Below, in pieces: positions 1 to 64,000 of a stretch of DNA of 64,000 nt. The stretch's first letter is position 1; every line of letters starts with the position of its first letter. Where the stretch lies: positions 6,696,001 through 6,760,000 of the forward strand of contig NZ_JAPEOZ010000001.1 of the NCBI RefSeq assembly GCF_026340655.1. The letters run 5' to 3'. The notes under the pieces are model-generated. The model did no database searches. It worked only from the letters and a program-made list of their open reading frames with translations, and was not told the origin of the DNA. This DNA is from Streptomyces sp. NBC_01275. GTDB taxonomy: Bacteria > Actinomycetota > Actinomycetes > Streptomycetales > Streptomycetaceae. A program made the position numbers and the translations under genes.

Positions 1-1
1 G

Positions 2-1030
2 CGGGTGCCGGACGGGCGGCTGGAGTCGGTGAAGGTGGTGAAGTCCCAGGACGCCCAGGAGTCGCCGGTCGCCGGCCGCGTCTCCGCCGACGGGCTGAGC
101 TGGCGGCCGGACGGCGAACGGCTCGCGCTCGCCGCCCGCTACACGGTCGACGTCGTCGCGGTCGACGGCGACGGCCGCCGCTCCGCCCGGCACGCGGCCT
201 TCACCACCTACGTCCCCGACCAGCGCTTCATCGGCTACGTCGCCCCGGAGAACCGCTCCACCGTCGGCGCCGGGATGATCGTCTCCCTGGACTTCAACCA
301 GGAGATCGCCGACCGGGCGGCCGTGGAGCGCGCCGTCCAGGTGACCGCCGACCCGCCCGTCGAGATCCGCCCCCACTGGTTCGGCACCGCACGCCTCGAC
401 TTCCGCCCCCGGCGCTACTGGAAGCCCGGCACCCGGGTCACCGTCGCCCTCAAGCTGCGGGACGTGGAGGGCGCGCCCGGCGTCTACGGGCTCCAGTACA
501 AGACGTTCTCCTTCACCGTCGGCCGCAGCCAGGTCTCCCTCGTCGACGCGGCCCGGCACACCATGCAGGTCCGGCGCGACGGAGCGCTGCTGGCCACCGT
601 GCCCATCACGGCCGGGTCGCCGAAGAACACGACGTACAACGGCAAGATGGTGGTCAGCGAGATGTTCGAGCTGACCCGGATGAACGGCGCGACGGTCGGC
701 TTCAAGAAGAAGAACGGAAAGGGCGAGTACGACATCCCGGACGTACCGCACGCCATGCGCCTGACCGACTCCGGCACCTTCCTGCACGGCAACTACTGGG
801 CCGACGACGACGTCTTCGGCGCGTCCAACGTCAGCCACGGCTGCGTGGGTCTCAGGGACGTCAAGGGCGGCGGTTCGGGCACGCCCGCGGGCTGGTTCTT
901 CGACCGCTCGCTCGTCGGCGACGTCGTCGAGGTCGTCCACAGCAAGGACAAGACGGTCGCCCCCGACAACGGGCTCGGCGGCTGGAACATGAGCTGGAGG
1001 GAGTGGACCGCGGGCGGCGCCGCGAAATGA
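2..1030 (+). CDS. L,D-transpeptidase (YkuD family), 5' end outside the window
   Basis: Makes 3-3 crosslinks in peptidoglycan outside the membrane by acyl transfer through a cysteine. The reading frame is open to the window edge, and the protein aligns with the next gene from about that protein's residue 90, so the signal peptide and first Ig-like part are missing. An Ig-like domain covers roughly residues 50-165 and the YkuD catalytic domain 175-305, with His262, and the SHGC core with His279 and catalytic Cys281 followed by GLRD. TGA stop at 1028-1030. It is a tandem paralogue of the following gene, 167 bp upstream of that start. A GTG at position 5 is only an internal Val codon by this alignment. 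Confidence 0.9.
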   Translation, partial: RVPDGRLESVKVVKSQDAQESPVAGRVSADGLSWRPDGERLALAARYTVDVVAVDGDGRRSARHAAFTTYVPDQRFIGYVAPENRSTVGAGMIVSLDFNQEIADRAAVERAVQVTADPPVEIRPHWFGTARLDFRPRRYWKPGTRVTVALKLRDVEGAPGVYGLQYKTFSFTVGRSQVSLVDAARHTMQVRRDGALLATVPITAGSPKNTTYNGKMVVSEMFELTRMNGATVGFKKKNGKGEYDIPDVPHAMRLTDSGTFLHGNYWADDDVFGASNVSHGCVGLRDVKGGGSGTPAGWFFDRSLVGDVVEVVHSKDKTVAPDNGLGGWNMSWREWTAGGAAK

Positions 1031-1125
1031 TCCCTCTCGCCGAGGCAACCATCCCCGCGATCACATAGTCCTAGTTGCGACAGAACGGTGACATTCACCT
1101 GACACGGTACTCAAATCCGTGCGGT

Positions 1126-1131
1126 TAATAT
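1126..1131 (+). promoter_or_regulatory. Possible -10 element of the second L,D-transpeptidase gene
   Basis: TAATAT stands out as AT-rich in otherwise GC-rich DNA, 66 bp before the chosen start at 1198. A CTGACA at 1099-1104 is 21 bp away, too far for a standard -35, so only the -10 is suggested. Inference from sequence only. Confidence 0.3.
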
Positions 1132-1197
1132 GCGCCAGTGATCGCGCGGCGGGCGCGGGGGTGGGGGCCTGACCAGGCCCTGCGAGGGGAGAACGAC

Positions 1198-2442
1198 GTG
1201 AACGTGCGACCGATATCGGGGGCGGCCGACCGGCGCCCGAGTGGCCGCAACAAGGGCATGGCCGTGATCGTCGGGGGGCTGCTGCTCGCCGTCACGGCAT
1301 GCGGCGGGGGCGGCGGTTCGGACTCCGGTTCGGACGCCAAGGACAAGGCCAAGGACAGCACGACGGCCGCCCAGAGCAAGCAGTCGGTGGCGACCGTCAC
1401 CATCGCGCCCAAGGCCGGCGCGACCGACGTCGACACCAGCGGCGCCCTGAAGGTCACCGCGGCCAAGGGCAAGCTGACCGAGGTGGTCGTCAAGGACGAC
1501 AAGGGCACGACCGTCTCGGGGGCGATCTCCGCGGACGGCGCGGGCTGGACGCCCGCCACGCACCTGGCCGCCTCGACCAAGTACCAGGTGCACGCGGTCG
1601 CCAAGGACTCCGAGGGCCGTACGGCCGCCGAGGACTCCACCTTCACCACGCTCAGCCCGCAGAACACCTTCATCGGCAACTTCACGCCGGAGGACGGTTC
1701 CAAGGTCGGCGTCGGCATGCCGTTCTCGGTGCGCTTCACCCGGGGCATCACCAAGCCCGAGGACGTCGAGAAGGCCATCGAGATCAAGACCGAGCCGGCC
1801 GTCGACGTCGAGGGGCACTGGTTCGGCAACGACCGCCTCGACTTCCGGCCCGAGAAGTACTGGAAGGCCGGCACCAAGGTCACGGTGAAGCTGAACCTCG
1901 ACGGCGTCGAGGGCCGCAAGGGCGTCTACGGCAAGCAGTCCAAGACCGTCTCCTTCACCATCGGCCGCGACCAGGTGTCCGTCGTGGACGCCAAGAAGCA
2001 CACGATGAAGGTCATGCAGGAGGGCAAGGTCGTCAAGACCATCCCGGTCACCACCGGCAAGCCCGGCTACGCCACCTGGAACGGCCAGATGGTCATGAGC
2101 GAGAAGTTCACCGTGACCCGGATGAACGGCGACACGGTCGGCTACGACGGCGAGTACGACATCAAGGACGTCCCGCACGCCATCCGGCTGACCGACTCCG
2201 GCACGTTCGTGCACGGCAACTACTGGGGCGGCGGCGCCTTCGGCAACTACAACGCCAGCCATGGCTGCATCGGCCTGCGGGACGTGCGCGGCGGCTACGA
2301 CAGCTCCGTCCCGGCCGCGTGGTTCTTCAACCACTCGATGGTCGGCGACGTGGTGGTCGTGAAGAACTCCACCGACCCGACGGTCGACCCGGCCAACGGC
2401 CTCAACGGCTGGAACATCCCCTGGGCGGAGTGGAAGAAGTAA
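1198..2442 (+). CDS. L,D-transpeptidase lipoprotein
   Basis: Peptidoglycan L,D-transpeptidase anchored at the outer face of the membrane. The GTG at 1198 is chosen because GAGGGGAG sits 6 bases before it. The 414-aa product then begins with a short basic region, a hydrophobic stretch and a lipobox ending LLAVTAC, making Cys35 the lipidated residue. A GTG at 1138 in frame lacks this arrangement. Two Ig-like regions precede the YkuD domain, whose HGNYW and SHGC-IGLRD motifs carry His355 and catalytic Cys357. It shares most of its length with the upstream paralogue. A strong hairpin follows the stop. Confidence 0.95.
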   Translation: MNVRPISGAADRRPSGRNKGMAVIVGGLLLAVTACGGGGGSDSGSDAKDKAKDSTTAAQSKQSVATVTIAPKAGATDVDTSGALKVTAAKGKLTEVVVKDDKGTTVSGAISADGAGWTPATHLAASTKYQVHAVAKDSEGRTAAEDSTFTTLSPQNTFIGNFTPEDGSKVGVGMPFSVRFTRGITKPEDVEKAIEIKTEPAVDVEGHWFGNDRLDFRPEKYWKAGTKVTVKLNLDGVEGRKGVYGKQSKTVSFTIGRDQVSVVDAKKHTMKVMQEGKVVKTIPVTTGKPGYATWNGQMVMSEKFTVTRMNGDTVGYDGEYDIKDVPHAIRLTDSGTFVHGNYWGGGAFGNYNASHGCIGLRDVRGGYDSSVPAAWFFNHSMVGDVVVVKNSTDPTVDPANGLNGWNIPWAEWKK

Positions 2443-2456
2443 CTCTTCCGCGACTG

Positions 2457-2496
2457 CGGGCCCGGCGGCGTCCTGTGACGGACGGCACCGGGCCCG
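2457..2496. terminator. Hairpin terminator after the L,D-transpeptidase gene
   Basis: A 17-bp inverted repeat (2457-2473 against 2480-2496) with two mismatches and a 6-base loop begins 15 bp after the stop. The outer CGGGCCCGG/CCGGGCCCG is perfect. No T-tract follows, as is usual in Streptomyces. Confidence 0.75.
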
Positions 2497-2525
2497 TCGG
2501 CGTTAGTGGTGGTTAACCTGCTGCC

Positions 2526-3293
2526 ATGACCGTGAATCTCGAAGTCGCCGAAGGCGTCGGCACGATCCGCCTCGACCGCCCGCCCATGAACGCGCTGGAC
2601 GTCGCCACCCAGGACCGGCTCAAGGAGCTCGCCGAGGAGGCGGGCCGGCGGGACGACGTACGCGCCGTCGTCGTCTACGGCGGGGAGAAGGTGTTCGCGG
2701 CGGGCGCGGACATCAAGGAGATGGAGGACATGGACCACACGGCGATGATCCTGCGTGCCCGCGCCCTGCAGGAGTCCTTCACGGCGGTGGCCCGCATCCC
2801 CAAGCCGGTCGTGGCCGCCGTGACGGGATACGCGCTGGGCGGCGGCTGCGAGCTCGCGCTGTGCGCGGACTTCCGGATCGCGGCGGACAACGCCAAGCTC
2901 GGCCAGCCGGAGATCCTGCTGGGCCTGATCCCCGGCGCCGGCGGCACCCAGCGCCTGGCCCGGCTGGTCGGCCCCTCCAAGGCCAAGGACCTCATCTTCA
3001 CGGGCCGCATGGTGAAGGCGGACGAGGCGCTGACGCTGGGCCTGGTGGACCGGGTGGTCCCGGCCGCCGAGGTGTACGCCGAGGCGCACGCGTGGGCCGC
3101 GAAGCTGGCGCAGGGCCCGGCGATCGCGCTGCGCGCGGCCAAGGAGGCGATCGACGCCGGTCTGGAGACGGACATCGAGACGGGTCTCACGGTCGAACGG
3201 AACTGGTTCGCCGGACTGTTCGCGACGGCGGACCGGGAGATCGGCATGCGGAGCTTCGTGGAAGAGGGACCGGGCAAGGCCAAGTTCCAGTGA
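2526..3293 (+). CDS. Enoyl-CoA hydratase/isomerase (crotonase family)
   Basis: Hydrates trans-2-enoyl-CoA in fatty-acid or branched-chain acyl-CoA degradation in the cytoplasm. The 255-aa length fits the single-domain crotonase fold. AAGADIKEM forms the first oxyanion-hole segment, and GGGCELAL and QPEILLGLIPGAGG carry both catalytic glutamates (Glu109 and Glu129), spaced 20 residues as in rat mitochondrial hydratase. True hydratase activity is therefore likely, rather than one of the divergent crotonase reactions. ATG start at 2526. It stands alone, with a terminator hairpin upstream and an inverted repeat downstream. Substrate chain length cannot be read from sequence. Confidence 0.92.
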   Translation: MTVNLEVAEGVGTIRLDRPPMNALDVATQDRLKELAEEAGRRDDVRAVVVYGGEKVFAAGADIKEMEDMDHTAMILRARALQESFTAVARIPKPVVAAVTGYALGGGCELALCADFRIAADNAKLGQPEILLGLIPGAGGTQRLARLVGPSKAKDLIFTGRMVKADEALTLGLVDRVVPAAEVYAEAHAWAAKLAQGPAIALRAAKEAIDAGLETDIETGLTVERNWFAGLFATADREIGMRSFVEEGPGKAKFQ

Positions 3294-3314
3294 AGCGTGT
3301 CGCCTTGTGCGCGA

Positions 3315-3349
3315 GAGATGTGTCTCCTTGATCGTGTGAGACACATCTC
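3315..3349. promoter_or_regulatory. Perfect 12-bp inverted repeat in a 334-bp gene-free stretch
   Basis: GAGATGTGTCTC at 3315-3326 and its exact reverse complement at 3338-3349 are separated by 11 bases. Each arm is itself internally palindromic (GAGA...TCTC). It lies 22 bp after the enoyl-CoA hydratase stop, and could be a terminator or an operator; the low GC of the stem favours a protein-binding site. The rest of 3294-3627 holds a direct repeat of ACCTTAAG with 11-bp period (3424 and 3435) and no gene I can support. Confidence 0.5.
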
Positions 3350-3627
3350 CTGTGAACTCCCCGGAATCACTTGCAATTGACGCGATGTCTCATCCGGGTC
3401 CCTCGATGGGGCGGTTTATGGAAACCTTAAGGCGACCTTAAGCCTGCCTTGTCGAGGGAGCGTGTCGATTGCCTCTGGAGGAGTCGTCACCGCAGGTCAG
3501 GGACCCTTTATCGGGTTATGAACTGCCTCTGGCATATGTCTGAGGACTGCTGTGCAGCGCTGATTTCGCGGGGGCGCATTCCCCGGGAACGGCCCCGGAG
3601 GCCGCCTCCTGCGGCCATGATGGGGGC

Positions 3628-4131
3628 ATGGCGGGGCTGGAGGGCATGGATCAGCCGCGGGGACAGGGCCGTGCGACCGCGGCGCGCTGGTCGCCTGCGG
3701 TCGAGGACGAACGGGCGCTCAAGGCGCTGGAGTTGTTCGGCAATCCGACGGAGGGTGAAGTTCCGTTGCCGTCCCGCCCCGAGTCCGCCGCCACCGCCCG
3801 CCGACTGGCCCAGGTCGTCGTCCTGCGTCAGTGGGGACTGACCCCCAAGATGACGGAGGACGCGGTCCTGCTCGTCTCCGAGCTCGTCGGCAACGCCGTA
3901 CGCCACACCGGGGCCCGGGTCTTCGGCCTGCGGATGCGCCGTCGGCGCGGCTGGATCCGCGTCGAGGTCCGCGACCCCTCCCGCGGGCTGCCGTGTCTGA
4001 TGCCGGTGCAGGAACTCGACGTCAGCGGCCGGGGCCTGTTCCTAGTCGACAAGCTCTCCGACCGCTGGGGCGTCGACCTGCTGCCGCGGGGGAAGACGAC
4101 CTGGTTCGAGATGCGCGTCGCGGACCGCTAG
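3628..4131 (+). CDS. RsbW/SpoIIAB-like ATP-binding regulator (HATPase_c)
   Basis: Small GHKL-fold ATPase of the anti-sigma-factor kinase type common in Streptomyces; such proteins phosphorylate STAS partners or bind sigma factors. The N box is ELVGNAVRHT, the G1-like segment DPSRGLP and the G2 segment GRGLFLVDKLSDRWGV, in the right order over residues 85-155 of 167. Starts at 3628 or 3646 are both possible: GGGGG precedes the first and GGAGG closely precedes the second. No partner lies beside it; the nearest STAS protein is at 15.2-15.7 kb. A 22-bp tandem repeat follows the stop. Confidence 0.82.
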   Translation: MAGLEGMDQPRGQGRATAARWSPAVEDERALKALELFGNPTEGEVPLPSRPESAATARRLAQVVVLRQWGLTPKMTEDAVLLVSELVGNAVRHTGARVFGLRMRRRRGWIRVEVRDPSRGLPCLMPVQELDVSGRGLFLVDKLSDRWGVDLLPRGKTTWFEMRVADR

Positions 4132-4143
4132 GGCCGGTCCGGC

Positions 4144-4200
4144 GGACCTCCGGGGCCTACGGCCAGGACCTCCGGGGCCTACGGCCAGGACCTCCGGCGG
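4144..4200. repeat. 22-bp tandem repeat, about 2.5 copies
   Basis: Unit begins GGACCTCCGGGGCCTACG and is repeated exactly at 4144-4165 and 4166-4187, with a partial third copy. It lies just after the RsbW-like gene. Each unit contains an imperfect GGCC-rich palindrome. Confidence 0.8.
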
Positions 4201-4272
4201 CTGAGGGCGCTCGACGCCCGCTCTGGCCGCCGACCGGGTGAATGGGCTGTTTTCCAGGACTTTGCCCCTTAA

Positions 4273-5130
4273 ATGGGACGGGTGACTTCGACCGACCGCC
4301 GTGCCGCGCTGCGGGCGGGCGCCGGGCTCGTCGCCGGGGGTGCGTTCGCGGCCGCGTGCTCGCCCTCCGGGACCCCGTCCGGTTCCCCCTCCGGCTCCTC
4401 TTCTGGTTCCCCGTCCGGATCCTTCTCCGGCGCCGCCGTCCACCACGCCCCCGCCCCCACTTCCCCCGCCCCCGCCTCCCGGGCCCCCGCCCGCCCCCTC
4501 GCCGCCCCCGCCCCCCGCGCCTTCCCCGGCCAGCCCGCCCAGATCGCCCACGGTCCCCGCGACCACGCCCGTGTCGCCCTCACCTTCCACGGCCAGGGCG
4601 AACCGGCCGTCGCCCACGCCCTCCTCGGCGAGGCCGAACGGCACGGCGCCCAGGTCACCGTCCTGGCCGTCGGGACCTGGCTCGACGCACACCCCGACCT
4701 CGCCCGCCGCGTCCTGGACGGCGGCCACGACCTCGGCAACCACACCCAACGCCACCTCGACGTCAACGCCATGTCCGAGGCCGAGGCGGGGGCCGAGATC
4801 ACCGGGTGCGCCGAGCGGCTGCGCAGACTCACCGGGTCCATCGGCACCTGGTTCCGGCCCTCCCGGGCCACCCGCGCCTCCCCCCTCGTCGAGACGCTGG
4901 CCCGCCGCGCCGGCTACCCGCACGTCCTCTCCTACGACGTCGACTCCCTCGACTTCACCTCGCCCGGCGCCCCCGCCGTCGCCCGCAACGTCCTCGGCGG
5001 GATCCGCAACGGATCCGTCGTGAGCCTGCACTTCGGGTACCCGGACACGGTCGCCGCGCTCCCCGCCGTACTGGACGAACTCGACCGCCGCGGACTGCGC
5101 GCGGTCACTGCCACGGAGCTGTTCAGCTGA
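4273..5130 (+). CDS. Polysaccharide-deacetylase-like (NodB fold) lipoprotein, altered motif 1
   Basis: A 285-aa exported protein. A twin-arginine stretch RRAALRAG and hydrophobic segment end in FAAAC, so it is probably a Tat lipoprotein, followed by a Ser/Gly/Pro-rich linker of about 60 residues. The NodB domain covers roughly residues 95-285: motif 2 NHTQRH keeps both metal histidines, motif 4 reads DVDSLDF and motif 5 VSLHFG. Motif 1, normally TFDD, is TFHGQG, so the usual catalytic and metal aspartates are missing, and activity is doubtful or altered. ATG at 4273 has no clear ribosome site; GTG at 4282 is an alternative. The stop overlaps the next start as TGATG, implying coupling. Confidence 0.82.
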   Translation: MGRVTSTDRRAALRAGAGLVAGGAFAAACSPSGTPSGSPSGSSSGSPSGSFSGAAVHHAPAPTSPAPASRAPARPLAAPAPRAFPGQPAQIAHGPRDHARVALTFHGQGEPAVAHALLGEAERHGAQVTVLAVGTWLDAHPDLARRVLDGGHDLGNHTQRHLDVNAMSEAEAGAEITGCAERLRRLTGSIGTWFRPSRATRASPLVETLARRAGYPHVLSYDVDSLDFTSPGAPAVARNVLGGIRNGSVVSLHFGYPDTVAALPAVLDELDRRGLRAVTATELFS

Positions 5131-6329
5131 TGCGCCAGATGCACCGCAACCTCGTGAGAAGCACCCTGCTCGCGGGCGTCGTCCTCGCCGTCCTCGCCGC
5201 CTGCGGCACCGAGGGCAAGGGCGGGGCGAGCAAGGAGGGGACGGCCAAGGCCACCAAGGCCGCCGTCCCCGCCCCGGCCGAGCGGAAGCAGACCGTCCGG
5301 GGCCTGCCCGGCATGCCGCCGGTCCTCGACCCCAAGGACGTCTACGCCGCCGACCGCCCCGACAAGCTCTCCCCGGTCGTCAAGGACTTCCCCTCCCGCG
5401 TCTACGTCCCCAACACCGAGTCCGACACCGTCTCCGTCATCGACCCCAGGACGTACGAGGTCATCGACACGATCCACGTCGGCCACCAGCCCCAACACGT
5501 CGTCCCCTCCTGGGACTTGAAGACGCTCTGGGTCAACAACAACCGCGGACACACCCTCACCCCCATCGACCCGCGAACGGGCAGGGCCGGCAAGCCGGTC
5601 GAGGTGCACGACCCGTACAACCTCTACTTCACGCCCAACGGCAGGTACGCCGTCGTCATGGCCTCCCTCGACCGCGAACTCGTCTTCCGCGACCCGCACA
5701 CCATGAAGCGGATCAAGACCGTGCCGGTCACCTGCTACGGCGTCAACCACGCCGACTTCTCCCTCGACGGGAGGTACTTCATCGTGTCCTGCGAGTTCAG
5801 CGGCGAACTGCTGAAGGTCGACACCGAGAAGATGAAGGTCGTGGCGCAGCAGAAACTGCCCTTCAAGGGCGCCATGCCCCAGGACGTGAAGGTCTCGCCC
5901 GACGGCAAGCGGTTCTACGTCGCGGACATGATGGCCGACGGCATGTGGATCGTGGACGGCGACACCTTCGGCAAGCCCGGCTTCCTCCCCACCGGCAAGG
6001 GCTGCCACGGGCTCTACGTCAGCCGCGACTCCCGTGTGATGTACGTCTCCAACCGCGGCGAGGGCACCGTCTCCGTCTTCGACTTCGCCCGGCGCAAGGT
6101 GACCAGGAAGTGGCGCCTGCCCGACGGCGGCAGCCCCGACATGGGCGGCGTCTCGGCGGACGGCAAGGTCCTGTGGCTGTCCGGACGCTACGACTCCGAG
6201 GTGTACGCCATCGACACCCGCACCGGCCGCCAGCTCGCCCGCATCGAGGTCGGCGGCGGCCCGCACGGCCTCGCCGTCTACCCGCAGCCCGGCCGCTACT
6301 CCCTCGGTCACACCGGCGTCTTCCGCTGA
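5130..6329 (+). CDS. YVTN-type beta-propeller lipoprotein
   Basis: A 399-aa surface protein. The ATG at 5130 overlaps the deacetylase-like stop, and the frame gives a signal peptide with lipobox LAVLAAC. After a low-complexity linker, repeated units of about 40 residues match the YVTN pattern, for example RVYVPNTESDTVSVIDP and MYVSNRGEGTVSVFDF, enough for a seven-bladed propeller. Family members bind ligands or partners; none has a role that can be assigned here. Cysteines in VTCYG, VSCEF and KGCHG could form disulfides. It is cotranscribed with the deacetylase-like gene, so a cell-envelope role is plausible. Confidence 0.85.
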   Translation: MRQMHRNLVRSTLLAGVVLAVLAACGTEGKGGASKEGTAKATKAAVPAPAERKQTVRGLPGMPPVLDPKDVYAADRPDKLSPVVKDFPSRVYVPNTESDTVSVIDPRTYEVIDTIHVGHQPQHVVPSWDLKTLWVNNNRGHTLTPIDPRTGRAGKPVEVHDPYNLYFTPNGRYAVVMASLDRELVFRDPHTMKRIKTVPVTCYGVNHADFSLDGRYFIVSCEFSGELLKVDTEKMKVVAQQKLPFKGAMPQDVKVSPDGKRFYVADMMADGMWIVDGDTFGKPGFLPTGKGCHGLYVSRDSRVMYVSNRGEGTVSVFDFARRKVTRKWRLPDGGSPDMGGVSADGKVLWLSGRYDSEVYAIDTRTGRQLARIEVGGGPHGLAVYPQPGRYSLGHTGVFR

Positions 6330-6341
6330 CGCGGACCGCCC

Positions 6342-6980
6342 CTACCCGGCGCCGAGCAGCAGCGCCTCCGCGCCGACGGGCAGATAGCCGGCCGCCTGGA
6401 ACGCCCGCATGCTGCGGGCGTTCCCCGGCGCGACCTGCGCCCACAGCGGCTCGCCCCCGGCCAGCTGCCGCGCCGCGGTCACCAGGGCCCGGCCCAGCCC
6501 CCGGTGCCGTACTCCCTCCTCCACCTCGACGGAGACCTCCAGCCGCCCCGCGATCCCGCGGCCCAGCACCAGGACGCCGCCCTCCGTCGTCCAGGCGCGC
6601 ACGTCGTCGCGCCGCCTTCGGGCGTACACGATCCGCGGATGCTCGCCGTCCGTGATCTCCTTCAGCGGGAGCGGCGGCTCGCCCGGCAGGGGAGAGCCCA
6701 CCAGCATCGCGTCGATCGTCTCGGCCGTACGCCCCGTCCGCTCGAGCAGGGCCGTCAGGAACCGCGGGTTCATCGGCGCCGCGAGGGCGTCGCAGGGCAC
6801 GGCGGCCAGCGTGTCGTACACCCACTGCGGATCCTCGTCCGTGAAGACGACCGCGTGGGCGGTGAATGCGAACACGCCCGCGTCCCGGTCGGACGCCTGC
6901 GGCACGACGGTCGTAGCGCCGTCCGCCGGTGGGAGGACACCCCGTGCGACCGCGTCGAGAATGTCCTGAAGGGTCTCCAC
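6342..6980 (-). CDS. GNAT-family N-acetyltransferase
   Basis: About 212 aa. The C-terminal half has the GNAT acetyl-CoA motif: VSVEVEEGVRHRGLGRAL followed by ALV-AA and, near the end, NARSMRAFQAAGY, which fits strands 4-5 and the RGxG pyrophosphate loop. The N-terminal half (FTAHAVVFTDEDPQWV) is typical of two-part GNATs whose substrate is unknown. GTG at 6980 is chosen because AAGGAG on this strand lies 7 bases before it; GTG at 6983 is equally in frame. It is divergent from a MerR regulator 49 bp away, which may control it. Confidence 0.82.
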   Translation of the reverse strand: METLQDILDAVARGVLPPADGATTVVPQASDRDAGVFAFTAHAVVFTDEDPQWVYDTLAAVPCDALAAPMNPRFLTALLERTGRTAETIDAMLVGSPLPGEPPLPLKEITDGEHPRIVYARRRRDDVRAWTTEGGVLVLGRGIAGRLEVSVEVEEGVRHRGLGRALVTAARQLAGGEPLWAQVAPGNARSMRAFQAAGYLPVGAEALLLGAG

Positions 6981-7029
6981 CACCGTGCTCCTTGAGTCTC
7001 CACCCACTGGAAGGACCACACTCACACAC

Positions 7030-7944
7030 GTGATCGACGACGGCACCGGACTTTTCACCATCGGCGAGCTGGCCCGCTCGACCGGACTGACCGTGCGCAC
7101 CATCCGCTACTGGTCCGACGAGGGCGTCCTGACCCCCGTGGCCCGCTCGACCGGCGGCTACCGCCTGTACGACGCCGAGTCCGCCGCCCGGCTGGAACTG
7201 ATCCGCACCCTGCGCGAACTGGGCCTCGGCCTGCTCGACGTGCGCCGGGTGCTGGCCGGGGAGCGGACCGTCGCGGAGGTCGCGGCGGCCCATGTGGTCG
7301 CGCTGGACGCACAGATCCGCTCGCTCAGGGTGACCCGTGCGGTGCTGTCGAGCGTGGCACGGCGTGACTCGAGCGCGGAGGAGACGACCCTGATGAACAG
7401 ACTGGCACGGCTGTCGGCGGCCGAACGGCGACGGATCGTCGACGACTTCACGGCCGAGATCTTCGACGGGCTCGACACCCTCGACCCCGACGTCCGCACC
7501 CGGCTGCGCTTCGCCGCGGCGGATCTGCCGGACGATCCGACGCCCGAGCAGGTGGACGCCTGGGTGGAGCTCGCCGAGATGATCCAGGACCCGGAGTTCC
7601 GGGCGCTGATGCGCAGAACGGTCGAGTTCAACACGGTCGACCGCCGGCCGGACCTCCCGGCGGGCACCTCCCTGTGGTTCATCGGCAGGCTGGTGCACGC
7701 CGGGGGCGAGGCGCTGCGCCAGGGCCTTGCCCCCGACGCGCCCGCGGCCGGGGACGTCCTGCGCGACCTGCTCGGCGCCGCGGACCGGGCCGCCGTACTG
7801 GAGCGGCTGACCGCCGCGTCGAGCGGACGGGTCGCCCGTTACCGCGAGTTGTCGGCCGTAGTGAACGGTCTGGGCAGCCAGCCGTCGTACGAGGAGGAGT
7901 TCTCCTGGGTGGTCGCTGCGCTGCGCTCCGACGCGGGCCGTTAA
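7030..7944 (+). CDS. MerR-family transcriptional regulator
   Basis: Winged-helix DNA-binding protein of 304 aa. FTIGELARSTGLTVRTIRYW at residues 8-27 is the MerR helix-turn-helix, and GGYRLYD is the wing. The C-terminal 200 residues form a helical domain without the cysteine or aromatic signature of the metal- or drug-binding MerR classes, so the ligand is unknown. The GTG at 7030 gives a normal MerR N-terminus; in-frame codons upstream would overlap the divergent GNAT start region. The short intergenic space suggests one shared operator. Confidence 0.87.
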   Translation: MIDDGTGLFTIGELARSTGLTVRTIRYWSDEGVLTPVARSTGGYRLYDAESAARLELIRTLRELGLGLLDVRRVLAGERTVAEVAAAHVVALDAQIRSLRVTRAVLSSVARRDSSAEETTLMNRLARLSAAERRRIVDDFTAEIFDGLDTLDPDVRTRLRFAAADLPDDPTPEQVDAWVELAEMIQDPEFRALMRRTVEFNTVDRRPDLPAGTSLWFIGRLVHAGGEALRQGLAPDAPAAGDVLRDLLGAADRAAVLERLTAASSGRVARYRELSAVVNGLGSQPSYEEEFSWVVAALRSDAGR

Positions 7945-7993
7945 TCTGACCTGCGTCAGTACGACGGCAAGCTACGAAAAAGGGGCGGAATCG

Positions 7994-8206
7994 GTGGCCG
8001 ACATCGAAGAGGCGCGCAAGCAGTTCCAGCGGATCGACACGGACGGTGACGGCTTCATCACCGCAGCCGAGTTCAAGGCCGCCCTGGCCCAGGAAGGCGA
8101 CTGGAACGTCACCGAGTCGGTCGCCGAGGCGATCATCAAGACCCGTGACCTCAACGGGGACAAGGTGCTCTCGTTCGACGAGTTCTGGGCGTACCTCAGC
8201 AAGTGA
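7994..8206 (+). CDS. Small EF-hand calcium-binding protein
   Basis: A 70-aa protein with two EF-hand loops: DTDGDGFITAAE at residues 15-26 and DLNGDKVLSFDE near 52-63. Both have acidic residues at positions 1, 3 (or Asn) and 12, so calcium binding is likely. It resembles the small Streptomyces Cab-type calcium-binding proteins, whose roles are in calcium buffering or signalling. GTG start at 7994, with AGGGG 8 bases before it. No transmembrane or signal segment. A perfect terminator hairpin follows. Confidence 0.9.
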   Translation: MADIEEARKQFQRIDTDGDGFITAAEFKAALAQEGDWNVTESVAEAIIKTRDLNGDKVLSFDEFWAYLSK

Positions 8207-8229
8207 CGTGATGTGACGCTGTGTTGCAT

Positions 8230-8264
8230 GAAGGGGCGCCCCGCGGGATGCGGGGCGCCCCTTC
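8230..8264. terminator. Bidirectional terminator hairpin
   Basis: Perfect 15-bp inverted repeat (8230-8244 against 8250-8264) with a 5-base loop. It sits between the convergent EF-hand gene and the ABC ATPase gene, whose stop is only 2 bp away, so it can end both transcripts. Confidence 0.9.
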
Positions 8265-8265
8265 G

Positions 8266-9114
8266 TCATGCCCGGCGCTCGATGCGCACGCTCCAGCGGC
8301 CGCCGTGCCGCTGAAGGGTCAGGGGCAGGTCGAAGCACGCGCCGACCCGGTCGCCGGTGAGGACCTCGGCCGCCGGACCCTGGGCGAGCGCACGGCCCTC
8401 GCGCAGCAGCAGGGCGTGGGTGGTGCCCGTGGGCAGCTCCTCCAGGTGGTGGGTGACCAGGACGGTCGCCAGGCCCGGATGCTCCTCGCGCAGGGTGTCC
8501 AGCGCGTCGATCAGCCGCTCGCGGCCCGGCAGGTCCAGACCCGTCGCCGGTTCGTCGAGCAGCAGCAGCCGCGGCTCCGGCATCAGTGCGCGGGCGATCA
8601 GAGTCCGGCCGCGCTGGCCCTGCGAGAGCGTCGGCCAGCGCGCCGCGCGGCGGTCGGCCAGGCCCAGCGTGTCGATCAGCCGGTCGGCCCGCGCCTCCTG
8701 CGCCGGGGTCGCACGCCAACGGGGAAGCGGCGCGACGGAGTTGGTCAGCCCGGTCAGGACGACGTCCCGCACCCGCAGCGGTTCGGTGAGCGGGTGGCGA
8801 GGGTCGACGTGTCCCACGTACGCCCGCAGCTCGCGGACGTCCACGCGGCCGAGGCGGCGGCCCAGCACCTCCACCGTGCCCCGCGTCGGGTGGACCAGTG
8901 CGCCGAGCAGGCTGAGCAGGGTGGACTTCCCGGCGCCGTTGGCCCCGAGGAGGGCCCAGTGCTCGCCGGCCCGCACGGTCAGCGACACCTCCTGGAGCAG
9001 GGGCCGCCCCTCGCGCACGACGTGCACGTCCTCGGCGCACAGCACCTCCGGCGCCCCCGGCCCCGGTCTCGGCCCCGCCTCCGGTCCAGGCCTCGCCCCC
9101 GCCCCCTTCCTCAC
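8266..9114 (-). CDS. Stand-alone ABC-transporter ATP-binding protein
   Basis: A 282-aa nucleotide-binding subunit. Walker A is GANGAGKST, the signature is [10 protein letters not shown] (a Q-type variant of LSGGQ), Walker B is [12 protein letters not shown] and the H-loop is VLVTHHLEE. No permease or binding protein is beside it, and the sequence is closest in style to metal or molybdate-type ATPases. The GTG start at 9114 overlaps the leuA stop as GTGA, so the two are translationally coupled, an unusual pairing with leucine synthesis. The Pro/Gly-rich first 25 residues are probably disordered. Confidence 0.85.
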
Positions 9115-10676
9115 CGCACCGCCCGGTCGACCGCCGACAGCACGGCCTGCGCGGAGGCCGCCGGGCCTGTGCCCGCGCCCCAGGCGGTGACGCCGTTCAC
9201 CCGGCACTCGGCGTAGGCGACCGTGCCGTCCGGGGTCGGGTGCTCGACGTGCTCCAGGACGTCGACGTGGTGGGCGCCCAGGTCCACGGGGGCGTCCACC
9301 ACGTACGTCACCAGGAACAGCTCGTACAGCTGCTTCGCCGTGAGCTCGCGTCCGCTGTCGTCCGCCGCCTCCTGGACGACCCGGGAGAAGTCCGGCCGCA
9401 TGCGCGACGGCAGGTCGAGGCCGTGGTGCGTGTGCAGGAGATACGCCACTCCGCCCTTCCCCGACTGGGAGTTGACCCGGATCACCGCTTCGTAGGACCT
9501 GCCCACGTCCGCCGGGTCGATCGGCAGATACGGCACCGACCAGGGCGCCTGCGCCGCCGGGACCCCCAACTCGGCCGCCCTGCGGGCATGGTGGGCGAGG
9601 CCCTTGCCGATCGCGTCCTGGTGGGTGCCGGAGAACGCGGTGTGGACCAGCTCCCCGGCGTAGGGGTGACGGGGGTGGACCGGCAGGCGGTTGCAGTGCT
9701 CGACGGTGTTCCGGACGGCGTCGAGGTCGCTGAAGTCGACCATGGGATCGACGCCTTGGGAGTAGAGGTTGAGGGCCAGGGTCACCAGGTCGACGTTGCC
9801 GGTGCGCTCCCCGTTGCCGAACAGGCAGCCCTCCACCCGCTGGGCCCCGGCCAGCACCGCGAGCTCGGCGCAGGCGACGCCGGTGCCGCGGTCGTTGTGC
9901 GGGTGCACCGAGAGGATCACGCTGTCCCGGCGGGCGAGGTTGCGGTGCAGGTACTCGATCTGGTCGGCGTAGACGTTGGGCGTGGCGATCTCGACCGTCG
10001 CCGGGAGGTTGTGCGTGACCGGGCGGTCGGCGCTCGCGTCCCACAACTCCGTGAGCCCGTCGCAGAGTTCGAGGACGAAGTCGGGTTCGGTGAGGTTGAA
10101 GGTCTCGGGCGAGAACTGGAAGCGGACGGACCCGGGCGAGGCGAGGGAGGAGGCGCGTCGCGCCATGCGCTCGGCGGCCTCGCGGACGGTCCGCCACACC
10201 TGGTCGCGGTCCCGGCCCAGGACGACGTCCCGCCACACCGGCGAGGTCGCGATGTACAGATGGACGACGGCCCGGGGCAGCCCCTCGATCGCCTCGAAGG
10301 TGCGGTCGATCAACTCGGAGCGGGCCGGGGTGAACACGACCGGCGTGACGTCGTCGGGGACGGCGTCGGCGGCCGCCAGGCGGCGTACGAAGTCGAAGTC
10401 GGCGCGGCTCGCGGAGGGATAGCCCACCTCGATCTCCTTGAAGCCGGTCGCGACCAGCAGGTCGAAGAAGCGGCCCTTGCGGGTCGTGTCCATCGGCTCG
10501 GCGAGCGCCTGGTTGCCGTCGCGCAGATCGACGGGGACCCAGAGAGGGGCGCGCTCGATGCGGGCGGAGGGCCAGCTCCTGTCGACGACAGGCACGTTCA
10601 CCCGCTCGTGGAAGGGGCGGTAGCGGTGGTGGGGCATGGGGCCGGGGCGCTGCGGGTTGCGGAAGGTCGTGGTCAA
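9111..10676 (-). CDS. leuA: 2-isopropylmalate synthase
   Basis: First committed step of leucine synthesis: acetyl-CoA plus 2-oxoisovalerate gives 2-isopropylmalate. [12 protein letters not shown] is the DRE-TIM metal and catalytic motif, [12 protein letters not shown] the HxH metal motif, and [10 protein letters not shown] precedes the C-terminal leucine-sensing domain (about residues 400-521). At 521 aa it is shorter than the roughly 570-600 aa of many actinomycete LeuA proteins. The TTG at 10676 gives an N-terminus that aligns with other LeuA proteins (PMPHHRY); an ATG at 10637 is possible. An 11-codon upstream frame overlaps the TTG. Confidence 0.9.
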
Positions 10677-10715
10677 CGGTCGCCGCCTTGCGGGTCGCGG
10701 AACGTCATGCCGGGT

Positions 10716-10745
10716 ACGCTAGTCACTCCTCAGGTCCTCAGACAA
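10716..10745 (-). promoter_or_regulatory. Predicted leuA promoter
   Basis: On the minus strand TTGTCT (10745-10740) is separated by 18 bp from TAGCGT (10721-10716), a reasonable housekeeping promoter. The start of transcription would fall at about 10708-10710, directly on the ATG of the short upstream frame, which would then be leaderless. The region also serves the divergent GntR gene, so that regulator could act here. Confidence 0.45.
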
Positions 10746-10776
10746 GTGAGAATGTCCCTGTGAAGATGGTGAAGAA

Positions 10777-11538
10777 GTGACCCCCCTCGGACCCGTCCGT
10801 CCCAGCCCCCTGGTCGAACAGGTCGTGGACCGCCTGCGCGAGCAGATCGCGGGCGGACAGTGGCCCGTCGGCACCCGGCTGCCCGGCGAGACCACTCTCG
10901 CGAAGGAGCTCGGCGTCGGCCGCTCCACCGTCCGGGAGGCGGTGCGCTCCCTGACCGGCGCGGGCCTCGTCCGGCCCCGGCAGGGCGCGGGCGTCTTCGT
11001 CGTCGCGACCGAGCCCGTCGAGGACTGGCCCACCCGGCTGCGGCGGGCCGCGGTGGCGGACGTCTACGAGGTCCGCATGGCGGTCGAGGTGCACGCGGCC
11101 CGGCTCGCCGCGGCCCGCCGCACCCCGCAGGACGTCACCGCGATCGAGGAGGCGCTGGCCGGCCGCCGTGCCGCTTCGACGGCCGACGACGCGGCCTTCG
11201 TCGAGGCCGACATCGCCTTCCACGCGGCCGTGGTCGCCGCCGCCCACAACCCCGTGCTCGCGGACCTGTTCGGGGAGTTCGTCCCGGTGCTGCGCAAGGG
11301 CCTCGTCGACTATCTGGCCCTGACCGGACTGCGCGCCGACGACCCCGACACCGGGGACGACGCCCACGAGGCGCTCGCCCGCGCGATCGTCGCAGGCGAC
11401 GCGCCGACCGCCGCGGAGGTGCTGCGCGGGGAACTGGAGGACCCCTTCGGGCAGGAGGACCGCTTCGGGCAGGCGGACCCCTTTGGGCAGGAGGGTGCTT
11501 TCGGCCAAGTAGGTCCCCTTGGACGGGAGGCGGAATAG
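10777..11538 (+). CDS. GntR-family regulator (FadR/FCD type)
   Basis: A 253-aa repressor-type protein. The winged helix is at residues 10-75 (LAKELGVGRSTVREAVRSL), and an all-helical FCD effector domain follows with EVRMAVEVHAARLAA, a DIAFHAAVVAAAHN segment and DDAHEALARAI, which supply the usual metal-binding Asp and His residues. The last 30 residues are not part of the family: they are five 6-residue units starting FGQ, encoded by an 18-bp repeat. It is divergent from leuA with a short shared promoter region, so leuA or itself may be its target. GTG start at 10777. Confidence 0.88.
   Translation: MTPLGPVRPSPLVEQVVDRLREQIAGGQWPVGTRLPGETTLAKELGVGRSTVREAVRSLTGAGLVRPRQGAGVFVVATEPVEDWPTRLRRAAVADVYEVRMAVEVHAARLAAARRTPQDVTAIEEALAGRRAASTADDAAFVEADIAFHAAVVAAAHNPVLADLFGEFVPVLRKGLVDYLALTGLRADDPDTGDDAHEALARAIVAGDAPTAAEVLRGELEDPFGQEDRFGQADPFGQEGAFGQVGPLGREAE
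11446..11535 (+). repeat. 18-bp in-frame tandem repeat at the GntR C-terminus
   Basis: Five degenerate units encode FGQEDR, FGQADP, FGQEGA, FGQVGP and LGREAE. The repeat ends at the stop codon and looks like a recent expansion. Confidence 0.75.
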
Positions 11539-11634
11539 CTCGTGACGGGGCGAGGTTGACGCCAGCCAGACGCATGCGCGTGCATCGAATGCATCGATTC
11601 TGGGAACACCGATTCCGGGAAGGCAAGGCCTGTC

Positions 11635-12297
11635 ATGAAGATCGGCATCATCGGCGCGGGCAACATCGGCGGCAACCTCACCCGGCGGCTCACCGCCGTC
11701 GGCCATGACGTCTCCGTGGCGAACTCGCGCGGACCGCAGACGCTCAAGGACCTGGCCGAGGAGACGGGCGCGACCCCCGTCACCGTCGAGGAGGCGGCAC
11801 GCGGCGCGGAGGTCGTGGTGATCACGGTCCCGACCAAGGCGGTCCCGAACCTGCCGGGCGGCATCCTCGACGGCGCGGCCGACGACGTGGCCGTCATCGA
11901 CACGAACAACTACTACCCGCAGCAGCGCGACGGCCGGATCGCCGAGATCGAGGACGAGGGCATCACCGAGAGCCGCTGGACGGAGCGCCGGATCGGCCAC
12001 CCCGTGATCAAGGCCTTCAACGGCACCTACGCCCAGGACATCCTGGACCGCCCGCGCCCCGCCGGCGCCGCCGACCGCATCGCGCTGCCGGTGGCCGGCG
12101 ACGACGCGGTGGCGAAGGCGAAGGTGCGGGCCCTGATCGACGAGATCGGCTTCGACACCGTCGACGCCGGCGGCATCGACGACTCCTGGCGCCAGCAGCC
12201 CGACACCCCTGTCTACGGTCTCCAGGCCGGCGTCGAGGCGGTCACCCGCGCGCTGGCGGAGGCGAGCCCCGAGCGCCCGCAGGGGTTCCGCGGCTGA
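11635..12297 (+). CDS. NADPH-dependent F420 reductase-like dinucleotide-binding protein
   Basis: A 220-aa Rossmann protein. MKIGIIGAGNIGGNLTRRL is the dinucleotide loop, and VSVANSRGP with Ser-Arg after the second strand fits NADP phosphate binding in the F420-dependent NADP reductase family. VIDTNNYYP and HPVIKAFNG are further family segments. Many actinomycete members have no proven F420 activity, so a general NADP reductase remains possible. ATG start at 11635 with GGGAAGG upstream. It stands alone, about 95 bp after the GntR gene. Confidence 0.8.
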   Translation: MKIGIIGAGNIGGNLTRRLTAVGHDVSVANSRGPQTLKDLAEETGATPVTVEEAARGAEVVVITVPTKAVPNLPGGILDGAADDVAVIDTNNYYPQQRDGRIAEIEDEGITESRWTERRIGHPVIKAFNGTYAQDILDRPRPAGAADRIALPVAGDDAVAKAKVRALIDEIGFDTVDAGGIDDSWRQQPDTPVYGLQAGVEAVTRALAEASPERPQGFRG

Positions 12298-12334
12298 CCC
12301 CGGAACCCGTCTTCGTCCCGGTGGCCGCCGGGGT

Positions 12335-12598
12335 TCACCCCCGACGGCCGCCGAGGAGTTCGGGGAGCGGGACAGAGGGCATCGGGGCGAGCGGGGTCTC
12401 GGGGAGAGCTTGGGCGGGGGTCTCGGCGAGGGGCTCGGCGGGGGCCTGGACGGGTACTTCGGTGGGGGCTTTCGTGAGGGCCTCGGCCGGCTCGGCCGGC
12501 TCGGTCCGCGGCAGGATGCGGTCCTCCCACCAGGACAGGCCCAGCACGGTGACGAGCAGGACGAAGGGGGTCGAGGCCGGAACGATCAGTGCGTACAT
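12335..12598 (-). CDS. Small single-pass membrane protein, function unknown
   Basis: An 87-aa product. Residues 3-22 (ALIVPASTPFVLLVTVLGL) form one membrane helix followed by SWWED, then a Pro/Ala/Glu-rich tail of about 55 residues with degenerate repeats. No domain is recognised. Codon third positions are GC-rich in this frame. The start ATG at 12598 has only a weak upstream AGG. The call rests on the hydrophobic N-terminus and could be wrong. Confidence 0.5.
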   Translation of the reverse strand: MYALIVPASTPFVLLVTVLGLSWWEDRILPRTEPAEPAEALTKAPTEVPVQAPAEPLAETPAQALPETPLAPMPSVPLPELLGGRRG

Positions 12599-12942
12599 GT
12601 GTATCGCCTGTCGGGAAGCGCGTGCGACGCGGCGGGCAGCGCGAGAGCGCCCGCGTGAGGCGCATCGATGCTGTGCCGGGATCGAGGGGCGGATTCCGGC
12701 GCCGATGCGCGAGGTGCGCCCCCGAAGGAGCGCGAGAGGTGATCGACGCTGCCGGGGGCTGGGGCCGTACCGTGCACGCTAGCCCTCGCCGTACTCGCCG
12801 GACAGACGGCAAGTGGCCATCCGGCTCCGCCGGAAGACGCGGACACGGGTCGCTATCCGTGCCGTCTGGATGGCGCTACGCTGCTGGAACAGGCCCTGGC
12901 CCCCGGCACGTGATGCGTTCTCCCGCTCCGGGAAGGCCCGCC
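12599..12942. other. 344-bp stretch with no supported gene
   Basis: Reading frames cross it, but none has a ribosome site with plausible composition. It separates two divergently placed small membrane-protein genes and should hold both promoters. No repeat or clear box was seen. Confidence 0.5.
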
Positions 12943-13221
12943 GTGTTCGTTCTGCTTCTTCTTCCGATCGTGGTCATGTTCGGCCTCGGCTTCCTCCACC
13001 CCGTCTGGTGGATCGCCGCGGGCCTGCTGGCCTTCGGCGCCACCCGCTACGGCCGCGATCGTGGCGGAGGGTGGATCCGTGGTGACGGTTCCGACGACCG
13101 GGAGTACCGGGACTACGAGCACCGCCGGGATCGCCAGGACCGTTGGGACCGCCGCTACAGCCGCCGGAACCGGGCACGTTGGAGGCGCGAGGACCGCAGG
13201 GACCGTGAACGGCGGGGCTGA
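12943..13221 (+). CDS. Small membrane protein with a charged Arg/Asp-rich tail
   Basis: A 92-aa product from GTG at 12943, chosen because GGAAGG lies 6 bases before it. Residues 2-16 and 20-34 are two hydrophobic helices joined at a Pro, giving a hairpin in the membrane. The remaining 55 residues are highly charged (repeats of DRR, DRQD and RRED) and probably cytoplasmic. No known domain. It precedes another small membrane protein gene by 107 bp. Confidence 0.65.
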   Translation: MFVLLLLPIVVMFGLGFLHPVWWIAAGLLAFGATRYGRDRGGGWIRGDGSDDREYRDYEHRRDRQDRWDRRYSRRNRARWRREDRRDRERRG

Positions 13222-13328
13222 TCGCCGAGGGGGATCACTCGGAGGATCACCAGGGCCTCGCGGCGGCCGATGAAGTCGCCCGGCGTCCGGCGAGGTTTCA
13301 ACTCTTCAATGCGGGCGAGTCGTTGAAC

Positions 13329-13616
13329 ATGTCCAGACGTTACGGCGGAAGCCCCGTGGGGACCGTCATCTCCATCATCGCGGATATCGCGGCACTGATC
13401 CTGATCCTGTGGATCGTGTTCTACCTGTTGGACGCCAACACCGCCAACAGCGCGGTCGACTGGGTCCACGACTCGGCGTACTGGCTCTCGGGCTGGTCGC
13501 ACGACCTGTTCACCATCCACTCCGACAACTGGCGCACCGTGGTCACCTACGGACTGCCCGCTGTCGTCTACCTGTTCATCGGTCACGCGGTGGCCGGCCG
13601 GGTCAGCCGGACCTAG
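13329..13616 (+). CDS. Small two-helix membrane protein
   Basis: A 95-aa product from ATG at 13329. Residues 12-35 (GTVISIIADIAALILILWIV) and about 72-92 are membrane helices, and the loop between them is rich in Trp, His and Asp. No family is recognised with confidence; similar short proteins are frequent in Streptomyces. It converges on the GAF-ANTAR operon, the stops being 14 bp apart. Confidence 0.7.
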   Translation: MSRRYGGSPVGTVISIIADIAALILILWIVFYLLDANTANSAVDWVHDSAYWLSGWSHDLFTIHSDNWRTVVTYGLPAVVYLFIGHAVAGRVSRT

Positions 13617-13629
13617 CCCGCTCCCGGCG

Positions 13630-14346
13630 TCAGGCGAGCAGTCCGGGGAGAGGGTCGGAGTCGTCGATGAAGGCGCGGGCCACGTCGGACAGCCGCCGGT
13701 TGTGGGCGCGGGCGTAGCCGCGCAGGGCGGTGAACGCCTGTTCCATGTCGACGCCCCGGCGCTCGGCGAGTTTGCCCTTGGCCTGTTCGATCAGCACCCG
13801 GCTGTTCAGCGCGTTCTGCAGCTGTTCGTTGAGGACGGTGCTGCGTTGGGTGGAGCGTTGCTGCAGGAGGCTGATGGTGGCTACGTCGGCCAGGGCCTGG
13901 GCGATGAGCGTGCCCACGGGGTCGAAGGGGCCGGGGGCGGCGTGGAAGAGGTTCAGCGCGCCGACCACCTCGTCCCGCAGGCGCATGGGCAGCGCCTGGA
14001 CCGCCCCGAAGCCGCCGCGGTGGGCCGCCGTGACGAAGCGCGGCCAGCGGTCGACCTCCCGGGTCAGGTCGGGGACGATCACGGGTGCGCCGGAGCGGTA
14101 GCACTCCAGGCAGGGGCCCTCGTCGTTCTGGAGCTGGAAGAGCTCCAGCAGACGTGCCTGTTCGTCGGAGGCGGCCATCACGCGCAGCTCGCCGTCGCGG
14201 TCGGCGAGGAGCACCCCGGCGGCGCTCGCGCCGAGCATGCCGACGCAGCGGTCGGTGAGCAGGCGCAGGAAATCGATCAGGTCGAAGTCGGCGACCAGGT
14301 TGTCCGCCAGCTCGACGAACGTCTTGGCCAGAAGCTGCTGATTCAT
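13630..14346 (-). CDS. GAF-ANTAR regulator
   Basis: A 238-aa signalling protein. A GAF sensor domain lies at about residues 20-165 (GEGP-like segment NDEGPCLECYRSG). The C-terminal ANTAR RNA-binding domain follows (LIEQAKGKLAERRGVDMEQA and RAHNRRLSDVA). ANTAR domains bind paired RNA hairpins and cause antitermination. ATG at 14346 is chosen because GAGG is 9 bases upstream; an ATG at 14355 has none. It is the last gene of a three-gene operon with a second GAF-ANTAR protein and a STAS protein, 16 bp after the former. Confidence 0.9.
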   Translation of the reverse strand: MNQQLLAKTFVELADNLVADFDLIDFLRLLTDRCVGMLGASAAGVLLADRDGELRVMAASDEQARLLELFQLQNDEGPCLECYRSGAPVIVPDLTREVDRWPRFVTAAHRGGFGAVQALPMRLRDEVVGALNLFHAAPGPFDPVGTLIAQALADVATISLLQQRSTQRSTVLNEQLQNALNSRVLIEQAKGKLAERRGVDMEQAFTALRGYARAHNRRLSDVARAFIDDSDPLPGLLA

Positions 14347-14362
14347 CGGGCACATCCTCGAT

Positions 14363-15259
14363 TCAGGTTTCCTCGTCGGTCTGTGTGGGTTCCCCGTGCG
14401 GGGAGAAGCGCAGCCGGTGGGCCACCACGTCGGCGGCCACGTCGGCGAGCCGACGTCCCCGCACGAAGGCGTGGGCGCGCAGCCGGACGAAGGCCTCGTC
14501 GATGCCGACGCCGAGCTGGGCGGTGAGGATGCCGGTGGCCTGGTCGATCTCCGCCCGGTATCCGCTCAGGATCTCGAAGCCGCGGTCCGGCGAGGGTCCG
14601 CGGTCAGGCGACGGTCCGCCGTCGGGCGACGGTCCGCGGTCCGGCGACAGTCCGCCGTCGGGCGACGGTCCGCGGTCCGGCGAGGGTCCGCGGTCCGGCG
14701 AGGGTCCGCGGTCAGGCGACGGTCCGCCGTCCGACGTGCCCGTCTCGTCGATCCTCGCATCGAGCAGGAGCAGTGTCGCGAGATCGGCGAACGCCAGCGC
14801 GTCGGCCAGTTCCTCGGCGTCCAGCACGGTCGGCACGTCGGCGTACAGGTCCAGGACTCCCGGGCTGATCGCCCCCATCTGGAGCGGGAGCGCGAAGACC
14901 GCGCGTGCCCCGGCTTTCAGGGCCGCGTCCGCGAACACGGTCCAGCGGTCCGGCAGTCCACCGGCCAGCAGATCGGGCGTCAGCACGGCCGAGCCGTGCA
15001 GGAAGGCGTCCACGCAGGGCCCCTCGCCCAGGGTGAGCTGCAGCTCCTCCAGCTGCTCGCTGATGTCGTCGGTGCTGCACAGGGGATGACTCGCGGCGGT
15101 CCTGGACATCGCCGACAGCCCGGCCCCGCCGACCGGGAGCGCGGCCACGGCCGCGGTGCACACGTCCGCCACACCGACCTGGCTGCCTCGGAGGGCCGCC
15201 TGTTGTGCGACCAGCATCTGGATCCGCGCCGACCGGCCGTCGGCCCTCACCCGGGCCAC
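14363..15259 (-). CDS. GAF-ANTAR regulator with an expanded GPSPDR repeat linker
   Basis: A 298-aa paralogue of the downstream GAF-ANTAR protein. The GAF domain spans about residues 25-170 (LGEGPCVDAFLHG), and ANTAR lies near 232-285 (DQATGILTAQLGVGIDEAFV and FVRGRRLADVA). Between them, eight copies of a six-residue unit GPSPDR form a Pro-rich linker encoded by an 18-bp minisatellite. GTG at 15259 overlaps the STAS gene by 13 bp; GTG at 15250 would give a GTGA overlap and is equally possible. The linker length probably varies between strains. Confidence 0.88.
   Translation of the reverse strand: MARVRADGRSARIQMLVAQQAALRGSQVGVADVCTAAVAALPVGGAGLSAMSRTAASHPLCSTDDISEQLEELQLTLGEGPCVDAFLHGSAVLTPDLLAGGLPDRWTVFADAALKAGARAVFALPLQMGAISPGVLDLYADVPTVLDAEELADALAFADLATLLLLDARIDETGTSDGGPSPDRGPSPDRGPSPDRGPSPDGGLSPDRGPSPDGGPSPDRGPSPDRGFEILSGYRAEIDQATGILTAQLGVGIDEAFVRLRAHAFVRGRRLADVAADVVAHRLRFSPHGEPTQTDEET
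14582..14725 (-). repeat. 18-bp minisatellite, eight copies, inside a GAF-ANTAR gene
   Basis: Eight contiguous 18-bp units encode GPSPD(R/G), one of them GLSPDR. Units differ at only a few bases. It is in frame, so gains or losses of copies keep the protein intact and change only the linker length. Confidence 0.9.
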
Positions 15260-15684
15260 CGCGTCTCACCCGTGACGACGGAGGCCAGCGGAGTGGTCCG
15301 GTGGGGTGGCGGGGCTTGGGCGGTCGGGTCCGGGAGGTCCCCGGGACGAGGCGTCGGCTGATCGAACGGAACGCCCAGGAGCAGGAACCCGGAACCGGTG
15401 ACGTCCAGGAGCAGGCGCAGTGTCGACGGAGGGTGGTGCAGACGGAGGGTTCCGCCGGCGGCGGTGGTCTGCTGTGCGGCGTGGAGGAAGACGTTGAGGC
15501 CGCTGCAGTCGCAGAAGGTGACAGGGGTGAGGTCGACGTCGATGGTGCGGACGCCGTCGCTGAGACACCGCGTCAGCGCTGTGCGCACCAGAGGGGCCGT
15601 TTCCAGGTCGATCTCGCCGGCCAGGGTGATCAGCTCCCGATTCCTTCGGCGACGGCGGTGGACGGTGAGCTGCGGAAGGGGCAT
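15247..15684 (-). CDS. STAS-domain anti-sigma factor antagonist
   Basis: A 145-aa SpoIIAA/RsbV-like protein. The STAS fold covers residues 5-105. The phosphorylation loop reads FCDCSGLNVF, with Ser as the expected target of an RsbW-type kinase, in place of the common DSSG. The C-terminal 35 residues are Pro-rich. ATG at 15684 with GAGG upstream. It heads the operon with two GAF-ANTAR genes, linking partner switching to RNA-level regulation. No kinase gene is adjacent; the RsbW-like gene at 3.6-4.1 kb is a candidate. Confidence 0.88.
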   Translation of the reverse strand: MPLPQLTVHRRRRRNRELITLAGEIDLETAPLVRTALTRCLSDGVRTIDVDLTPVTFCDCSGLNVFLHAAQQTTAAGGTLRLHHPPSTLRLLLDVTGSGFLLLGVPFDQPTPRPGDLPDPTAQAPPPHRTTPLASVVTGETRWPG

Positions 15685-15812
15685 GCTGCCTCGGTTCGGA
15701 AGACCATCCGGTAGCGGACGCGCTGTGTGACGCCGGTGTTCCCGGCCCCTCTTGGCGTGCTCCCGGGTGGGACGTACGTTCGGCGGAGGCGGAGGCGGAG
15801 CGACGGCCGGTG

Positions 15813-15864
15813 CGGCAGCCTGTTATGACAGCCCGTTACGGCAGCCCGTCACGGCAGTCTGTAC
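15813..15864. repeat. 13-bp tandem repeat, four copies
   Basis: Units CGGCAGCCTGTTA, TGACAGCCCGTTA, CGGCAGCCCGTCA and CGGCAGTCTGTAC follow without gaps. They lie in the 720-bp gene-free region (15685-16404) between the STAS operon and the CHAT gene. The 13-bp period is not a multiple of 3, so it is not coding. Confidence 0.75.
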
Positions 15865-16100
15865 GACAGGACATCGGACCCACCCGGTCCCTCCAGGGAT
15901 GCGTCGGGTGGCGGACGGAAGGTCCGCTCCCCCCAGTCATCTGAGTCGAGCGACGAGAGATGATGAGCCGCCGGGGTCTGGGACGTCCGTACAGCAGCAT
16001 AGTCCTCGACCGGGTCCGGTGGACGGCGGGAAGCCGGTCCATTCCCCCGTGCACGGCCAGGTGCCGCTTCTCGGCCGACTTCGGGGCGCCTTGAGTCGTC

Positions 16101-16150
16101 TTCAGGCCTCTTCAGGCTTCTTCAGACCTCTTCGGGCCTCTTCGGGCATC
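16101..16150. repeat. 10-bp tandem repeat, five copies, upstream of the CHAT gene
   Basis: Units TTCAGGCCTC, TTCAGGCTTC, TTCAGACCTC, TTCGGGCCTC and TTCGGGCATC run head to tail, ending about 255 bp before the CHAT start. The 10-bp period matches one helical turn, so a protein could bind along one face. The rest of the gene-free region shows no further structure I can support. Confidence 0.8.
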
Positions 16151-16404
16151 CTCCTGAGTCCCACGCGGGGCTGGGTTCCGCCCGGGTGCCTCGGTCCGCG
16201 GGGATCCCCAAGGCGCGCCCCAGCGGACGGCGCGTTCCCTGAAGTCAAGGCCCTGCCCCGCCACGGAACATGGAGGAGCCCTCGCTACGGTGAACAGCGG
16301 AACTGGGCCGCGCTTTTCGCGCCTGCCCGCAATCTGTCCTGCGGCGCACCGGGCCGGAGCTCTAACTTCGCTGAGGGAAGAGAGCTTCGGGGGATCGCGA
16401 GCGT

Positions 16405-19110
16405 ATGGACGAAAAACCCTCATCTTGTGAACCGACATGGGAACTCGTCATGGGGGCGGAATCCCGTGTCGACGCCGTCGGCAGGGAACTGATGAAGCGG
16501 GCCGGTCTCTGCGTCGACGGCCGGGTCGACGCCGCCTTCGTCGCCGGAATGGAGGAGATCGCCGCTGAGATCGACGCGGCCACCCGGGAATTCGAAACAC
16601 TCCTGGGGGAGTTGCTCGCAGACGAGGAATCCGGCACCGCGGCAGGGCTGCGGACGACAGCGCGCACGACGGGCGCCCGCAGACGTGCCGACGCCCGCGA
16701 ATGGGTGGCCCGTGCCTACGACTCCCTGGGGAATCCCACGGAGGCGGTACGGCGCTACGAGCTCGCCGAGAAACTGTATGCGCGGCTCGGGGACGAGACA
16801 GCCGTGCAGCGCTGCCGCGACGCAGCCGCCCGGACGCGGCTGTACAGCAGCGGCAACGTCGACGCCGAGATCCGGCGCCTGACCCCCGGGACGGAAGAGG
16901 CCGCCCGGACCGGAGACATGGACGCCCTCGGCAGGCTCGTCCAGCTCGGCCAGCTCTATGTACGCGGAGGCGACGTCGCCGAAGCGCGGCGGATCTTCGA
17001 GGTCGCCGCAGCGGCGCTGGACGCAGCCGTCGATCGAGAGGCGTCCGCGGAAGAGGCCCTCGAGGAGTTCGTCGGCACGGCCGCCGGGGACGGCTCGGCG
17101 ACCTCGGAGGGACTCGAAAGGGTTTTTGACCGCGCGCGGCTGGCTGTGCGGATCAGCACACTCCGGCAGACCCTGAACATCGCCCGCGCCCAGATCGCGG
17201 ACGATCCGCGAGAAGCGCGACGGCATACGGAAGCGGCCCGCGCCGAGTGGAGCGTGAGCGGTTTCGACACCTCCATCCTCGGCGAATTCGCCTCCTATCA
17301 TGATCAGATCGCCGGTTCGTCGGCGGCCGTCGGCGAGTTCGCCGCCTCACTGGCACGGATCGACGGCGAGCTGCACACCCTGCCGACGGACGCGGTCCTC
17401 GTCCGCCTCGGCGCGTTGCGGGCGCGGGCTCGCGAACTCGGCGTGGTGAGGTTCGAGGCGGCGGTGGGCAGGCGACAGGGCGACCTGCTGCTGCGTACCG
17501 GCCGGCCGCTCGACGCGCTCGCGGTGCTGCGGGAGGCGCTCGGTCTGCTGGACGACAGGAGTCGGCACGATCTCCAGCCCGTACTCCTGGCCAGGATCGC
17601 GGCGTGCCACGCGGCCGTCGGCGACTGGCCCGGTGTGTCGCAGGCGGCGTCCCGGGGGATCGCCCTGGTGGAGGCTCACCGCTACGACGTCAGCGGTACC
17701 TACATGAAGGATTTCTACCTCAAGGACCGCATCGATCTGTACCGGCTCCTGGTGGAGGCCGCGTACTACGCCAAGGACGCCGAACGCGTCTTCCGCGCCG
17801 CGGAGCTCTCGAAGGCGCGACGGCTGGCGAGCGCCGCCACCCGACCGGAGCCCGAGCGGATCGGGCAGATCACCGAGCTGGGCCGACTGATCCACGAGAG
17901 CGCACCGGGCTCCACCGAGCGGGCCGAACTGACCCTGCACCGACGTCTGCTGTGGGACTACGTCCTCGCGGGCGGCGACCACGGGGACACGAGGCCCGTG
18001 CCGACGCTCAGCGCCGTCCAGCAGGCCCTGCGCCCGGACGAAGCCGTTCTCTACCACTACTGGCTCGACGACAGCCGGCTGATCGTCGCCCTCATCCGAC
18101 GCGAACGGAAGGTCATCGGGCTGCGCACCCTGCCACCGGGGTCCCGCGAGGAGCTGGACAGACTGGTGAGGCTGATCCGGCCGACGGGGAACGAACGCGT
18201 CAGGGTCGACATCGACGGCCCCCTGGCCGCGTCCGCGCAGTGGCTGCTCCCCGCCGACCAGGAGGTGCTGGCGGGCTGCACCAGGCTCTACGTCAGCCCG
18301 CACGGCATCCTGCACAGCCTGCCGATCCATGCCCTGCCCTGGGGCGAGGGGATCCTGCTCGACGCGGTCTCCGTCACCTATCTGCCGAACCTCTCCGGCC
18401 TGGTGGAGGACGAGGTGCAGGCCCCCGGCCCGGGCACCGTCGTCGCCGGCATCGGCCGTTTCGCCGACCCCAGCCTCGCGCCACGCGAGAGGCTGGCCGA
18501 CGCAGCCCGTGAGATCGGGGACCTGCACCGGGCCGCCGGGCGGCCGGTCGAGGAGTTCACCGACGAGAAGGCCACCAAGAGATCCCTGCTCGAGCTCAAG
18601 GAGGTCGGCGGAGCCCTCCGGTCCGCCGGGTGCGTATCCCTTCTGACGCACGGCGCCAGCGTCGACGCCGAGACCCCGATGGAGTCGATCCTGTGGCTGC
18701 ACGACTCGGCCCTGGACGGGCTGGAGATCTCCCTGTGGCCCCTGGCCGGGGCGTTGGTGACGCTCACCGCCTGCTGCTCCGGCCAGCGGGCGATCACCAT
18801 GGCGGACGAGCAGGCACTGCCGGGCGACGAGGTGTTCGGGCTGCAGGCGGCCCTCTTCGCCGCCGGCGCCTCCGCCGTACTGGGCGCTCTCTGGCCGATC
18901 AGGAGCAAGGAGTGCGTCAAGATCAGCACACTCTTCCACAAGGCGCTGGTCATCGACGGGCAGGCCCCTGACCAGGCGCTCCGCACAGCGATTCGCGAGT
19001 TCCGGCGGACGGCAGGCCTTCTGCAACGGCCCGCCGCCGTCTGGGCGCCCCTGTTCCTCGTCTCCCGCGGCCGTCCCAGGCCGCTCGGCCCCGGGATTGC
19101 GCATGTCTGA
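16405..19110 (+). CDS. TPR-CHAT caspase-like protease
   Basis: A 901-aa cytoplasmic protein. Residues 1-560 are alpha-helical and TPR-like (for example AYDSLGNPTEAVRRYELAEK). A CHAT domain covers about 600-890. The caspase-type dyad is present: His749 in LLTHGAS and Cys790 in LTACCSG, followed by the typical GASAVLGALWPI strand. CHAT proteases cleave partner proteins in conflict and cell-death systems, though some regulate other processes. ATG at 16405, with GGGGGA about 10 bases before. The stop overlaps the next start by 8 bp, so the small partner is cotranslated. It is preceded by a long repeat-containing region. Confidence 0.88.
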   Translation: MDEKPSSCEPTWELVMGAESRVDAVGRELMKRAGLCVDGRVDAAFVAGMEEIAAEIDAATREFETLLGELLADEESGTAAGLRTTARTTGARRRADAREWVARAYDSLGNPTEAVRRYELAEKLYARLGDETAVQRCRDAAARTRLYSSGNVDAEIRRLTPGTEEAARTGDMDALGRLVQLGQLYVRGGDVAEARRIFEVAAAALDAAVDREASAEEALEEFVGTAAGDGSATSEGLERVFDRARLAVRISTLRQTLNIARAQIADDPREARRHTEAARAEWSVSGFDTSILGEFASYHDQIAGSSAAVGEFAASLARIDGELHTLPTDAVLVRLGALRARARELGVVRFEAAVGRRQGDLLLRTGRPLDALAVLREALGLLDDRSRHDLQPVLLARIAACHAAVGDWPGVSQAASRGIALVEAHRYDVSGTYMKDFYLKDRIDLYRLLVEAAYYAKDAERVFRAAELSKARRLASAATRPEPERIGQITELGRLIHESAPGSTERAELTLHRRLLWDYVLAGGDHGDTRPVPTLSAVQQALRPDEAVLYHYWLDDSRLIVALIRRERKVIGLRTLPPGSREELDRLVRLIRPTGNERVRVDIDGPLAASAQWLLPADQEVLAGCTRLYVSPHGILHSLPIHALPWGEGILLDAVSVTYLPNLSGLVEDEVQAPGPGTVVAGIGRFADPSLAPRERLADAAREIGDLHRAAGRPVEEFTDEKATKRSLLELKEVGGALRSAGCVSLLTHGASVDAETPMESILWLHDSALDGLEISLWPLAGALVTLTACCSGQRAITMADEQALPGDEVFGLQAALFAAGASAVLGALWPIRSKECVKISTLFHKALVIDGQAPDQALRTAIREFRRTAGLLQRPAAVWAPLFLVSRGRPRPLGPGIAHV

Positions 19111-19513
19111 CGTCGTCTACGTACATCTGGATTTCGCCGACGAGGAGAGCGCCGTCGCCGGCGCCGCCCTGCTCCGCGACCGGCTCGCCACCGTGCCCGG
19201 AGTGGGCGAGGCCGCAGCCGAGGTCGACGACTATCTGATCGACGCCGAACAGGTGTTGATCGGCGTCACCGCGGCGATCCAGTTCGTTCAGCTCGCCGGC
19301 GACGGTGCCCAAAGCGTCACGAACCTGATCGGCTCTCTTCGTGAACTCGCCGCCGAACTCCGAGGGTTGAGGGGGATCAGCCGTGAGGTCGACGGCGAGT
19401 TCCGGCATCTCGACGACTTCCCCTTCGACGCTCTCGAAGACGAGCTCGCCGCTTCTGAAGACGAGCTCGCCGCTTCTGAAGAAGAGTTCGGCGCTGCCGA
19501 AGACGAGTCCTGA
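19103..19513 (+). CDS. Small CHAT-associated protein with acidic repeat tail
   Basis: A 136-aa protein starting at ATG 19103 inside the end of the CHAT gene. The first 95 residues alternate strands and helices (VVYVHLDFADEE, then IGVTAAIQFVQL) and resemble in layout the small effector-associated constant components that accompany NTPase and protease conflict systems; this is recall, not a demonstrated match. The tail consists of three 7-residue acidic units (EDELAAS, EDELAAS, EEEFGAA) from a 21-bp repeat. It is most likely the partner or regulator of the CHAT protease, and possibly its substrate. Confidence 0.7.
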   Translation: MSDVVYVHLDFADEESAVAGAALLRDRLATVPGVGEAAAEVDDYLIDAEQVLIGVTAAIQFVQLAGDGAQSVTNLIGSLRELAAELRGLRGISREVDGEFRHLDDFPFDALEDELAASEDELAASEEEFGAAEDES

Positions 19514-19528
19514 GCGGAGGCGGAGACG

Positions 19529-19855
19529 GTGGCCCATCCCGACGAAGCGGGTGACTCCCGCCTGCGGAACCTGCGCGACGCGCTGAGTCCCACCTCTGCG
19601 GCGACACCGGTGGAATCCGTCAGGTCCACGCGACTTCGCGCACCGGGCGTCGACCTCGGGGCGGCCGCCGAGGGACTGGGGCGCTGGTACGAGAGCCAGA
19701 ACATGACCGTGCAGACGATGCCGGTCGGCGGCGCCCGGGTGGTTCCCTCCTCGTGCCAGGATCAGATGCTCAGCCGGAGGCCGCCGCCCCCGAGGTCCGC
19801 ACTGATCGCCCTGCCGGTCCGCCGGACGACGTCGGCGAGCCGCTCCGGCCGGTGA
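19529..19855 (+). pseudogene. Probable truncated third gene of the CHAT operon
   Basis: A GTG at 19529 with GGAG upstream starts a frame of 108 codons. Residues 1-70 look coding: the segment GLGRWYESQNMTVQTMPVGG resembles the start of a module I know from other actinomycete effector-linked proteins, which normally continues with more than 100 further residues. Here the frame turns Arg/Pro-rich after residue 75 and overlaps the convergent IclR gene by 94 bp. This suggests a deletion joined the operon to the IclR locus. It may still make a short protein. Confidence 0.45.
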
Positions 19856-20571
19856 GCGGGGCCGGTCGCCGCGAACAGCGCGGCGACCGGAGCGCTGCTC
19901 ACGGAGTACAACGGGGCGGCCACACAGCACACCCCGGGCATCAGAATCCCCCGGTCGACCGCGACACCGCATTCCCGAATCGCCCGTGCCTCCCGTGGCC
20001 AGGCGGCGGGCATCGCGCTCGGCGGGAAGCGGTACTCCGGCGCTGCGGCGAGCACTTTGCCGGCGGCGGTGTACCAGGGCCAGGCCGACTGGTTCCGCGA
20101 AGCCGGGAACGTCACGGCCTCACCGGGCGTCCAGTCGAGCAGGAGCGTCCGGTCGTGACGCAGCACCGCGATCCCCACGGCCGCGCCCGTGGCCCCTGCC
20201 AGGCGGCGGGCGGGCTCGGCCGCCGTGGAACGCAGCCTCGGATGCGGCTGCCACCCGTTCCCGAGCTGGAACATCCGCGAGCCGATCCGGTACCCGTCCA
20301 CGAACCGTTCCACCGCGCCCAGGCCGGCCAGCTGTTCCAGCAGCCGGTACGCCGTGGCTTTGGGCAGTCCGCTCTCGGACGAAAGCCGGGTCAGCCCCGC
20401 ACCCCCGGTACGTTCCACCGCGGCCAGCAACTCGAAGGCTCCCTCCAGCACACTCCGTCCCCCGGCATGCGCCGAGGGACGAGCCGAGGTGGGAGCCGGC
20501 CCGTCTGCGCCCCCGCTCGCACCCGACTTGCCGCCGGTGCGCACACGTACAGAACTGCCGTTCTCTCGCAT
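19762..20571 (-). CDS. IclR-family transcriptional regulator
   Basis: A 269-aa protein. After a Gly/Ala-rich N-terminus of about 40 residues, the winged helix is at 40-100 (LTRLSSESGLPKATAYRLLE). The effector domain then follows (TAAGKVLAA, and CGVAVDRGILMPGVCCVAAP, the usual late signature). IclR proteins usually sense small acids or aromatics and act on neighbouring operons. ATG at 20571 with GGGG 4 bases upstream. It is divergent from the SARP gene with 185 bp between starts, so it may control that gene and itself. Confidence 0.88.
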   Translation of the reverse strand: MRENGSSVRVRTGGKSGASGGADGPAPTSARPSAHAGGRSVLEGAFELLAAVERTGGAGLTRLSSESGLPKATAYRLLEQLAGLGAVERFVDGYRIGSRMFQLGNGWQPHPRLRSTAAEPARRLAGATGAAVGIAVLRHDRTLLLDWTPGEAVTFPASRNQSAWPWYTAAGKVLAAAPEYRFPPSAMPAAWPREARAIRECGVAVDRGILMPGVCCVAAPLYSVSSAPVAALFAATGPAHRPERLADVVRRTGRAISADLGGGGLRLSI

Positions 20572-20659
20572 GGTTCCCCAAGCCCCCCGTGTGAGCGACG
20601 CGTTCGGTGGTCGGCCGCCGCGTACACCGCCATGGTGAGAGCCGGGTCTCGGCGAAAAT

Positions 20660-20699
20660 GTTGTCGATAGGTTGTCGTCCCCCGTCGACGGGGCTGTCG
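20660..20699 (+). promoter_or_regulatory. 11-bp-phased TGTCG repeats upstream of the SARP gene
   Basis: TGTCG occurs at 20662, 20673 and 20695, all on an 11-bp register; the first two lie in identical heptamers GTTGTCG separated by 4 bp. SARP activators are known to bind heptamer direct repeats spaced 11 or 22 bp. The site is 58-95 bp before the SARP start at 20757, so autoregulation is possible. Confidence 0.45.
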
Positions 20700-20756
20700 C
20701 TCGCCGTGCGGACGCGGGCAGACTCTGGCGAAGCGGGGGGATCGGGGAGGGGCGGC

Positions 20757-23612
20757 ATGCTGCAACTGCGATTGCTCGGGCCTGTCGAACTGGCCACGCC
20801 GGAGCGGGCGGCCGAGGTGGGGCCGCCGCAACGACGCGCCGTGCTCGCGGCGTTGGCCGTGGACGCGGGTCGGCCGGTGGGAGCCGACGTGGTGATCAGG
20901 CGGGTCTGGGGGACGACCCCGCCGCAAGGAGCCCGGCGCTCCGTCTATGCGCACATCGCCCGGATCCGTCGGATCTGCGAGCGGACGGGTGACGCGGCGG
21001 GCGAACGGCTCCGGCTGACGCGCCGGTCCGGCGGATACGTTCTGGAAGCCGGCTGGGAGCAGGTCGACGTGCACCGCTTCCGGCGCCTGGTCGACCAGGC
21101 GCGCGCGGCCCGGCTACCGGACCCTGCGCGGGCGTCCCTGCTGGGCGAGGCCCTCGGTCTGTGGCGCGGCGAGCCGCTGAGCGGACTGGACGGCCCGTGG
21201 GCGGAGCAGGTGCGGGAGGCCTGGCGCCGGGAGCAGACGGACGCGACCGTCGCTTGGGCCGGCGTCCAGGCGCGTCTGGGCGACCCCGCCGCGGCGATCG
21301 GCCCGCTCTCCGCGCTCCTCGGTGAACATCCGCTGGTGGAGCCACTGGCCGAGGCGTTGATGCGGGCACTGTACGCGGCCGGACGGGGCGCCGAGGCGCT
21401 GGAGTGCTACGCCTCCGTCCGACAACGGCTGGCGGAGGAACTCGGGACGGATCCCGGCACGGCGCTGCGCGAGGTCCACCAGACCATCCTGCGGGGACAG
21501 TCGCCGCAGCCGGCCGCGCCGGCACGTCCCGCGGCGCCGCCTCGCTCCGGTCCGCCGCGAGGCGTGGTCCCCGCGCAACTGCCCGTCGGGGTGCGAGGTT
21601 TCACCGGCCGGGAGGAGGAACTGTCCCGCCTGGACACGTTCCTCGAGACAGCGCGACTGTCGGCCCCCGTGGTGATCTCGGCCGTGTCGGGCACGGCCGG
21701 GGTCGGCAAGACCACGCTGGCCGTGCACTGGGGGCACCGGGTACGGAAGCACTTTCCCGACGGACAGCTCTATGTGAACCTGCGCGGCTTCGACCCGAGC
21801 GGATCGTTACGGGACCCGGCGGAGGCACTGCGCGGATTCCTGGACGCCTTCGGAGTGCCCCCGGCCAGGATCCCCGCAGGCCTGGAGGCACAGGCCGCCC
21901 TCTACCGGAGCCTGCTGGCCGACCGGCGCGTGCTGGTGGTCCTGGACAACGCCCTGGACGCCCAACAGGTACGGCCCCTGCTGCCCGGCGCGCCCGGCTG
22001 CCTCGCCCTGGTCACCAGCCGGAACCGGCTCACCAGTCTGGCCGCGGCCGAAGGCGCCCACCTGCTCGCCATCGACGTGCTCTCCCCCGACGAGGCCCGT
22101 GCCCTGCTGGCCGACCGGCTCGGCGCCCGCCGCACGGCCGCCGAGCCCGCCGCCGTCGCGGACATCGTGGCGCGGTGCGCGGGCCTGCCGCTGGCTCTGG
22201 CCGTCGTGGCCGCCCGCGCCGCCGCCCAGCCGCACATCCCGCTCGCCACGCTCGCCGACGAGCTGAGGGACACCGGCGACCGTCTGGACGCACTCGACGG
22301 CGGTGATCCCGCCACCCAGGTACGGGCCGTCTTCTCCTGGTCCTACGACGCTCTCAGCCCCGCCGCCGCCGGGCTCTTCCGGCTGCTCGGGCTGCATCCC
22401 GGACCGGATGTCTCGGCACCGGCCGCAGCGAGCCTCTCCGGTGTGCCGTCGGCGCGGGCCCGGGCGCTGCTGGTCGAACTGACCCGGACGCATCTGCTCG
22501 CTGAACCCGTACCGGGCCGGTACTCCTTCCACGATCTGCTCCGGGCCTACGCGGGGGAACTGGCCCGGTCCCAGGACGAGGAGGACGGCCGCCGTCACGC
22601 GACGCACCGCATGCTCGACCACTACCTGCACACCGCTCTGCGGGCCCAACGCCTCCTCGGGCCCCCGGCCGACCGGATTCTTCCCTCCCCGGCCCAGCCG
22701 CAGGTGGTCCCCGAGGAACCGGCCGGCCGCGAAGCCGCCATGGCCTGGTTCACCGCCGAACACCCCGTTCTGCTCGCCGCCGTTCAGCAGGCCTTCGACG
22801 TCGGCTTCGACTCACACGTCTGGCAGTTGGCAGCGGCGCTGACCACGTACCAGCAGCGAAGAGTGCTGTGGTCCGACTGGACCACAGCCCATACGGTCGC
22901 ACTGGCCGCGGCCCGCCGGCTGGCCGACCCGGCGGCGCGGGCATGCGCCCGCCGCAACCTCGGCAACGCCGCCTCGGCCCTCGGCCGCCAGGACGAGGCC
23001 CGCGCTCACCTCGAATGCGCGGCGGAGCTGTACCGGGGGCTCGGCGATCCAGGGGGAGAAGCGCACACCCGTCTCGCACTCGGGCGGGTCTCGATACGGC
23101 AGGGGCGTCGCGCCGAGGGGCTGGACCACTCACTGCGGGCGGTGGAACTGTTCGATGCCGCGGGCGACCGCGCCTGGCAGGCCCTGGCCCTCAACAACGT
23201 CGGCTGGGACCACGCGAAGCTGGGCCACTACCAGAAGGCCATCGTCCACGGCAGGCAGGCGCTCGCCCTGGTGGAGCAGACCGGCCATACCTCCGGCGAG
23301 GCTCACACCTGGGACACCCTCGGGTACGCCCATCATCATCTCGGCCAGTACGACGAGGCCGCCGCCTGTTACCGACAAGCCGCCGCGCTCTTCCGCGACC
23401 TGGGAGACCGTTACTACGAGGCGGACATCCTCGCCCACCTCGGTGACACCCACCACGCAGCCCGCAACGCCGACGCCGCCCGCGACGCCTGGACCCGGTC
23501 CCTGACGCTCTTCGAGGAGCTTGACCACCCCGACACCGAGGCGCTGCGCGCCAGGCTCCTGCATCACCTCGGCAAGGACCCGGCCGACACGGTGCTCCCG
23601 GAACGCGCCTGA
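20757..23612 (+). CDS. AfsR-like SARP transcriptional activator (SARP-NB-ARC-TPR)
   Basis: A 951-aa regulator. ATG at 20757 is chosen for the GGGGAGG just upstream and the canonical SARP beginning MLQLRLLGPVEL. The OmpR-type DNA-binding domain spans residues 1-95 and the BTAD helical domain 100-245. An NB-ARC ATPase is near 275-560, with Walker A GTAGVGKTT and Walker B RVLVVLDNALD. TPR repeats fill 700-930 (ALNNVGWDHAKLGHYQKAIV). AfsR-type proteins integrate signals and switch on secondary metabolism or secreted-product genes. Two secreted-protein genes follow, and phased repeats lie before one of them. Confidence 0.92.
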   Translation: MLQLRLLGPVELATPERAAEVGPPQRRAVLAALAVDAGRPVGADVVIRRVWGTTPPQGARRSVYAHIARIRRICERTGDAAGERLRLTRRSGGYVLEAGWEQVDVHRFRRLVDQARAARLPDPARASLLGEALGLWRGEPLSGLDGPWAEQVREAWRREQTDATVAWAGVQARLGDPAAAIGPLSALLGEHPLVEPLAEALMRALYAAGRGAEALECYASVRQRLAEELGTDPGTALREVHQTILRGQSPQPAAPARPAAPPRSGPPRGVVPAQLPVGVRGFTGREEELSRLDTFLETARLSAPVVISAVSGTAGVGKTTLAVHWGHRVRKHFPDGQLYVNLRGFDPSGSLRDPAEALRGFLDAFGVPPARIPAGLEAQAALYRSLLADRRVLVVLDNALDAQQVRPLLPGAPGCLALVTSRNRLTSLAAAEGAHLLAIDVLSPDEARALLADRLGARRTAAEPAAVADIVARCAGLPLALAVVAARAAAQPHIPLATLADELRDTGDRLDALDGGDPATQVRAVFSWSYDALSPAAAGLFRLLGLHPGPDVSAPAAASLSGVPSARARALLVELTRTHLLAEPVPGRYSFHDLLRAYAGELARSQDEEDGRRHATHRMLDHYLHTALRAQRLLGPPADRILPSPAQPQVVPEEPAGREAAMAWFTAEHPVLLAAVQQAFDVGFDSHVWQLAAALTTYQQRRVLWSDWTTAHTVALAAARRLADPAARACARRNLGNAASALGRQDEARAHLECAAELYRGLGDPGGEAHTRLALGRVSIRQGRRAEGLDHSLRAVELFDAAGDRAWQALALNNVGWDHAKLGHYQKAIVHGRQALALVEQTGHTSGEAHTWDTLGYAHHHLGQYDEAAACYRQAAALFRDLGDRYYEADILAHLGDTHHAARNADAARDAWTRSLTLFEELDHPDTEALRARLLHHLGKDPADTVLPERA

Positions 23613-23730
23613 CCGGGCCGCCGATGCGAGGAGCAGGGACTGGTGCGGGCTCGTCCTGGGCGGTTGCGGGCCGCGGTGGCCGTCGGGGCGCGGGAGCCGG
23701 CCCGCACCCCGACGGCCGATCGGCCGTCGA

Positions 23731-24318
23731 TCAGGAGACGACGATGCGCACCCAGGCGTTCACGGAGTTCAGGCACTGGTTCCCGGTGCCGTTGTCGTGC
23801 GCGGTGTAGCCGTTGTCGGAGTAACCGTCGTCCTCGTAGCCCAGTTTCAGGCTTCCGCCGCGGCCGCCGACCACATACGGCCGTCCGACCACGTTCACCA
23901 GCCGTTGCAGTTCGCCCGTCGCCCCCGGAACGGTGATCAGGCCGTGGTAGAGGTCGCTGTCCGAGGCCGGATCGACGTACCGCTTCCAGGTCAGCCCTTG
24001 ACCTCCGGTCTGCACACAGCCTCCCGCGGTCACCGTGACGTGGTCGCCCGGAAGGAACGAGAAGGGGTACGTCATCTCGTGCTGGGTCACGACCGGCTCG
24101 CTGATCGTGCAGTCGATGGGCAGTGTCGTGCCCGAGCAGCCGGGGCTGTACTTCACGGCCGCCGCCGACAGCGCCGCGGGCACCCGCCTGACATTGCGAT
24201 CGACGGACGACCCGTGGTGCGAGGTCTGAGCCGTGGCCGAGGCGGTGGGAGCCGTGCTCGCCGCGGCTCCCGCGGTCAGGGCGGCAACGGCGATGACGGT
24301 CATCATGCGCTTTCTCAT
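23731..24318 (-). CDS. Secreted beta-rich protein, lectin-like C-terminus
   Basis: A 195-aa exported protein. The signal peptide (residues 1-29) ends at about ASATAQ. The mature part has four cysteines in two close pairs and a C-terminal block with GYEDDGYSDNGYTAHDNGTG, rich in Asp, Asn and Gly and likely to bind calcium. LYHGLITVPG and WVRIVV suggest beta strands, and the overall pattern recalls small carbohydrate-binding domains, though no family is certain. ATG at 24318 with AGGAG upstream. About 100 bp upstream on its own strand lie three 11-bp repeats that may bind the SARP. Confidence 0.75.
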   Translation of the reverse strand: MRKRMMTVIAVAALTAGAAASTAPTASATAQTSHHGSSVDRNVRRVPAALSAAAVKYSPGCSGTTLPIDCTISEPVVTQHEMTYPFSFLPGDHVTVTAGGCVQTGGQGLTWKRYVDPASDSDLYHGLITVPGATGELQRLVNVVGRPYVVGGRGGSLKLGYEDDGYSDNGYTAHDNGTGNQCLNSVNAWVRIVVS

Positions 24319-24419
24319 GCTGGATCACTCCTAGAAGAAGGGGAATCTCGCCGGTGAGAAGTCCGATCGGCCTGGATCTCGCCCAGCCTGGCGAAGGCCG
24401 TCCACAGTCCGTTTGCGTC

Positions 24420-24452
24420 GCGTCGACACCGCGTCGACATCGCGTCGACACC
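24420..24452 (-). promoter_or_regulatory. Three 11-bp direct repeats, candidate SARP operator
   Basis: GCGTCGACACC, GCGTCGACATC and GCGTCGACACC are contiguous. Read on the minus strand this gives TCGACGC heptamers separated by 4 bp, the geometry of SARP binding sites (TCGAGXX-type heptamers, 11-bp period). It lies 102-134 bp before the start of the secreted-protein gene at 24318. Confidence 0.5.
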
Positions 24453-24478
24453 CCGGACCGAGTACGGCAGCGGATCCG

Positions 24479-25171
24479 TCACTGGCACTGCCGAGGCGGC
24501 GTGGGCTTCCTCCCGATCGTGACCGACACCGAGGACCCCTGCACCAGAGGGGTGCCCGCAGCAGGGTTCTGCCCGCTCACCCTGTTGACGTTGTCGCAGT
24601 CGACGACGCTGCCGACACCGCCGAGCACGTATCCCGCGTTCGACAGCTCCTGGCGGGCCTGTGCCTGGGTGTCGCCCACCAGGTCCGGTACGACGGTGAC
24701 GCCGGTGACCGAGGCTGTGACGGATGCCAGGTGCCTGGAGAACCCGGTGTCCGACGACAGGTCGAGCACGGTCACGTCCCAGGCGGCGGTGCCGGTGAAG
24801 CCGATGAACACCGACCGGGAACCGCCGCCGACCGGGAAGATCTCCGCCGACGGGTTGAAGCCCGGCCCGCTGATCTGCAGCGCGTTCTCGGAGAAGCAGT
24901 TCACGCCGTCGGCGCTCCACTGCACCTGGGCGTTCTGCCCGAACACCACCGGTGACGGCGAGACCGAGATCGAGGCGGTCGCGGTGAGCGCGCAGTTCAG
25001 CCCCGGGTCGTCCGCGTAGGCGGGTGTCACGGCGAAGGCGGTTGCCAGCAGCGCCGCCCCCACGAGCACCGCGGCCTTGGGCGAACGTGCCCACCGGCCC
25101 GCCCGCTTCCGGATCCCGGCGGCCGTCCTCCCGAGGATCCGTCGGCGTGCCGGATGCGGTGGTTGTCGCAT
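24479..25171 (-). CDS. Secreted PASTA-domain protein
   Basis: A 230-aa exported protein. A long basic N-terminus with twin arginines precedes the hydrophobic segment AAVLVGAALLATAFAV and a cleavage site near AYADD, so Sec or Tat export. Residues 55-155 form a beta-rich domain of unknown family. A single C-terminal PASTA domain (VVPDLVGDTQAQARQELSNA, with GQNPAAGTPLVQGS) fills 160-225. PASTA domains bind muropeptides or act as spacers. ATG at 25171 with GGGGGA upstream. It is followed by the next secreted-protein gene on the same strand. Confidence 0.82.
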   Translation of the reverse strand: MRQPPHPARRRILGRTAAGIRKRAGRWARSPKAAVLVGAALLATAFAVTPAYADDPGLNCALTATASISVSPSPVVFGQNAQVQWSADGVNCFSENALQISGPGFNPSAEIFPVGGGSRSVFIGFTGTAAWDVTVLDLSSDTGFSRHLASVTASVTGVTVVPDLVGDTQAQARQELSNAGYVLGGVGSVVDCDNVNRVSGQNPAAGTPLVQGSSVSVTIGRKPTPPRQCQ

Positions 25172-25391
25172 GGTTCCCCCTGTCGTCTGCGCCCCTTGGG
25201 GCGGCGGATGTCGTGAAAGGCCCCGGACGGGGCCGTCAACGACCGGTGGACAGTGTGCTGATGGGGGGAGCGGCCTGTCGCTCGCCGGTCCGCTCAGCGA
25301 AACCACGACGCCGCGGTCCGCTCGCGGCAGGCCCACGGTGAGATCTCCGCCGCAGAACCGGCCACACGGTCGAGGCGGACCGCGCCCGACC

Positions 25392-25486
25392 GCGCTGAAA
25401 GTGAGGAACGTGCTGGGCAGGGCCCACGTCATCAGCACTCGATGATGTTCACCGCGAGCCCGCCCCGGGCCGTCTCCTTGTACTTG
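25392..25486. repeat. attL-like copy of the sdaA 3' end (95 bp)
   Basis: Matches 28715-28809 at a constant offset of 3323 bp without gaps, with 10 mismatches in 95. A 33-bp block (25426-25458) is identical. The mismatches inside the coding part fall every third base and are synonymous, so both copies encode [14 protein letters not shown] and stop. This is the expected footprint of an integrative element that replaces the end of its target gene. Confidence 0.85.
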
Positions 25487-25565
25487 TCGTTCATGCTGAC
25501 GCCTGAGGCCATCATCCCCTTGACCTGCGGATTCGGGATCAGTTTCTTGATCCGTCCGGTCAGTA

Positions 25566-25581
25566 GGGACTTCTCAGGGAC
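25566..25581. repeat. Arm-type 16-bp direct repeat, left copy
   Basis: GGGACTTCTCAGGGAC recurs at 28667-28682 with one base changed. Both copies lie inside the element and close to the att repeats, as integrase arm-binding sites do. Confidence 0.6.
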
Positions 25582-25605
25582 AATCCGCGGTTGATCTTGC
25601 TCCAG

Positions 25606-25772
25606 TCATGAGTCCATCGCGGCGAGGGCACGCCGACCGGCGCCGGGCATGAAGTGAGCCTAGTGGTCGAGGGTGATCTTTGGAGAGGAGTGGCCGAGCC
25701 AAGCCGACAGGCTCACGATCGACTCGCCGGACTCCAGTTGCACACTGGCGTAAGTGTGCCGACTCCGGTCGT
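25606..25772 (-). pseudogene. Tyrosine recombinase (integrase) C-terminal remnant
   Basis: The minus strand reads SRHTYASVQLESGESIVSLS, then AWLGHSSPKITLDH, the conserved end of phage-type integrases including the RHTYAS box and the LGHSS box. The next codon, which should encode the catalytic Tyr of TLDHY, is TAG at 25660-25662. The frame then continues AHFMPGAGRRALAAMDS to a second stop. The N-terminal two thirds are missing, replaced by unrelated sequence next to the APH-like gene. The protein is certainly inactive, so the element is stranded. Confidence 0.85.
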
Positions 25773-25921
25773 CTATGTGGAGTGGGAGTTCACCGAGCCG
25801 TACCTCCGATCGGCGAGTGCGTGGGCTCGGTGGGACCAGGCGGTTGCCCCGTCGTACGGTGGGCCGGGTATCGGCGCAGCGGAACGGCGTGACCGATCCT
25901 GACCCTGGACGACTCCGACGG

Positions 25922-26908
25922 TCAGAACGTCCAGCCGCGACGGTCGGCCAGCCATCGCAGAGTGACCTCGCCGCACCAGGTCTGGTGCTGGCGAATGTAC
26001 GGGGACCAGTCCGCCTGGGGTTGTGCGCCGGAGACCAGGAAGAAGCCCGATAGAGCGGCCAGGGCCGCATCGAGCTGCTCACCGTCGACTCCTCGGGCCG
26101 TGGGATGGCTCGCGAACAGAAGGGTGGCATCGTGCCCGTCGGCGTGCGCTGTGGCCAGGAGGAGCACGAGGTCAAACCAACTCGCCCCGAGGCACGGCCA
26201 GTTCCAGTCACAGATCCACGCGGATCCGTTTGTGTCGAGCAGAACGTTGTCCTGGCGCAGGTCGTGGTGGAGGACTGCATTGCCGGCCACGGCCTGTCGC
26301 CATTGGGTTTCGAGCTCAGCCAATGTTTCCAGCCGGTTGGTCGGCGCCCATGTCGGCAAGGCTTTCGTACTGGAAGCACCGCTGGCGAGGCCGCGCCAGT
26401 CGGCGAAGTCGCTGTCGTCACCGATCGGTTTGAGGCCGACCTGCTGGAGTGCTCCGGATGGCGTGGAGAGTGCTTCGGCCGTGACCGTGCAGGCGTTGAG
26501 CGTCGCTGCAAGTTCGGCAGGGTTCCACGGCGCTCTGGGCATGCGGCCGTCATCGACGGCATCGAATCCCAGGACGATCCACCCGCCTGCCTGCTCCTCG
26601 ATCCACCGTAGACGGGGCGCTGGAACCCCTGCGGGGAGCGCCTGGTTGATCAATGCCTCCCGTCGGTAGCAGTCGGCAATCACGGTGTTGTCCAGGGCGT
26701 TGACCGCCTTGACGAACTCGGGCCCGTTGGCGCCGTGGAGCACGGCGGCGAAGCCGCTGGTGAACCCGCTTCCGGCGCTCGGCCCGGCGTCCACCACGCC
26801 GCCCAGATGCCGAGAGACAAGCCAACGGACATCCTGTGGCAGGTCGGCCCAGCGCGGGCGTACGGCTGTGGAGCTGTACTGAAGGCGCGGGGTGATCGTG
26901 TTCGACAT
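25922..26908 (-). CDS. APH-fold phosphotransferase (aminoglycoside phosphotransferase family)
   Basis: A 328-aa kinase-like protein carried by the element. VLHHDLRQDNVLL is the Brenner catalytic loop (HxDxxxxN), and WICDWNWPCLGASWFDL supplies the metal-binding Asp equivalent to the DFG motif. GSGFTSGFAAVLHG resembles the nucleotide loop, and the Lys of EFVKAVN may be the ATP anchor. Substrates in this family include aminoglycosides, choline, homoserine and many unknown small molecules; resistance cannot be assumed. ATG at 26908 with GAGGAA just upstream. It overlaps nothing and appears intact. Confidence 0.82.
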   Translation of the reverse strand: MSNTITPRLQYSSTAVRPRWADLPQDVRWLVSRHLGGVVDAGPSAGSGFTSGFAAVLHGANGPEFVKAVNALDNTVIADCYRREALINQALPAGVPAPRLRWIEEQAGGWIVLGFDAVDDGRMPRAPWNPAELAATLNACTVTAEALSTPSGALQQVGLKPIGDDSDFADWRGLASGASSTKALPTWAPTNRLETLAELETQWRQAVAGNAVLHHDLRQDNVLLDTNGSAWICDWNWPCLGASWFDLVLLLATAHADGHDATLLFASHPTARGVDGEQLDAALAALSGFFLVSGAQPQADWSPYIRQHQTWCGEVTLRWLADRRGWTF

Positions 26909-27050
26909 TTCCTCAGCGTGAGGGGATTGCCGTCTCTTACGCCACCGAGTTCTGGCATCCGGCCCTGCCGATCCACCCGGTGGGGGGCCACCACCAGGTG
27001 GACGATCTCCACGGCAGGCAGCGGAGGCTGCAGACAGACCCGTGGAGAGA

Positions 27051-27299
27051 TCAGGAGGCCTCTTTGGGACGTCTTCTTGCCGAGCGTCGGTGGGGTACTC
27101 CGCCGCCGGTCCCACTCAAGGGCAGGAGGGATTCCAGTGGCGCTCCGCTGTTCCAGGAGCCGAACAAGTTGCGGTTCAGAGCTACGATTTGGTGCTTGAC
27201 CGCGAGGTCTCGTGCAGCTTTGCCGTACTCGCAGGTGGCGACGAACAGGGCGACGTCCGCGTGGTGTTCGTTGAAGGCCATGCCGACGAACTTCTGCAT
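27051..27299 (-). pseudogene. Restriction-endonuclease-like remnant
   Basis: An 82-codon frame beginning MQKFVGMAFNEHHADVALFV, then LAVKHQIVALNR, resembles from memory the C-terminal part of Mrr-type restriction endonucleases found in Streptomyces. A stop lies seven codons before the ATG, and the preceding homologous-looking part continues in another frame, so it is frameshifted and truncated. The region 26909-27638 otherwise holds no intact gene. Confidence 0.4.
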
Positions 27300-27638
27300 G
27301 TCGCCACTGGGTGTGCCACGTCATCGTCCCGCCGGCGGGCAAGACCGAGCCGCCCGGTCTCCATTGGCACAGGGTGCCCAGTTCTCCCAGGGCTCTGACG
27401 GAACCCGCCGCGTTGCGCCGAGCCCTGAGTAAAGCGCGCAGAGAGCGCCGTGCGTCCGCGGAAGACCCAGCCTCGTAGACCGCGCACAGTCGGATCCGGA
27501 ACAACCTCGCTGCCGGTGCCGCCCAACGCCCCAGTAAGGCGACGCTCCCACTGTTCACGGACAACGTCGGCCGGGGGGCAGCGCGAACGCGGCCCATCGC
27601 CCCCATCGGCATCTCGGTTCACCAGGGAGAAGATCTCC

Positions 27639-28046
27639 GTGTCGGCACCCCGCACTGCCCAGGCGTCCGGGCTGACGGGACATTCGCGTCGCTGTCACGG
27701 ATCCGGGTGCCACTTGAGTAGATACAACGACGACGCACAGTGCAATGCATGCCTCCGGCTGGCGTGGGGGGAAGCCCCGGGGGCTCAACCGTGGGTACCG
27801 GAGCACGTCTGGGAGTCAAGCGACATCCAATTAGCCCTCCAGGACAGAGACTTCGGGACTGTCTGCTTACTTGTCCGAAGACTCGGTTCGCTCCGGCAAG
27901 ATGATCTGGCGACACTGACCGGCCTGAGTCAGGCCTTCCTGTCGATGCTGGAATCCGGAGAAGCCCTGCGATCCGGCAACCAAGCTACAGACGTTGTATT
28001 ACCCGCCGATTCCGAAGGGCAGCCCTTTGTGATCATTGCTCAGTGA
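27639..28046 (+). CDS. Truncated XRE-family regulator with N-terminal zinc-ribbon-like Cys cluster
   Basis: GTG at 27639, with GGGAGA 9 bases upstream, gives 135 aa. Residues 19-40 hold CHGSGCHLSRYNDDAQCNAC, a four-cysteine cluster typical of a Streptomyces XRE family. The helix-turn-helix follows at about 75-110 (LRQDDLATLTGLSQAFLSML, then ESGE). Family members I know continue for some 250 further residues; here the sequence changes after ESGE and stops, overlapping the convergent gene by 48 bp. It is probably a decayed regulator of the element. Confidence 0.65.
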   Translation: MSAPRTAQASGLTGHSRRCHGSGCHLSRYNDDAQCNACLRLAWGEAPGAQPWVPEHVWESSDIQLALQDRDFGTVCLLVRRLGSLRQDDLATLTGLSQAFLSMLESGEALRSGNQATDVVLPADSEGQPFVIIAQ

Positions 28047-28478
28047 ACGTCGTATGACGTTGACCAGCTTCGCCTGTGCCTTGGCGGGTGCCTGCCTGGC
28101 CTGTTCGAACTCCTCCGGACTCAGCGGGTTACGCAGCGGAGTGCGTTCGCCTCGCTCCACCTGGTCCAGGAAGGAGTTGATGGCGCGGCCGAAGTTGTCG
28201 ACTTCGGCCGCAACTTCCGCGGGGGCGACCAGGCTTACGCCTATCAAGGCCGCGCTCCACTCGCCCCAGTCGTAATCCCAGCCGCGCCGGTCACCATGCG
28301 CTCGCCTGAGTTCCATCGTGAACTTGGCGTAGTGGTTGAACAGTTCCTGGTAGGCGGCAAGCTGCTGATCCCGTGTCCACTGACGATCTTGAGCACGGCG
28401 CGTGACGATACCGCCGACCAGCACACCCGCTGTGGCGGAAAGCGCTCCAGCGGCCGTAGTCACAAGCGTGTCCAGCAT
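27999..28478 (-). CDS. Membrane-anchored protein of unknown function
   Basis: A 159-aa product from ATG at 28478, with AGGGGG 4 bases before it. Residues 2-24 (LDTLVTTAAGALSATAGVLV) are one membrane helix with a Gly-rich end. The rest is a helical cytoplasmic domain (WTRDQQLAAYQELFNHYAKF). The pattern of a short anchor plus helical rod is common in Streptomyces hypothetical proteins. It is the gene nearest the sdaA end of the element, and its tail overlaps the truncated XRE gene. Confidence 0.7.
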   Translation of the reverse strand: MLDTLVTTAAGALSATAGVLVGGIVTRRAQDRQWTRDQQLAAYQELFNHYAKFTMELRRAHGDRRGWDYDWGEWSAALIGVSLVAPAEVAAEVDNFGRAINSFLDQVERGERTPLRNPLSPEEFEQARQAPAKAQAKLVNVIRRSLSNDHKGLPFGIGG

Positions 28479-28666
28479 CAAACCCCCTGAGGCCCTGCCG
28501 TCCCAACCTTCGGCGAGACGAACATACTGATCATCAATCCTCGACGGCAACGATCAGGGAGTGGGGCTTGGTCGAGTCGTCTTTGCTGGTGACGGCGTGG
28601 CCCGATCCAGCGGATCCGGACCTGCCGTCACGCCTTGGAAGTCATCGCCGATCCAGGGGCAAGCTG

Positions 28667-28682
28667 GGGACTTTTCAGGGAC
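28667..28682. repeat. Arm-type 16-bp direct repeat, right copy
   Basis: GGGACTTTTCAGGGAC matches the left copy at 25566-25581 except for one C/T change. It is 32 bp inside the right att repeat. Confidence 0.6.
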
Positions 28683-28714
28683 TTTCCGCCGCGTAAGCAG
28701 GGAAGGCCCTGACA

Positions 28715-28809
28715 GCGCTGAAAGTTACGAATGCGCTGGGCAGGGCCTACGTCATCAGCACTCGATGATGTTCACCGCGAGGCCCCCGCGCGCGGTCTCC
28801 TTGTACTTG
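28715..28809. repeat. attR-like repeat at the 3' end of sdaA
   Basis: Partner of 25392-25486. It contains the last 18 codons of the intact sdaA gene and 40 bp beyond the stop. Recombination between the two copies would remove about 3.3 kb and leave one complete sdaA. Confidence 0.85.
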
Positions 28810-30122
28810 ACGCTCATGTCCGCGCCGGTTTCCTTCATCGTCTTGATGACCTTGTCCAGGGACACCTTGTGGGAGCCGTCGCCGCGCATGGCCATGCGGG
28901 CGGCGGTGACGGCCTTGACGGCGGCCATGCCGTTGCGTTCGATGCAGGGGATCTGGACCAGGCCGCCCACCGGGTCGCAGGTGAGGCCGAGGTTGTGTTC
29001 CATGCCGATCTCGGCGGCGTTCTCGACCTGTTCGGGGGAGCCGCCGAGGACCTCGGCGAGGGCGCCCGCCGCCATGGAGCAGGCGGAGCCGACCTCGCCC
29101 TGGCAGCCGACCTCGGCGCCGGAGATGGAGGCGTTCTCCTTGAAGAGCATGCCGATCGCGCCGGCCGCGAGGAGGAAGCGGACGACGCCGTCCTCGTCCG
29201 CGCCGGGGACGAAGTTGACGTAGTAGTGCAGGACGGCCGGGATGATGCCCGCGGCGCCGTTGGTGGGGGCCGTCACCACGCGGCCGCCGGCCGCGTTCTC
29301 CTCGTTCACCGCCATCGCGTACAGCGTGATCCACTCCATGGAGTGGGCCAACGGGTCGCCCTCCGCCCGGAGTTGACGGGCCGTCATCGCGGCGCGGCGG
29401 CGCACGCGCAGGCCGCCCGGCAGGATGCCCTCGCGGGACATGCCGCGGGAGACGCAGGACTGCATGACCCGCCAGATGTCCAGGAGGCCGGAGCGGATCT
29501 CGTCCTCCGTGCGCCAGGCGCGCTCGTTCTCGAGCATCAGGGAGGAGATCGACAGGCCCGTCTCCTGCGTCAGGCGCAGCAGTTCGTCGCCGGTGCGGAA
29601 GGGGTACTTCAGGACCGTGTCGTCGAGCTTGATGCGGTCCGCGCCCACCGCGTCCTCGTCGACGACGAAGCCGCCGCCGACCGAGTAGTACGTCTTACGA
29701 ACCAACTCCGTGCCCTGGGCGTCGTAGGCCCACAGCGTCATGCCGTTCGCGTGGTACGGGAGGGTCTCGCGGCGGTGCAGGACCAGGTCGTCGTCGAAGG
29801 AGAACGGGATCTCGCGCTCGCCCAGGAGGCGCAGCCGGCCGGACTCCTTGATCTGCTCCACCCGTTCGTCCGCGCCCTCCACGTCGACCGTGCGCGGCGA
29901 GGCCCCCTCCAGGCCGAGGAGGACCGCCTTCGGCGTGCCGTGGCCGTGGCCGGTCGCGCCGAGCGAGCCGTACAGCTCGCAGCGGGCGGACGCCGTCGCG
30001 TCCAGCAGACCCTCGCTCCGCAGTCGCCGCGCGAACATGCGGGCCGCGCGCATCGGGCCGACCGTGTGGGAGCTGGACGGGCCGATGCCGATCGAGAACA
30101 GGTCGAAGACCGAGATGGCCAC
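28755..30122 (-). CDS. sdaA: L-serine ammonia-lyase (L-serine dehydratase)
   Basis: Converts L-serine to pyruvate and ammonia with a 4Fe-4S cluster. The 455-aa length matches the fused single-chain form: an N-terminal beta domain ([18 protein letters not shown]) and a C-terminal alpha domain whose cysteines, in [15 protein letters not shown] and LTCDPVGG with IPCIERNG, bind the cluster. GTG at 30122 with GAGGAG 5 bases upstream. It is the last gene of the gcvT-gcvH-glyA-sdaA group, where the serine made from glycine can be deaminated. Its last codons are the attachment site of the adjacent element. Confidence 0.95.
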
Positions 30123-30207
30123 GGTGACTCCTCAGAACGGGGGTGGAACAAGGGGTGGGGCACCGCGTTCACCTCTCAGTGTGCGCGCGGCGCCCCGTGC
30201 AGCGGTA

Positions 30208-31485
30208 CTACCGGCCCAGGGTCGGGTACAGCGGGTGCTTGTCGGCCAGGGCCTTGACGCGGGACTTCAGCGCCTCGACGTCGTACGACGGCTTGAGGGC
30301 TTCGGCGATCACGTCCGCGACCTCGGCGAAGTCCTCGGTCGTGAAGCCGCGGGTGGCGAGGGCCGGCGTGCCGATCCGCAGGCCCGACGTCACCATCGGC
30401 GGACGCGGGTCGTTCGGGACCGCGTTGCGGTTGACCGTGATGCCGACCTCGTGGAGACGGTCCTCGGCCTGCCGGCCGTCCAGCTCGGACTCGCGCAGGT
30501 CGACCAGGATCAGGTGGACGTCCGTGCCGCCGGAGAGGACGTTCACCCCGGCCGCGCGGGCGTCCGGCGCGGTCAGGCGCTCCGCGAGGATCCGCGCGCC
30601 GTCGACCGTGCGGCGCTGGCGCTCCTTGAAGCCCTCGCTCGCGGCGACCTTGAAGGAGACCGCCTTGGCCGCGATCACATGCTCCAGGGGGCCGCCCTGG
30701 AAGCCCGGGAAGACGGACGAGTTCAGCTTCTTCGCGAACTCCTGCTTGGCGAGGATGATGCCGCCGCGCGGCCCGCCCAGCGTCTTGTGGGTGGTGGAGG
30801 TGACCACGTCCGCGTGCTCCACCGGGTTCGGGTGGAGGCCGGCCGCGACCAGACCCGCGAAGTGCGCCATGTCGACCCACAGGAAGGCCTCGACCTCGTC
30901 CGCGATCCGGCGGAACTCGGCGAAGTCCAGCTGCCTCGGGTACGCCGACCAGCCCGCGATGATCACCTTCGGGCGGTGCTCCTTGGCGAGCCGCTCGACC
31001 TCGGCCATGTCGACCAGGCCGTTCTCGGCGTCCACGTGGTAGGCGACCACGTTGAACTGCTTGCCGGAGAAGTTCAGCCGCATCCCGTGGGTCAGGTGAC
31101 CGCCGTGCGCCAGGTCCAGGCCGAGGATGGTGTCGCCGGGCTGGGCCAGCGCGAACAGGGCGGCCTGGTTGGCGGAGGCGCCCGAGTGCGGCTGCACGTT
31201 GGCGTACTCGGCGCCGAACAGCTCCTTGATCCGGTCGATCGCGATCTGCTCGGCCACGTCGACGTGCTCGCAGCCGCCGTAGTAGCGGCGGCCCGGGTAG
31301 CCCTCGGCGTACTTGTTGGTCAGGACCGAGCCCTGCGCCTCCATGACCGCGAGCGGAGCGAAGTTCTCCGACGCGATCATCTCGAGCGTGGACTGCTGGC
31401 GGTTCAGCTCGGCGTCGACCGCCGCGGCGATCTCCGGATCGAGCTCGTGCAGGGGCGTGTTCAGAACGGATGTGGGCTCAGACAT
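30208..31485 (-). CDS. glyA: Serine hydroxymethyltransferase
   Basis: Interconverts serine and glycine with tetrahydrofolate; PLP enzyme of 425 aa, normal for the family. [17 protein letters not shown] contains the Schiff-base lysine, and [15 protein letters not shown] and [10 protein letters not shown] are substrate-binding segments. ATG at 31485 with AGGAG about 10 bases before it. It follows gcvH by 14 bp, so the three genes form one unit with the glycine cleavage pathway. This second glyA context (with gcv and sdaA) points to catabolic rather than biosynthetic use. Confidence 0.95.
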
Positions 31486-31499
31486 GGGGCTACGACTCC

Positions 31500-31877
31500 T
31501 CAGCCGGCGGAAAAGGCGGTGTACTCGTCGGCGGACAGCAGGTCGTCCGGCTCGTCCGCGACGCGTACCTTGAACAGCCACCCGCCCTCGAAGGGCGCGG
31601 AGTTCACCAGCGCCGGGTCGTCGACGACGTCCTGGTTGACCTCGACGATCTCGCCGGTGACCGGCGCGTACAGCTCGCTGACCGACTTGGTCGACTCCAG
31701 TTCGCCGCAGGACTCGCCCGCGGTCACCGTGGCGCCGACCTCCGGGAGCTGGACGAAGACCACGTCGCCGAGCGCGTTGGCCGCGTGCTCCGTGATGCCG
31801 ACCGTCGAGACGCCGCCCTCGGCGTCCGACAGCCACTCGTGCTCCTTGCTGTAGCGCAGCTGCTGGGGGTTGCTCAT
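31500..31877 (-). CDS. gcvH: Glycine cleavage system H protein
   Basis: A 125-aa lipoyl carrier that shuttles the methylamine group between the P, T and L proteins. The lipoylated lysine is in [22 protein letters not shown] and [20 protein letters not shown] are family landmarks. ATG at 31877 with AGGAG about 10 bases upstream. It lies between gcvT and glyA. The P protein (gcvP) is not in the window. Confidence 0.96.
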
Positions 31878-31991
31878 GGCCTGAATTCTCCTGTACGCGG
31901 GGGAGTGCTGATGAATGGGGGACTGCTGGAAACGCACGTGAGCAGCGGAAATGTGCGCAGGGTCACGTCCGGGGGCGGGGCCGGGGACTGA

Positions 31992-32023
31992 GGGCGGGGG
32001 CCGGAGACGGAAGGCCCGCGCCC
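31992..32023 (-). other. Intercistronic hairpin between gcvT and gcvH
   Basis: GGGCGGGGGCC at 31992-32002 pairs with GGCCCGCGCCC at 32013-32023 with one mismatch, in the 165-bp gap after the gcvT stop. It could attenuate or stabilise the downstream message. Confidence 0.4.
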
Positions 32024-32042
32024 GGTGTCCCCCGCCCAGTGT

Positions 32043-33161
32043 CTACTTGCGGCGCTTGTAGAACGGCAGCGCCACGACCTCGTACGGCTCGTGGCTGCCC
32101 CGGATGTCCACGCCGACGCCGGGCGTGCCCGGGGCCGCGTGGGCGGCGTCGACGTAGGCCATCGCGATCGGCTTGCCGAGGGTGGGGGAGGGGGCGCCGG
32201 AGGTGACCTCGCCGATCACCTCGCCGGCCGCGACGACGGCGTACCCGGCGCGCGGGACGCGGCGGCCCTCGGCGACCAGGCCGACCAGGACGCGCGGAGG
32301 CTGCGAAGCAGCGCGCTCGGCGGCCGCCTCCAGCGCCGTACGCCCCACGAAGTCGCCGTCCTTGTCGAACTTCACCACCCGGCCGAGCCCGGCGTCGAAG
32401 GGGGTGAGGGAGGTCGACAGCTCGTGCCCGTACAGCGGCATGCCCGCCTCCAGGCGCAGGGTGTCCCGGCAGGACAGACCGCACGGGACAAGGCCGACGC
32501 CCTCGCCGGCCTTGGTCAGGGCCTGCCACAGCTCGACCGCGTGCCCGGGCTTCACGAACAGCTCGAAGCCGTCCTCGCCGGTGTACCCGGTGCGGGCGAT
32601 GAGCGCGGGGACCCCGGCGACGGAGCCGGGCAGGCCGGCGTAGTACTTCAGGCCGTCGAGGTCGGCGTCGGTGAGGGCCTTCAGGATTCCGGGGGACTCG
32701 GGGCCCTGGACGGCGATCAGGGCGTACGCGTCCCGGTCGTCGCGGACCTCGGCCTCGAAGCCGGACGCCCGCTCGGTCAGCGCGTCCAGCACGACCTGGG
32801 CGTTGGAGGCGTTGGCGACGACCATGAACTCGGTCTCGGCCAGCCGGTAGACGATCAGGTCGTCGAGGATGCCGCCGTCGGCCCGGCAGATCATGGTGTA
32901 GCGGGCGCGGCCGACGCCGACGGACGCGAGGTCGCCGACCAGGGCGTGGTTCAGAAGAGCAGCGGCCTGGGGGCCGGTGACCGTGATCTCGCCCATGTGC
33001 GAGAGGTCGAAGAGCCCGGCCTTCGTGCGGACGGCGTTGTGCTCGTCGCGCTCGGAGCCGTAGCGCAGGGGCATGTCCCAGCCGGCGAAGTCGGTCATCG
33101 TCGCACCGAGCGAACGATGCAGGGCATCGAGCGCGGTGTGACGGGGTTCGTTACTGCTCAT
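32043..33161 (-). CDS. gcvT: Aminomethyltransferase (glycine cleavage T protein)
   Basis: Transfers the methylene group from the H protein to tetrahydrofolate and releases ammonia. The 372-aa length is normal. FAGWDMPLRYGSERDEHNAV, LFDLSHMGEITVTG and YTGEDGFELF are characteristic, and the last corresponds to the folate-binding region. ATG at 33161 with GGGAG 11 bases before it; in-frame codons upstream reach into the riboswitch and are rejected. First gene of the operon, controlled by the glycine riboswitch just upstream. Confidence 0.95.
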   Translation of the reverse strand: MSSNEPRHTALDALHRSLGATMTDFAGWDMPLRYGSERDEHNAVRTKAGLFDLSHMGEITVTGPQAAALLNHALVGDLASVGVGRARYTMICRADGGILDDLIVYRLAETEFMVVANASNAQVVLDALTERASGFEAEVRDDRDAYALIAVQGPESPGILKALTDADLDGLKYYAGLPGSVAGVPALIARTGYTGEDGFELFVKPGHAVELWQALTKAGEGVGLVPCGLSCRDTLRLEAGMPLYGHELSTSLTPFDAGLGRVVKFDKDGDFVGRTALEAAAERAASQPPRVLVGLVAEGRRVPRAGYAVVAAGEVIGEVTSGAPSPTLGKPIAMAYVDAAHAAPGTPGVGVDIRGSHEPYEVVALPFYKRRK

Positions 33162-33211
33162 CGGGCGTTCGTCTCCCAAGGCATGACAGGCGAGGGCGAG
33201 GTCGTTCCTCC

Positions 33212-33430
33212 CCATCTGTCATCGGAACCTGAGAGGTTCGCCGTGATCTCCGGATCACCGACTTGCACCTTGGGTGGAGCCGCCCCTGTCGACACAGGGA
33301 TCGGCCCGCTTTTCAGATGTGCCTCGCCCGCGCGGTAACTGGGCCTGAGAGATTCAAGGGAGGGACTTGCTCCTTCGGCGCCCCAGCGAAGCTGGCGATG
33401 CAGCTGCTGCTGGGAACTCTCCCGCGCGGA
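33212..33430 (-). ncRNA. Tandem glycine riboswitch upstream of gcvT
   Basis: On the minus strand two glycine-aptamer cores follow one another. The first begins GCGCGGGAGAG, includes GGCGCCGAAGGAGCAA and ends near CTCTCAGGCCC and TACCGCGC. The second has AAGGTGCAAG and closes with AACCTCTCAGGTTCCGATGA. These are the conserved glycine-riboswitch elements, and the position 51 bp before gcvT fits an ON switch for glycine breakdown. The rest of 33431-33611 is the promoter region shared with the divergent kinase gene. Confidence 0.93.
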
Positions 33431-33611
33431 TTCAAACGGCCGGTATGCAGTTGGCGGGCACATCATTGCACGGCCCGCCCCGGTCACGGCAGGCCGCATC
33501 TGTAACCGGCTTGTGTCGGTACGCGCACGAAAACGCGAGACGCGGCGCATTACCGTTTCTTTACGCTCAGTGGGGAGAGGACTTACCTGACCCCCGGGGA
33601 GGACGATCACG

Positions 33612-34292
33612 GTGAACAGGACCACGGCGAGGACCACGGCGTTCGCGACCGGCTCGGCGATCGCGCTGCCCGCGCAACCCACGGCGCCGGCCCGGGAGGC
33701 GTGCGCCCCGCGGCCCGCGCCCGTCGTCCGCGATCTGCGCGAGCGAGCCGGCCACAGCCCGCACGGCCTGCTCTTCGGCCCCCGTGACCTGGTCGTGGTC
33801 ACCGGTCTGCCCGGGAGCGGCAAGTCCACGCTGATGCGGCGGGCGGTGCGGGGCGCGCGCATCGACTCCCAGGACACCCGCGACCGCTGGGACGCGCGCG
33901 CCCCCCGCCTCCTGCCCTACGCCCTCTACCGGCCCCTGGTGCGCCTCGCCCACTACGCCGGACTGCGCCGGGCGCTGCGCGGCGGCGAGGGCGTCGTCGT
34001 GCACGACTGCGGTACGCAGACCTGGGTGCGCGACTGGCTGGCCCGCGCGGCCCGCCGCCGCGGCGGCACCCTGCACCTGCTCCTCCTCGACGTCACCCCG
34101 GACGCGGCTCTCGAGGGCCAGCGCGAGCGCGGACGGGGCGTCTCCCGGTACGCGTTCCTGCGCCACCGCAGGGCGGCCGCCCGTCTGATCCGCTCGGTGG
34201 AACAGGGCCGCCTCCCCGAAGGCTGCGGCTCGGCAGTCCTCCTGGACCGCGACGCGGCGGACACCCTCCACCGAATCGCCTTCACGGCCTGA
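33612..34292 (+). CDS. P-loop kinase/ATPase (AAA_33-like)
   Basis: A 226-aa protein. Walker A is GLPGSGKST at about residues 64-72, and the following DTRDRW resembles the acceptor-binding region of small P-loop kinases. LHLLLLDVTP is the next strand, and ARG-rich RERGRGVSRYAFLRHRR may be the lid. Substrate unknown; zeta-toxin or polynucleotide-kinase-like relatives exist. The first 50 residues are Ala/Pro-rich. GTG at 33612 with GGGGAGG 9 bases before. It is divergent from gcvT. The coding end lies in a 15-bp repeat. Confidence 0.8.
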   Translation: MNRTTARTTAFATGSAIALPAQPTAPAREACAPRPAPVVRDLRERAGHSPHGLLFGPRDLVVVTGLPGSGKSTLMRRAVRGARIDSQDTRDRWDARAPRLLPYALYRPLVRLAHYAGLRRALRGGEGVVVHDCGTQTWVRDWLARAARRRGGTLHLLLLDVTPDAALEGQRERGRGVSRYAFLRHRRAAARLIRSVEQGRLPEGCGSAVLLDRDAADTLHRIAFTA

Positions 34293-34340
34293 GGCTTCAC
34301 GGCCTGAGGCTTCACGGCCTGAGGCTTCACGACCTGAGGC
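34281..34340. repeat. 15-bp tandem repeat, four copies, across a stop codon
   Basis: TTCACGGCCTGAGGC occurs three times exactly and once with one change. The first copy supplies the last codons and the TGA of the kinase gene, so each further copy repeats an end of the gene. Confidence 0.9.
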
Positions 34341-34447
34341 TCACGAGGCTTCATGACCGGAAACCGAGGGGCCGGGGACTGAGGAAAGTCCCCCGGTACC
34401 CGCTAGCCTTTCAGCCACAGCAGTGGTTCCCAGCAGGCGGTAGGCAG

Positions 34448-35275
34448 ATGGACTTCCCCCCGGCGGACTTCCCGGCGGATTTCTCCGCGGATTTCCCGGC
34501 GCAGGCGCACCCTCATTCGCACGGCGGATGGCCCGGCAACGAGCTGGAGGAGGTGCTCTCCGCCTCCCTCGGCGTGCCGGGAGCCGGCGGCCGCATCGTG
34601 GAGGTGCTCGGCCGCAGCTTCGTCTGGGTGCCCCTGCCCAGCGGCGGCGGCCCGCACAGCGGCCCCCTCGATCTGCCCACCCTGGAGCTGGACGGCCAGG
34701 TGTACGTGCCCGTGTTCAGCTCCGAGGAGCAGTTCCGTCAGGTCGCCGGCGCGCATCTGTCGTACACGATCGCGCCGGCCGTGGAGTTCGCCCGGGGGCT
34801 GCCCCCGCAGGTCGGCATCATGGTGAACCCGGAGGGCCTGGTCGGCATCCCGCTGCCCCCGCCGGCGGTCGCCGAGCTGTGCCGGGCGGGCCGGACCCCG
34901 CTGGACGGTCCCGCGACCGGCGGTCGGGTGCGGCTCTTCGAGCCCGACTGGCAGGACGACCCGATCGACTTCCTCACCGCCGCCTCGGCCGAGTTCGACG
35001 CGGCGGGCGTGGTCCTCACCGCCCGCCGCTGCCTGGCCGCCGTCGAGACGGCGGACCCGGTGATGTTCGTGGGCGTGGAGCTGTCCCAACTGTCCCAGTC
35101 ATCCCCGTTGTCCCCGCTGGACGGCGATCTGCGTGAGATCCCCCTCGACGCGCTGGGCCGCGCCATGGGCCGCGTCCCGGTCCGCTGGCCGGTCAACCTG
35201 ATCCTCCTGGACATGGCCCAGGACCCGGTGGGCCAGTGGATGAGGGACCGCGTCCGCCCCTTCTACCAACGCTAG
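34448..35275 (+). CDS. SseB-family (enhanced serine sensitivity) protein
   Basis: A 275-aa cytoplasmic protein. After a repetitive N-terminus (DFPADFSADFPA from a 12-bp repeat), SseB-like parts follow: ELEEVLSASLG, VYVPVFSSEEQFRQVAG and GIMVNPEGLVGIPLP, and a C-terminal domain to RPFYQR. SseB was named in E. coli because overexpression changes serine sensitivity; the biochemical role is unknown. It lies beside a second SseB-like gene and near the serine/glycine operon, which makes the name apt but proves nothing. ATG at 34448. Confidence 0.75.
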   Translation: MDFPPADFPADFSADFPAQAHPHSHGGWPGNELEEVLSASLGVPGAGGRIVEVLGRSFVWVPLPSGGGPHSGPLDLPTLELDGQVYVPVFSSEEQFRQVAGAHLSYTIAPAVEFARGLPPQVGIMVNPEGLVGIPLPPPAVAELCRAGRTPLDGPATGGRVRLFEPDWQDDPIDFLTAASAEFDAAGVVLTARRCLAAVETADPVMFVGVELSQLSQSSPLSPLDGDLREIPLDALGRAMGRVPVRWPVNLILLDMAQDPVGQWMRDRVRPFYQR

Positions 35276-35287
35276 GGACACCCATCC

Positions 35288-35330
35288 AAGGGGCGCGGGG
35301 AACTGCGCGACCAGCCACGACAAACCCGCA
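35288..35330. repeat. Streptomyces dispersed extragenic repeat, copy 1
   Basis: GGGGCGCGGGGAACTGCGCGACCAGCCACG is split here by its length into GGGGCGCGGGGAACTGCG and CGACCAGCCACG. It shares its flanks with the copy at 62047-62111. I recognise this element from many Streptomyces intergenic regions. Confidence 0.65.
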
Positions 35331-35416
35331 CCCGCCGACGCGCAACAAGCCCCGAGCTCTTGGGCGCTTAAGCTGTCACGGAAACGCGGGGCACTCTCGA
35401 AGGGGCGGTACGACAG

Positions 35417-36205
35417 GTGAGCGCGAGCCTCAGCGGCAGCGTCGAGCACATGCTGCGCCAGGTCACGCCCGGGCGTTACGACGCCTACGAGGCGCTCCTG
35501 CGCGCGCTCGCGACCCCCGCCTCCGGCCAGGTCTGGATGCTCCTGTGGCACGGTCAGGCGGGTTCCCCCGACGCCCAGTACGGGAACATGGAAGTGGAGG
35601 GCCACGGCTACGCCCCCTGCGTCACCTCCGCCCAGGAGCTCTCGGCCAGCGGCTGGAACCGGTCCTACGAGGTCGTCGACGGGGTCGACGTGGCCCGCAC
35701 GCTCTACCCCGACCACTACGGCCTCTGGCTCAACCCGCACGCCCCCGGCGGCGGCGTCGGCATCCCCTGGCTGGACCTGCGCCGCATCGCGACCGGCCTG
35801 GACCGCCAGCCCGCCGGCCCCCTGCGCCTGTCCGAACCCGGCATCGAGATCCCGCAGTTCTACGCCCTGCTCGCGCAGAACGCCCACCGCACCCAGGCGG
35901 TCCGCGCCCTGCGCCGTGCCTGGGTCCAGCCGGCCCTGGGCGCGCCCTACCTGGCCGTGGGGCTCGACGTGTACGACACCTCTCCGCCGGCCGTGGACGC
36001 CGTACGGGCGATGATGCAGCAGTCCATCGGCGCGGTCCCGGAAGGGCTGCCGGTGTCGACGGTGGCGATGACCGACGAGTACGACCCGGTGGTGATGTGG
36101 ATGCGCGCCAACGCCCGGCCGTTCTACGACCGCGAGGCCCACGCCCCCGCTCCGGCCCAGGCGCCCGCGGGCGGTTACGGCTATCCGCCCACCGGTCGCT
36201 ACTGA
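35417..36205 (+). CDS. SseB C-terminal-domain-like protein
   Basis: A 262-aa protein with the same overall plan as the preceding SseB-like protein and an aligned end (RANARPFYD against RDRVRPFYQ). Segments VEHMLRQVTPGRYDAYEALL, QVWMLLWHG and YLAVGLDVYDTSPPAVDAV fit the family. A short Pro/Gly/Tyr tail follows. Function unknown. GTG at 35417 with AAGGGG upstream. The two genes are 141 bp apart and separated by a dispersed repeat, so they may be transcribed separately. Confidence 0.72.
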   Translation: MSASLSGSVEHMLRQVTPGRYDAYEALLRALATPASGQVWMLLWHGQAGSPDAQYGNMEVEGHGYAPCVTSAQELSASGWNRSYEVVDGVDVARTLYPDHYGLWLNPHAPGGGVGIPWLDLRRIATGLDRQPAGPLRLSEPGIEIPQFYALLAQNAHRTQAVRALRRAWVQPALGAPYLAVGLDVYDTSPPAVDAVRAMMQQSIGAVPEGLPVSTVAMTDEYDPVVMWMRANARPFYDREAHAPAPAQAPAGGYGYPPTGRY

Positions 36206-36517
36206 CGTCCGGCGCGGGTCCTGTAGTCGAACGGACACCGAATGTCTTCGCGCGTAGATAGCGGCGATTGATTCCGCTTCTGTCCGATCTGCCCGATTGG
36301 TCACTGTCCGGGGGGCGTTACCCGCCGTCCGGATAACGGAACCCCTCTACCCGCATCACGTTTACGCATCCATTCACTGCCAAGTCTGGCTACAGATCGC
36401 CAAAGCGTTGAAGACTCCCGGTCCAGGGGGCTTCGTCCCCCAGTACGACGGACTGATCACGCCGCTACAGCGGCAAGTGCGGGCCGGCTACCGCCGGTTG
36501 AGAGGGGTCCCTGCCAG
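36206..36517. other. 312-bp promoter region of the oligopeptide ABC operon
   Basis: No supported gene. CGTTA at about 36316 and TAACG about 18 bp later form a short inverted repeat, and a GGGGG/CCCCC hairpin with loop CTTCGT lies near 36426-36441. Either could be regulatory; no firm promoter is called. Confidence 0.35.
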
Positions 36518-37525
36518 ATGACGGCACCATTGCACGAGCCGACCGCGGAAGCGGCCCCGAGTGCGGCCACGGAAGCGGCGGTAGCAGCCGGCGACGCCAA
36601 GGCCGTACAGGGCCGTTCCCTGGGCCGGATCGCCTGGGAGCGCCTCAAGCGGGACAAGCTCGCCCTGACGGGCGGCATCGTCGTGCTCGTCCTCGTCGTG
36701 CTCGCACTGCTCGCCCCGGTCATCACCGGGCTGCTCGGGCAGGACCCGAACGAGTATCACGAGAACCTCATCGACCCGCTCTTCGGCACGCCCACGGGCT
36801 CCCTGGGCGGCATCAGCGGCGACCACCTGCTGGGCGTCGAGCCGGTCAACGGCCGCGACATCTTCGCCCGGATCCTCTACGGCGCCCGCATCTCGCTGCT
36901 GGTGGGCTTCCTGTCCGCCGTCGTCGCGGTGATCCTGGGAACCGTCCTGGGCATCCTCGCCGGCTTCTTCGGCGGCTGGGTCGACTCCCTCATCAGCCGC
37001 GTCATGGACGGCCTGCTGGCCTTCCCGCAGCTGCTGTTCATCATCGCGCTGGTCTCCGTCATGCCGAACGACATGCTGGGCCTCTCCGGTTCGAGCGTGC
37101 GTGTCTTCGTGATGATCCTGGTCATCGGCTTCTTCGGCTGGCCCTACATCGGACGCGTGGTGCGCGGCCAGACGCTCTCGCTGCGTGAGCGCGAGTACGT
37201 CGAGGCCGCCCGATCGCTGGGCGCGGGGCGGCTGTACATCCTGTTCAAGGAACTGCTGCCCAACCTGGTCGCCCCGATCGTCGTGTACACGACGATGATG
37301 ATCCCCACCAACATCCTCACCGAGGCGGCGCTCAGCTTCCTGGGCGTCGGTGTCAAGCCGCCCACCGCCTCGTGGGGGCAGATGCTCTCGAGCGCGATCG
37401 ACTACTACGAGTCGGACCCCATGTACATGGTGGTCCCGGGTGTGGCGATCTTCATCACCGTGCTGGCCTTCAACCTCTTCGGCGACGGCGTGCGGGACGC
37501 GCTGGACCCGAAGGCCTCCCGCTGA
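36518..37525 (+). CDS. Peptide ABC transporter permease, OppC/DppC type
   Basis: A 335-aa inner-membrane subunit with about six helices. An N-terminal OppC-type segment (GRIAWERLKRDKLALTGGIV) leads into the first helix. HLLGVEPVNGRDIFARILYG and the EAARSLGA loop (EREYVEAARSLGAGRLYILF) contact the ATPases, as in the family. ATG at 36518. It heads the operon permease-binding protein-permease-ATPase-ATPase, which imports di- or oligopeptides. Confidence 0.92.
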   Translation: MTAPLHEPTAEAAPSAATEAAVAAGDAKAVQGRSLGRIAWERLKRDKLALTGGIVVLVLVVLALLAPVITGLLGQDPNEYHENLIDPLFGTPTGSLGGISGDHLLGVEPVNGRDIFARILYGARISLLVGFLSAVVAVILGTVLGILAGFFGGWVDSLISRVMDGLLAFPQLLFIIALVSVMPNDMLGLSGSSVRVFVMILVIGFFGWPYIGRVVRGQTLSLREREYVEAARSLGAGRLYILFKELLPNLVAPIVVYTTMMIPTNILTEAALSFLGVGVKPPTASWGQMLSSAIDYYESDPMYMVVPGVAIFITVLAFNLFGDGVRDALDPKASR

Positions 37526-37644
37526 ACCGCCACGCCGGGGATCAGCAGAACCGCCGAGCCGCAGAACCGCCGAAAACACGGCACCCCAACCGTCCCGTGG
37601 CCTTCACACGGGGTCTCTCTCATCTATCCGGAGGATCCGAGATC

Positions 37645-39447
37645 GTGACTACCCAACGCACCTCAGGGCGGCGGAAGCAGGCATTTGCCGCTGCTGCCGC
37701 GGTCGCCGCGCTGCTGACCACGGCGGCGTGCGGCGGCGGTGGAGATGACGGCGACAACGGCGGTTCGAAGACCGGCGCCGCCGGCTTCGACGCCGCGAAC
37801 AACAAGGTCGCCCAGGCCTCCGCCGCCAAGAAGGGCGGCACGCTGAAGTTCGGTGGTGCCCAGGACGCCGACTCGTGGGACACCACGCGCGGCTACTACG
37901 GCATGATGTGGAACTTCGCCCGCTACTACAGCCGCCAGCTCGTCACGAACAAGACCGAGCCGGGCGCGGCGGGCGCCGAGATCACTCCGGACCTCGCCAC
38001 CTCGACCGCGAAGGTCACGGACGACGGCAAGACCTACACGTACACGCTGCGGGACGGCAGCACGTGGGAGGACGGCAAGCCGATCACGTCCAAGGACGTG
38101 AAGTACGGCATCGAGCGCGTGTGGGCGCAGGACGTGCTCTCCGGCGGTCCCGTCTACCTGAAGGACGTCCTCGACCCCACGGGCGCCTACAAGGGCCCGT
38201 ACAAGGACACCACCGCGGACAAGCTGGGTCTGAAGGCGATCGACACGCCCGACGACAAGACCATCGTCTTCCACCTGCCGAAGGCCAACTCGGACTTCGA
38301 GGAGATGCTGGCCCTGGTCTCGGCCTCCCCGGTCCGCCAGGACAAGGACACCAAGTCCAAGTACGGTCTGCACCCGTTCTCCTCGGGCCCGTACAAGTTC
38401 GAGTCCTACAGCCCGGGCAAGGACCTCACCCTGGTCCGCAACACCGAGTGGAAGCAGGCCTCGGACCCGATCCGCAAGGCCTACCCGGACAAGATCACCA
38501 TCGAGTTCTTCTCGGACGCCAACCAGCTCGACCAGCGTCTGCTCAGCGGTGACCTGGACCTCGACCTGAACCAGACCGGCATGTCGCCGCAGGGCCGCAC
38601 CACCGCCCTGAAGGAGCACAAGGCCAACCTGGACAACCCGGTCTCCGGCTACATCCGCTACGCGGTCTTCCCGCAGAGCGTCAAGCCGTTCGACAACATC
38701 GAGTGCCGCAAGGCCGTGATCTACGGCGCCGACCACGTGTCGCTGCAGACCGCGCGCGGCGGCCCGGTCGCCGGCGGCGACATCGGCACCAACATGCTGC
38801 CGCCGTCGGTCGCGGGCTCCGAGGGCCAGAAGTACGACCCGTACGAGATCGCCGGCGCCAACAAGAGCGGCAACGCGGCCAAGGCCAAGGAGGCCCTGAA
38901 GGCCTGCGGCAAGCCGAACGGCTTCTCGACCACCATCGCGGTCCGCAACAACAAGCCGGTCGAGGTGGCCACCGCCCAGTCCCTGCAGGCGTCGCTGAAG
39001 AAGATCGGCATCACCGCCGAGATCGAGCAGTACGACGGCTCGCAGACCACCGGCATCATCGGCAGCCCCGCGAACGTGAAGAAGAAGGGCTTCGGCATCA
39101 TCATCATGGGCTGGGGTCCGGACTTCCCGTCCGTCCAGGGCTTCGGTCTGCCGCTGTGGGACAGCAAGTACATCCTGGACAGCGGTAACTCCAACTACGC
39201 GCTGATCAAGGACAAGACGATCGACGGCCTGTTCGACTCGTACGTCACCACGCTGGACGACGCCGGCAAGACCAAGATCGCCACGGACATCAACCACAAG
39301 GTGATGGAGGGCGCGTACTACCTGCCCTTCGTCTTCGAGAAGTTCATCAACTGGCGCTCGGACAACCTGGCGAACGTCTACACGACCGACGGCTACAGCG
39401 GTCAGTACGACTTCGTCAACCTCGGTCTGAAGAACCCGAAGAAGTAA
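37645..39447 (+). CDS. Peptide-binding lipoprotein (SBP family 5, OppA/DppA)
   Basis: Extracellular solute-binding protein of the importer, 600 aa. GTG at 37645 is preceded by GGAGGA at 9 bases. The lipobox LLTTAAC is followed by a Gly/Asp linker. Family-5 landmarks include YTLRDGSTWEDGKPITSKDV and LHPFSSGPYKFESYSPGKDL. A hairpin follows the stop, which is typical where the binding protein must be made in excess over the permeases. Ligand size class cannot be told. Confidence 0.94.
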   Translation: MTTQRTSGRRKQAFAAAAAVAALLTTAACGGGGDDGDNGGSKTGAAGFDAANNKVAQASAAKKGGTLKFGGAQDADSWDTTRGYYGMMWNFARYYSRQLVTNKTEPGAAGAEITPDLATSTAKVTDDGKTYTYTLRDGSTWEDGKPITSKDVKYGIERVWAQDVLSGGPVYLKDVLDPTGAYKGPYKDTTADKLGLKAIDTPDDKTIVFHLPKANSDFEEMLALVSASPVRQDKDTKSKYGLHPFSSGPYKFESYSPGKDLTLVRNTEWKQASDPIRKAYPDKITIEFFSDANQLDQRLLSGDLDLDLNQTGMSPQGRTTALKEHKANLDNPVSGYIRYAVFPQSVKPFDNIECRKAVIYGADHVSLQTARGGPVAGGDIGTNMLPPSVAGSEGQKYDPYEIAGANKSGNAAKAKEALKACGKPNGFSTTIAVRNNKPVEVATAQSLQASLKKIGITAEIEQYDGSQTTGIIGSPANVKKKGFGIIIMGWGPDFPSVQGFGLPLWDSKYILDSGNSNYALIKDKTIDGLFDSYVTTLDDAGKTKIATDINHKVMEGAYYLPFVFEKFINWRSDNLANVYTTDGYSGQYDFVNLGLKNPKK

Positions 39448-39503
39448 ACCCGGCACACCCGCCGAACGGCACGAAAGGCAGGTGAAGGCCGGCGCGGCGG
39501 ACT

Positions 39504-39568
39504 CGCGGGCCACCTGGGGGCCCCTCCCACGCCCATAAGGCAGTGGGGGAGACCTCCGGTGGCCCGCG
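39504..39568 (+). other. Intercistronic hairpin after the binding-protein gene
   Basis: CGCGGGCCACC (39504-39514) pairs perfectly with GGTGGCCCGCG (39558-39568). The loop carries CCCCTCCCAC and GTGGGGGAG, which can pair further. The inner part looks like another Streptomyces dispersed hairpin sequence. Likely to protect the upstream message and lower expression of the permease gene. Confidence 0.7.
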
Positions 39569-39589
39569 GTCCGCGGCGGGCCGAGAGCT

Positions 39590-40588
39590 GTGCTCGCTTA
39601 CCTCATCAGGCGGTTGTTCGCCGCCGCAGTGATGCTCGTGGTCATCATCATGGTGGTCTTCGGCATCTTCTTCCTCGTCCCCAAGTGGGCGGGCGTGGAC
39701 ATTGCCACGAGCTTCGTGGGCAAGCAGGCCGACCCTGCCGCCGTCGAGGGCGTACGGCAGAAGCTGGGTCTGGGCGACCCGATCTACGCCCAGGTCTGGG
39801 AGTTCTTCAAGGGCATCTTCGCCGGCCGCACCTACTCGGGCGGCGGCGACACGATCCACTGTGCCGCCCCCTGCTTCGGCTACTCCTTCCGCAGTGAGCA
39901 GGCCGTCTGGCCGGTGCTGACCGACCGCTTCCCGGTGACCCTGGGTCTCGCGCTCGGCGCCGCCGTGCTGTGGCTGGTCTTCGGCATCGCGGCCGGTGTG
40001 CTCTCCGCGCTCAAGCGCGGCACCCTGTGGGACCGCGGCGCGATGGTGGTCGCCCTGGCGGGCGTCTCCCTGCCCATCTACTTCACCGGCATGCTGAGCC
40101 TGGCGATCTTCGCCTTCGGGCTGAAGTGGATCGACGCCCAGTACGTGCCCCTGGACGAGAGCTTCACCGGCTGGTTCGGCGGCATGATCCTGCCCTGGAT
40201 CACACTCGCCTTCCTGTACGCGGCGATGTACGCCCGGATCACCCGCGCCACCATGCTGGAGATCCTCGGCGAGGACTACATCCGCACCGCCCGGGCCAAG
40301 GGCCTCAAGGAGCAGACCGTCATCGGCAAGCACGCCATGCGCTCGACGATGACGCCCATCCTGACCATGCTCGGCATGGACCTCGGCGCCCTCATCGGCG
40401 GCGCGATCCTGACCGAGTCCACGTTCAACCTGCCCGGTCTCGGCCGGGCCGTGCTGGACGCCATCCGCAACCAGGACCTGCCCATCATCGTGGGCGTCAC
40501 CCTGATCACATCCCTCGCGGTACTCGTCGCCAACCTCGTGGTGGACATCCTGTACGCCGTGATCGACCCCCGAGTGAGGCTCACATGA
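39590..40588 (+). CDS. Peptide ABC transporter permease, OppB/DppB type
   Basis: A 332-aa membrane protein. The start [20 protein letters not shown] and the long periplasmic loop before helix 2 are typical of Opp[21 protein letters not shown] with AKGL is the ATPase-contact (EAA) loop. An unusual Cys pair (HCAAPC) lies in the extracytoplasmic loop. GTG start at 39590. The stop overlaps the next gene as ATGA. Confidence 0.92.
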
Positions 40589-41682
40589 CCGAACTCAGCA
40601 AGAGCGGAGCGGCCGTGGGGGAGCCCACCCCCGCTTCGCCCGCGCCGACCGCCTTCCTCGAAGTGCGCGACCTCAAGGTGCACTTCCCGACCGACGACGG
40701 CCTGGTCAAGTCCGTCGACGGGCTCAGCTTCCAGCTGGAGAAGGGCAAGACCCTCGGCATCGTGGGCGAATCCGGCTCCGGCAAGTCGGTGACCTCGCTC
40801 GGCATCATGGGTCTGCACACCGCCGGCCAGTACGGCAAGCGCAAGGCGCAGATCTCCGGCGAGATCTGGCTGAACGGCACCGAGCTGCTGTCCGCCGACC
40901 CGGACTACGTCCGCAAGCTGCGCGGCCGCGAGATGGCGATGATCTTCCAGGATCCGCTGTCGGCGCTGCACCCGTACTACACGATCGGCCAGCAGATCGT
41001 GGAGGCGTACCGCATCCACCACAGCGTGGACAAGAAGACGGCGAAGCGCCGCGCGGTCGAGATGCTCGACCGGGTGGGCATCCCGCAGCCGGACAAGCGC
41101 GTCGACAGCTACCCGCACGAGTTCTCCGGCGGTATGCGTCAGCGCGCGATGATCGCGATGTCGCTGGTCAACAACCCCGAGCTGCTGATCGCGGACGAGC
41201 CGACGACCGCCCTGGACGTGACCGTCCAGGCGCAGATCCTCGACCTCATCCGGGACCTGCAGAAGGAGTTCGGCTCCGCGGTCATCGTCATCACCCACGA
41301 CCTGGGCGTCGTCGCCGAACTGGCCGACGACATCCTGGTGATGTACGGCGGGCGCTGCGTCGAGCGGGGCCCGGCCGACAAGGTGTTCTACGAGCCCCGG
41401 CACCCCTACACCTGGGGTCTGCTCGGCTCGATGCCGCGGCTGGACCGCGAGCAGCAGGAGCGCCTGATCCCGGTCAAGGGCTCCCCGCCCTCGCTGATCA
41501 ACATCCCGTCCGGCTGCGCCTTCAACCCGCGCTGCCCGTACGCGGACCTCCCGAAGGACAACGTCACCCGCACCGTCCGCCCCGAGCTGGCCGAGGTCGG
41601 CAGCCGGCACTGGGCCGCCTGCCACCTGGGCAAGGAGCAGCGGGAGCGTATCTGGACCGAAGAGATTGCGCCGAAGCTGTGA
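40585..41682 (+). CDS. Peptide ABC transporter ATP-binding protein, OppD/DppD type
   Basis: A 365-aa ATPase. Walker [11 protein letters not shown]-loop IFQDP, signature [12 protein letters not shown], Walker [13 protein letters not shown] and H-loop [13 protein letters not shown] are all present. The C-terminal oligopeptide-type extension has the CxxxxxxCxxxxxxxxC-like pattern of [12 protein letters not shown] that binds an iron-sulfur cluster in DppD homologues. ATG at 40585 overlaps the permease stop, and its own stop overlaps the next start as GTGA. Confidence 0.94.
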
Positions 41683-43067
41683 GTGACGACGAGAAAGCGG
41701 TGACGATTCCCGCGCAGGCCGACGCGCCCGAGGCGGACCGGAAGGCGGGCGCGACCCTCACCAAGGACGCCGCCCCCGGCGAGGTCCTGCTGAAGGTCAC
41801 CGGACTGCAGAAGCACTTCCCGATCAAGAAGGGCCTGCTCCAGCGGCAGGTCGGGGCGGTGCACGCGGTCGACGGTCTCGACTTCGAGGTCCGCTCCGGC
41901 GAGACGCTCGGCGTCGTGGGCGAGTCCGGCTGCGGCAAGTCGACGATGGGCCGGCTGATCACCCGGCTGCTGGAACCGACCGCGGGCAAGGTCGAGTTCC
42001 AGGGCAAGGACATCACGCACCTCGGGGTGAGCGGCATGCGTCCGCTGCGCCGCGATGTGCAGATGATCTTCCAGGACCCGTACTCGTCGCTGAACCCGCG
42101 CCACACCATCGGCACGATCATCAGCGCTCCCTTCAAGCTTCAGGGCGTGACGCCCGAGGGCGGCATCAAGAAGGAAGTGCAGCGGCTGCTGTCGGTCGTG
42201 GGCCTCAACCCCGAGCACTACAACCGCTACCCGCACGAGTTCTCCGGCGGTCAGCGCCAGCGCATCGGCATCGCCCGCGCGCTCGCGCTGAACCCCAAGC
42301 TGGTCGTGGCGGACGAGCCGGTCTCGGCGCTGGACGTGTCGATCCAGGCCCAGGTCGTGAACCTGCTGGACGACCTCCAGCAGGAGCTGGGCCTGACGTA
42401 CGTGATCATCGCGCACGACCTCTCGGTCGTCCGGCACGTCTCGGACCGGATCGCGGTGATGTACCTCGGCAAGATCGTCGAGCTGGCCGACCGCGAGTCG
42501 CTGTACCGGGCGCCGATGCACCCGTACACCAAGGCGCTGATGTCGGCGGTGCCGATCCCGGACCCGCGGCGCAAGGACGCCAAGAGCGAGCGGATCCTGC
42601 TCAAGGGCGACGTGCCCTCGCCGATCTCCCCGCCGAGCGGCTGCCGGTTCCACACCCGGTGCTGGAAGGCGACGCAGATCTGCACGACGACCGAGCCCAA
42701 GCTCGTGGAGCTGAAGCCCGGCCAGCAGGTCGCCTGCCACCACCCGGAGAACTTCGCGGACCAGGCCCCGCAGGACACCGTCCTGCTGACCGTCGCGAGG
42801 GAGGCGGCGGAACTGGTGGCCGACGAGGTCCTCGCGGAGTCGGCGGAGACGTCGGCGGCGGTGGCGGCGGAGGTCGCGGAGGCCACCGCGGAGCCTGCCG
42901 AGGCGGCGGCGCCCGAGGCGTCGTCTGCTGAGCGTGAGCCGGCGTCTGCCGGGGCTGCTCCCGAGGCGGCTCCTGAGGCAGCGCCTGCCGAGGCCGAGGC
43001 CGAGGCCCCCGAGTCCGGGGACTCCGGCTCCGGTGACGTCGAGGCACAGGAGTCAACCGACAAGTAG
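41679..43067 (+). CDS. Peptide ABC transporter ATP-binding protein, OppF/DppF type, with acidic Ala/Glu-rich tail
   Basis: A 462-aa ATPase, about 100 residues longer than usual. Walker [10 protein letters not shown], signature [12 protein letters not shown], Walker [13 protein letters not shown] and H-loop [12 protein letters not shown] are intact. The C-terminal peptide-type zone has [17 protein letters not shown]. Beyond residue 370 the protein is a low-complexity tail rich in Ala, Glu and Pro, probably disordered. GTG at 41679 coupled to the previous gene. Confidence 0.93.
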
Positions 43068-43163
43068 CGCATGACGAGTTGGCAAAGTCATGCACATGCC
43101 CAAACGGGAGAGCGCAGAGTCATCCGTGTCCGACTTATCGGCACACGCTCGAAGGGACGACTC

Positions 43164-44555
43164 ATGACGCTCTCCCGTTCGGCACGTTTAGGGGCCCTCG
43201 CGACCGCGGCGGCCTCTTTCCTCGTCATAGCGGCCTCCGCCGCCCCCGCCCCGGGCGCCGACGGCATCGGCGACCCCTACTTCCCCCAGCTGGGCAACGG
43301 CGGCTTCGACGCCCGGCACTACGACCTCTCGCTCGCCTACGACCCGGACACCGACCGCCTCGACGGCCGTACGACGATCACCGCCCACGCCACCCAGACC
43401 CTCTCCTCCTTCGATCTGGACCTGCAGAAGCTGGAGGTCACCCGGGTCGAAGTGAACGGCAGACGCGCGCAGTTCACGCGCGACGGCGACGAGATCCGGA
43501 TCACCCCGCGCGACGCCCTGCGCAAGGGCCGTACCTTCACGGTCGCCGTCACCTACGGCGGCGTCCCCGAACCCCTCGGCGGACCCATCGTCTTCGGCTC
43601 GGACTACGGCTGGATGAAGACCGCCGACGGCGTCTTCGTCGCCTGTGAGCCCAATGCGGCCTCCACCTGGTTCCCGTCCAGCGACCACCCCGCCGACAAG
43701 GCCGCCTACGACATCCGGATCAAGGCCCCCCAGGGCCTGACCGCCGTCTCCAACGGCCGGCTGGTCTCGACGTACGACAAGGGCGGCTCGACGTACACGC
43801 ACTGGCGCGAGACGAAGCCGATGGCGACGTATCTCGCGACCGCGACGATCGGGAAGTTCGACGTGAAGACCGGGACGACGCCCGGGGGCACCCCGATCTA
43901 CGTCGCCGTCGACCCGGTGCTCGCGAACAGCAACAACGTCGACGTGTACGCCGTCACCGCCGCGGCCACCGACTACTGGTCGCAGGTCTTCGGCCCGTAC
44001 CCCTTCGAGGAGACCGGCGCGATCGTCGACGACATGCCGCAGGCGGGGTTCTCCCTGGAGGTGCAGTCCAAGCCGGTCTACTCGGCCGTGCGCAGCGAGA
44101 CGACGATCGTGCACGAGCTGGCCCACCAGTGGTTCGGCGACTCCGTCTCGGTGGCGCAGTGGAAGGACATCTGGCTGAACGAGGGCTTCGCGACCTACGC
44201 CCAGTGGCTGTGGGCCGAGCACCAGGGCACGCGTTCGGCGCACGACTCCTTCCTGGCCGGCTACAACGCCCGCCCCGCCGACTCCGCCTTCTGGCAGACG
44301 GTCGTCGGCGACCCGCAGCGCGACACCATGTTCGCCTCCGCCGTCTACCAGCGCGGTGCGATGACCCTCCAGACGCTGCGCGAACGCATCGGCGACACCG
44401 CCTTCTTCAAGCTGCTCCCGGCCTGGACCAAGCTGCACCGCTACGGCAACGCGGACACCGCCGACTTCATCCGGCTCGCCGAGAAGACCTCCGGGCAGCA
44501 GCTGGACGACCTCTTCCAGACCTGGCTGTTCACCACAGGGAAACCCACCCTGTAG
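43164..44555 (+). CDS. Secreted M1-family zinc aminopeptidase-like protein
   Basis: A 463-aa exported metallopeptidase. ATG at 43164 with AAGGGA 8 bases upstream gives a normal signal peptide ending near APAPGAD. The zinc site is His317-Glu-x-x-His321 (HELAHQWFG) and Glu340 (NEGFATY), 18 residues apart as in M1. The GAMEN substrate motif is replaced by QAGFSLE, so peptide binding may differ. The C-terminal helical domain of larger M1 enzymes is absent. It follows the peptide importer, so it may supply short peptides for uptake. Confidence 0.9.
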   Translation: MTLSRSARLGALATAAASFLVIAASAAPAPGADGIGDPYFPQLGNGGFDARHYDLSLAYDPDTDRLDGRTTITAHATQTLSSFDLDLQKLEVTRVEVNGRRAQFTRDGDEIRITPRDALRKGRTFTVAVTYGGVPEPLGGPIVFGSDYGWMKTADGVFVACEPNAASTWFPSSDHPADKAAYDIRIKAPQGLTAVSNGRLVSTYDKGGSTYTHWRETKPMATYLATATIGKFDVKTGTTPGGTPIYVAVDPVLANSNNVDVYAVTAAATDYWSQVFGPYPFEETGAIVDDMPQAGFSLEVQSKPVYSAVRSETTIVHELAHQWFGDSVSVAQWKDIWLNEGFATYAQWLWAEHQGTRSAHDSFLAGYNARPADSAFWQTVVGDPQRDTMFASAVYQRGAMTLQTLRERIGDTAFFKLLPAWTKLHRYGNADTADFIRLAEKTSGQQLDDLFQTWLFTTGKPTL

Positions 44556-44611
44556 GCCGCGTAGACCTGGCTTTGTAAGGTTCACGACTGTCTTCGGGTG
44601 ACAATGTAAGG

Positions 44612-45268
44612 GTGTTCCAGCAAATCTTCAGTCCCTCCGTCCAGCACACGCTCGACGTCGTCGGCATCTTCGTGTTCGCCATCTCCGGCGCGTTGCTGGC
44701 CGTCCGCAAGAACTTCGACGTGTTCGGCATCGCCATGCTCGCCGAGGTCACCGCGCTGGGCGGAGGGCTGTTCCGTGACCTGGTCATCGGGGCCGTGCCC
44801 CCGGCCGCCTTCACGGACCTGGGGTACTTCCTCACCCCGCTGCTCGCCGCCCTCCTGGTGATCTTCCTGCACCCGCAGGTGGAGCGCATCCAGAGCGCCG
44901 TGAACGTCTTCGACGCGGCCGGCCTCGGCCTGTTCTGCGTCACGGGCACCACCAAGGCGTACGCCTACGGCCTCGGCCTCACCGCGTCGGCCGCCCTGGG
45001 TCTTGCCAGCGCCGTCGGCGGCGGTGTGCTGCGCGACGTGCTGGCCAACGAGGTGCCGTCGCTGCTGCGCTGGGACCGCGACCTGTACGCGGTCCCGGCG
45101 ATCGTCGGCGCCGCCATGGTGGCGCTCTGCATCCGCTACGACGTCCTCACCCCGCTGGCCAGCGGGTTCGCCGCGCTCACCGCTTTCGTCCTGCGGCTGC
45201 TCGCGATGCGGTTCCACTGGCGAGCGCCTCGTGCGTGGAACCGACGTTCGACGGTTCGGGAGGAGTGA
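44612..45268 (+). CDS. TRIC-like (UPF0126/YicG) membrane protein
   Basis: A 218-aa protein with about seven membrane helices in two repeated halves. Each half has the family motif GGG-x-x-RD: GGGLFRDLVIG and GGGVLRDVLANEVP. Prokaryotic TRIC proteins are trimeric potassium-selective channels; others of this family (YicG) may transport glycine, which is notable given the glycine operon nearby. GTG at 44612. The last 92 bp overlap the end of the convergent esterase gene. Confidence 0.88.
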   Translation: MFQQIFSPSVQHTLDVVGIFVFAISGALLAVRKNFDVFGIAMLAEVTALGGGLFRDLVIGAVPPAAFTDLGYFLTPLLAALLVIFLHPQVERIQSAVNVFDAAGLGLFCVTGTTKAYAYGLGLTASAALGLASAVGGGVLRDVLANEVPSLLRWDRDLYAVPAIVGAAMVALCIRYDVLTPLASGFAALTAFVLRLLAMRFHWRAPRAWNRRSTVREE

Positions 45269-46409
45269 CCCCCTTCAGCGTGGCGCGGTGCTGGTCCAGC
45301 TGGGTCGTCAGCCAGCGGAACGCCGGCGCCACCTGGGGCCGCCACAGCGCCATGGTGTGGCCGCCCGCGCTCTTCGGGATGTAGACCACGTGCACCGCCG
45401 TCGGCGCCTTCGCCTCCCGCTGGAGGGCCAGGGCGGCCTCGTAGCCGTCGTGCGGCTGGCCGGAGAGGTAGAGCGCGACGGCGGGCGGGGTCGCGGCCCG
45501 GGCGAGCATCAGGTAGGGGTTGGCGGCCCGGCGCAGGGCCGGGTCCTGGGCGGCGAGGGAGTCCCGTTCGCCGATCGGGTCGTTGTAGCCGGACAGGCTG
45601 ACGGCCGCCCGGTAGCGGTCGGGGTGGGCGACGGCCAGCTTGACCGCGCAGTGCGCCCCGGCCGAGTAGCCGGCCACCGCCCAGCCCTTGGGCGCGGGCA
45701 GGGCCCGGAAGTTGTCCATGACCATCTTCGGCACGTCCACGCTCAGCCAGGTGTCGGCGTTGACCGTGCCGGGCACGTTGGCGCAGCCGGTGTCGACGCC
45801 GGGCAGCAGGGTGGTGCGCGGCGCGACCAGGATGAACGGCGCGACCTTGCCGTCGCGCATCAGCGGCTCCAGCTGCCGGGGCGCGTCCAGCGACCCGAAC
45901 CACGACTTCGGCGAGCCCGGATAGCCCGGCAGCAGCTCCACGACCGGGAAGCGGTGGTGCCGGTAGGCGGGCTCGTCGTACTGCGGGGGCAGCCAGACGT
46001 AGACCTCGGCGTTCACGCCGGAGACCCGGCCCTCGAGCTGGGTGACGCGGACCCCGCCGGCCGCGTGCATGCCCGGTCCGTCGGCCTGGGCGAACGTCTG
46101 TCTGACCCTGGGCAGCTTCTTCAGCGCTATGCCGCCGGTGCCGTCGGCGCCCAGGTCGGCGGCCTGCTGCACATGGTCGCCTGTGCCCAGGAGGTCGCCC
46201 CAGGTGTCGTAGAGGCTGTTGGCGTTGTTCACCACGACGAAGACCAGGGCCACGGCGGTGCCCTGGGCGAACAGCAGCATCAGCGTCCGGGTCGCGGCGC
46301 GCAGGATCCGCGGTCCGCGCAGCCGCGACCACAGCAGCAGCGGCAGTGCGACCGCGAGGACGGACAGCACGATCAGGGTGAGGAGGAACGGAGTCCCGGT
46401 GAGGCTCAT
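45177..46409 (-). CDS. Membrane-anchored putative esterase (alpha/beta hydrolase)
   Basis: A 410-aa protein. Two N-terminal helices at about 7-27 and 38-60 anchor it, and the catalytic domain (130-385) is presumably outside. The nucleophile serine is in AVAGYSAGAHC, and PVVELLPGYPGSPKSW fits the oxyanion region of the esterase D/mycolyltransferase-like family. The acid and His (GGHTMALWRP) follow. Substrate unknown; a cell-wall lipid or ester is possible. ATG at 46409. The 3' end overlaps the TRIC gene by 92 bp in opposite directions. Confidence 0.86.
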   Translation of the reverse strand: MSLTGTPFLLTLIVLSVLAVALPLLLWSRLRGPRILRAATRTLMLLFAQGTAVALVFVVVNNANSLYDTWGDLLGTGDHVQQAADLGADGTGGIALKKLPRVRQTFAQADGPGMHAAGGVRVTQLEGRVSGVNAEVYVWLPPQYDEPAYRHHRFPVVELLPGYPGSPKSWFGSLDAPRQLEPLMRDGKVAPFILVAPRTTLLPGVDTGCANVPGTVNADTWLSVDVPKMVMDNFRALPAPKGWAVAGYSAGAHCAVKLAVAHPDRYRAAVSLSGYNDPIGERDSLAAQDPALRRAANPYLMLARAATPPAVALYLSGQPHDGYEAALALQREAKAPTAVHVVYIPKSAGGHTMALWRPQVAPAFRWLTTQLDQHRATLKGVTPPEPSNVGSTHEALASGTASRAAAGRKR

Positions 46410-46552
46410 GCCCTCATAGAGGGAACACAGGGCGTCCCGGGTTTACGGACCAGTACGGACACTTACCAAGAAATTGCCCGCGTCTCACCTGCCCGGGCGC
46501 GTGAAAAAGAGAAAAGCTACCGCTTAGTAATCGCCTGTTGTACTGTTCAGCC

Positions 46553-47392
46553 ATGCTAGAAGCAGCTACCGCGGTGGACAGCGAGTTCGACCGCGACACC
46601 GCGCTCACCCTGCGCGCGCCCGGCGTCTACGACATCGACCTCTCGGCCGGCTGGACGATCCTGGGCGCCGTCAACGGCGGCTACCTCCTCGCCGTCCTCG
46701 GCCGCGCGCTCGCCGACGCCCTGCCGCACCGCGACCCGTTCACGATCTCGGCGCACTACCTCACCGCCTCGAAGCCCGGCCCGGCCGTCGTCCGCACGGA
46801 CCTCGTCCGCACCGGCCGCACCCTCTCCACCGGCCAGGCCTCCCTCTTCCAGTACGACGAGCAGGGCCGGGAAGTCGAGCGGATCCGCGTCCTCGCCTCC
46901 TACGGCGACCTGGACTCCCTGCCCGACGACGTCCGCACCGCGGCCCGGCCGCCCGCGTTCCCGCCGATGGAGCAGTGCTTCGGCCCCGAGGACGGACCCA
47001 CCCCGGTCGACGACAGCTCCGCGATCGCCGACCGGCTGATGCTCAAGCTCGACCCGTCGACCCTGGGCTGGGCCCTCGGGCAGCCCTCCGGCAAGGGCGA
47101 GATGCGGGCCTGGTTCGGCCTCAAGGACGGCCGCGACCCCGACCCGCTCTCGCTGCTCCTCGCCGTGGACGCGCTGCCGCCGACCGCCTTCGAGATCGGC
47201 CTGCGCGGCTGGGTCCCCACCGTCGAACTCACCGTCCACGTCCGCTGCCGCCCGGCCCCGGGTCCTCTGCGCGTCTCCATCGCCACCCGCAATCTCGCGG
47301 GCGGCTTCCTGGAGGAGGACGCCGAAGTCTGGGACAGCGCGGACCGGTTGGTCGCCCAGTCCCGGCAACTCGCGCGCGTCAGGCTCGGTTGA
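46553..47392 (+). CDS. Acyl-CoA thioesterase (TesB-like double hotdog)
   Basis: A 279-aa cytoplasmic enzyme hydrolysing acyl-CoA thioesters. Two hotdog units: residues 10-125 (AGWTILGAVNGGYLLAVLGR and FTISAHYLTASKPGPA) and 145-275 (GWVPTVELTVHVRCRPAPGP). The GAVNGGYL helix is the conserved first-domain motif of this thioesterase group. ATG at 46553; the upstream region is divergent from the esterase gene and contains ACCGCTTAGTAA, a possible regulator site. Confidence 0.85.
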   Translation: MLEAATAVDSEFDRDTALTLRAPGVYDIDLSAGWTILGAVNGGYLLAVLGRALADALPHRDPFTISAHYLTASKPGPAVVRTDLVRTGRTLSTGQASLFQYDEQGREVERIRVLASYGDLDSLPDDVRTAARPPAFPPMEQCFGPEDGPTPVDDSSAIADRLMLKLDPSTLGWALGQPSGKGEMRAWFGLKDGRDPDPLSLLLAVDALPPTAFEIGLRGWVPTVELTVHVRCRPAPGPLRVSIATRNLAGGFLEEDAEVWDSADRLVAQSRQLARVRLG

Positions 47393-47625
47393 GGGTCCCG
47401 CCCGGTCCTGCCGGCCGCTTCTGTCACGGAACCGACCGGTTCTGTCACGGAGCTGTACCAGCGCGCCGGGCGGCCCCGGAGATGAACTCCCAGGCCAGAG
47501 AGGTTTCTTGAGGCGGGCTTTACCTGATTGACAGGCGGGGGACAGAGGGGCCTCAAGGAAGGCCTAAGCGCCGTTGGTTGAGTTCCCGCCTCAGGACCTC
47601 CTCATCCTCCTTGGAGCTGTTTCTC

Positions 47626-48000
47626 ATGAAGCGTGCGCTGATACCCGCCCGTCTCGTCCCCGCGGTGACTCTTCTGGCGCTCTCGCCCCTGGCCCTCGTG
47701 GCCTGCGGCTCGGGCGACTCCTCCTCCAGCAGCGGCACGTCCAGCCAGCAGTCCTGTCAGCCGCCGTCCGGCATGCCCACCGGCAACGCCTCCGGTATGC
47801 CGAGCGGCGCCCCCTCGGGCGCGCCCACCGGCGCCGCCGCGTCCGGGCAGCCGACCGGCACGCCCACCGGTGTTCCGTCCGGCATGCCGAGCGGTGCGCC
47901 CGGCGGCGGTCAGGGCGGCCCCGGCGGCGGCCAGGGCGGCGGCTGCGGCGGCGGGCCCGGCGGTGGCCGGCAGGGCGGCCAGGCCCAGCAGCAGGGCTGA
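47626..48000 (+). CDS. Small Gly/Pro/Ser repeat lipoprotein
   Basis: A 124-aa exported protein. ATG at 47626, with GGAG 9 bases upstream, gives a signal peptide with lipobox LALVAC. The mature part is almost wholly low complexity: SGMPSGAP-type repeats, then GGGQGGPGG. Three cysteines lie in SCQPP, GGCGG and the lipid site. It may be a flexible surface spacer. Function unknown. Confidence 0.75.
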   Translation: MKRALIPARLVPAVTLLALSPLALVACGSGDSSSSSGTSSQQSCQPPSGMPTGNASGMPSGAPSGAPTGAAASGQPTGTPTGVPSGMPSGAPGGGQGGPGGGQGGGCGGGPGGGRQGGQAQQQG

Positions 48001-48004
48001 TCCC

Positions 48005-48064
48005 GGATCCCGGAATCCTGGATCCCGGAATCCTGCGCACGGGATCCTGGATCCCGGAATCCTG
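48005..48064. repeat. GGATCCCGGAATCCTG repeat, three copies
   Basis: Identical 16-bp units at 48005, 48020 and 48049 (the first two overlapping by one base), with CACGGGATC spacers. Each unit contains the palindromic GGATCC and near-palindromic GGAATCC, so several hairpins can form after the lipoprotein stop. Confidence 0.75.
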
Positions 48065-48090
48065 GGCACGGGATCAGCCGGCATCGGCAC

Positions 48091-48132
48091 GACAGGGGCG
48101 GCGCACTCGGAGACGAGTGCGCCGCCCCTGTC
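48091..48132. terminator. Bidirectional terminator, perfect 18-bp stem
   Basis: 48091-48108 is exactly complementary to 48115-48132 with a 6-base loop. It lies between the lipoprotein gene and the convergent TetR gene, whose stop is at 48138. Confidence 0.92.
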
Positions 48133-48137
48133 TGCGC

Positions 48138-48764
48138 TCAGTCCAGCCAGTGGTGGCGGCCGATGCTGATGAGCCGCATCTGGCGGGTCGCGAGCTGGGT
48201 GACGCGCTCGCGGTCCTCCTCCGGGGCCTCGAGGGACTCCAGGAACATCGAGGCCGTCACGAGCATCTGGTCGACGAAGAGATGCGCGAGCATCAGCAGA
48301 TCCGCCTCGCTCCAGCCCCGCGACTCGGGGTCCTTGGCCAGCTCGGCCTTCACCTCCTCGGCGAACCGGCCGAGTTGATCGCGGATGGCCTCCCGCACGG
48401 GCTGGACCCCGCCGTGCCGCTCCCGGGCGATGAAACGGACGTGCGCCGGATGGCTGTGCACATGATGGGCGATCAACTCCACGGCCCGGGCGATGCGCTC
48501 CTCGCTCGTGGCGGCGCCGGACACGGTGTTCTGGATCATCGGGTGCAGACTGCCCAGCGCCTCCTCGACCAGGGCGGTCCCGAGGTCGGCGGTGGAGCGG
48601 AAGTGCCGGTAGAAGGCGGTCGGGGCGACGCCGACGGCGCGGGTGACCTCGCGCAGGCCCAGGCTGCTCAGACTCTGCTCCTCCAGCAGGCCCAACGCCG
48701 CGTCGAGGAGCGCCTGCCGGGTCTTCTGCTTCTGGGCCTGCCGGATGCCGAGGGTGTGACTCAT
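48138..48764 (-). CDS. TetR-family repressor (FabR-like)
   Basis: A 208-aa regulator. The helix-turn-helix is at about residues 30-50 (LGLREVTRAVGVAPTAFYRH followed by F). The ligand domain has RFIARERHGG and DQMLVTASMFLES, features of the FabR/Psychrobacter-type TetR group that responds to acyl chains; this is by resemblance only. ATG at 48764. The divergent region holds two ACAACTGTTC boxes, one 13 bp from its own start and one before the membrane-protein genes, so it probably represses both. Confidence 0.9.
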   Translation of the reverse strand: MSHTLGIRQAQKQKTRQALLDAALGLLEEQSLSSLGLREVTRAVGVAPTAFYRHFRSTADLGTALVEEALGSLHPMIQNTVSGAATSEERIARAVELIAHHVHSHPAHVRFIARERHGGVQPVREAIRDQLGRFAEEVKAELAKDPESRGWSEADLLMLAHLFVDQMLVTASMFLESLEAPEEDRERVTQLATRQMRLISIGRHHWLD

Positions 48765-48772
48765 GTCATCCA

Positions 48773-48857
48773 GTTAACAACTGTTCTCCGTAATTGGAAA
48801 GTCGCGGGACGCGCTAGACTCATAAGTCAGTGAACAAGTGTAACTACAACTGTTCAC
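48773..48857. promoter_or_regulatory. Two candidate TetR operator boxes
   Basis: ACAACTGTTC occurs at 48777-48786 and 48846-48855. The second is half of an imperfect 28-bp palindrome from GTGAACA (48830) to TGTTCAC (48857). Both lie in the space between the divergent TetR gene and the small membrane-protein gene. Confidence 0.6.
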
Positions 48858-48926
48858 CCGGATGTCACGAGAGTCAGATGTCATGTGAGGCGGCGCGAGA
48901 GCCGCCTCGGAGGGGGATCCGATCCC

Positions 48927-49091
48927 ATGCTGTTCCTCGTTGCCGCTCTGCTGCTGTTCGGCGTGGTCATGGGCACCGTGGCCCACGCGCCGTTCGCCTT
49001 CACCCTCGTCGCCGCCGCCGTGATCGCCGTCTGGCTCGGCGTCTTCGCGCTCCGCGAGCGGCACGGCCGCCGCCACGCCTCGCACCACTGA
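48927..49091 (+). CDS. Very small membrane protein
   Basis: A 54-aa product from ATG at 48927, preceded by GGAGGGGG. Two hydrophobic stretches (LFLVAALLLFGVVMGTVA and FTLVAAAVIAVWLGVFAL) fill the protein, followed by a His/Arg-rich end (RERHGRRHASHH) that may bind metal. It follows a TetR operator and is followed 31 bp later by another membrane-protein gene, suggesting an operon. Confidence 0.75.
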   Translation: MLFLVAALLLFGVVMGTVAHAPFAFTLVAAAVIAVWLGVFALRERHGRRHASHH

Positions 49092-49122
49092 CCCGATCGA
49101 CCCCCACAGGAGCTGACCGACC

Positions 49123-49407
49123 ATGCAACTCACCGCACCGGCCGCCGACCGCGCCGTCCGCAGCACTCGTACCGGCGTCCGGGACGCCGACGGCATGGCC
49201 GTCGCGTCCTTCATCCTGGGGCTGCTGGGCCTGCTCGTCCTCAACGTCTTCCTCGGCCCGATCGCCGTCGTCCTGGCGGCAGCGGCCCTGTGGCGCGGCA
49301 CGGCCCGCCGCGGCCGCGCCTACCTGGGCCTCGCCCTCGGCGTCGCCGACCTCCTGGTGCTGGCGGCGTTCATGCAGGCGGACTCGACGATCTCCTGGAG
49401 CTTCTGA
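49123..49407 (+). CDS. Small DUF4190-type membrane protein
   Basis: A 94-aa product. MAVASFILGLLGLLVLNVFL and LGLALGVADLLVLAAFM are two membrane helices with the GxxxG-rich pattern and short loop of DUF4190 proteins. Function unknown. ATG at 49123 with AGGAG 10 bases upstream. It is probably cotranscribed with the 54-aa protein under the divergent TetR. Confidence 0.8.
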   Translation: MQLTAPAADRAVRSTRTGVRDADGMAVASFILGLLGLLVLNVFLGPIAVVLAAAALWRGTARRGRAYLGLALGVADLLVLAAFMQADSTISWSF

Positions 49408-49502
49408 CGATCTTCCCCGGCCGCTGAGCGACGGGTACCGCCGGGCCTGTGGGCCACCTGGGCACGAGGCTTCCCGCCCCCGCCCCGTAGAATCGGCTCA
49501 CC

Positions 49503-50672
49503 ATGGCATACCTCGACCACGCCGCGACCACCCCGATGCTCCCGGAGGCGGTCGAGGCACTCACCGCGCACCTGAGCGTCACCGGCAACGCGTCCTCCCT
49601 CCACGCCAGCGGCCGCAGAGCCCGCCGTACGGTCGAGGAAGCCCGCGAGACCCTCGCGGAAGCGCTCGGCGCCCGCCCCAGCGAGGTCGTCCTCACCTCC
49701 GGCGGCACCGAGGCCGACAACCTCGCCGTCAAGGGCCTGTACTGGTCGCGCCGCGACGCCGACCCGGCCCGCACCCGCGTCCTGGCCAGCCCCGTCGAGC
49801 ACCACGCGGTCCTCGACGCCGTGCACTGGCTGGGCGAGCACGAGGGGGCCACGGTCGAGTACCTGCCGGTCGACTCCTACGGCCGCGTCCACCCCGACGC
49901 CCTGCGCCGGGCCATCGCCCGCAACCCCGACGACGTCGCCCTGGCCACCGTGATGTGGGCGAACAACGAGATCGGCACGATCCTGCCGGTCCGCGAACTC
50001 GCCGACGTCGCCGCCGAGTTCGGCGTCCCGCTGCACGCCGACGCCGTCCAGGCCTTCGGTCAGGTCCCCGTCGACTTCGCCGCCTCCGGCCTCGCCGCGA
50101 TGACGGTCTCCGGCCACAAGATCGGCGGCCCGTACGGCATCGGCGCCCTGCTGCTGGGCCGCGAACACACCCCCGTGCCCGTGCTGCACGGCGGCGGACA
50201 GGAACGCCACGTCCGCTCCGGCACCCTCGACGTGCCCGCGATCGCCTCCTTCGCGGTCGCCGGACGCCTCGCCGCCGAGGGGCGCGAGTGGTTCGCCCAC
50301 GAGATCGGCGCCCTGCGCGACTCCCTGGTCGACGCCGTCCGTACGGCGGTCCCGGACGCGATCCTCGGCGGCGACCCGGCGCCCGGGGGCCGGCTGCCCG
50401 CCAACGCGCACTTCACCTTCCCGGGCTGCGAGGGCGACTCCCTGCTCCTCCTCCTGGACGCCCAGGGCATCGAGTGCTCGACGGGCTCCGCCTGCACCGC
50501 CGGCGTCGCCCAGCCCAGCCATGTCCTGCTCGCCACCGGCACCGACCCCGACCTGGCCCGCGGCACCCTCCGCTTCTCCTTCGGCCACACCTCGACCGAG
50601 GCCGACGTCGAGGCGGTGGCCAAGGCCATCGGCCCCGCGGTGGAACGGGCGCGGGCGGCGGGGCTCACCTAG
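49503..50672 (+). CDS. Cysteine desulfurase (NifS/IscS-like)
   Basis: PLP enzyme of 389 aa that removes sulfur from cysteine for iron-sulfur clusters or tRNA thiolation. [10 protein letters not shown] is the N-terminal hallmark, [15 protein letters not shown] has the PLP lysine, and the active Cys loop is [21 protein letters not shown] at 49503. In Streptomyces chromosomes I know, this gene is usually followed by the tRNA 2-thiouridylase gene mnmA; here the catabolic island starts instead, so mnmA may lie beyond it. Confidence 0.92.
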
Positions 50673-50713
50673 GACCTGTCCCACGCGCGCGGTTCTTCCC
50701 TCGGCTCAGGGGC

Positions 50714-51331
50714 TCACCGGGGTGCGGGGACGGCGAAGAGCCGTAGCTGGAGGGCGAGCGTGGCGTAGTAGCCGACCAGGGTGGACAGTTCGAACAGGGC
50801 GCGTTCGCCGAGGGCGGTGCGCGCCCGCTCGTAGCCCTCGTCGTCGAGTGCGCGGACCGGGACGGTCAGGGTGCGGGCGAGCTCCCAGGCCGCGTGTTCC
50901 CGGGGATCGGCGAGCTGTGGGTCGCGGCTCTCGCGCAGGGCCGTCAGTTCGGGCTCGGTGAGGCCGGCGGCCCGGCCGACCCGCTCGTGCGCGTACCGCT
51001 CGAAGGCGCAGTCCCAGGCCGCGGCCACCACCAGGATCGACAGCTCGCGCACCCGCGGCGACAGCCCGGACGCATAGCGGATCGCGGCACCCAGTTCCTG
51101 CAGGGACCGGCCGAGTGCCGGGCTCAGCAGCATGGCGTTGAACGGGCCGTGCAGCCGCCCGTCGGCATCGGTGAGCGCGAAGTGCCGGGGCCCTCTCGCC
51201 CGCGGTCCACGGGTGATCTCCTCGTACAACGTCCGCTGCTCCGGAGAGAGTTCGCCGGGGTCGAGCAGGGGCAGGCGGGGCGGGCGGGGTGTCGGACGGG
51301 GCATCGGGCGGGGTGTCGGGCGGGGTGTCAT
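50714..51331 (-). CDS. Carboxymuconolactone decarboxylase-family protein
   Basis: A 205-aa protein of the AhpD/CMD fold. LSPRVRELSILVVAAAWDCA and FERYAHERVGRAAGLTEPEL match the helix pair that forms the active site; the CxxC of AhpD is absent, with one Cys present, so a decarboxylase-like or lyase role is more likely than peroxidase. The first 20 residues are a degenerate PRPTPRPM repeat. ATG at 51331 overlaps the stop of the DRE-TIM gene as ATGA, so the two are made together. Confidence 0.82.
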   Translation of the reverse strand: MTPRPTPRPMPRPTPRPPRLPLLDPGELSPEQRTLYEEITRGPRARGPRHFALTDADGRLHGPFNAMLLSPALGRSLQELGAAIRYASGLSPRVRELSILVVAAAWDCAFERYAHERVGRAAGLTEPELTALRESRDPQLADPREHAAWELARTLTVPVRALDDEGYERARTALGERALFELSTLVGYYATLALQLRLFAVPAPR

Positions 51332-52647
51332 CCGGCCTCCCGGGCCAGTGCCATGAGGTCCTCGTCCGTGGGCAGACGGTTCTCCGCGGCCATGAACAGG
51401 CGGGCCCGGCGCAGGAGTTCGTCCACAGCGGCGGGGGTGAGGTCGAGGCCGAGGGCCGTCGTGCGGTCCGCCAGGGTGTACGGGCCGCTGTCGGGGGTGA
51501 AGGGCGCCAGGCGTGCGTTGCCGACGAGGCCGGGCTCCAGGCAGTTGTGCAGGAGGGGGTCGATCTCCGCCTCCTGGGTGATGAAGTCCAGGCCGCCCCA
51601 GCAGAAGGCGTGCGTGCCGGTCACCGGGTGGTTCCACGGCGTGCGGTACCCGGTCAGCTCCTCGCCCGCGCGCGCCAGCGCGGTGAGCGACTCGGTCCGC
51701 AGGCCGGTGCGTACGCCGTAGAGGGCCTCGAAGGCGAGGGCGGCGGCGGCCAGGTCGGCGTTGCCGGGGCCGCCGCAGTAGCCGTTGACCGACAGCTCGA
51801 CGGCGCTCGCGCCGGCCTGCACGGCGGCCACCGCGCAGCCCACGGCGAGCCCGAAGGTGTTGTGCGGATGCAGCCCCACCTCGACGTCCGGCGCCAGCTC
51901 CCGGACGCGGTGCACCAGATACGCGTACGCCTCGGGGCTCATCGCGCCCGGCCCGTCGAACAGGGTCAGTTCGCCGGCGCCGGCGGCGGTCAGCGCGGCC
52001 ACGGTCTCCTCGAGATCGTCCTCGGTGAGGTAGGAGACCATGAGCATCGGGGCGATCACGTCGAGTCCCTGGGCGCGGGCGTGCCGGACCAGCCCGGCGG
52101 CCCGCTCCAGCACCGCGCTGCGGGTGGGCGGGGCGGCGCCGCGCGTCTCGCCCCGCCAGGCGGCCGCGTAGACCGCGGGCTGGTAGGCGAGGGACGTTTC
52201 TCCGAAGCCCTGCACCCAGACCTGTACGGCGTCGTAGCCGGCCCGCGCGGCGCGGTCGACGTCCTCGGGCGAGCGCATCAGGGGGCAGATCACCCGGCAG
52301 TCCGGGTTCTCGCCCTTCACCAGGTCGACCTCGGCCTTGAGCAGGGCGTCCTCGCGGCCGCCGGGCCCGGCGGTGACGATCTCGGGGACCCCGGCGGCCA
52401 CCAGCCGCCGTAGGAAGGCGTGTTTGGCCCCGGTGGAGGCCACGACGCCAGGCAGGGTCTCCACCGAGCGCAGGGTCGCGTCCCGCAGCCGCACGGCGGA
52501 TGGTAACGGACCCACCACGTCCGTACGGCGGTTGAGCGGGCTGACGGACCAGCGGCCGGGTTCGTGGGCGCCGGGCGCACGCCGGGCACGGAGTTCGGCG
52601 CGGAACCGGGCGAGCTCCTCCGGAGCGAAGACGGGGGGTTTCTCCAA
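51328..52647 (-). CDS. DRE-TIM metallolyase (HMG-CoA lyase/isopropylmalate synthase superfamily)
   Basis: A 439-aa TIM-barrel enzyme. RLRDATLRSVETLPGV holds the metal Asp and catalytic Arg, GLHPHNTFGLAVGCAV the HxH metal pair, and NGYCGGPGNADLA the late active-site loop. It lacks the leucine-sensing domain of LeuA, so cleavage of a C-C bond in a hydroxy or keto acid is likely. The exact reaction is unknown. TTG at 52647 is chosen because AGGAGG lies 5 bases before it. It is divergent from the SDR gene, with palindromic operators between them. Confidence 0.8.
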   Translation of the reverse strand: MEKPPVFAPEELARFRAELRARRAPGAHEPGRWSVSPLNRRTDVVGPLPSAVRLRDATLRSVETLPGVVASTGAKHAFLRRLVAAGVPEIVTAGPGGREDALLKAEVDLVKGENPDCRVICPLMRSPEDVDRAARAGYDAVQVWVQGFGETSLAYQPAVYAAAWRGETRGAAPPTRSAVLERAAGLVRHARAQGLDVIAPMLMVSYLTEDDLEETVAALTAAGAGELTLFDGPGAMSPEAYAYLVHRVRELAPDVEVGLHPHNTFGLAVGCAVAAVQAGASAVELSVNGYCGGPGNADLAAAALAFEALYGVRTGLRTESLTALARAGEELTGYRTPWNHPVTGTHAFCWGGLDFITQEAEIDPLLHNCLEPGLVGNARLAPFTPDSGPYTLADRTTALGLDLTPAAVDELLRRARLFMAAENRLPTDEDLMALAREAG

Positions 52648-52719
52648 GGCGTCCTCCTGGTGGGCGTCCTCTTGGCGGGCGTCCGTCCTGATGCGGGCTC
52701 TTCGACACCATCCAAGGTG

Positions 52720-52813
52720 TCTGTCGACAGAGTTGGCAAGAGTGTGACAGCGAATCCCTTGTTTCGGTCTCCGTGTTTACTTTGTGTCGACACTTGGCTA
52801 AGACTGTCGGCAG
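52720..52813. promoter_or_regulatory. Three palindromic STGTCGRCAS boxes between divergent catabolic operons
   Basis: CTGTCGACAG at 52721-52730 (12 bp with flanks TCTGTCGACAGA), GTGTCGACAC at 52784-52793 and CTGTCGGCAG at 52804-52813. The same box recurs at 54.7 and 63.7 kb. Probably the operator of a GntR-, IclR- or LacI-type regulator encoded outside the window. Confidence 0.65.
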
Positions 52814-52841
52814 GTTCGATCCCCGACCGAGGGAGTCTCCT

Positions 52842-53702
52842 GTGCTCCGAGACACGCCAGAACCCCACCCCGATCCCCACCCCCGTCCGCATTCCGACCC
52901 CCGTCCCGGCCGGCTCGCCGGAAAGGTCGCCGTCATCGGCGGCGCCGGCAGCGTCGGTCCCGGCTGGGGCAACGGACGGGCCGCCGCCGTGCTCTTCGCC
53001 CGTGAGGGCGCCGCCGTGTATCTGACCGACCGCGACAAGGACGCGCTGGAGGTCACCGCCGAGCAGGTCCGCGCCGAGGGCGGCGCCGTCCGCACGGATC
53101 TGCTGGACGTCACCGAACCGGACGCCGTCCGGGCCTACTTCGAGGAGACGGCCGCCCGGGCCGGCCGCATCGACGTCCTGGTCAACAACGTGGGCGGCTC
53201 CCGGCCCGGCGGGGTGGCGGAGCTGAGCGAGGAGGACTGGGACGGTCAGCTGCGGACCAACCTGACCAGCGCCTTCCTCGCCTGCAAGCACGTCGTCCCG
53301 GTCATGCGGCGCGGCGGCGGAGGGGCGATCGTCAACACCGCCTCCTGCTCAGGACTGCGCTGGACCGGAGCCGCGCAGGTGGGCTACGCGGCGGCCAAGG
53401 CGGCGGTCATCCAGCTGTCCCGGGTCACCGCCGTGCAGTACGCGCCGGACGGCATCCGGGTGAACACCGTCGTGCCCGGTCAGCTGCACACCCCGATGGT
53501 CGAGGCCCGTCTCGCCGGGCAGCGCGCGGGCGGCGACGTCACCGGACTCCTCGCCGACCGCCAGGCCCGCATCCCGCTCGGCTTCATGGGGGACGGCCGC
53601 GACACGGCGTACGCCGCCCTCTTCCTGGCCTGCGACGAGGCGCGGTTCGTCACCGGCACCGAGATCGTCGTGGACGGTGGAATGACGGCCCGCTGTGACT
53701 GA
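52842..53702 (+). CDS. Short-chain dehydrogenase/reductase (first of three)
   Basis: A 286-aa NAD(P)-dependent oxidoreductase. After a Pro/His-rich N-terminus of about 25 residues, the dinucleotide loop is unusual: GGAGSVGPGWGNGRA in place of TGxxxGIG, with extra residues. NNVGG, catalytic Ser in NTASCSG and the YxxxK motif GYAAAKAA are intact. GTG at 52842 with GGGAG 7 bases upstream. The stop overlaps the amidohydrolase start by 8 bp. It likely oxidises or reduces an alcohol in the same pathway. Confidence 0.88.
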   Translation: MLRDTPEPHPDPHPRPHSDPRPGRLAGKVAVIGGAGSVGPGWGNGRAAAVLFAREGAAVYLTDRDKDALEVTAEQVRAEGGAVRTDLLDVTEPDAVRAYFEETAARAGRIDVLVNNVGGSRPGGVAELSEEDWDGQLRTNLTSAFLACKHVVPVMRRGGGGAIVNTASCSGLRWTGAAQVGYAAAKAAVIQLSRVTAVQYAPDGIRVNTVVPGQLHTPMVEARLAGQRAGGDVTGLLADRQARIPLGFMGDGRDTAYAALFLACDEARFVTGTEIVVDGGMTARCD

Positions 53703-54720
53703 CTCCGCCCTCCACGGGCCGGTCGCCGCCGTTCCCTCGCCCGGCTGCCCGCCGCCGCACCCCGCACCTCGCGCGCCCGGGGTTCGCCTGCCGGAGGGGA
53801 GTTGTGACGCGCACTGTCATGTGTTCGGGCCGGCCGGGGTCTTTCCGTACGCGGCCGAGCGGACGTTCACGCCGCTCGACGCCCCCAAGGAGCAACTGTG
53901 CGCGCTCCATGCCCACTTGGGGCTCAGCCGGGCCGTGGTCGTGCAGTCGTCCTGCCATGGGCGCGATCACCGGGTGCTGCTGGACGCCCTCGCGGCGGGG
54001 GGCGGGCGGTTGCGCGGGGTGGCCCTGGTCGGGGAGGCGACGAGTCGGGCCGAGGTCGAGGAGTTGCACCGGGCGGGAGTACGGGGGTTTCGGCTCAACT
54101 TCCTTCCCCATCTGCGGACTCCGCCGACCCGCGCCGAGATCGACGCCGTGCTCGACCGGGTGACGGACCTCGGCTGGGTCGCCCAGCTGCATGTGCGGGG
54201 CGTGGACCTGCCCGCCGTGGAGGACCTCGTCCGTGCCCTGCCCGGCCGGGTGGTGGTCGACCACATCGGGCGGGTCGACCTCGACGCGGGGCGGGAGAGC
54301 CCGGCCGTGCGCAGCCTGCGGGAGCTGCTCGACACCGGTGACGTGTGGGTCAAGGTCAGCGGCGTCGACCGGGTCTCCCGGCAGGGGCCGCCGTACGCCG
54401 ACGCCGTGGAACTCGCCGCGTCCCTCGTCGCGCACGCGCCCGAGCGGGTGGTGTGGGGGACCGACTATCCGCACGTCAACATCGTCGGCGAGGCCCCCGA
54501 CGACGGCCTGCTCGTGGACCTTCTCGAGCGCATCGCCCCCGACCCCGCCCACCTGAGGCGGCTGATGGTCGACAACCCCGCCGAGCTCTTCGACTTCGGC
54601 CCCTCGGTCGACAGCTCCTGGAACAACGGCGTCTCTGACCTCTCTCCGCCAACTAGTGTCGGCAGAGATGGCAGATATTTCGATGACTCATCTCTTGAAG
54701 GCAAAAAGTGTCGACAGTAG
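53695..54720 (+). CDS. Amidohydrolase-2 lactonase-like enzyme
   Basis: A metal-dependent TIM-barrel hydrolase. His40 and His42 in CDAHCHVFGP, GFRLNF, VVDHIGRVDL and GTDYPHVNIVG match the group that includes 2-pyrone-4,6-dicarboxylate lactonase and L-fuconolactonase. Opening of a lactone is the best guess. The frame runs 40 residues past the usual end, through a region that contains two palindromic operator boxes, so the C-terminal tail may be an accident of a lost stop. GTG at 53695 overlaps the SDR gene. Confidence 0.85.
   Translation: MTDSALHGPVAAVPSPGCPPPHPAPRAPGVRLPEGSCDAHCHVFGPAGVFPYAAERTFTPLDAPKEQLCALHAHLGLSRAVVVQSSCHGRDHRVLLDALAAGGGRLRGVALVGEATSRAEVEELHRAGVRGFRLNFLPHLRTPPTRAEIDAVLDRVTDLGWVAQLHVRGVDLPAVEDLVRALPGRVVVDHIGRVDLDAGRESPAVRSLRELLDTGDVWVKVSGVDRVSRQGPPYADAVELAASLVAHAPERVVWGTDYPHVNIVGEAPDDGLLVDLLERIAPDPAHLRRLMVDNPAELFDFGPSVDSSWNNGVSDLSPPTSVGRDGRYFDDSSLEGKKCRQ
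54656..54717. promoter_or_regulatory. Two palindromic boxes before the FAD oxidase gene
   Basis: GTGTCGGCAG at 54656-54665 and GTGTCGACAG at 54708-54717 lie 36-98 bp before the FAD oxidase start and inside the last codons of the amidohydrolase frame. Same box as at 52.7 and 63.7 kb. Confidence 0.6.
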
Positions 54721-54753
54721 TGTCCCGGATGCAATCGTCGTGAGGAGACGGCC

Positions 54754-56169
54754 ATGCACCAACCGCCCCAGGGCGCCCTCGTCCGCCGCGGTGACGAGGC
54801 CTACGAAGAGGCCCGGCTGGACGCCGTCTGGAACGCGCGCAAGCCGCACCGCCACCCCGCGGTCGTCGTACGCGCCGAGAACGAGCAGGACGTCGTCGCC
54901 GCGGTCCGCCTCGCCCGCGCCGAGGGCCTGACCGTCGGCATCCGCTCCGGCGGCCACAGCTGGGTCGGCAACGGCGTGCGCGACGGCGGCATGCTCCTCG
55001 ACCTCTCCCTGTTGCAGGACATCTCCGTCGACCCCCTGGCCGGCACCGCGAGCGTGCAGCCCGCCGCCAAGGGCCCGGCCCTCCTCCAAGCCCTCGCCCC
55101 CTACGGCCTGTTCTTCCCCACCGGCCACGCTCCCACCGTCGGTCTCGGCGGCTTTCTTCTCGGCGGCGGCTACGGCTGGGACTCACGCCACCTCGGCCCC
55201 GCCTGTCTGAGCATCGAGGCCGTCGACGTCGTCCTCGCCGACGGCACCCTGGTGCACGCCACCGACGCCACCCACCCCGCACTGCTGTGGGCGGCCCGCG
55301 GCAGCGGCCCCGGCTTCTTCGGCGTCGTCACCCGCTTCCACCTCGCCCTGCACGACGCCCCCGAGCGCATCCTGCGCACCGTCCACACCTACCCCCTGGC
55401 CCTGCGCGACGAGGTGCTGGCCTGGACGTACGACACGCTCGAACTGCTGCCGCCGGAAGTCGAGTTCTCGGCGAAGGTCGGGTGGGGGTCCGGGGGCCTG
55501 CCCCCGGAACAGCACGGCACGCCCGGACTGGACCGGCCGACCGTCTCCGTCACGGCCACCGCCTTCGCCCACGGCGACGCCGACCCGCTCGCCGCGCTGG
55601 AGGACGCGCCCTTCCGCGGGCACGCCCTGCGCGCGCTCGTCGGCGCCCCGACGACCATGGCGGAGCTCTACGACCACGCGGACCGGATGAACCCGGCCGG
55701 GCTGCGCTGGGCCCTCGACGGGATCTGGACCGACGGCCCGGTGGACGAGATCCTGGCCGCCGCCCGCCCCCTGCTCGACTCGCTGCCGGGCGCCCCCAGC
55801 CATGTCCTGTGGATGCTGTGGGGCGGCTTCCCGGAGCGCGCCGACGCCTGCTGGTCCAGCCAGGCCAAGCTCTACCTCTCGCCCAACGCGGGCTGGACCG
55901 ACCCGGCCGAGGACCTCGTCCACGAACAGTGGGCGCACGGCGAACTCGCGGCGATCCAGCACCTGTCGAAGGGGCTGCAGTTCTCCGACAACAACCTCGC
56001 CGACCGCCCCGACCACGGACTCCGCCCGGAGCACGCCACCCGCCTGGAGGAGATCCGGGCCGTCTACGACCCCGACGGTCTGTTCCACACGTACATGACG
56101 CCCCGGGAGTCCACCACCGCCTACGCGGCAGCGGCCCGGACGGCGGCGGCAGCGGCCCGGACGCGCTGA
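54754..56169 (+). CDS. FAD-linked oxidase, BBE type
   Basis: A 471-aa flavoenzyme of the berberine-bridge/PCMH fold. IRSGGHSW at His68 is the covalent FAD site (8-alpha-N1-histidyl). The second, 6-S-cysteinyl site normally found in GxCPTVG is Ala126 (GHAPTVG), so flavin should be singly linked. The BBE C-terminal motif NNLADRPDHGL is near residue 410, and the substrate domain lies between. Such enzymes oxidise alcohols, sugars or amines with oxygen. ATG at 54754 with AGGAG 8 bases upstream and two palindromic boxes before it. Confidence 0.9.
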   Translation: MHQPPQGALVRRGDEAYEEARLDAVWNARKPHRHPAVVVRAENEQDVVAAVRLARAEGLTVGIRSGGHSWVGNGVRDGGMLLDLSLLQDISVDPLAGTASVQPAAKGPALLQALAPYGLFFPTGHAPTVGLGGFLLGGGYGWDSRHLGPACLSIEAVDVVLADGTLVHATDATHPALLWAARGSGPGFFGVVTRFHLALHDAPERILRTVHTYPLALRDEVLAWTYDTLELLPPEVEFSAKVGWGSGGLPPEQHGTPGLDRPTVSVTATAFAHGDADPLAALEDAPFRGHALRALVGAPTTMAELYDHADRMNPAGLRWALDGIWTDGPVDEILAAARPLLDSLPGAPSHVLWMLWGGFPERADACWSSQAKLYLSPNAGWTDPAEDLVHEQWAHGELAAIQHLSKGLQFSDNNLADRPDHGLRPEHATRLEEIRAVYDPDGLFHTYMTPRESTTAYAAAARTAAAAARTR

Positions 56170-56223
56170 CGGCACCGCACAGCTTCGCTGCCTCGCCTTG
56201 CCCCGCAACGCCTCAGCCCTTGC

Positions 56224-56300
56224 CTCGCCCTAGCCCCGCCCCGCCTCAGCCCTGCCCCGCCCTAGCCCTGCCCCGCCTCAGCCCCGCCTCGCCTTCGTCC
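56224..56300. repeat. C-rich degenerate tandem repeat
   Basis: Alternating GCCCTGCCCCGCC, CTAGCC and CTCAGCC units of about 16 bp between the FAD oxidase and binding-protein genes. It is on the coding strand, so the message would be C-rich and unstructured there. Confidence 0.6.
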
Positions 56301-56351
56301 CGCACCGTCCTCGTCCCGCACGCCCCGTCCGACCGCAAGGAGAGCCGTTTC

Positions 56352-57365
56352 ATGGACACCTCGAGAATCGCGCGGCGGCGTGCCGTCCTCGCGCTCAGCG
56401 CCTGCGTCGTCGTCCTGTCCCTGACCACCACCGCCTGCGGCGGCGACTCGGCCGCAGACGCCACGAGCGCCGACGGGAAGGCGAAGATCACGGTCCTGCG
56501 CTCCAACGGCGCGATCTTCGAGCCGCTCTACATAGCCGAGCAGCAGGGCTACTTCGAGGCCGCCGGCCTGGACGTCACCATCAAGGCCGGCGCGCAGGAC
56601 ACCTCGCAGAACGCGCCGTCCGTCCTCAACGGCGAGGCCCAGTTCGCGATGACGGACAGCTCCGGCTTCCTCAAGGGCGCCGCCCAGGACATGCCGATCC
56701 GGATCGTCACCGGTCTGCAGTCCGCCACGACGAGGACCGCGCCCACCGACGGTCTCCTGGTGAAGGAGAAGAGCGAGATCACGTCGTTCGCGGACCTGGA
56801 GGGCAGGACCGTCGGCATCTCGGCGCTCGGCGGCACCATCCAGTTCATCTGCGAGTACCTCGTCCAGAAGGCCGGCGGCGACCCCTCGAAGGTCAAGTTC
56901 GTCGCCCTGCCCACCACCTCGCTGACCGACGCCGCCACCTCCGGCAAGACGGACGCGATCTTCTCCTTCGGCCCGTTCTACGCGGCGGCCCAGGAGAGCG
57001 GGCTGCGCACCGTCGGCAACGGCATGAACGACCTGCCCGGAATGGTCCAGGGCGTGCTGTTCTCCAGCCAGAAGTACCTCGCGGCGAACGGCGACACCGC
57101 GAAGAAGTTCATCGACGCCGTCGCCCAGGCCATCGCCTACGCCAACGCCCACCCCGCGGCCGTCAAGGCGATCGACAAGAAGTACACCCAGGCGCCGGCC
57201 GCCTACATCGACGCACACGACATCAACTACTACGACAAGAACCTCGACACCACCGTGATGCGCACCGTCATCGAGAAGATGCACGAGTTCGACCTGCTCG
57301 ACAAAGAGCCCGCGGACGACGCCGTCTACTGGGACGAGGCGCCGACCGTCACCGGTGCGGAGTAG
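56352..57365 (+). CDS. NMT1/THI5-like (TauA/SsuA type) solute-binding lipoprotein
   Basis: Extracellular receptor of the importer, 337 aa. ATG at 56352 with AAGGAG 10 bases upstream; signal peptide with lipobox LTTTAC. ITVLRSNGAIFEPLYIAEQQ and GYFEAAGLDVTIKAG open the two-lobed fold of binding proteins for sulfonates, nitrate, pyrimidine precursors and aromatic acids. The ligand is not readable. Genes for two permeases and an ATPase follow, so the system is complete. Confidence 0.9.
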   Translation: MDTSRIARRRAVLALSACVVVLSLTTTACGGDSAADATSADGKAKITVLRSNGAIFEPLYIAEQQGYFEAAGLDVTIKAGAQDTSQNAPSVLNGEAQFAMTDSSGFLKGAAQDMPIRIVTGLQSATTRTAPTDGLLVKEKSEITSFADLEGRTVGISALGGTIQFICEYLVQKAGGDPSKVKFVALPTTSLTDAATSGKTDAIFSFGPFYAAAQESGLRTVGNGMNDLPGMVQGVLFSSQKYLAANGDTAKKFIDAVAQAIAYANAHPAAVKAIDKKYTQAPAAYIDAHDINYYDKNLDTTVMRTVIEKMHEFDLLDKEPADDAVYWDEAPTVTGAE

Positions 57366-57369
57366 CCCG

Positions 57370-58137
57370 GTGGTGCGGGTCCGGCTTCTCCAACTCGGCG
57401 CGCTGGCCGCCGTACTGGCCCTCTGGGCGCTTGTCACCACACTGGGGGCGGTGAGCAGCACGGCGCTGCCCGGCCCGGTGTCCGTGGCCGGCGCGTTCGG
57501 CGATCTCGTCGGCACCGGGGTGTTCTGGCAGGCCGTCGGCGACACCCTGCGCGGCGCGGTCACCGGGCTCGCGGTGGCCGTCGCCGTCGGCATCCCGGTC
57601 GGCCTGGTCACGGGCGTGTACGCGGCGGCCGAGGAGTCCTCGCGGCTGCTGACCGAGATCCTGCGCTCCTTCCCGGTCATCGCCCTGCTGCCGGTGTTCC
57701 TGCTGGTCCTCGGCTCGACGCCGGGCATGAAGGCCACGGTCGTTTTCATCGCCTGCGTCTTCCCGGTGCTCCTCCAGGCCCAGTACGGCGCCCGCAGCGT
57801 GCCCCCGGCCGTCCACGACACCGTACGGACCTACCGCATCCCGCGACTGCTGCGCTTCCGGCGGGTGATCCTGCCGGGCGCGGTGCCGTCCGTGATGACG
57901 GGACTGCGGCTGGCCGCGACGACCTCCGTGCTGGTGGCCATCGGCGTCGAGGTGCTCACCACGCTCCCCGGCATCGGCCACATGATCATGGAGTCGCAGG
58001 CGGCCGGGGCGTCCGACCGGGCGTACGCGTACATCCTCACCGCCGGCGCGATCGGCTACTCGATCACCCTGCTGGCCCAGTTCGCCGAACGCCGGCTGCT
58101 GCGCTGGCGGCCGCCCACGCACCCCGGGGAGGCATAG
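57370..58137 (+). CDS. ABC transporter permease (SsuC/TauC type), first
   Basis: A 255-aa membrane protein with about six helices. RTYRIPRLLRFRRVILPGAV is the cytoplasmic loop contacting the ATPase, and VLTTLPGIGHMI the following helix. GTG at 57370 has GGAG 7 bases before it; a GTG at 57355 overlapping the binding-protein gene is also in frame. Most SsuC/TauC systems use one permease as a homodimer; here a second different permease follows, suggesting a heterodimer. Confidence 0.9.
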   Translation: MVRVRLLQLGALAAVLALWALVTTLGAVSSTALPGPVSVAGAFGDLVGTGVFWQAVGDTLRGAVTGLAVAVAVGIPVGLVTGVYAAAEESSRLLTEILRSFPVIALLPVFLLVLGSTPGMKATVVFIACVFPVLLQAQYGARSVPPAVHDTVRTYRIPRLLRFRRVILPGAVPSVMTGLRLAATTSVLVAIGVEVLTTLPGIGHMIMESQAAGASDRAYAYILTAGAIGYSITLLAQFAERRLLRWRPPTHPGEA

Positions 58138-58141
58138 AACC

Positions 58142-59029
58142 GTGCACCGCCCGCCGTGGAACCGACCGCCGCTGAACCGCCCGCTGTCGAACCGCCCGCT
58201 GTCGAACCGGATGCTGCTGAACCGGATGCTGCGCCAACTGTGGCTGCCCGTCCTGGTGTTCGTGATCCTGCTGCTCGCCACCGCGGGCAGCACCAGCTTC
58301 TACTTCCCGCCTCTGACCACGGTGCTCGACACCCTGTGGAGCGAACTCGCCCACGGCGGACTCCTCGACGACCTCTTCTTCAGCCTGCGCAACATCGCGC
58401 TCGGCCTGGCGCTCGCCACCGTCGTGGGCGTCGGCGCGGGCCTGGTCATCGGCGAGGTCCGCACCCTGCGCCTGGCCACCGCACCGCTGCTCGACTTCGC
58501 CCGCGCCACCCCGACCGTCGGCTTCGTGCCCGTCATCATCCTCACCCTGGGCATCGGCTCAGGACCCAAGGTCTTCCTGATCTTCCTCGGCTCCCTCTGG
58601 CCGATCCTGCTCAACACGGTCAGCGGAGTGCGGTCCATCGGCCCGGCCGTGCACGAGACCGCCCGCGGCTACCGCATCCCCTGGCGCCTGCGGCTGCGCC
58701 GGGTGATCCTGCCCGGCGCCCTGCCCCAGGTCTTCGCGGGCATCCGGGTCGCCCTGTCCATCGCCGTCGTCCTCATGGTCGTCAGCGAGATCTACGGATC
58801 GCCCGTGGGCCTCGGCAACTTCATCCTGCAGAGCGGGTCGAGCTTCCACGTCGCCGAGACCTGGGCCGGCACCCTCCTCATCGGCGTCCTCGGCTACGTC
58901 CTGAGCGTGCTGCTCCTGCTCGTCGAGCACCGTCTCCTGGGCTGGCACCACCAACGCGCCCCCCGCACGCCCCGCGCCCGCCCGACCCCGCCCGCGCCCC
59001 CAGAGAAGAGCAACGGAGCCGTCGTATGA
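58142..59029 (+). CDS. ABC transporter permease (SsuC/TauC type), second
   Basis: A 295-aa membrane protein. The first 30 residues are a five-fold repeat of a unit like NRPLS (15-bp DNA repeat, 58159-58233) and precede the first helix. RGYRIPWRLRLRRVILPGAL is the ATPase loop, closely similar to the first permease. The C-terminus is Pro/Arg-rich. GTG at 58142. The stop overlaps the ATPase start as ATGA. Confidence 0.9.
   Translation: MHRPPWNRPPLNRPLSNRPLSNRMLLNRMLRQLWLPVLVFVILLLATAGSTSFYFPPLTTVLDTLWSELAHGGLLDDLFFSLRNIALGLALATVVGVGAGLVIGEVRTLRLATAPLLDFARATPTVGFVPVIILTLGIGSGPKVFLIFLGSLWPILLNTVSGVRSIGPAVHETARGYRIPWRLRLRRVILPGALPQVFAGIRVALSIAVVLMVVSEIYGSPVGLGNFILQSGSSFHVAETWAGTLLIGVLGYVLSVLLLLVEHRLLGWHHQRAPRTPRARPTPPAPPEKSNGAVV
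58159..58233 (+). repeat. 15-bp in-frame tandem repeat in a permease N-terminus
   Basis: Five units beginning GAACCG: the middle two are nearly identical and the last two differ from them in the second half. They encode NRP(P/L)-type pentapeptides that precede the membrane domain. Confidence 0.8.
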
Positions 59030-59826
59030 GCCGAATGACCCGCGGGTCCACCCTGTACGTCGAGGACCTCGGCATGACCTTCGGCCAGGGGCCGCAGGAG
59101 CACCGGGTGCTCGACGGGCTCACCCTGCGCGTGGACCCGGGGGAGTCCGTGTGCATCGTCGGACCCTCCGGCGCGGGCAAGACGACGCTGCTGCGCGCTC
59201 TCGCCGGGCTGACCCCGGCCACCTCCGGCACGGTCCGCTACGGCGAGCAGCCCCTCACCGGTCCGCACGCCGACATCGCCGTCGTCTCCCAGGACTACCG
59301 GGGCTCGCTGCTGCCCTGGATGCGGGTGTGGGACAACGTCGCCTTCCCGCTCCAGGGCCGGGGCGTGCGCAAGCCGGAGCGCCGACGCCGGGCCCTGGAG
59401 TGCCTGGCCGCGGTCGGCCTGGCGGACGTCGGGGACAAGTACCCCTGGCAGCTCTCCGGCGGAATGCAGCAACGGGTGGCCATCGCGCGCGGGCTCGCCT
59501 ACGACGCCCCGGTCCTGCTCATGGACGAACCGTTCGGGTCGGTGGACGCGCAGTCCCGGTTCGACCTGGAGGACCTGACGCTGCAACTGCGCCGGCAACT
59601 GGGCATCACCGTCGTCGTGGTCACCCACGACATCGACGAGTCCGTCTACCTCGGCGACCGCGTCATCGTCCTCGGCGGAAAGCCGACCCGCGTCCTGGAC
59701 ACCCTGGCCGTCCCCTTCGGCGCCGACCGCGACCAGCTCACCACCCGCGCGGACCCGCGCTTCGCCGAACTGCGCACGACGGTCCTGGCCCAGATCCGCG
59801 GCGAGGGCCTTCCCGCCCGCAACTGA
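59026..59826 (+). CDS. ABC transporter ATP-binding protein (SsuB/TauB type)
   Basis: A 266-aa ATPase. Walker A GPSGAGKTT, Q-loop VSQDYRGSLLPW, signature LSGGMQQRVAIA, Walker B VLLMDEPFGSVD and H-loop VVVTHDIDES are complete. The LLPW segment after the Q-loop is typical of the nitrate/sulfonate/taurine class. ATG at 59026 coupled to the second permease. Confidence 0.94.
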   Translation: MSRMTRGSTLYVEDLGMTFGQGPQEHRVLDGLTLRVDPGESVCIVGPSGAGKTTLLRALAGLTPATSGTVRYGEQPLTGPHADIAVVSQDYRGSLLPWMRVWDNVAFPLQGRGVRKPERRRRALECLAAVGLADVGDKYPWQLSGGMQQRVAIARGLAYDAPVLLMDEPFGSVDAQSRFDLEDLTLQLRRQLGITVVVVTHDIDESVYLGDRVIVLGGKPTRVLDTLAVPFGADRDQLTTRADPRFAELRTTVLAQIRGEGLPARN

Positions 59827-59850
59827 CCCGAGGCCCCGCCCCTCAAGCGA

Positions 59851-59922
59851 CTCCCCTTTCCCCTTTCCCCGTTCCCCGTTCCCTCTCCCCGTTCCCTCTC
59901 CCTCTCCCCACTCCCTTTTCCC
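59851..59922. repeat. 72-base polypyrimidine tract
   Basis: Only four purines in 72 bases on this strand, built from CCCTTTCC and CGTTCCC-type repeats. It lies between the ATPase and beta-helix genes. Mirror-like pyrimidine tracts can form triplex DNA, and the RNA would be unstructured. Confidence 0.8.
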
Positions 59923-59984
59923 GGCCGTCGCGCCACGCGTCGGTCACCCCTGCCCGAAAACACTGGAAGACAAAGGAGTTCACA

Positions 59985-61976
59985 GTGCCGCACACCCCCA
60001 GGACCCTCGAGGACGTGGACGTGGACGTGGACGTCAGCTACCGCGCGCGCCCCCGCGCCCTCCTCGTCGCGGTGGCCGCCGCCATGGCCCCGACGCTGCT
60101 CGCCCCGGCCACCGCGCACGCCGCGACCGCCAAGGCAGGCAAGCGGATCACGGTCGCGTCCGGCGAGACCCTCGAACTCACCGAGACCACCACCGCGACC
60201 CGCCTCACCATCGCGGAGGGCGGGGTCATCACCGTCCCCGACGGCTACAGCCTGAGCCTCACCGTCAACGGGGTGGAGACCGGCAGCGAACTGGCCGCCC
60301 TCACCGACGGCTACGGCGGAGGAGCCACCGCCATCGCCGCCGGCGCCTACCGCGGCACCGTCGTCCTCACCGTCGCCGAGGCCACCGAAGTGGCCTTCAG
60401 CGACCTCACCTTCCCCTTCCGCCAGGCGCTCTACGTCGGCGCCGACGGAGTGGACGAGGCCAAGTCCGTACCCTCCGCCGTCCTGGGCGGCACCGTCACC
60501 GACACCGCGGCGACCGGCGTCACCCTCACCTCCGACGGCGAGGCCTTCAACGGCGTCTACGTCACCGGCGGCGGCTCCTACACCCTCACGAACCCGAAGA
60601 TCGCCTTCGACGGCAACGGCCGCTGCGACTTCATCGGCTACGGCGCCTCCGTCGTCGGCACCGGCGCGGGCACCACCCTCGTCGTCGACGGCGCGACCAT
60701 CGGCAACGAGGGCGTGGTCCGTACGGCGGTCATCGCCGACGCCACCGCCAACGTGATCGTCAAGAACTCCACGCTCCACTGCGCCGACGGCACCCTGCCC
60801 GACGAATACGTCGGCACCGGCGACACCCGGTACATGATCAGCGTCCCCTGGATGCTCGGCCTGTCCGGCAACGTCCGCACCACCAACCTGCTCGGCGCGA
60901 GCACCCGGGCGTCGTACGTCAACTCCACCGTCTCCAGCGAGAAGTGGGGCGCCCTGTCGGTCGACGGCGGCAGCTACTGCACGCTCACCGCCATCAACAG
61001 CACCATCGCCAACACCGGCGGCGAGGGCTACGGCAGCTACGCCATCGGCAACGTCACCGAGCACTTCCTCGGCTGCACCTTCGACGTCGGCGACTACGCC
61101 CTCATCCACTGGGGCGCCTCGGCCCACTACGGCGACAGCACCAAGGCCGCGGTCGCCGCCCTCAACGACTCCCTCGAAATAGGCCTGACCGCCGCCGAGC
61201 TGAGCGCCCTGCCGGTGAAGTCGACCACCGTCGACTGCGGCCGCTTCATGGTCCTGTGGTACGCCGCCGGATCCGTCGCCATCGACGGCGGCACGCAGGT
61301 CACCACCGGGGAGACCGCGTTCATGTGCAAGGCGGTCGCGGGGACCGTCACCGTCGACGGCTCCGACGGGGCCACGATCACCGCGGGCAACGGCGTCCTC
61401 TTCCAGCTCATGGACACCGACCGGCCCAGCAGCGTCTCGGTGTCGGGCAAGGCGTGGAAGACCGAGACCACCGGCACCTACACCGAGCCCACTGGCTCCC
61501 CGACCAGGTCGACGACCTGGACGACGACCTCGTCCCAGTCGACCGACGCCAAGGCCGCCTTCACGGACATCGCCCTGACCGGCGACTTCTACAACTCCGT
61601 CCGGGGCGGCGGCAACGCGAGCCTCCAGGGCCAGAACCTGGTCGTGAGCCTCACCGGCTCCACCCTCGAGGGCGTCGTCTCCGCGTCCACCGCCCAGCAC
61701 GGCGTCTCCACCATCACCTCGGCCGAGTACCGCGAGATCAGCGAGGTCACCAACACGGCGAGCGCGGTCGTCAACAACGGCGTCCTGCTGACCCTGGGCG
61801 CCGGCTCCACCTGGACGGTCACCGGCACGTCGTACCTCAGCGCCCTGACCCTGGCCGCGGACGCCGCCGTCACCGCCCCCTCCGGCAAGACGGTCACCCT
61901 CACGGTGAACGGCACGGCCACGACCATCCAGCCGGGCACCGCCTACACCGGAGCCCTCACCCTGACGATCAACTGA
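59985..61976 (+). CDS. Secreted right-handed beta-helix protein
   Basis: A 663-aa exported protein. GTG at 59985 with AAGGAG 6 bases upstream. The N-terminus has a DVDVDVDV repeat, then a signal segment (LLVAVAAAMAPTLLAPATAH). The mature protein is made of short strand repeats (ATIGNEGVVRTAVIADATAN, then VIVKNSTLHCADG), the pattern of parallel beta-helix or beta-solenoid proteins such as polysaccharide lyases and adhesins. No catalytic motif is recognised. A secreted solenoid behind an importer operon suggests it acts on, or binds, the polymer from which the substrate comes. Confidence 0.75.
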   Translation: MPHTPRTLEDVDVDVDVSYRARPRALLVAVAAAMAPTLLAPATAHAATAKAGKRITVASGETLELTETTTATRLTIAEGGVITVPDGYSLSLTVNGVETGSELAALTDGYGGGATAIAAGAYRGTVVLTVAEATEVAFSDLTFPFRQALYVGADGVDEAKSVPSAVLGGTVTDTAATGVTLTSDGEAFNGVYVTGGGSYTLTNPKIAFDGNGRCDFIGYGASVVGTGAGTTLVVDGATIGNEGVVRTAVIADATANVIVKNSTLHCADGTLPDEYVGTGDTRYMISVPWMLGLSGNVRTTNLLGASTRASYVNSTVSSEKWGALSVDGGSYCTLTAINSTIANTGGEGYGSYAIGNVTEHFLGCTFDVGDYALIHWGASAHYGDSTKAAVAALNDSLEIGLTAAELSALPVKSTTVDCGRFMVLWYAAGSVAIDGGTQVTTGETAFMCKAVAGTVTVDGSDGATITAGNGVLFQLMDTDRPSSVSVSGKAWKTETTGTYTEPTGSPTRSTTWTTTSSQSTDAKAAFTDIALTGDFYNSVRGGGNASLQGQNLVVSLTGSTLEGVVSASTAQHGVSTITSAEYREISEVTNTASAVVNNGVLLTLGAGSTWTVTGTSYLSALTLAADAAVTAPSGKTVTLTVNGTATTIQPGTAYTGALTLTIN

Positions 61977-61992
61977 CCCCACCCGCACGAAA

Positions 61993-62032
61993 CCGGCCCC
62001 CGGGCGGATGCGAACCGTGTCCCGGGGGCCGG
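61993..62032. terminator. Terminator hairpin after the beta-helix gene
   Basis: Perfect 12-bp stem (CCGGCCCCCGGG at 61993-62004 against 62021-62032) with a 16-base loop, 17 bp after the stop. Confidence 0.85.
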
Positions 62033-62046
62033 AGCTCTGTGTTTCT

Positions 62047-62111
62047 CGGGGGCGCGGGGCTGTGACATGGGCGGCTCCGCCGCGGGGCGCGACCAGCCAC
62101 CACACGCCCGC
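62047..62111. repeat. Streptomyces dispersed extragenic repeat, copy 2
   Basis: Shares GGGGCGCGGGG at one end and GCGCGACCAGCCAC at the other with the copy at 35288-35330, but carries an extra inner hairpin containing GCGGCTCCGCCGC. Confidence 0.65.
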
Positions 62112-62142
62112 AGACGAAACGCGGCCCAAGCCCAGCGCAGCG

Positions 62143-62925
62143 TTACGCCCCCAGCATGTTGTAGCCGCCGTCCGCCACCAGGAAGCCGCCCGTGATGTGA
62201 TGCGCGTCCTCCGTGGCCAGGAACAGGGCCGCGCCGGCGAGTTCCTCCGGGCCGGGGATGCGGCCCATGGGCGTCGCCGCGCGCAGCGCGTCCCCGCGTC
62301 CGCCCTGCCAGTCCGCGCGCCCCAGCGTCGCCGCCGTCTCGATGAACCCGGGCGCGAAGACGTTCACCCGCACGACCGGCGCGAAGGCGTGCGCGTAGGA
62401 CTTGGTCAGCCCGATGATCCCGTACTTGGCCGCCGCGTACTGCGGAGCGCGCGCACTGCCCCGTACGACGACCGTGGAGCCGATGTTGACGATGGCGCCG
62501 CCGCCCTCCTGCTCCAGCATCCGCGCGCCGAACTCGTGCGTGCACAGCAGGGTGCCCTTCACGTCCACGGCGAGGACGTGGTCGACGGACTCCTCGGTGA
62601 GGTCCCGCCAGGACATCTGCTCGCGGGCCACGTCGCCGACGTTGTTGACGGCCACGTCGAGGCGGCCGAAGTGCGCCCACACCTCGTCGGCCAGCCGCCT
62701 GATCTGCTCGTGCTCGGCGATGTCCGCCCGCACGACGAAGGCCTTGCGGCCGAGCGCGGTCACCCGCTCGGCCGTCGCCTCCGCGCCTTCGCGCGAACTG
62801 CGGTAGTGGATCGCCACGTCGGCGCCCTCCCGGGCCGCGCGCACCGCGATCTCGGCGCCGAATCCGGTGCCCGCCCCGGTGACGAGGACGGTCTTGCCGC
62901 TGAAGCGTTCGGGGACGGGAGGCAT
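62143..62925 (-). CDS. Short-chain dehydrogenase/reductase (second of three)
   Basis: A 260-aa classical SDR. TGAGTGFGAEIA is the dinucleotide loop, NNVGD the next motif, catalytic Ser in NIGSTVVV and YxxxK in QYAAAKYG. ADWQGGRGDALR and GGFLVADGGYNM are typical late segments. ATG at 62925 with GGAG 6 bases upstream; an ATG at 62970, overlapping the previous stop as ATGA, is a possible alternative. Second gene of a two-SDR operon. Confidence 0.9.
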   Translation of the reverse strand: MPPVPERFSGKTVLVTGAGTGFGAEIAVRAAREGADVAIHYRSSREGAEATAERVTALGRKAFVVRADIAEHEQIRRLADEVWAHFGRLDVAVNNVGDVAREQMSWRDLTEESVDHVLAVDVKGTLLCTHEFGARMLEQEGGGAIVNIGSTVVVRGSARAPQYAAAKYGIIGLTKSYAHAFAPVVRVNVFAPGFIETAATLGRADWQGGRGDALRAATPMGRIPGPEELAGAALFLATEDAHHITGGFLVADGGYNMLGA

Positions 62926-62966
62926 AGGGGGCTCCGTTCGTGAAGTCGCTCGGCTCACAAGGGCGT

Positions 62967-63707
62967 TCATACGAGGGTCCGGCCGCCGTCCGCGTACAGC
63001 ACCTGCCCGGTGACGAACGCGGACTCGTCGGAGGCCAGGAACAGGACCGGGCCGGTCAGGTCCTCGGGTCGGCCGAGGCGTCCGGCGGGGACCAGGGCCT
63101 CCAGGGCGTCGCGGACGCCGGGCCGGGCGAGATGGGCGCGGGTGAGGTCGGTCTCCGTGTAGCCGGGCGCCACGGCGTTGACGGTGACGCCGGCGGCCGC
63201 CCACTCGTGGGCCATCACCCGCATCAGCTGGTCGACCCCGCCCTTGCTCGCCGCGTACGGGGCGTGGTCGCGGTGGGCGAGCCGGCCCGAGACGGAGGAG
63301 AGGTAGACGATCCGGCCGTATCCGGCGGGCACCAGCACCGCGCCGACGGCCCGGCCCAGCCAGAAGGCGCTGTCGAGGTTCACGGCGGTGATCCGCCGCC
63401 ACACCTCGTCGGGCGTCTCCAGCACGGGTCTGCGGTCGTTGACGCCGACGGCGTGCACGAACACGTCGAGGCCGCCGAGCAGCGCGACCGCCTGCTCCAC
63501 GGCCGCGCCGCAGGCGTCGGCCGAGGCGAGGTCGGTGCGCAGGCCCCGCACCGGGCCCGAGGCGAGCTTGGCGAGCTTGTCGTCGTCGACGTCGAGGACT
63601 GCCAGGCTCGCGCCCGCGTCCGCGAACGCTCTGGTCACCGTGGCCCCGATACCGCCGGCCCCGGCCACCAACACCCGTCGGCCCGTGAAGTCCCATGTCG
63701 TCGCCAT
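62967..63707 (-). CDS. Short-chain dehydrogenase/reductase (third of three)
   Basis: A 246-aa SDR. VAGAGGIGATVTRAF is the dinucleotide loop, and Asp in LAVLDVDDD suggests NAD rather than NADP. Catalytic Ser is in YLSSVSG, and YxxxK in PYAASKGG. ATG at 63707. It is divergent from the FAH-family gene and shares two palindromic boxes with it. Sequence groups it with sugar- and polyol-acid dehydrogenases, but the substrate is not certain. Confidence 0.9.
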   Translation of the reverse strand: MATTWDFTGRRVLVAGAGGIGATVTRAFADAGASLAVLDVDDDKLAKLASGPVRGLRTDLASADACGAAVEQAVALLGGLDVFVHAVGVNDRRPVLETPDEVWRRITAVNLDSAFWLGRAVGAVLVPAGYGRIVYLSSVSGRLAHRDHAPYAASKGGVDQLMRVMAHEWAAAGVTVNAVAPGYTETDLTRAHLARPGVRDALEALVPAGRLGRPEDLTGPVLFLASDESAFVTGQVLYADGGRTLV

Positions 63708-63737
63708 GCTCCGGACGGTAAGTCACGAACCCGATTT

Positions 63738-63800
63738 GTGTCCACACTTCACGCACCTATTGACGCGCAGGAGCTGTCTGGGGAGGCTGTCTGTCGACAG
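63738..63800. promoter_or_regulatory. Two palindromic boxes between SDR and FAH-family genes
   Basis: GTGTCCACAC at 63738-63747 and CTGTCGACAG at 63791-63800. The second ends 13 bp before the FAH-family start and overlaps its ribosome-site region, as expected for a repressor site. Confidence 0.6.
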
Positions 63801-63813
63801 TTGAGGAGGTTCG

Positions 63814-64000
63814 ATGAAGCTGGTGACGTTCGATCCGGGAGCCGCGGGGCTCGGGACGGGGCTCGTGGGACGACTTGTGGGCGACACGGTCGTAGAGCTC
63901 GACGTGCCGTCGACCCGGGCGTACTTCGAGCGCGAGGGGCAGGTCGGCGAGACGGGACGGACGTTCGCCGCGTCCGGCGTCCGGCTGCGCGCGCCGATCG
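63814..64000 (+). CDS. Fumarylacetoacetate hydrolase (FAH) family protein, cut by the window end
   Basis: ATG at 63814 with GAGGAGG just upstream. The 62 visible residues begin MKLVTF and include VGDTVVELDVPSTRAYFERE and VRLRAPI, the N-terminal part of FAH-family proteins that precedes the catalytic barrel. Family enzymes hydrolyse C-C bonds in diketo acids or decarboxylate them. The catalytic residues lie beyond the window. Confidence 0.78.
   Translation, partial: MKLVTFDPGAAGLGTGLVGRLVGDTVVELDVPSTRAYFEREGQVGETGRTFAASGVRLRAPI

Follow-up and report, generated by a model that had tools for sequence, protein, structure and literature searches.

The window analysed here is a stretch of 64,000 nt of Streptomyces sp. 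NBC_01275 (contig NZ_JAPEOZ010000001.1, positions 6,696,001-6,760,000 of the forward strand). A gene island starts at 50.7 kb, runs past the window end at 64 kb and extends to about 70.8 kb, or to 73.3 kb if two further, probably secreted proteins are counted, so that the window stops inside the island; positions past 64000 are given as extended coordinates (position in locus L007 plus 62000). The leftward operon consists of HMGL (51328..52647, minus strand; DRE-TIM-fold lyase, 439 aa; PF00682, 99.9 bits for a 388-aa call) and, as its second gene, CMD1 (50714..51331, minus strand; carboxymuconolactone-decarboxylase family; PF02627, 45.8 bits for a 171-aa call). For HMGL the most probable start is 52,647; for CMD1 it is the ATG at 51,331, which overlaps the stop codon of HMGL, as also seen in L034. 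The plus strand then carries SDR1 (52842..53702; short-chain dehydrogenase with the glycine motif GGAGSVGPGWGNG; PF13561, 201.3 bits), AH2 (53695..54720, start most likely at 53,695; Amidohydro_2 of the LigI / 4-sulfomuconolactone hydrolase type; PF04909, 184.4 bits for a shorter call) and FADox (54754..56169; EncM-like flavoprotein oxidase of the VAO/PCMH type; PF01565, 109.2 bits). Downstream on the same strand are the importer genes, encoding an NMT1/SsuA-type substrate-binding protein (SBP, 56352..57365; PF09084, 128.5 bits), permease A (57370..58137; PF00528, 72 bits), permease B (58142..59029; PF00528, 74.4 bits) and the ATPase (59026..59826; PF00005, 106.4 bits), followed by the beta-solenoid protein SOL (59985..61976; 663 aa). 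SDR2 (62143..62925; PF13561, 172.6 bits) and SDR3 (62967..63707; PF13561, 194.5 bits) lie on the minus strand, and FAH1 (63814..64761, plus strand; PF01557, 225.4 bits) is cut by the window at 64000.

The part past the window added six genes, namely FAH2 (64766-65584, plus; PF01557, 200.5 bits), a second amidohydrolase, AH1 (65581-66801, plus; PF01979, 92.9 bits), the carboxylesterase COE (66798-68327, plus; PF00135, 322.6 bits), a second CMD protein, CMD2 (68339-68851, plus; PF02627, 42.6 bits), a GntR/FCD regulator (68973-69713, plus; PF00392, 47.4 bits; PF07729, 75.1 bits) and a fourth SDR, SDR4 (69893-70702, minus; PF13561, 187.8 bits). The two further proteins are FGE-like (70996-72054, plus; PF03781) and FG-GAP (72098-73321, plus; PF13517). 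The original prediction of a catabolic island of uncharacterised type that has an importer of its own and a solenoid protein of secreted type was supported, the island being larger than first claimed. Pfam confirmed the predicted CMD, HMGL-like protein, three SDRs, Amidohydro_2, FAD oxidase, NMT1-type SBP, two permeases and FAH, and also found the importer ATPase; no island gene matched an aldehyde dehydrogenase family. Of the "BBE oxidase" originally named, the FAD_binding_4 domain (PF01565) was found, while the BBE C-terminal domain (PF08031) had no Pfam match at E<=1e-3. Hereafter, module A designates HMGL, SDR1, AH2, FADox and the importer, and module B designates SDR2, SDR3, CMD, FAH1 and FAH2.

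A common palindrome is found in the island promoters, and the regulator holds GntR and FCD domains. Candidate TGTCGACA operators occur at 52722 and 52785, 63 bp apart in the divergent HMGL/SDR1 gap (52719..52795), at 54709 (54707..54718), overlapping the AH2 end and preceding the oxidase-importer operon, and at 63792 in the divergent SDR3/FAH1 gap (63790..63801). Past the window, candidate operators lie between CMD2 and the GntR/FCD gene (68861 and 68924) and between SDR4 and FGE-like (70762 and 70813). Eight of the genome's 41 BTGTCGACAV sites fall within the 18 kb of the island, seven of them in promoter gaps (Poisson P of about 3e-15 for this clustering). Across the genome the word is not enriched: its 41 sites compare with 33 matches to the backward control pattern, and a single site is therefore weak evidence. 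Outside the island and L029 there are 31 sites. In the 30 of their regions that were read, with the neighbouring genes assessed by eye on 50 residues, no evident catabolic operon was found behind a site; one such site lies 27 bp upstream of an apparent alpha/beta hydrolase gene (L099). No oxygenase was found in the regulon as delimited by the genome's operator-word sites.

Across 17 stretches of DNA that bear the island or are related to it, 106 TGTCGACA sites were counted, of which 87 were intergenic, the intergenic share being 71,328 of 505,058 bases. Most adjacent sites there were separated by 19-20, 51-52, 61-64 or 74-75 bp, and one pair by 86 bp, distances close to whole helical turns. 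Sites of this type and spacing precede the same genes in promoter gaps of other Streptomyces, Nonomuraea and Nocardioides; two to three lie upstream of HMGL in 12 of 15 loci, others stand before SDR4-HMGL in L039, and in several relatives they separate AH2 from the next gene. Since the sites recur in the same promoter gaps across genera, the island most likely forms one regulon, as judged from sequence.

The island occupies the gap between nifS and mnmA, which measures 25.4 kb here; in 22 of the 24 genomes of the same genus that were measured, it does not exceed 3.2 kb. The proposed search for the gene group in other genomes found that it recurs, and the grouping is therefore not due to chance. 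Except for CMD1, the whole block is syntenic in G266, where its neighbours differ, and in G274. HMGL (at least 73% identity), FAH1 (at least 85%) and near-full-length SOL (at least 74%) mark the same 5 of 295 genomes. About twenty neighbouring genes appear to move between genomes as a unit. FADox is absent from S. geranii (L030), and an Acrocarpospora locus (L042) carries HMGL with no TGTCGACA at all.

The modules could instead represent two or more separate pathways under a common regulator, with A and B acting on different substrates. In the genome G109, module A is conserved and the two modules lie about 20 kb apart; G503, of the same genus, carries FAH1 (86%) adjoining an SDR2 relative, with neither HMGL nor TGTCGACA in view; and a module-B-like set without HMGL occurs in other actinomycetes next to an IclR-like gene (by eye; L049, L105-L111). 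FAH1 homologues are also found in several Amycolatopsis (about 80%) and, without HMGL, in type-2 clusters (63-72%), so FAH1 is not specific to the island. However, the operator word and the single regulator are common to both modules, which co-occur in 5 of 5 genomes at high identity in the 295-genome sample and are intermixed in Nonomuraea (L039) and Nocardioides (L040), where the core genes stay together in another order with operators present. We therefore consider separate pathways unlikely. The neighbourhoods were examined for a split into unrelated operons: in HMGL-bearing genomes the genes are mostly together under common operators, but the module-B-like set also stands alone in other actinomycetes.

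All enzyme families of the island are functionally broad. The nearest PDB structure to AH2 is the PDC lactonase LigI (4d8l, E 1.8e-64), of which it retains the HxH, R124, H180, R183, R217 and D248. HxH was visible in 13 of 14 AH2 sequences (one gene call is incomplete) and H180 and D248 in all 14, while R130 and Y156, substrate-pocket residues of LigI, are both His in 14 of 14. AH2 scored 191.8 bits against the 4-sulfomuconolactone hydrolase model NF042924 (cut-off 500). The likeness to protocatechuate 4,5-cleavage thus lies in the LigI-type active site, whereas the two His replacements and the lack of a LigAB-type dioxygenase among the scanned genes set the island apart.

The HMGL model (pLDDT 81.4) has a TIM-barrel fold, with homocitrate synthase 6ktq as best Foldseek PDB match (E 1.5e-17). 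HxH is conserved in all 120 homologues listed out of 246, those with names being hypothetical, carboxyltransferase-domain or synthase-like proteins. The acidic residue after LR (LRDG or LREG) is a metal ligand of DRE-TIM metallolyases; at this position 119 of the 120 listed homologues have Ser and one has Gly, and both PDB relatives shown aligned have D or E. In lower meta-cleavage pathways, a hydratase of the FAH superfamily is followed by a DRE-TIM aldolase. The pairing of PF01557 and PF00682 is common to these pathways and the island, but the island HMGL lacks the acidic ligand and misses the 4-hydroxy-2-oxovalerate aldolase model TIGR03217 (64.4 bits, cut-off 286). CMD2 matched no NCBIfam model of a named decarboxylase, such as PcaC of the beta-ketoadipate pathway; CMD1 was scanned by Pfam. 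SDR1, SDR2 and SDR3 retain the catalytic Y and K, and SDR4 has HCAGK instead of YxxxK, the catalytic Tyr being absent in 6 of 6 sequences.

The SDR, Amidohydro_2 and FAH families are also those of the non-phosphorylative L-rhamnose and L-fucose routes. A sugar or sugar-acid pathway would have an SDR oxidise a deoxy sugar, AH2 open the lactone, and an SDR and FAH cleave a 2,4-diketo-3-deoxy acid. L-DKDR hydrolase is the best NCBIfam relative of FAH1 and FAH2 and the second PDB match of FAH1, GH78 rhamnosidases adjoin 2 of the 8 FAH1 loci fetched, and on a Streptomyces plasmid a FADox relative (44%) accompanies genes annotated as FAH, SDR, amidohydrolase, scyllo-inosose dehydrogenase and TPP enzyme. 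Against it, the equivalog cut-offs were widely missed: the L-DKDR hydrolase model NF053535 (cut-off 500) gave 162.8 bits for FAH1 and 173.0 for FAH2, and the L-rhamnose 1-dehydrogenase model Lra1 NF053807 (cut-off 400) gave 155.8 for SDR2 and 142.2 for SDR3 and was absent from the 25 families shown for SDR1 and SDR4. The lactonase closest to AH2 belongs to an aromatic pathway, and beyond the shared families the island has CMD proteins, an importer, an oxidase, an esterase, an amidase and a DRE-TIM lyase. Neither the sugar-acid dehydratase nor the ring-cleavage dioxygenase sought just past 64 kb was found in the genes scanned between 45.2 and 80.8 kb, and no enolase- or IlvD-type dehydratase was found there or among the ten neighbours scanned at FAH1 loci. 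Membership of the L-fucose/L-rhamnose routes, as first suggested, was thus not borne out; a sugar pathway that takes its dehydratase from elsewhere in the genome is doubtful.

FADox best matched EncM (6fye, E 4.8e-47, residues 6-446 of 471), and its SGGHS motif is present in 18 of 19 sequences, the 19th having a gap there. Secondary metabolism is the best-known setting of EncM-like oxidases, and the PDB relatives of AH1 include toxin-degrading enzymes such as ochratoxinase. Both would fit self-protection, in which a toxic compound of a competitor or plant is imported and inactivated rather than used as carbon source. This is improbable, as the ABC importer, two FAH proteins and terminal lyase resemble a full breakdown, and none of the island genes was recognised by Pfam as serving resistance or efflux.

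The importer, with its NMT1-type SBP, two permeases and ATPase, is of the TauA/SsuA type by Pfam; the taurine and aliphatic-sulfonate NCBIfam models all stayed under cut-off. The SBP N-terminus is lipoprotein-like by eye, and its PDB matches are weak (best 3qsl, E 8.4e-10). PatDABC and OphFGH probably have the same SBP type. They are described as bacterial ABC importers for phthalates (PMC10973024).

Neighbours of related genes give clues to the substrate class. Relatives of AH1 adjoin genes annotated as hydroxylase, VOC and FAH on Novosphingobium pNL2 (44%) and hydroxylase, oxidoreductase and carboxymethyl-hydroxymuconate isomerase genes in Sphingobium (47%). In Massilia, AH1 (53%) and COE (43%) relatives occur with annotated VOC and CMD genes, next to two further aromatic-type gene sets. 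The Acrocarpospora DRE-TIM relative (55%) is accompanied by two FAH, Amidohydro_2 and flavin monooxygenases. Of the ten SOL-paralogue loci L053-L062, eight (not L055 or L056) have SDR-, FAH- and FADox-like genes no more than about 10 kb from the paralogue. L054, the only one scanned, encodes an extradiol dioxygenase, an FMO, FAH, amidohydrolase and cyclase, a composition comparable to that of fde/ifc. Module-B relatives in two other families adjoin GH78 alpha-L-rhamnosidases, which is compatible with a phenolic rhamnoside and equally with a sugar.

By analogy, the related clusters lean towards plant phenolics as substrate class. The closest comparison is with the flavonoid clusters fde/ifc of Herbaspirillum and Variovorax, which are catabolic clusters for plant polyphenols. 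The ifc cluster encodes an FMO similar to FdeE and a glyoxalase-fold enzyme similar to FdeC (PMC11069340). The island, in contrast, lacks an FMO and a ring-cleavage dioxygenase but encodes an EncM-like oxidase, a DRE-TIM lyase, an ABC importer and a GntR/FCD protein. The aromatic ring-cleavage hint was partly supported, by AH2, nearest to LigI, and by the aromatic-type plasmid clusters of AH1/COE relatives, but the island has no ring-cleavage dioxygenase.

Gene content, conservation, operator word, insertion site, co-occurrence and residue replacements lead us to propose, with about even confidence, a horizontally mobile, single-regulon catabolic island by which an imported, likely plant phenolic compound is broken down. 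We infer repressor action, substrate class, reaction order and each individual reaction as follows. The GntR/FCD protein, a putative repressor, would bind single or paired TGTCGACA operators at the island promoters and leave them in the presence of the imported compound or of an intermediate. The NMT1-type importer with its two permeases would bring in an organic acid or a comparable small molecule, most likely a phenolic of plant origin or a fragment from its partial degradation. The esterase COE and the amidase-type AH1 may remove acyl or amide groups. Oxidation of the core by the EncM-like flavoprotein and the SDRs may give a beta-diketone or an oxo acid, and the CMD proteins may decarboxylate or isomerise. 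FAH1 and FAH2 would cleave or hydrate C-C bonds, AH2 would open a lactone, and the DRE-TIM protein could make the last aldol- or Claisen-type cut to central metabolites, in parallel to the hydratase and aldolase pair of lower meta-cleavage pathways. A quite unlikely, more specific version is an oxygenase-sparing route, in which FADox would make a beta-polyketone from a plant phenolic or cyclic polyketone, FAH1 and FAH2 would cut it hydrolytically and the ligand-less DRE-TIM lyase would finish, all within one mobile regulon with helically phased operators; that the EncM-like flavoprotein stands in for a ring-cleaving dioxygenase has the same slim chance.

The island is real and coherent, apparently undescribed, and assembled from known enzyme families. 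It offers a bounded, testable unit in three actinomycete genera (Streptomyces, Nonomuraea and Nocardioides), in which about a dozen enzymes without an assigned pathway go with a single regulator, a single operator word and a single importer. It includes a DRE-TIM branch lacking the usual acidic metal ligand. It also ties a solenoid protein family to catabolic clusters. SOL has no Pfam match; its model (pLDDT 86.5, pTM 0.87) is a beta-solenoid, a right-handed beta-helix resembling autotransporter passengers, and its N-terminus is signal-peptide-like by eye. SOL, FGE-like and FG-GAP are probably secreted and would work extracellularly as a Streptomyces add-on. SOL looks like such an add-on rather than a core component, as it was not in view in the Nonomuraea or Nocardioides loci. 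Its search gave 729 hits, and those with names among the 120 listed come mostly from Streptomyces.

The window covers bases 6,696,001-6,760,000 of contig 1 in a 10.4-Mb genome. FAH1, an FAH-family hydrolase, is cut by the window end, and the sequence was read onward to extended coordinate 82,000. Genes were called with a simple codon-score caller. The island, which starts at 50.7 kb, opens with two leftward genes, encoding a DRE-TIM-fold lyase (HMGL) and then CMD1, of the carboxymuconolactone-decarboxylase family. From 52.8 kb, a rightward run encodes the short-chain dehydrogenase SDR1, the LigI-like amidohydrolase AH2, the EncM-like flavoprotein oxidase FADox, an importer (substrate-binding protein SBP, two permeases, ATPase) and the 663-aa beta-solenoid protein SOL. 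The dehydrogenase genes SDR3 and SDR2 follow leftward in that order. FAH1 begins inside the window and leads a rightward run past its end, with FAH2, a second amidohydrolase (AH1), a carboxylesterase (COE), CMD2 and a GntR/FCD regulator (GntR). Beyond the window, GntR is followed by the leftward SDR4 and then by rightward FGE-like and FG-GAP genes. Genes inside each run mostly overlap or are closely spaced, as in operons.

Family-library scans began at 45 kb and covered all genes from there on but four (two small ones at 48,885 and 49,123, and those at 78,074 and 80,809); for the genes at 48,138 and 49,503, NCBIfam was the sole library used. An Rfam scan of 50-64 kb gave no family above threshold. 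Outside the island, the ARAGORN tRNA-Thr call at window 45414-45510, on the strand opposite to an esterase gene, is probably false, and window 25069-28755 has lower GC (0.66-0.68) and no called gene despite open reading frames of about 300 aa.

The original prediction of an uncharacterised catabolic island was borne out: the island is a real, coherent unit made of ordinary enzyme families. At the level of sequence comparison its unity, conservation and mobility are supported, and its mechanism is inferred. In the parts of open PMC papers reached by the literature search, we found no description of the island, nor of its palindromic candidate operator word, TGTCGACA. As far as searches of these papers show, the island is undescribed.

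A search for the same gene group in other genomes, proposed with the prediction, showed that it recurs in the genomes G266 and G274, in Nonomuraea (locus L039) and in Nocardioides (L040). G266 and G274 keep the order from HMGL to FG-GAP with some additional genes; identities are 65-93%, and neither block was found to contain CMD1. The Nonomuraea and Nocardioides loci hold HMGL, SDR1, AH2, FADox, CMD2, COE, AH1, an FAH2 relative, GntR and the ATPase in a different order, with SOL not in view. Fifteen HMGL loci were found in named genomes, 12 of them Streptomyces; HMGL is adjoined by SDR1 (>70% identity) and AH2 in 12 of the 15, by FADox in 11 and by SOL in 7, counts limited by 10-kb flanks and contig ends. 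The same five of 295 congeners carry near-full-length HMGL (at least 73%), FAH1 (at least 85%) and SOL (at least 74%), a co-occurrence figure that takes no account of genome relatedness. A partial SOL match (83%) occurs without HMGL in G084. The class-level search for HMGL (E<=1e-60) matched our own genome alone (1/394), so the island is rare. HMGL is broken or partial in two further genomes: HMGL and CMD1 are fragmented in G180 (L025, L044) and HMGL is partial in G040 (L027), and these islands are apparently decaying.

Part of the gene group also occurs by itself. Module A comprises HMGL, SDR1, AH2, FADox and the importer, and module B comprises SDR2, SDR3, CMD, FAH1 and FAH2; in G109 the two are separated by about 20 kb. 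Five Streptomyces loci (L048-L052) hold relatives of SDR2, SDR3, FAH1, FAH2 and CMD1 together and no HMGL. Seven further genera, each represented by one genome (L105-L111), have SDR2, SDR3 and FAH1 in 7/7, FAH2 in 6/7 (not L109) and CMD1 in 6/7 (not L105). An IclR-like gene, judged by eye, lies beside the module B relatives in L049 and L105-L111. Paired TGTCGACA is absent from these HMGL-less clusters (L048-L052, L105-L111); L049 has two lone copies separated by 726 bp, and L051 and L110 also have lone copies. The existence of such clusters without HMGL and without the paired word suggests that module B is an older unit that can be exchanged. In G503, of the same genus and outside the 295, FAH1 (about 86-87%) stands beside an SDR2 relative (72%) without HMGL; at L104 8339-10147 the two form a lone pair, with the remaining island genes not in view.

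The word TGTCGACA lies at extended coordinates 52722, 52785, 54709, 63792, 68861, 68924, 70762 and 70813. Seven of these eight sites are intergenic; the exception, 54709, is at the extreme end of AH2, immediately before FADox. The promoter of the GntR gene itself carries paired sites. The island holds 8 of the 41 genome-wide sites of the pattern BTGTCGACAV (Poisson P about 3e-15), the 41 being a subset of all TGTCGACA in the genome because the pattern omits sites with a left-flanking A or a right-flanking T. A backward control pattern occurred 33 times genome-wide against these 41, so that the word is clustered at the island and not enriched across the genome. Restricted to the window, the count was 5 sites against 1.3 expected, a number reached by 1 of 100 shuffles.

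The sole other tight pair in the genome, at 2,869,341 and 2,869,402 (61 bp apart), lies upstream of a SOL paralogue gene and the FG-GAP gene that comes after it. The surroundings of this locus (L029 10342-13752; SOL paralogue at 54%) include an SDR and a BBE oxidase and no FAH, and the locus probably belongs to the regulon as a second, distant part. Except where family-scanned, neighbouring genes in relatives and around outlying sites were assigned by eye on the basis of 50-60 residues. For the 31 remaining genomic sites, 30 regions were examined, and none of these sites was seen to precede an evident catabolic operon (50 residues, by eye); one lies 27 bp before an apparent alpha/beta hydrolase (by eye). 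The 31st is window position 33287.

We considered the word across 17 stretches, taken from our own island, its Streptomyces relatives, Nonomuraea, Nocardioides and locus L029. Intergenic DNA makes up 71,328 of their 505,058 bases and holds 87 of the 106 sites, orthologous sites being non-independent; the count omitted L034 (same contig as L022), L037 (S. fuscichromogenes) and L042-L044. Spacings below 120 bp between neighbouring sites were 52 (12 times), 63 (8), 64 (5), 20 (5) and 51 bp (3), with 19, 61, 74, 75 and 86 bp found once each. In the HMGL/SDR1 gap the spacing varies by species between 52, 63 and 75 bp, in steps of about one helical turn. Across 17 hand-compiled promoter-spacing classes, periodicity peaked near 11 bp (R 0.90) and fell to R 0.78 at 10.5 bp. 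In G109 and G032, SOL is separated from the importer and is preceded by its own site. This pattern of spacing and placement fits regulator dimers bound on one face of the DNA.

The island fills the gap between nifS and mnmA, which share one contig in 37 of 41 genomes searched. In 22 of 24 same-genus genomes (own included) this gap does not exceed 3.2 kb; it measures 25.4 kb in our genome and 22.1 kb in G021. The island is on the same side of nifS in G274 and S. fuscichromogenes, and its neighbours differ in G266. Such comparisons of flanking sequence indicate that the island has moved between genomes. The 22-kb interval in G021 (C9) lies at the same nifS-mnmA site, which is perhaps an insertion hotspot.

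The encoded enzymes combine intact and altered active sites. HMGL has a DRE-TIM fold (top Foldseek match homocitrate synthase 6ktq, E 1.5e-17; five DRE-TIM structure models, pLDDT 66 to 81), and the aligned sequences have about 50 additional residues at the N-terminus. HMGL keeps the HxH motif; among the best 120 of 246 homologues, the acidic ligand of LRDG/LREG is replaced by Ser in 119 and by Gly in one. AH2 keeps the metal and catalytic residues of LigI. The positions of the LigI substrate-pocket residues R130 and Y156 are both His in 14/14, so that its lactone is probably one other than PDC. At window 54600-54720, AH2 extends well past the C-terminus of most relatives, running through the candidate operator at 54709. 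FADox resembles EncM across almost its full length. The catalytic Tyr of SDR4 is His in 6/6, and the motifs checked in SDR1-3, FAH1, FAH2, AH1 and COE are intact. SOL is a beta-solenoid with autotransporter-passenger-like fold matches in the VIA list, beyond which other families may fit as well, and a modelled adhesin-like fold of this kind assigns it no function.

A single known pathway for the island was ruled out by membership tests. AH1 relatives adjoin hydroxylase, VOC and FAH genes on pNL2, with comparable genes in Sphingobium; in Massilia, AH1 and COE relatives occur with VOC and CMD genes, next to two further aromatic-type sets. Of 10 loci with SOL paralogues, 8 have FAH-, SDR- and FADox-like genes nearby, and L054, the sole one scanned, encodes both an extradiol dioxygenase and an FMO. 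A phenolic substrate is favoured because the contexts of AH1 and COE relatives and of SOL paralogues point that way. Counted against it are GH78 rhamnosidases adjoining 2 of 8 FAH1 loci fetched, and one FADox relative adjoining a gene annotated as scyllo-inosose dehydrogenase. The GH78 alpha-L-rhamnosidase genes lie beside module B relatives in two other families (L108 15932-18586; L110 7008-8246 and 14868-17135). A phenolic rhamnoside would be compatible with both lines of evidence, and we give an even chance to the substrate being a plant phenolic, whole or as a fragment. On plasmids, no matches for HMGL, FAH1 or SDR2 were found at the limits used; five FAH2 neighbourhoods were varied, with partly aromatic genes, and point to no single pathway, and the one AH2 neighbourhood examined was uninformative.

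Another SOL paralogue of our genome (L053, 145-165 kb) is near SDR-, FAH- and FADox-like genes and resembles L054. No VOC-like gene was called after the importer ATPase in the window; one is present there in G266 (L018 19131-19541; weak methylmalonyl-CoA-epimerase match), G109 (L047 13170-13574) and G032 (L023 19482-19886), the latter two by eye. In S. dioscori (L036 11816-13215), two CoA-transferase-subunit-like genes, judged by eye, follow CMD1.
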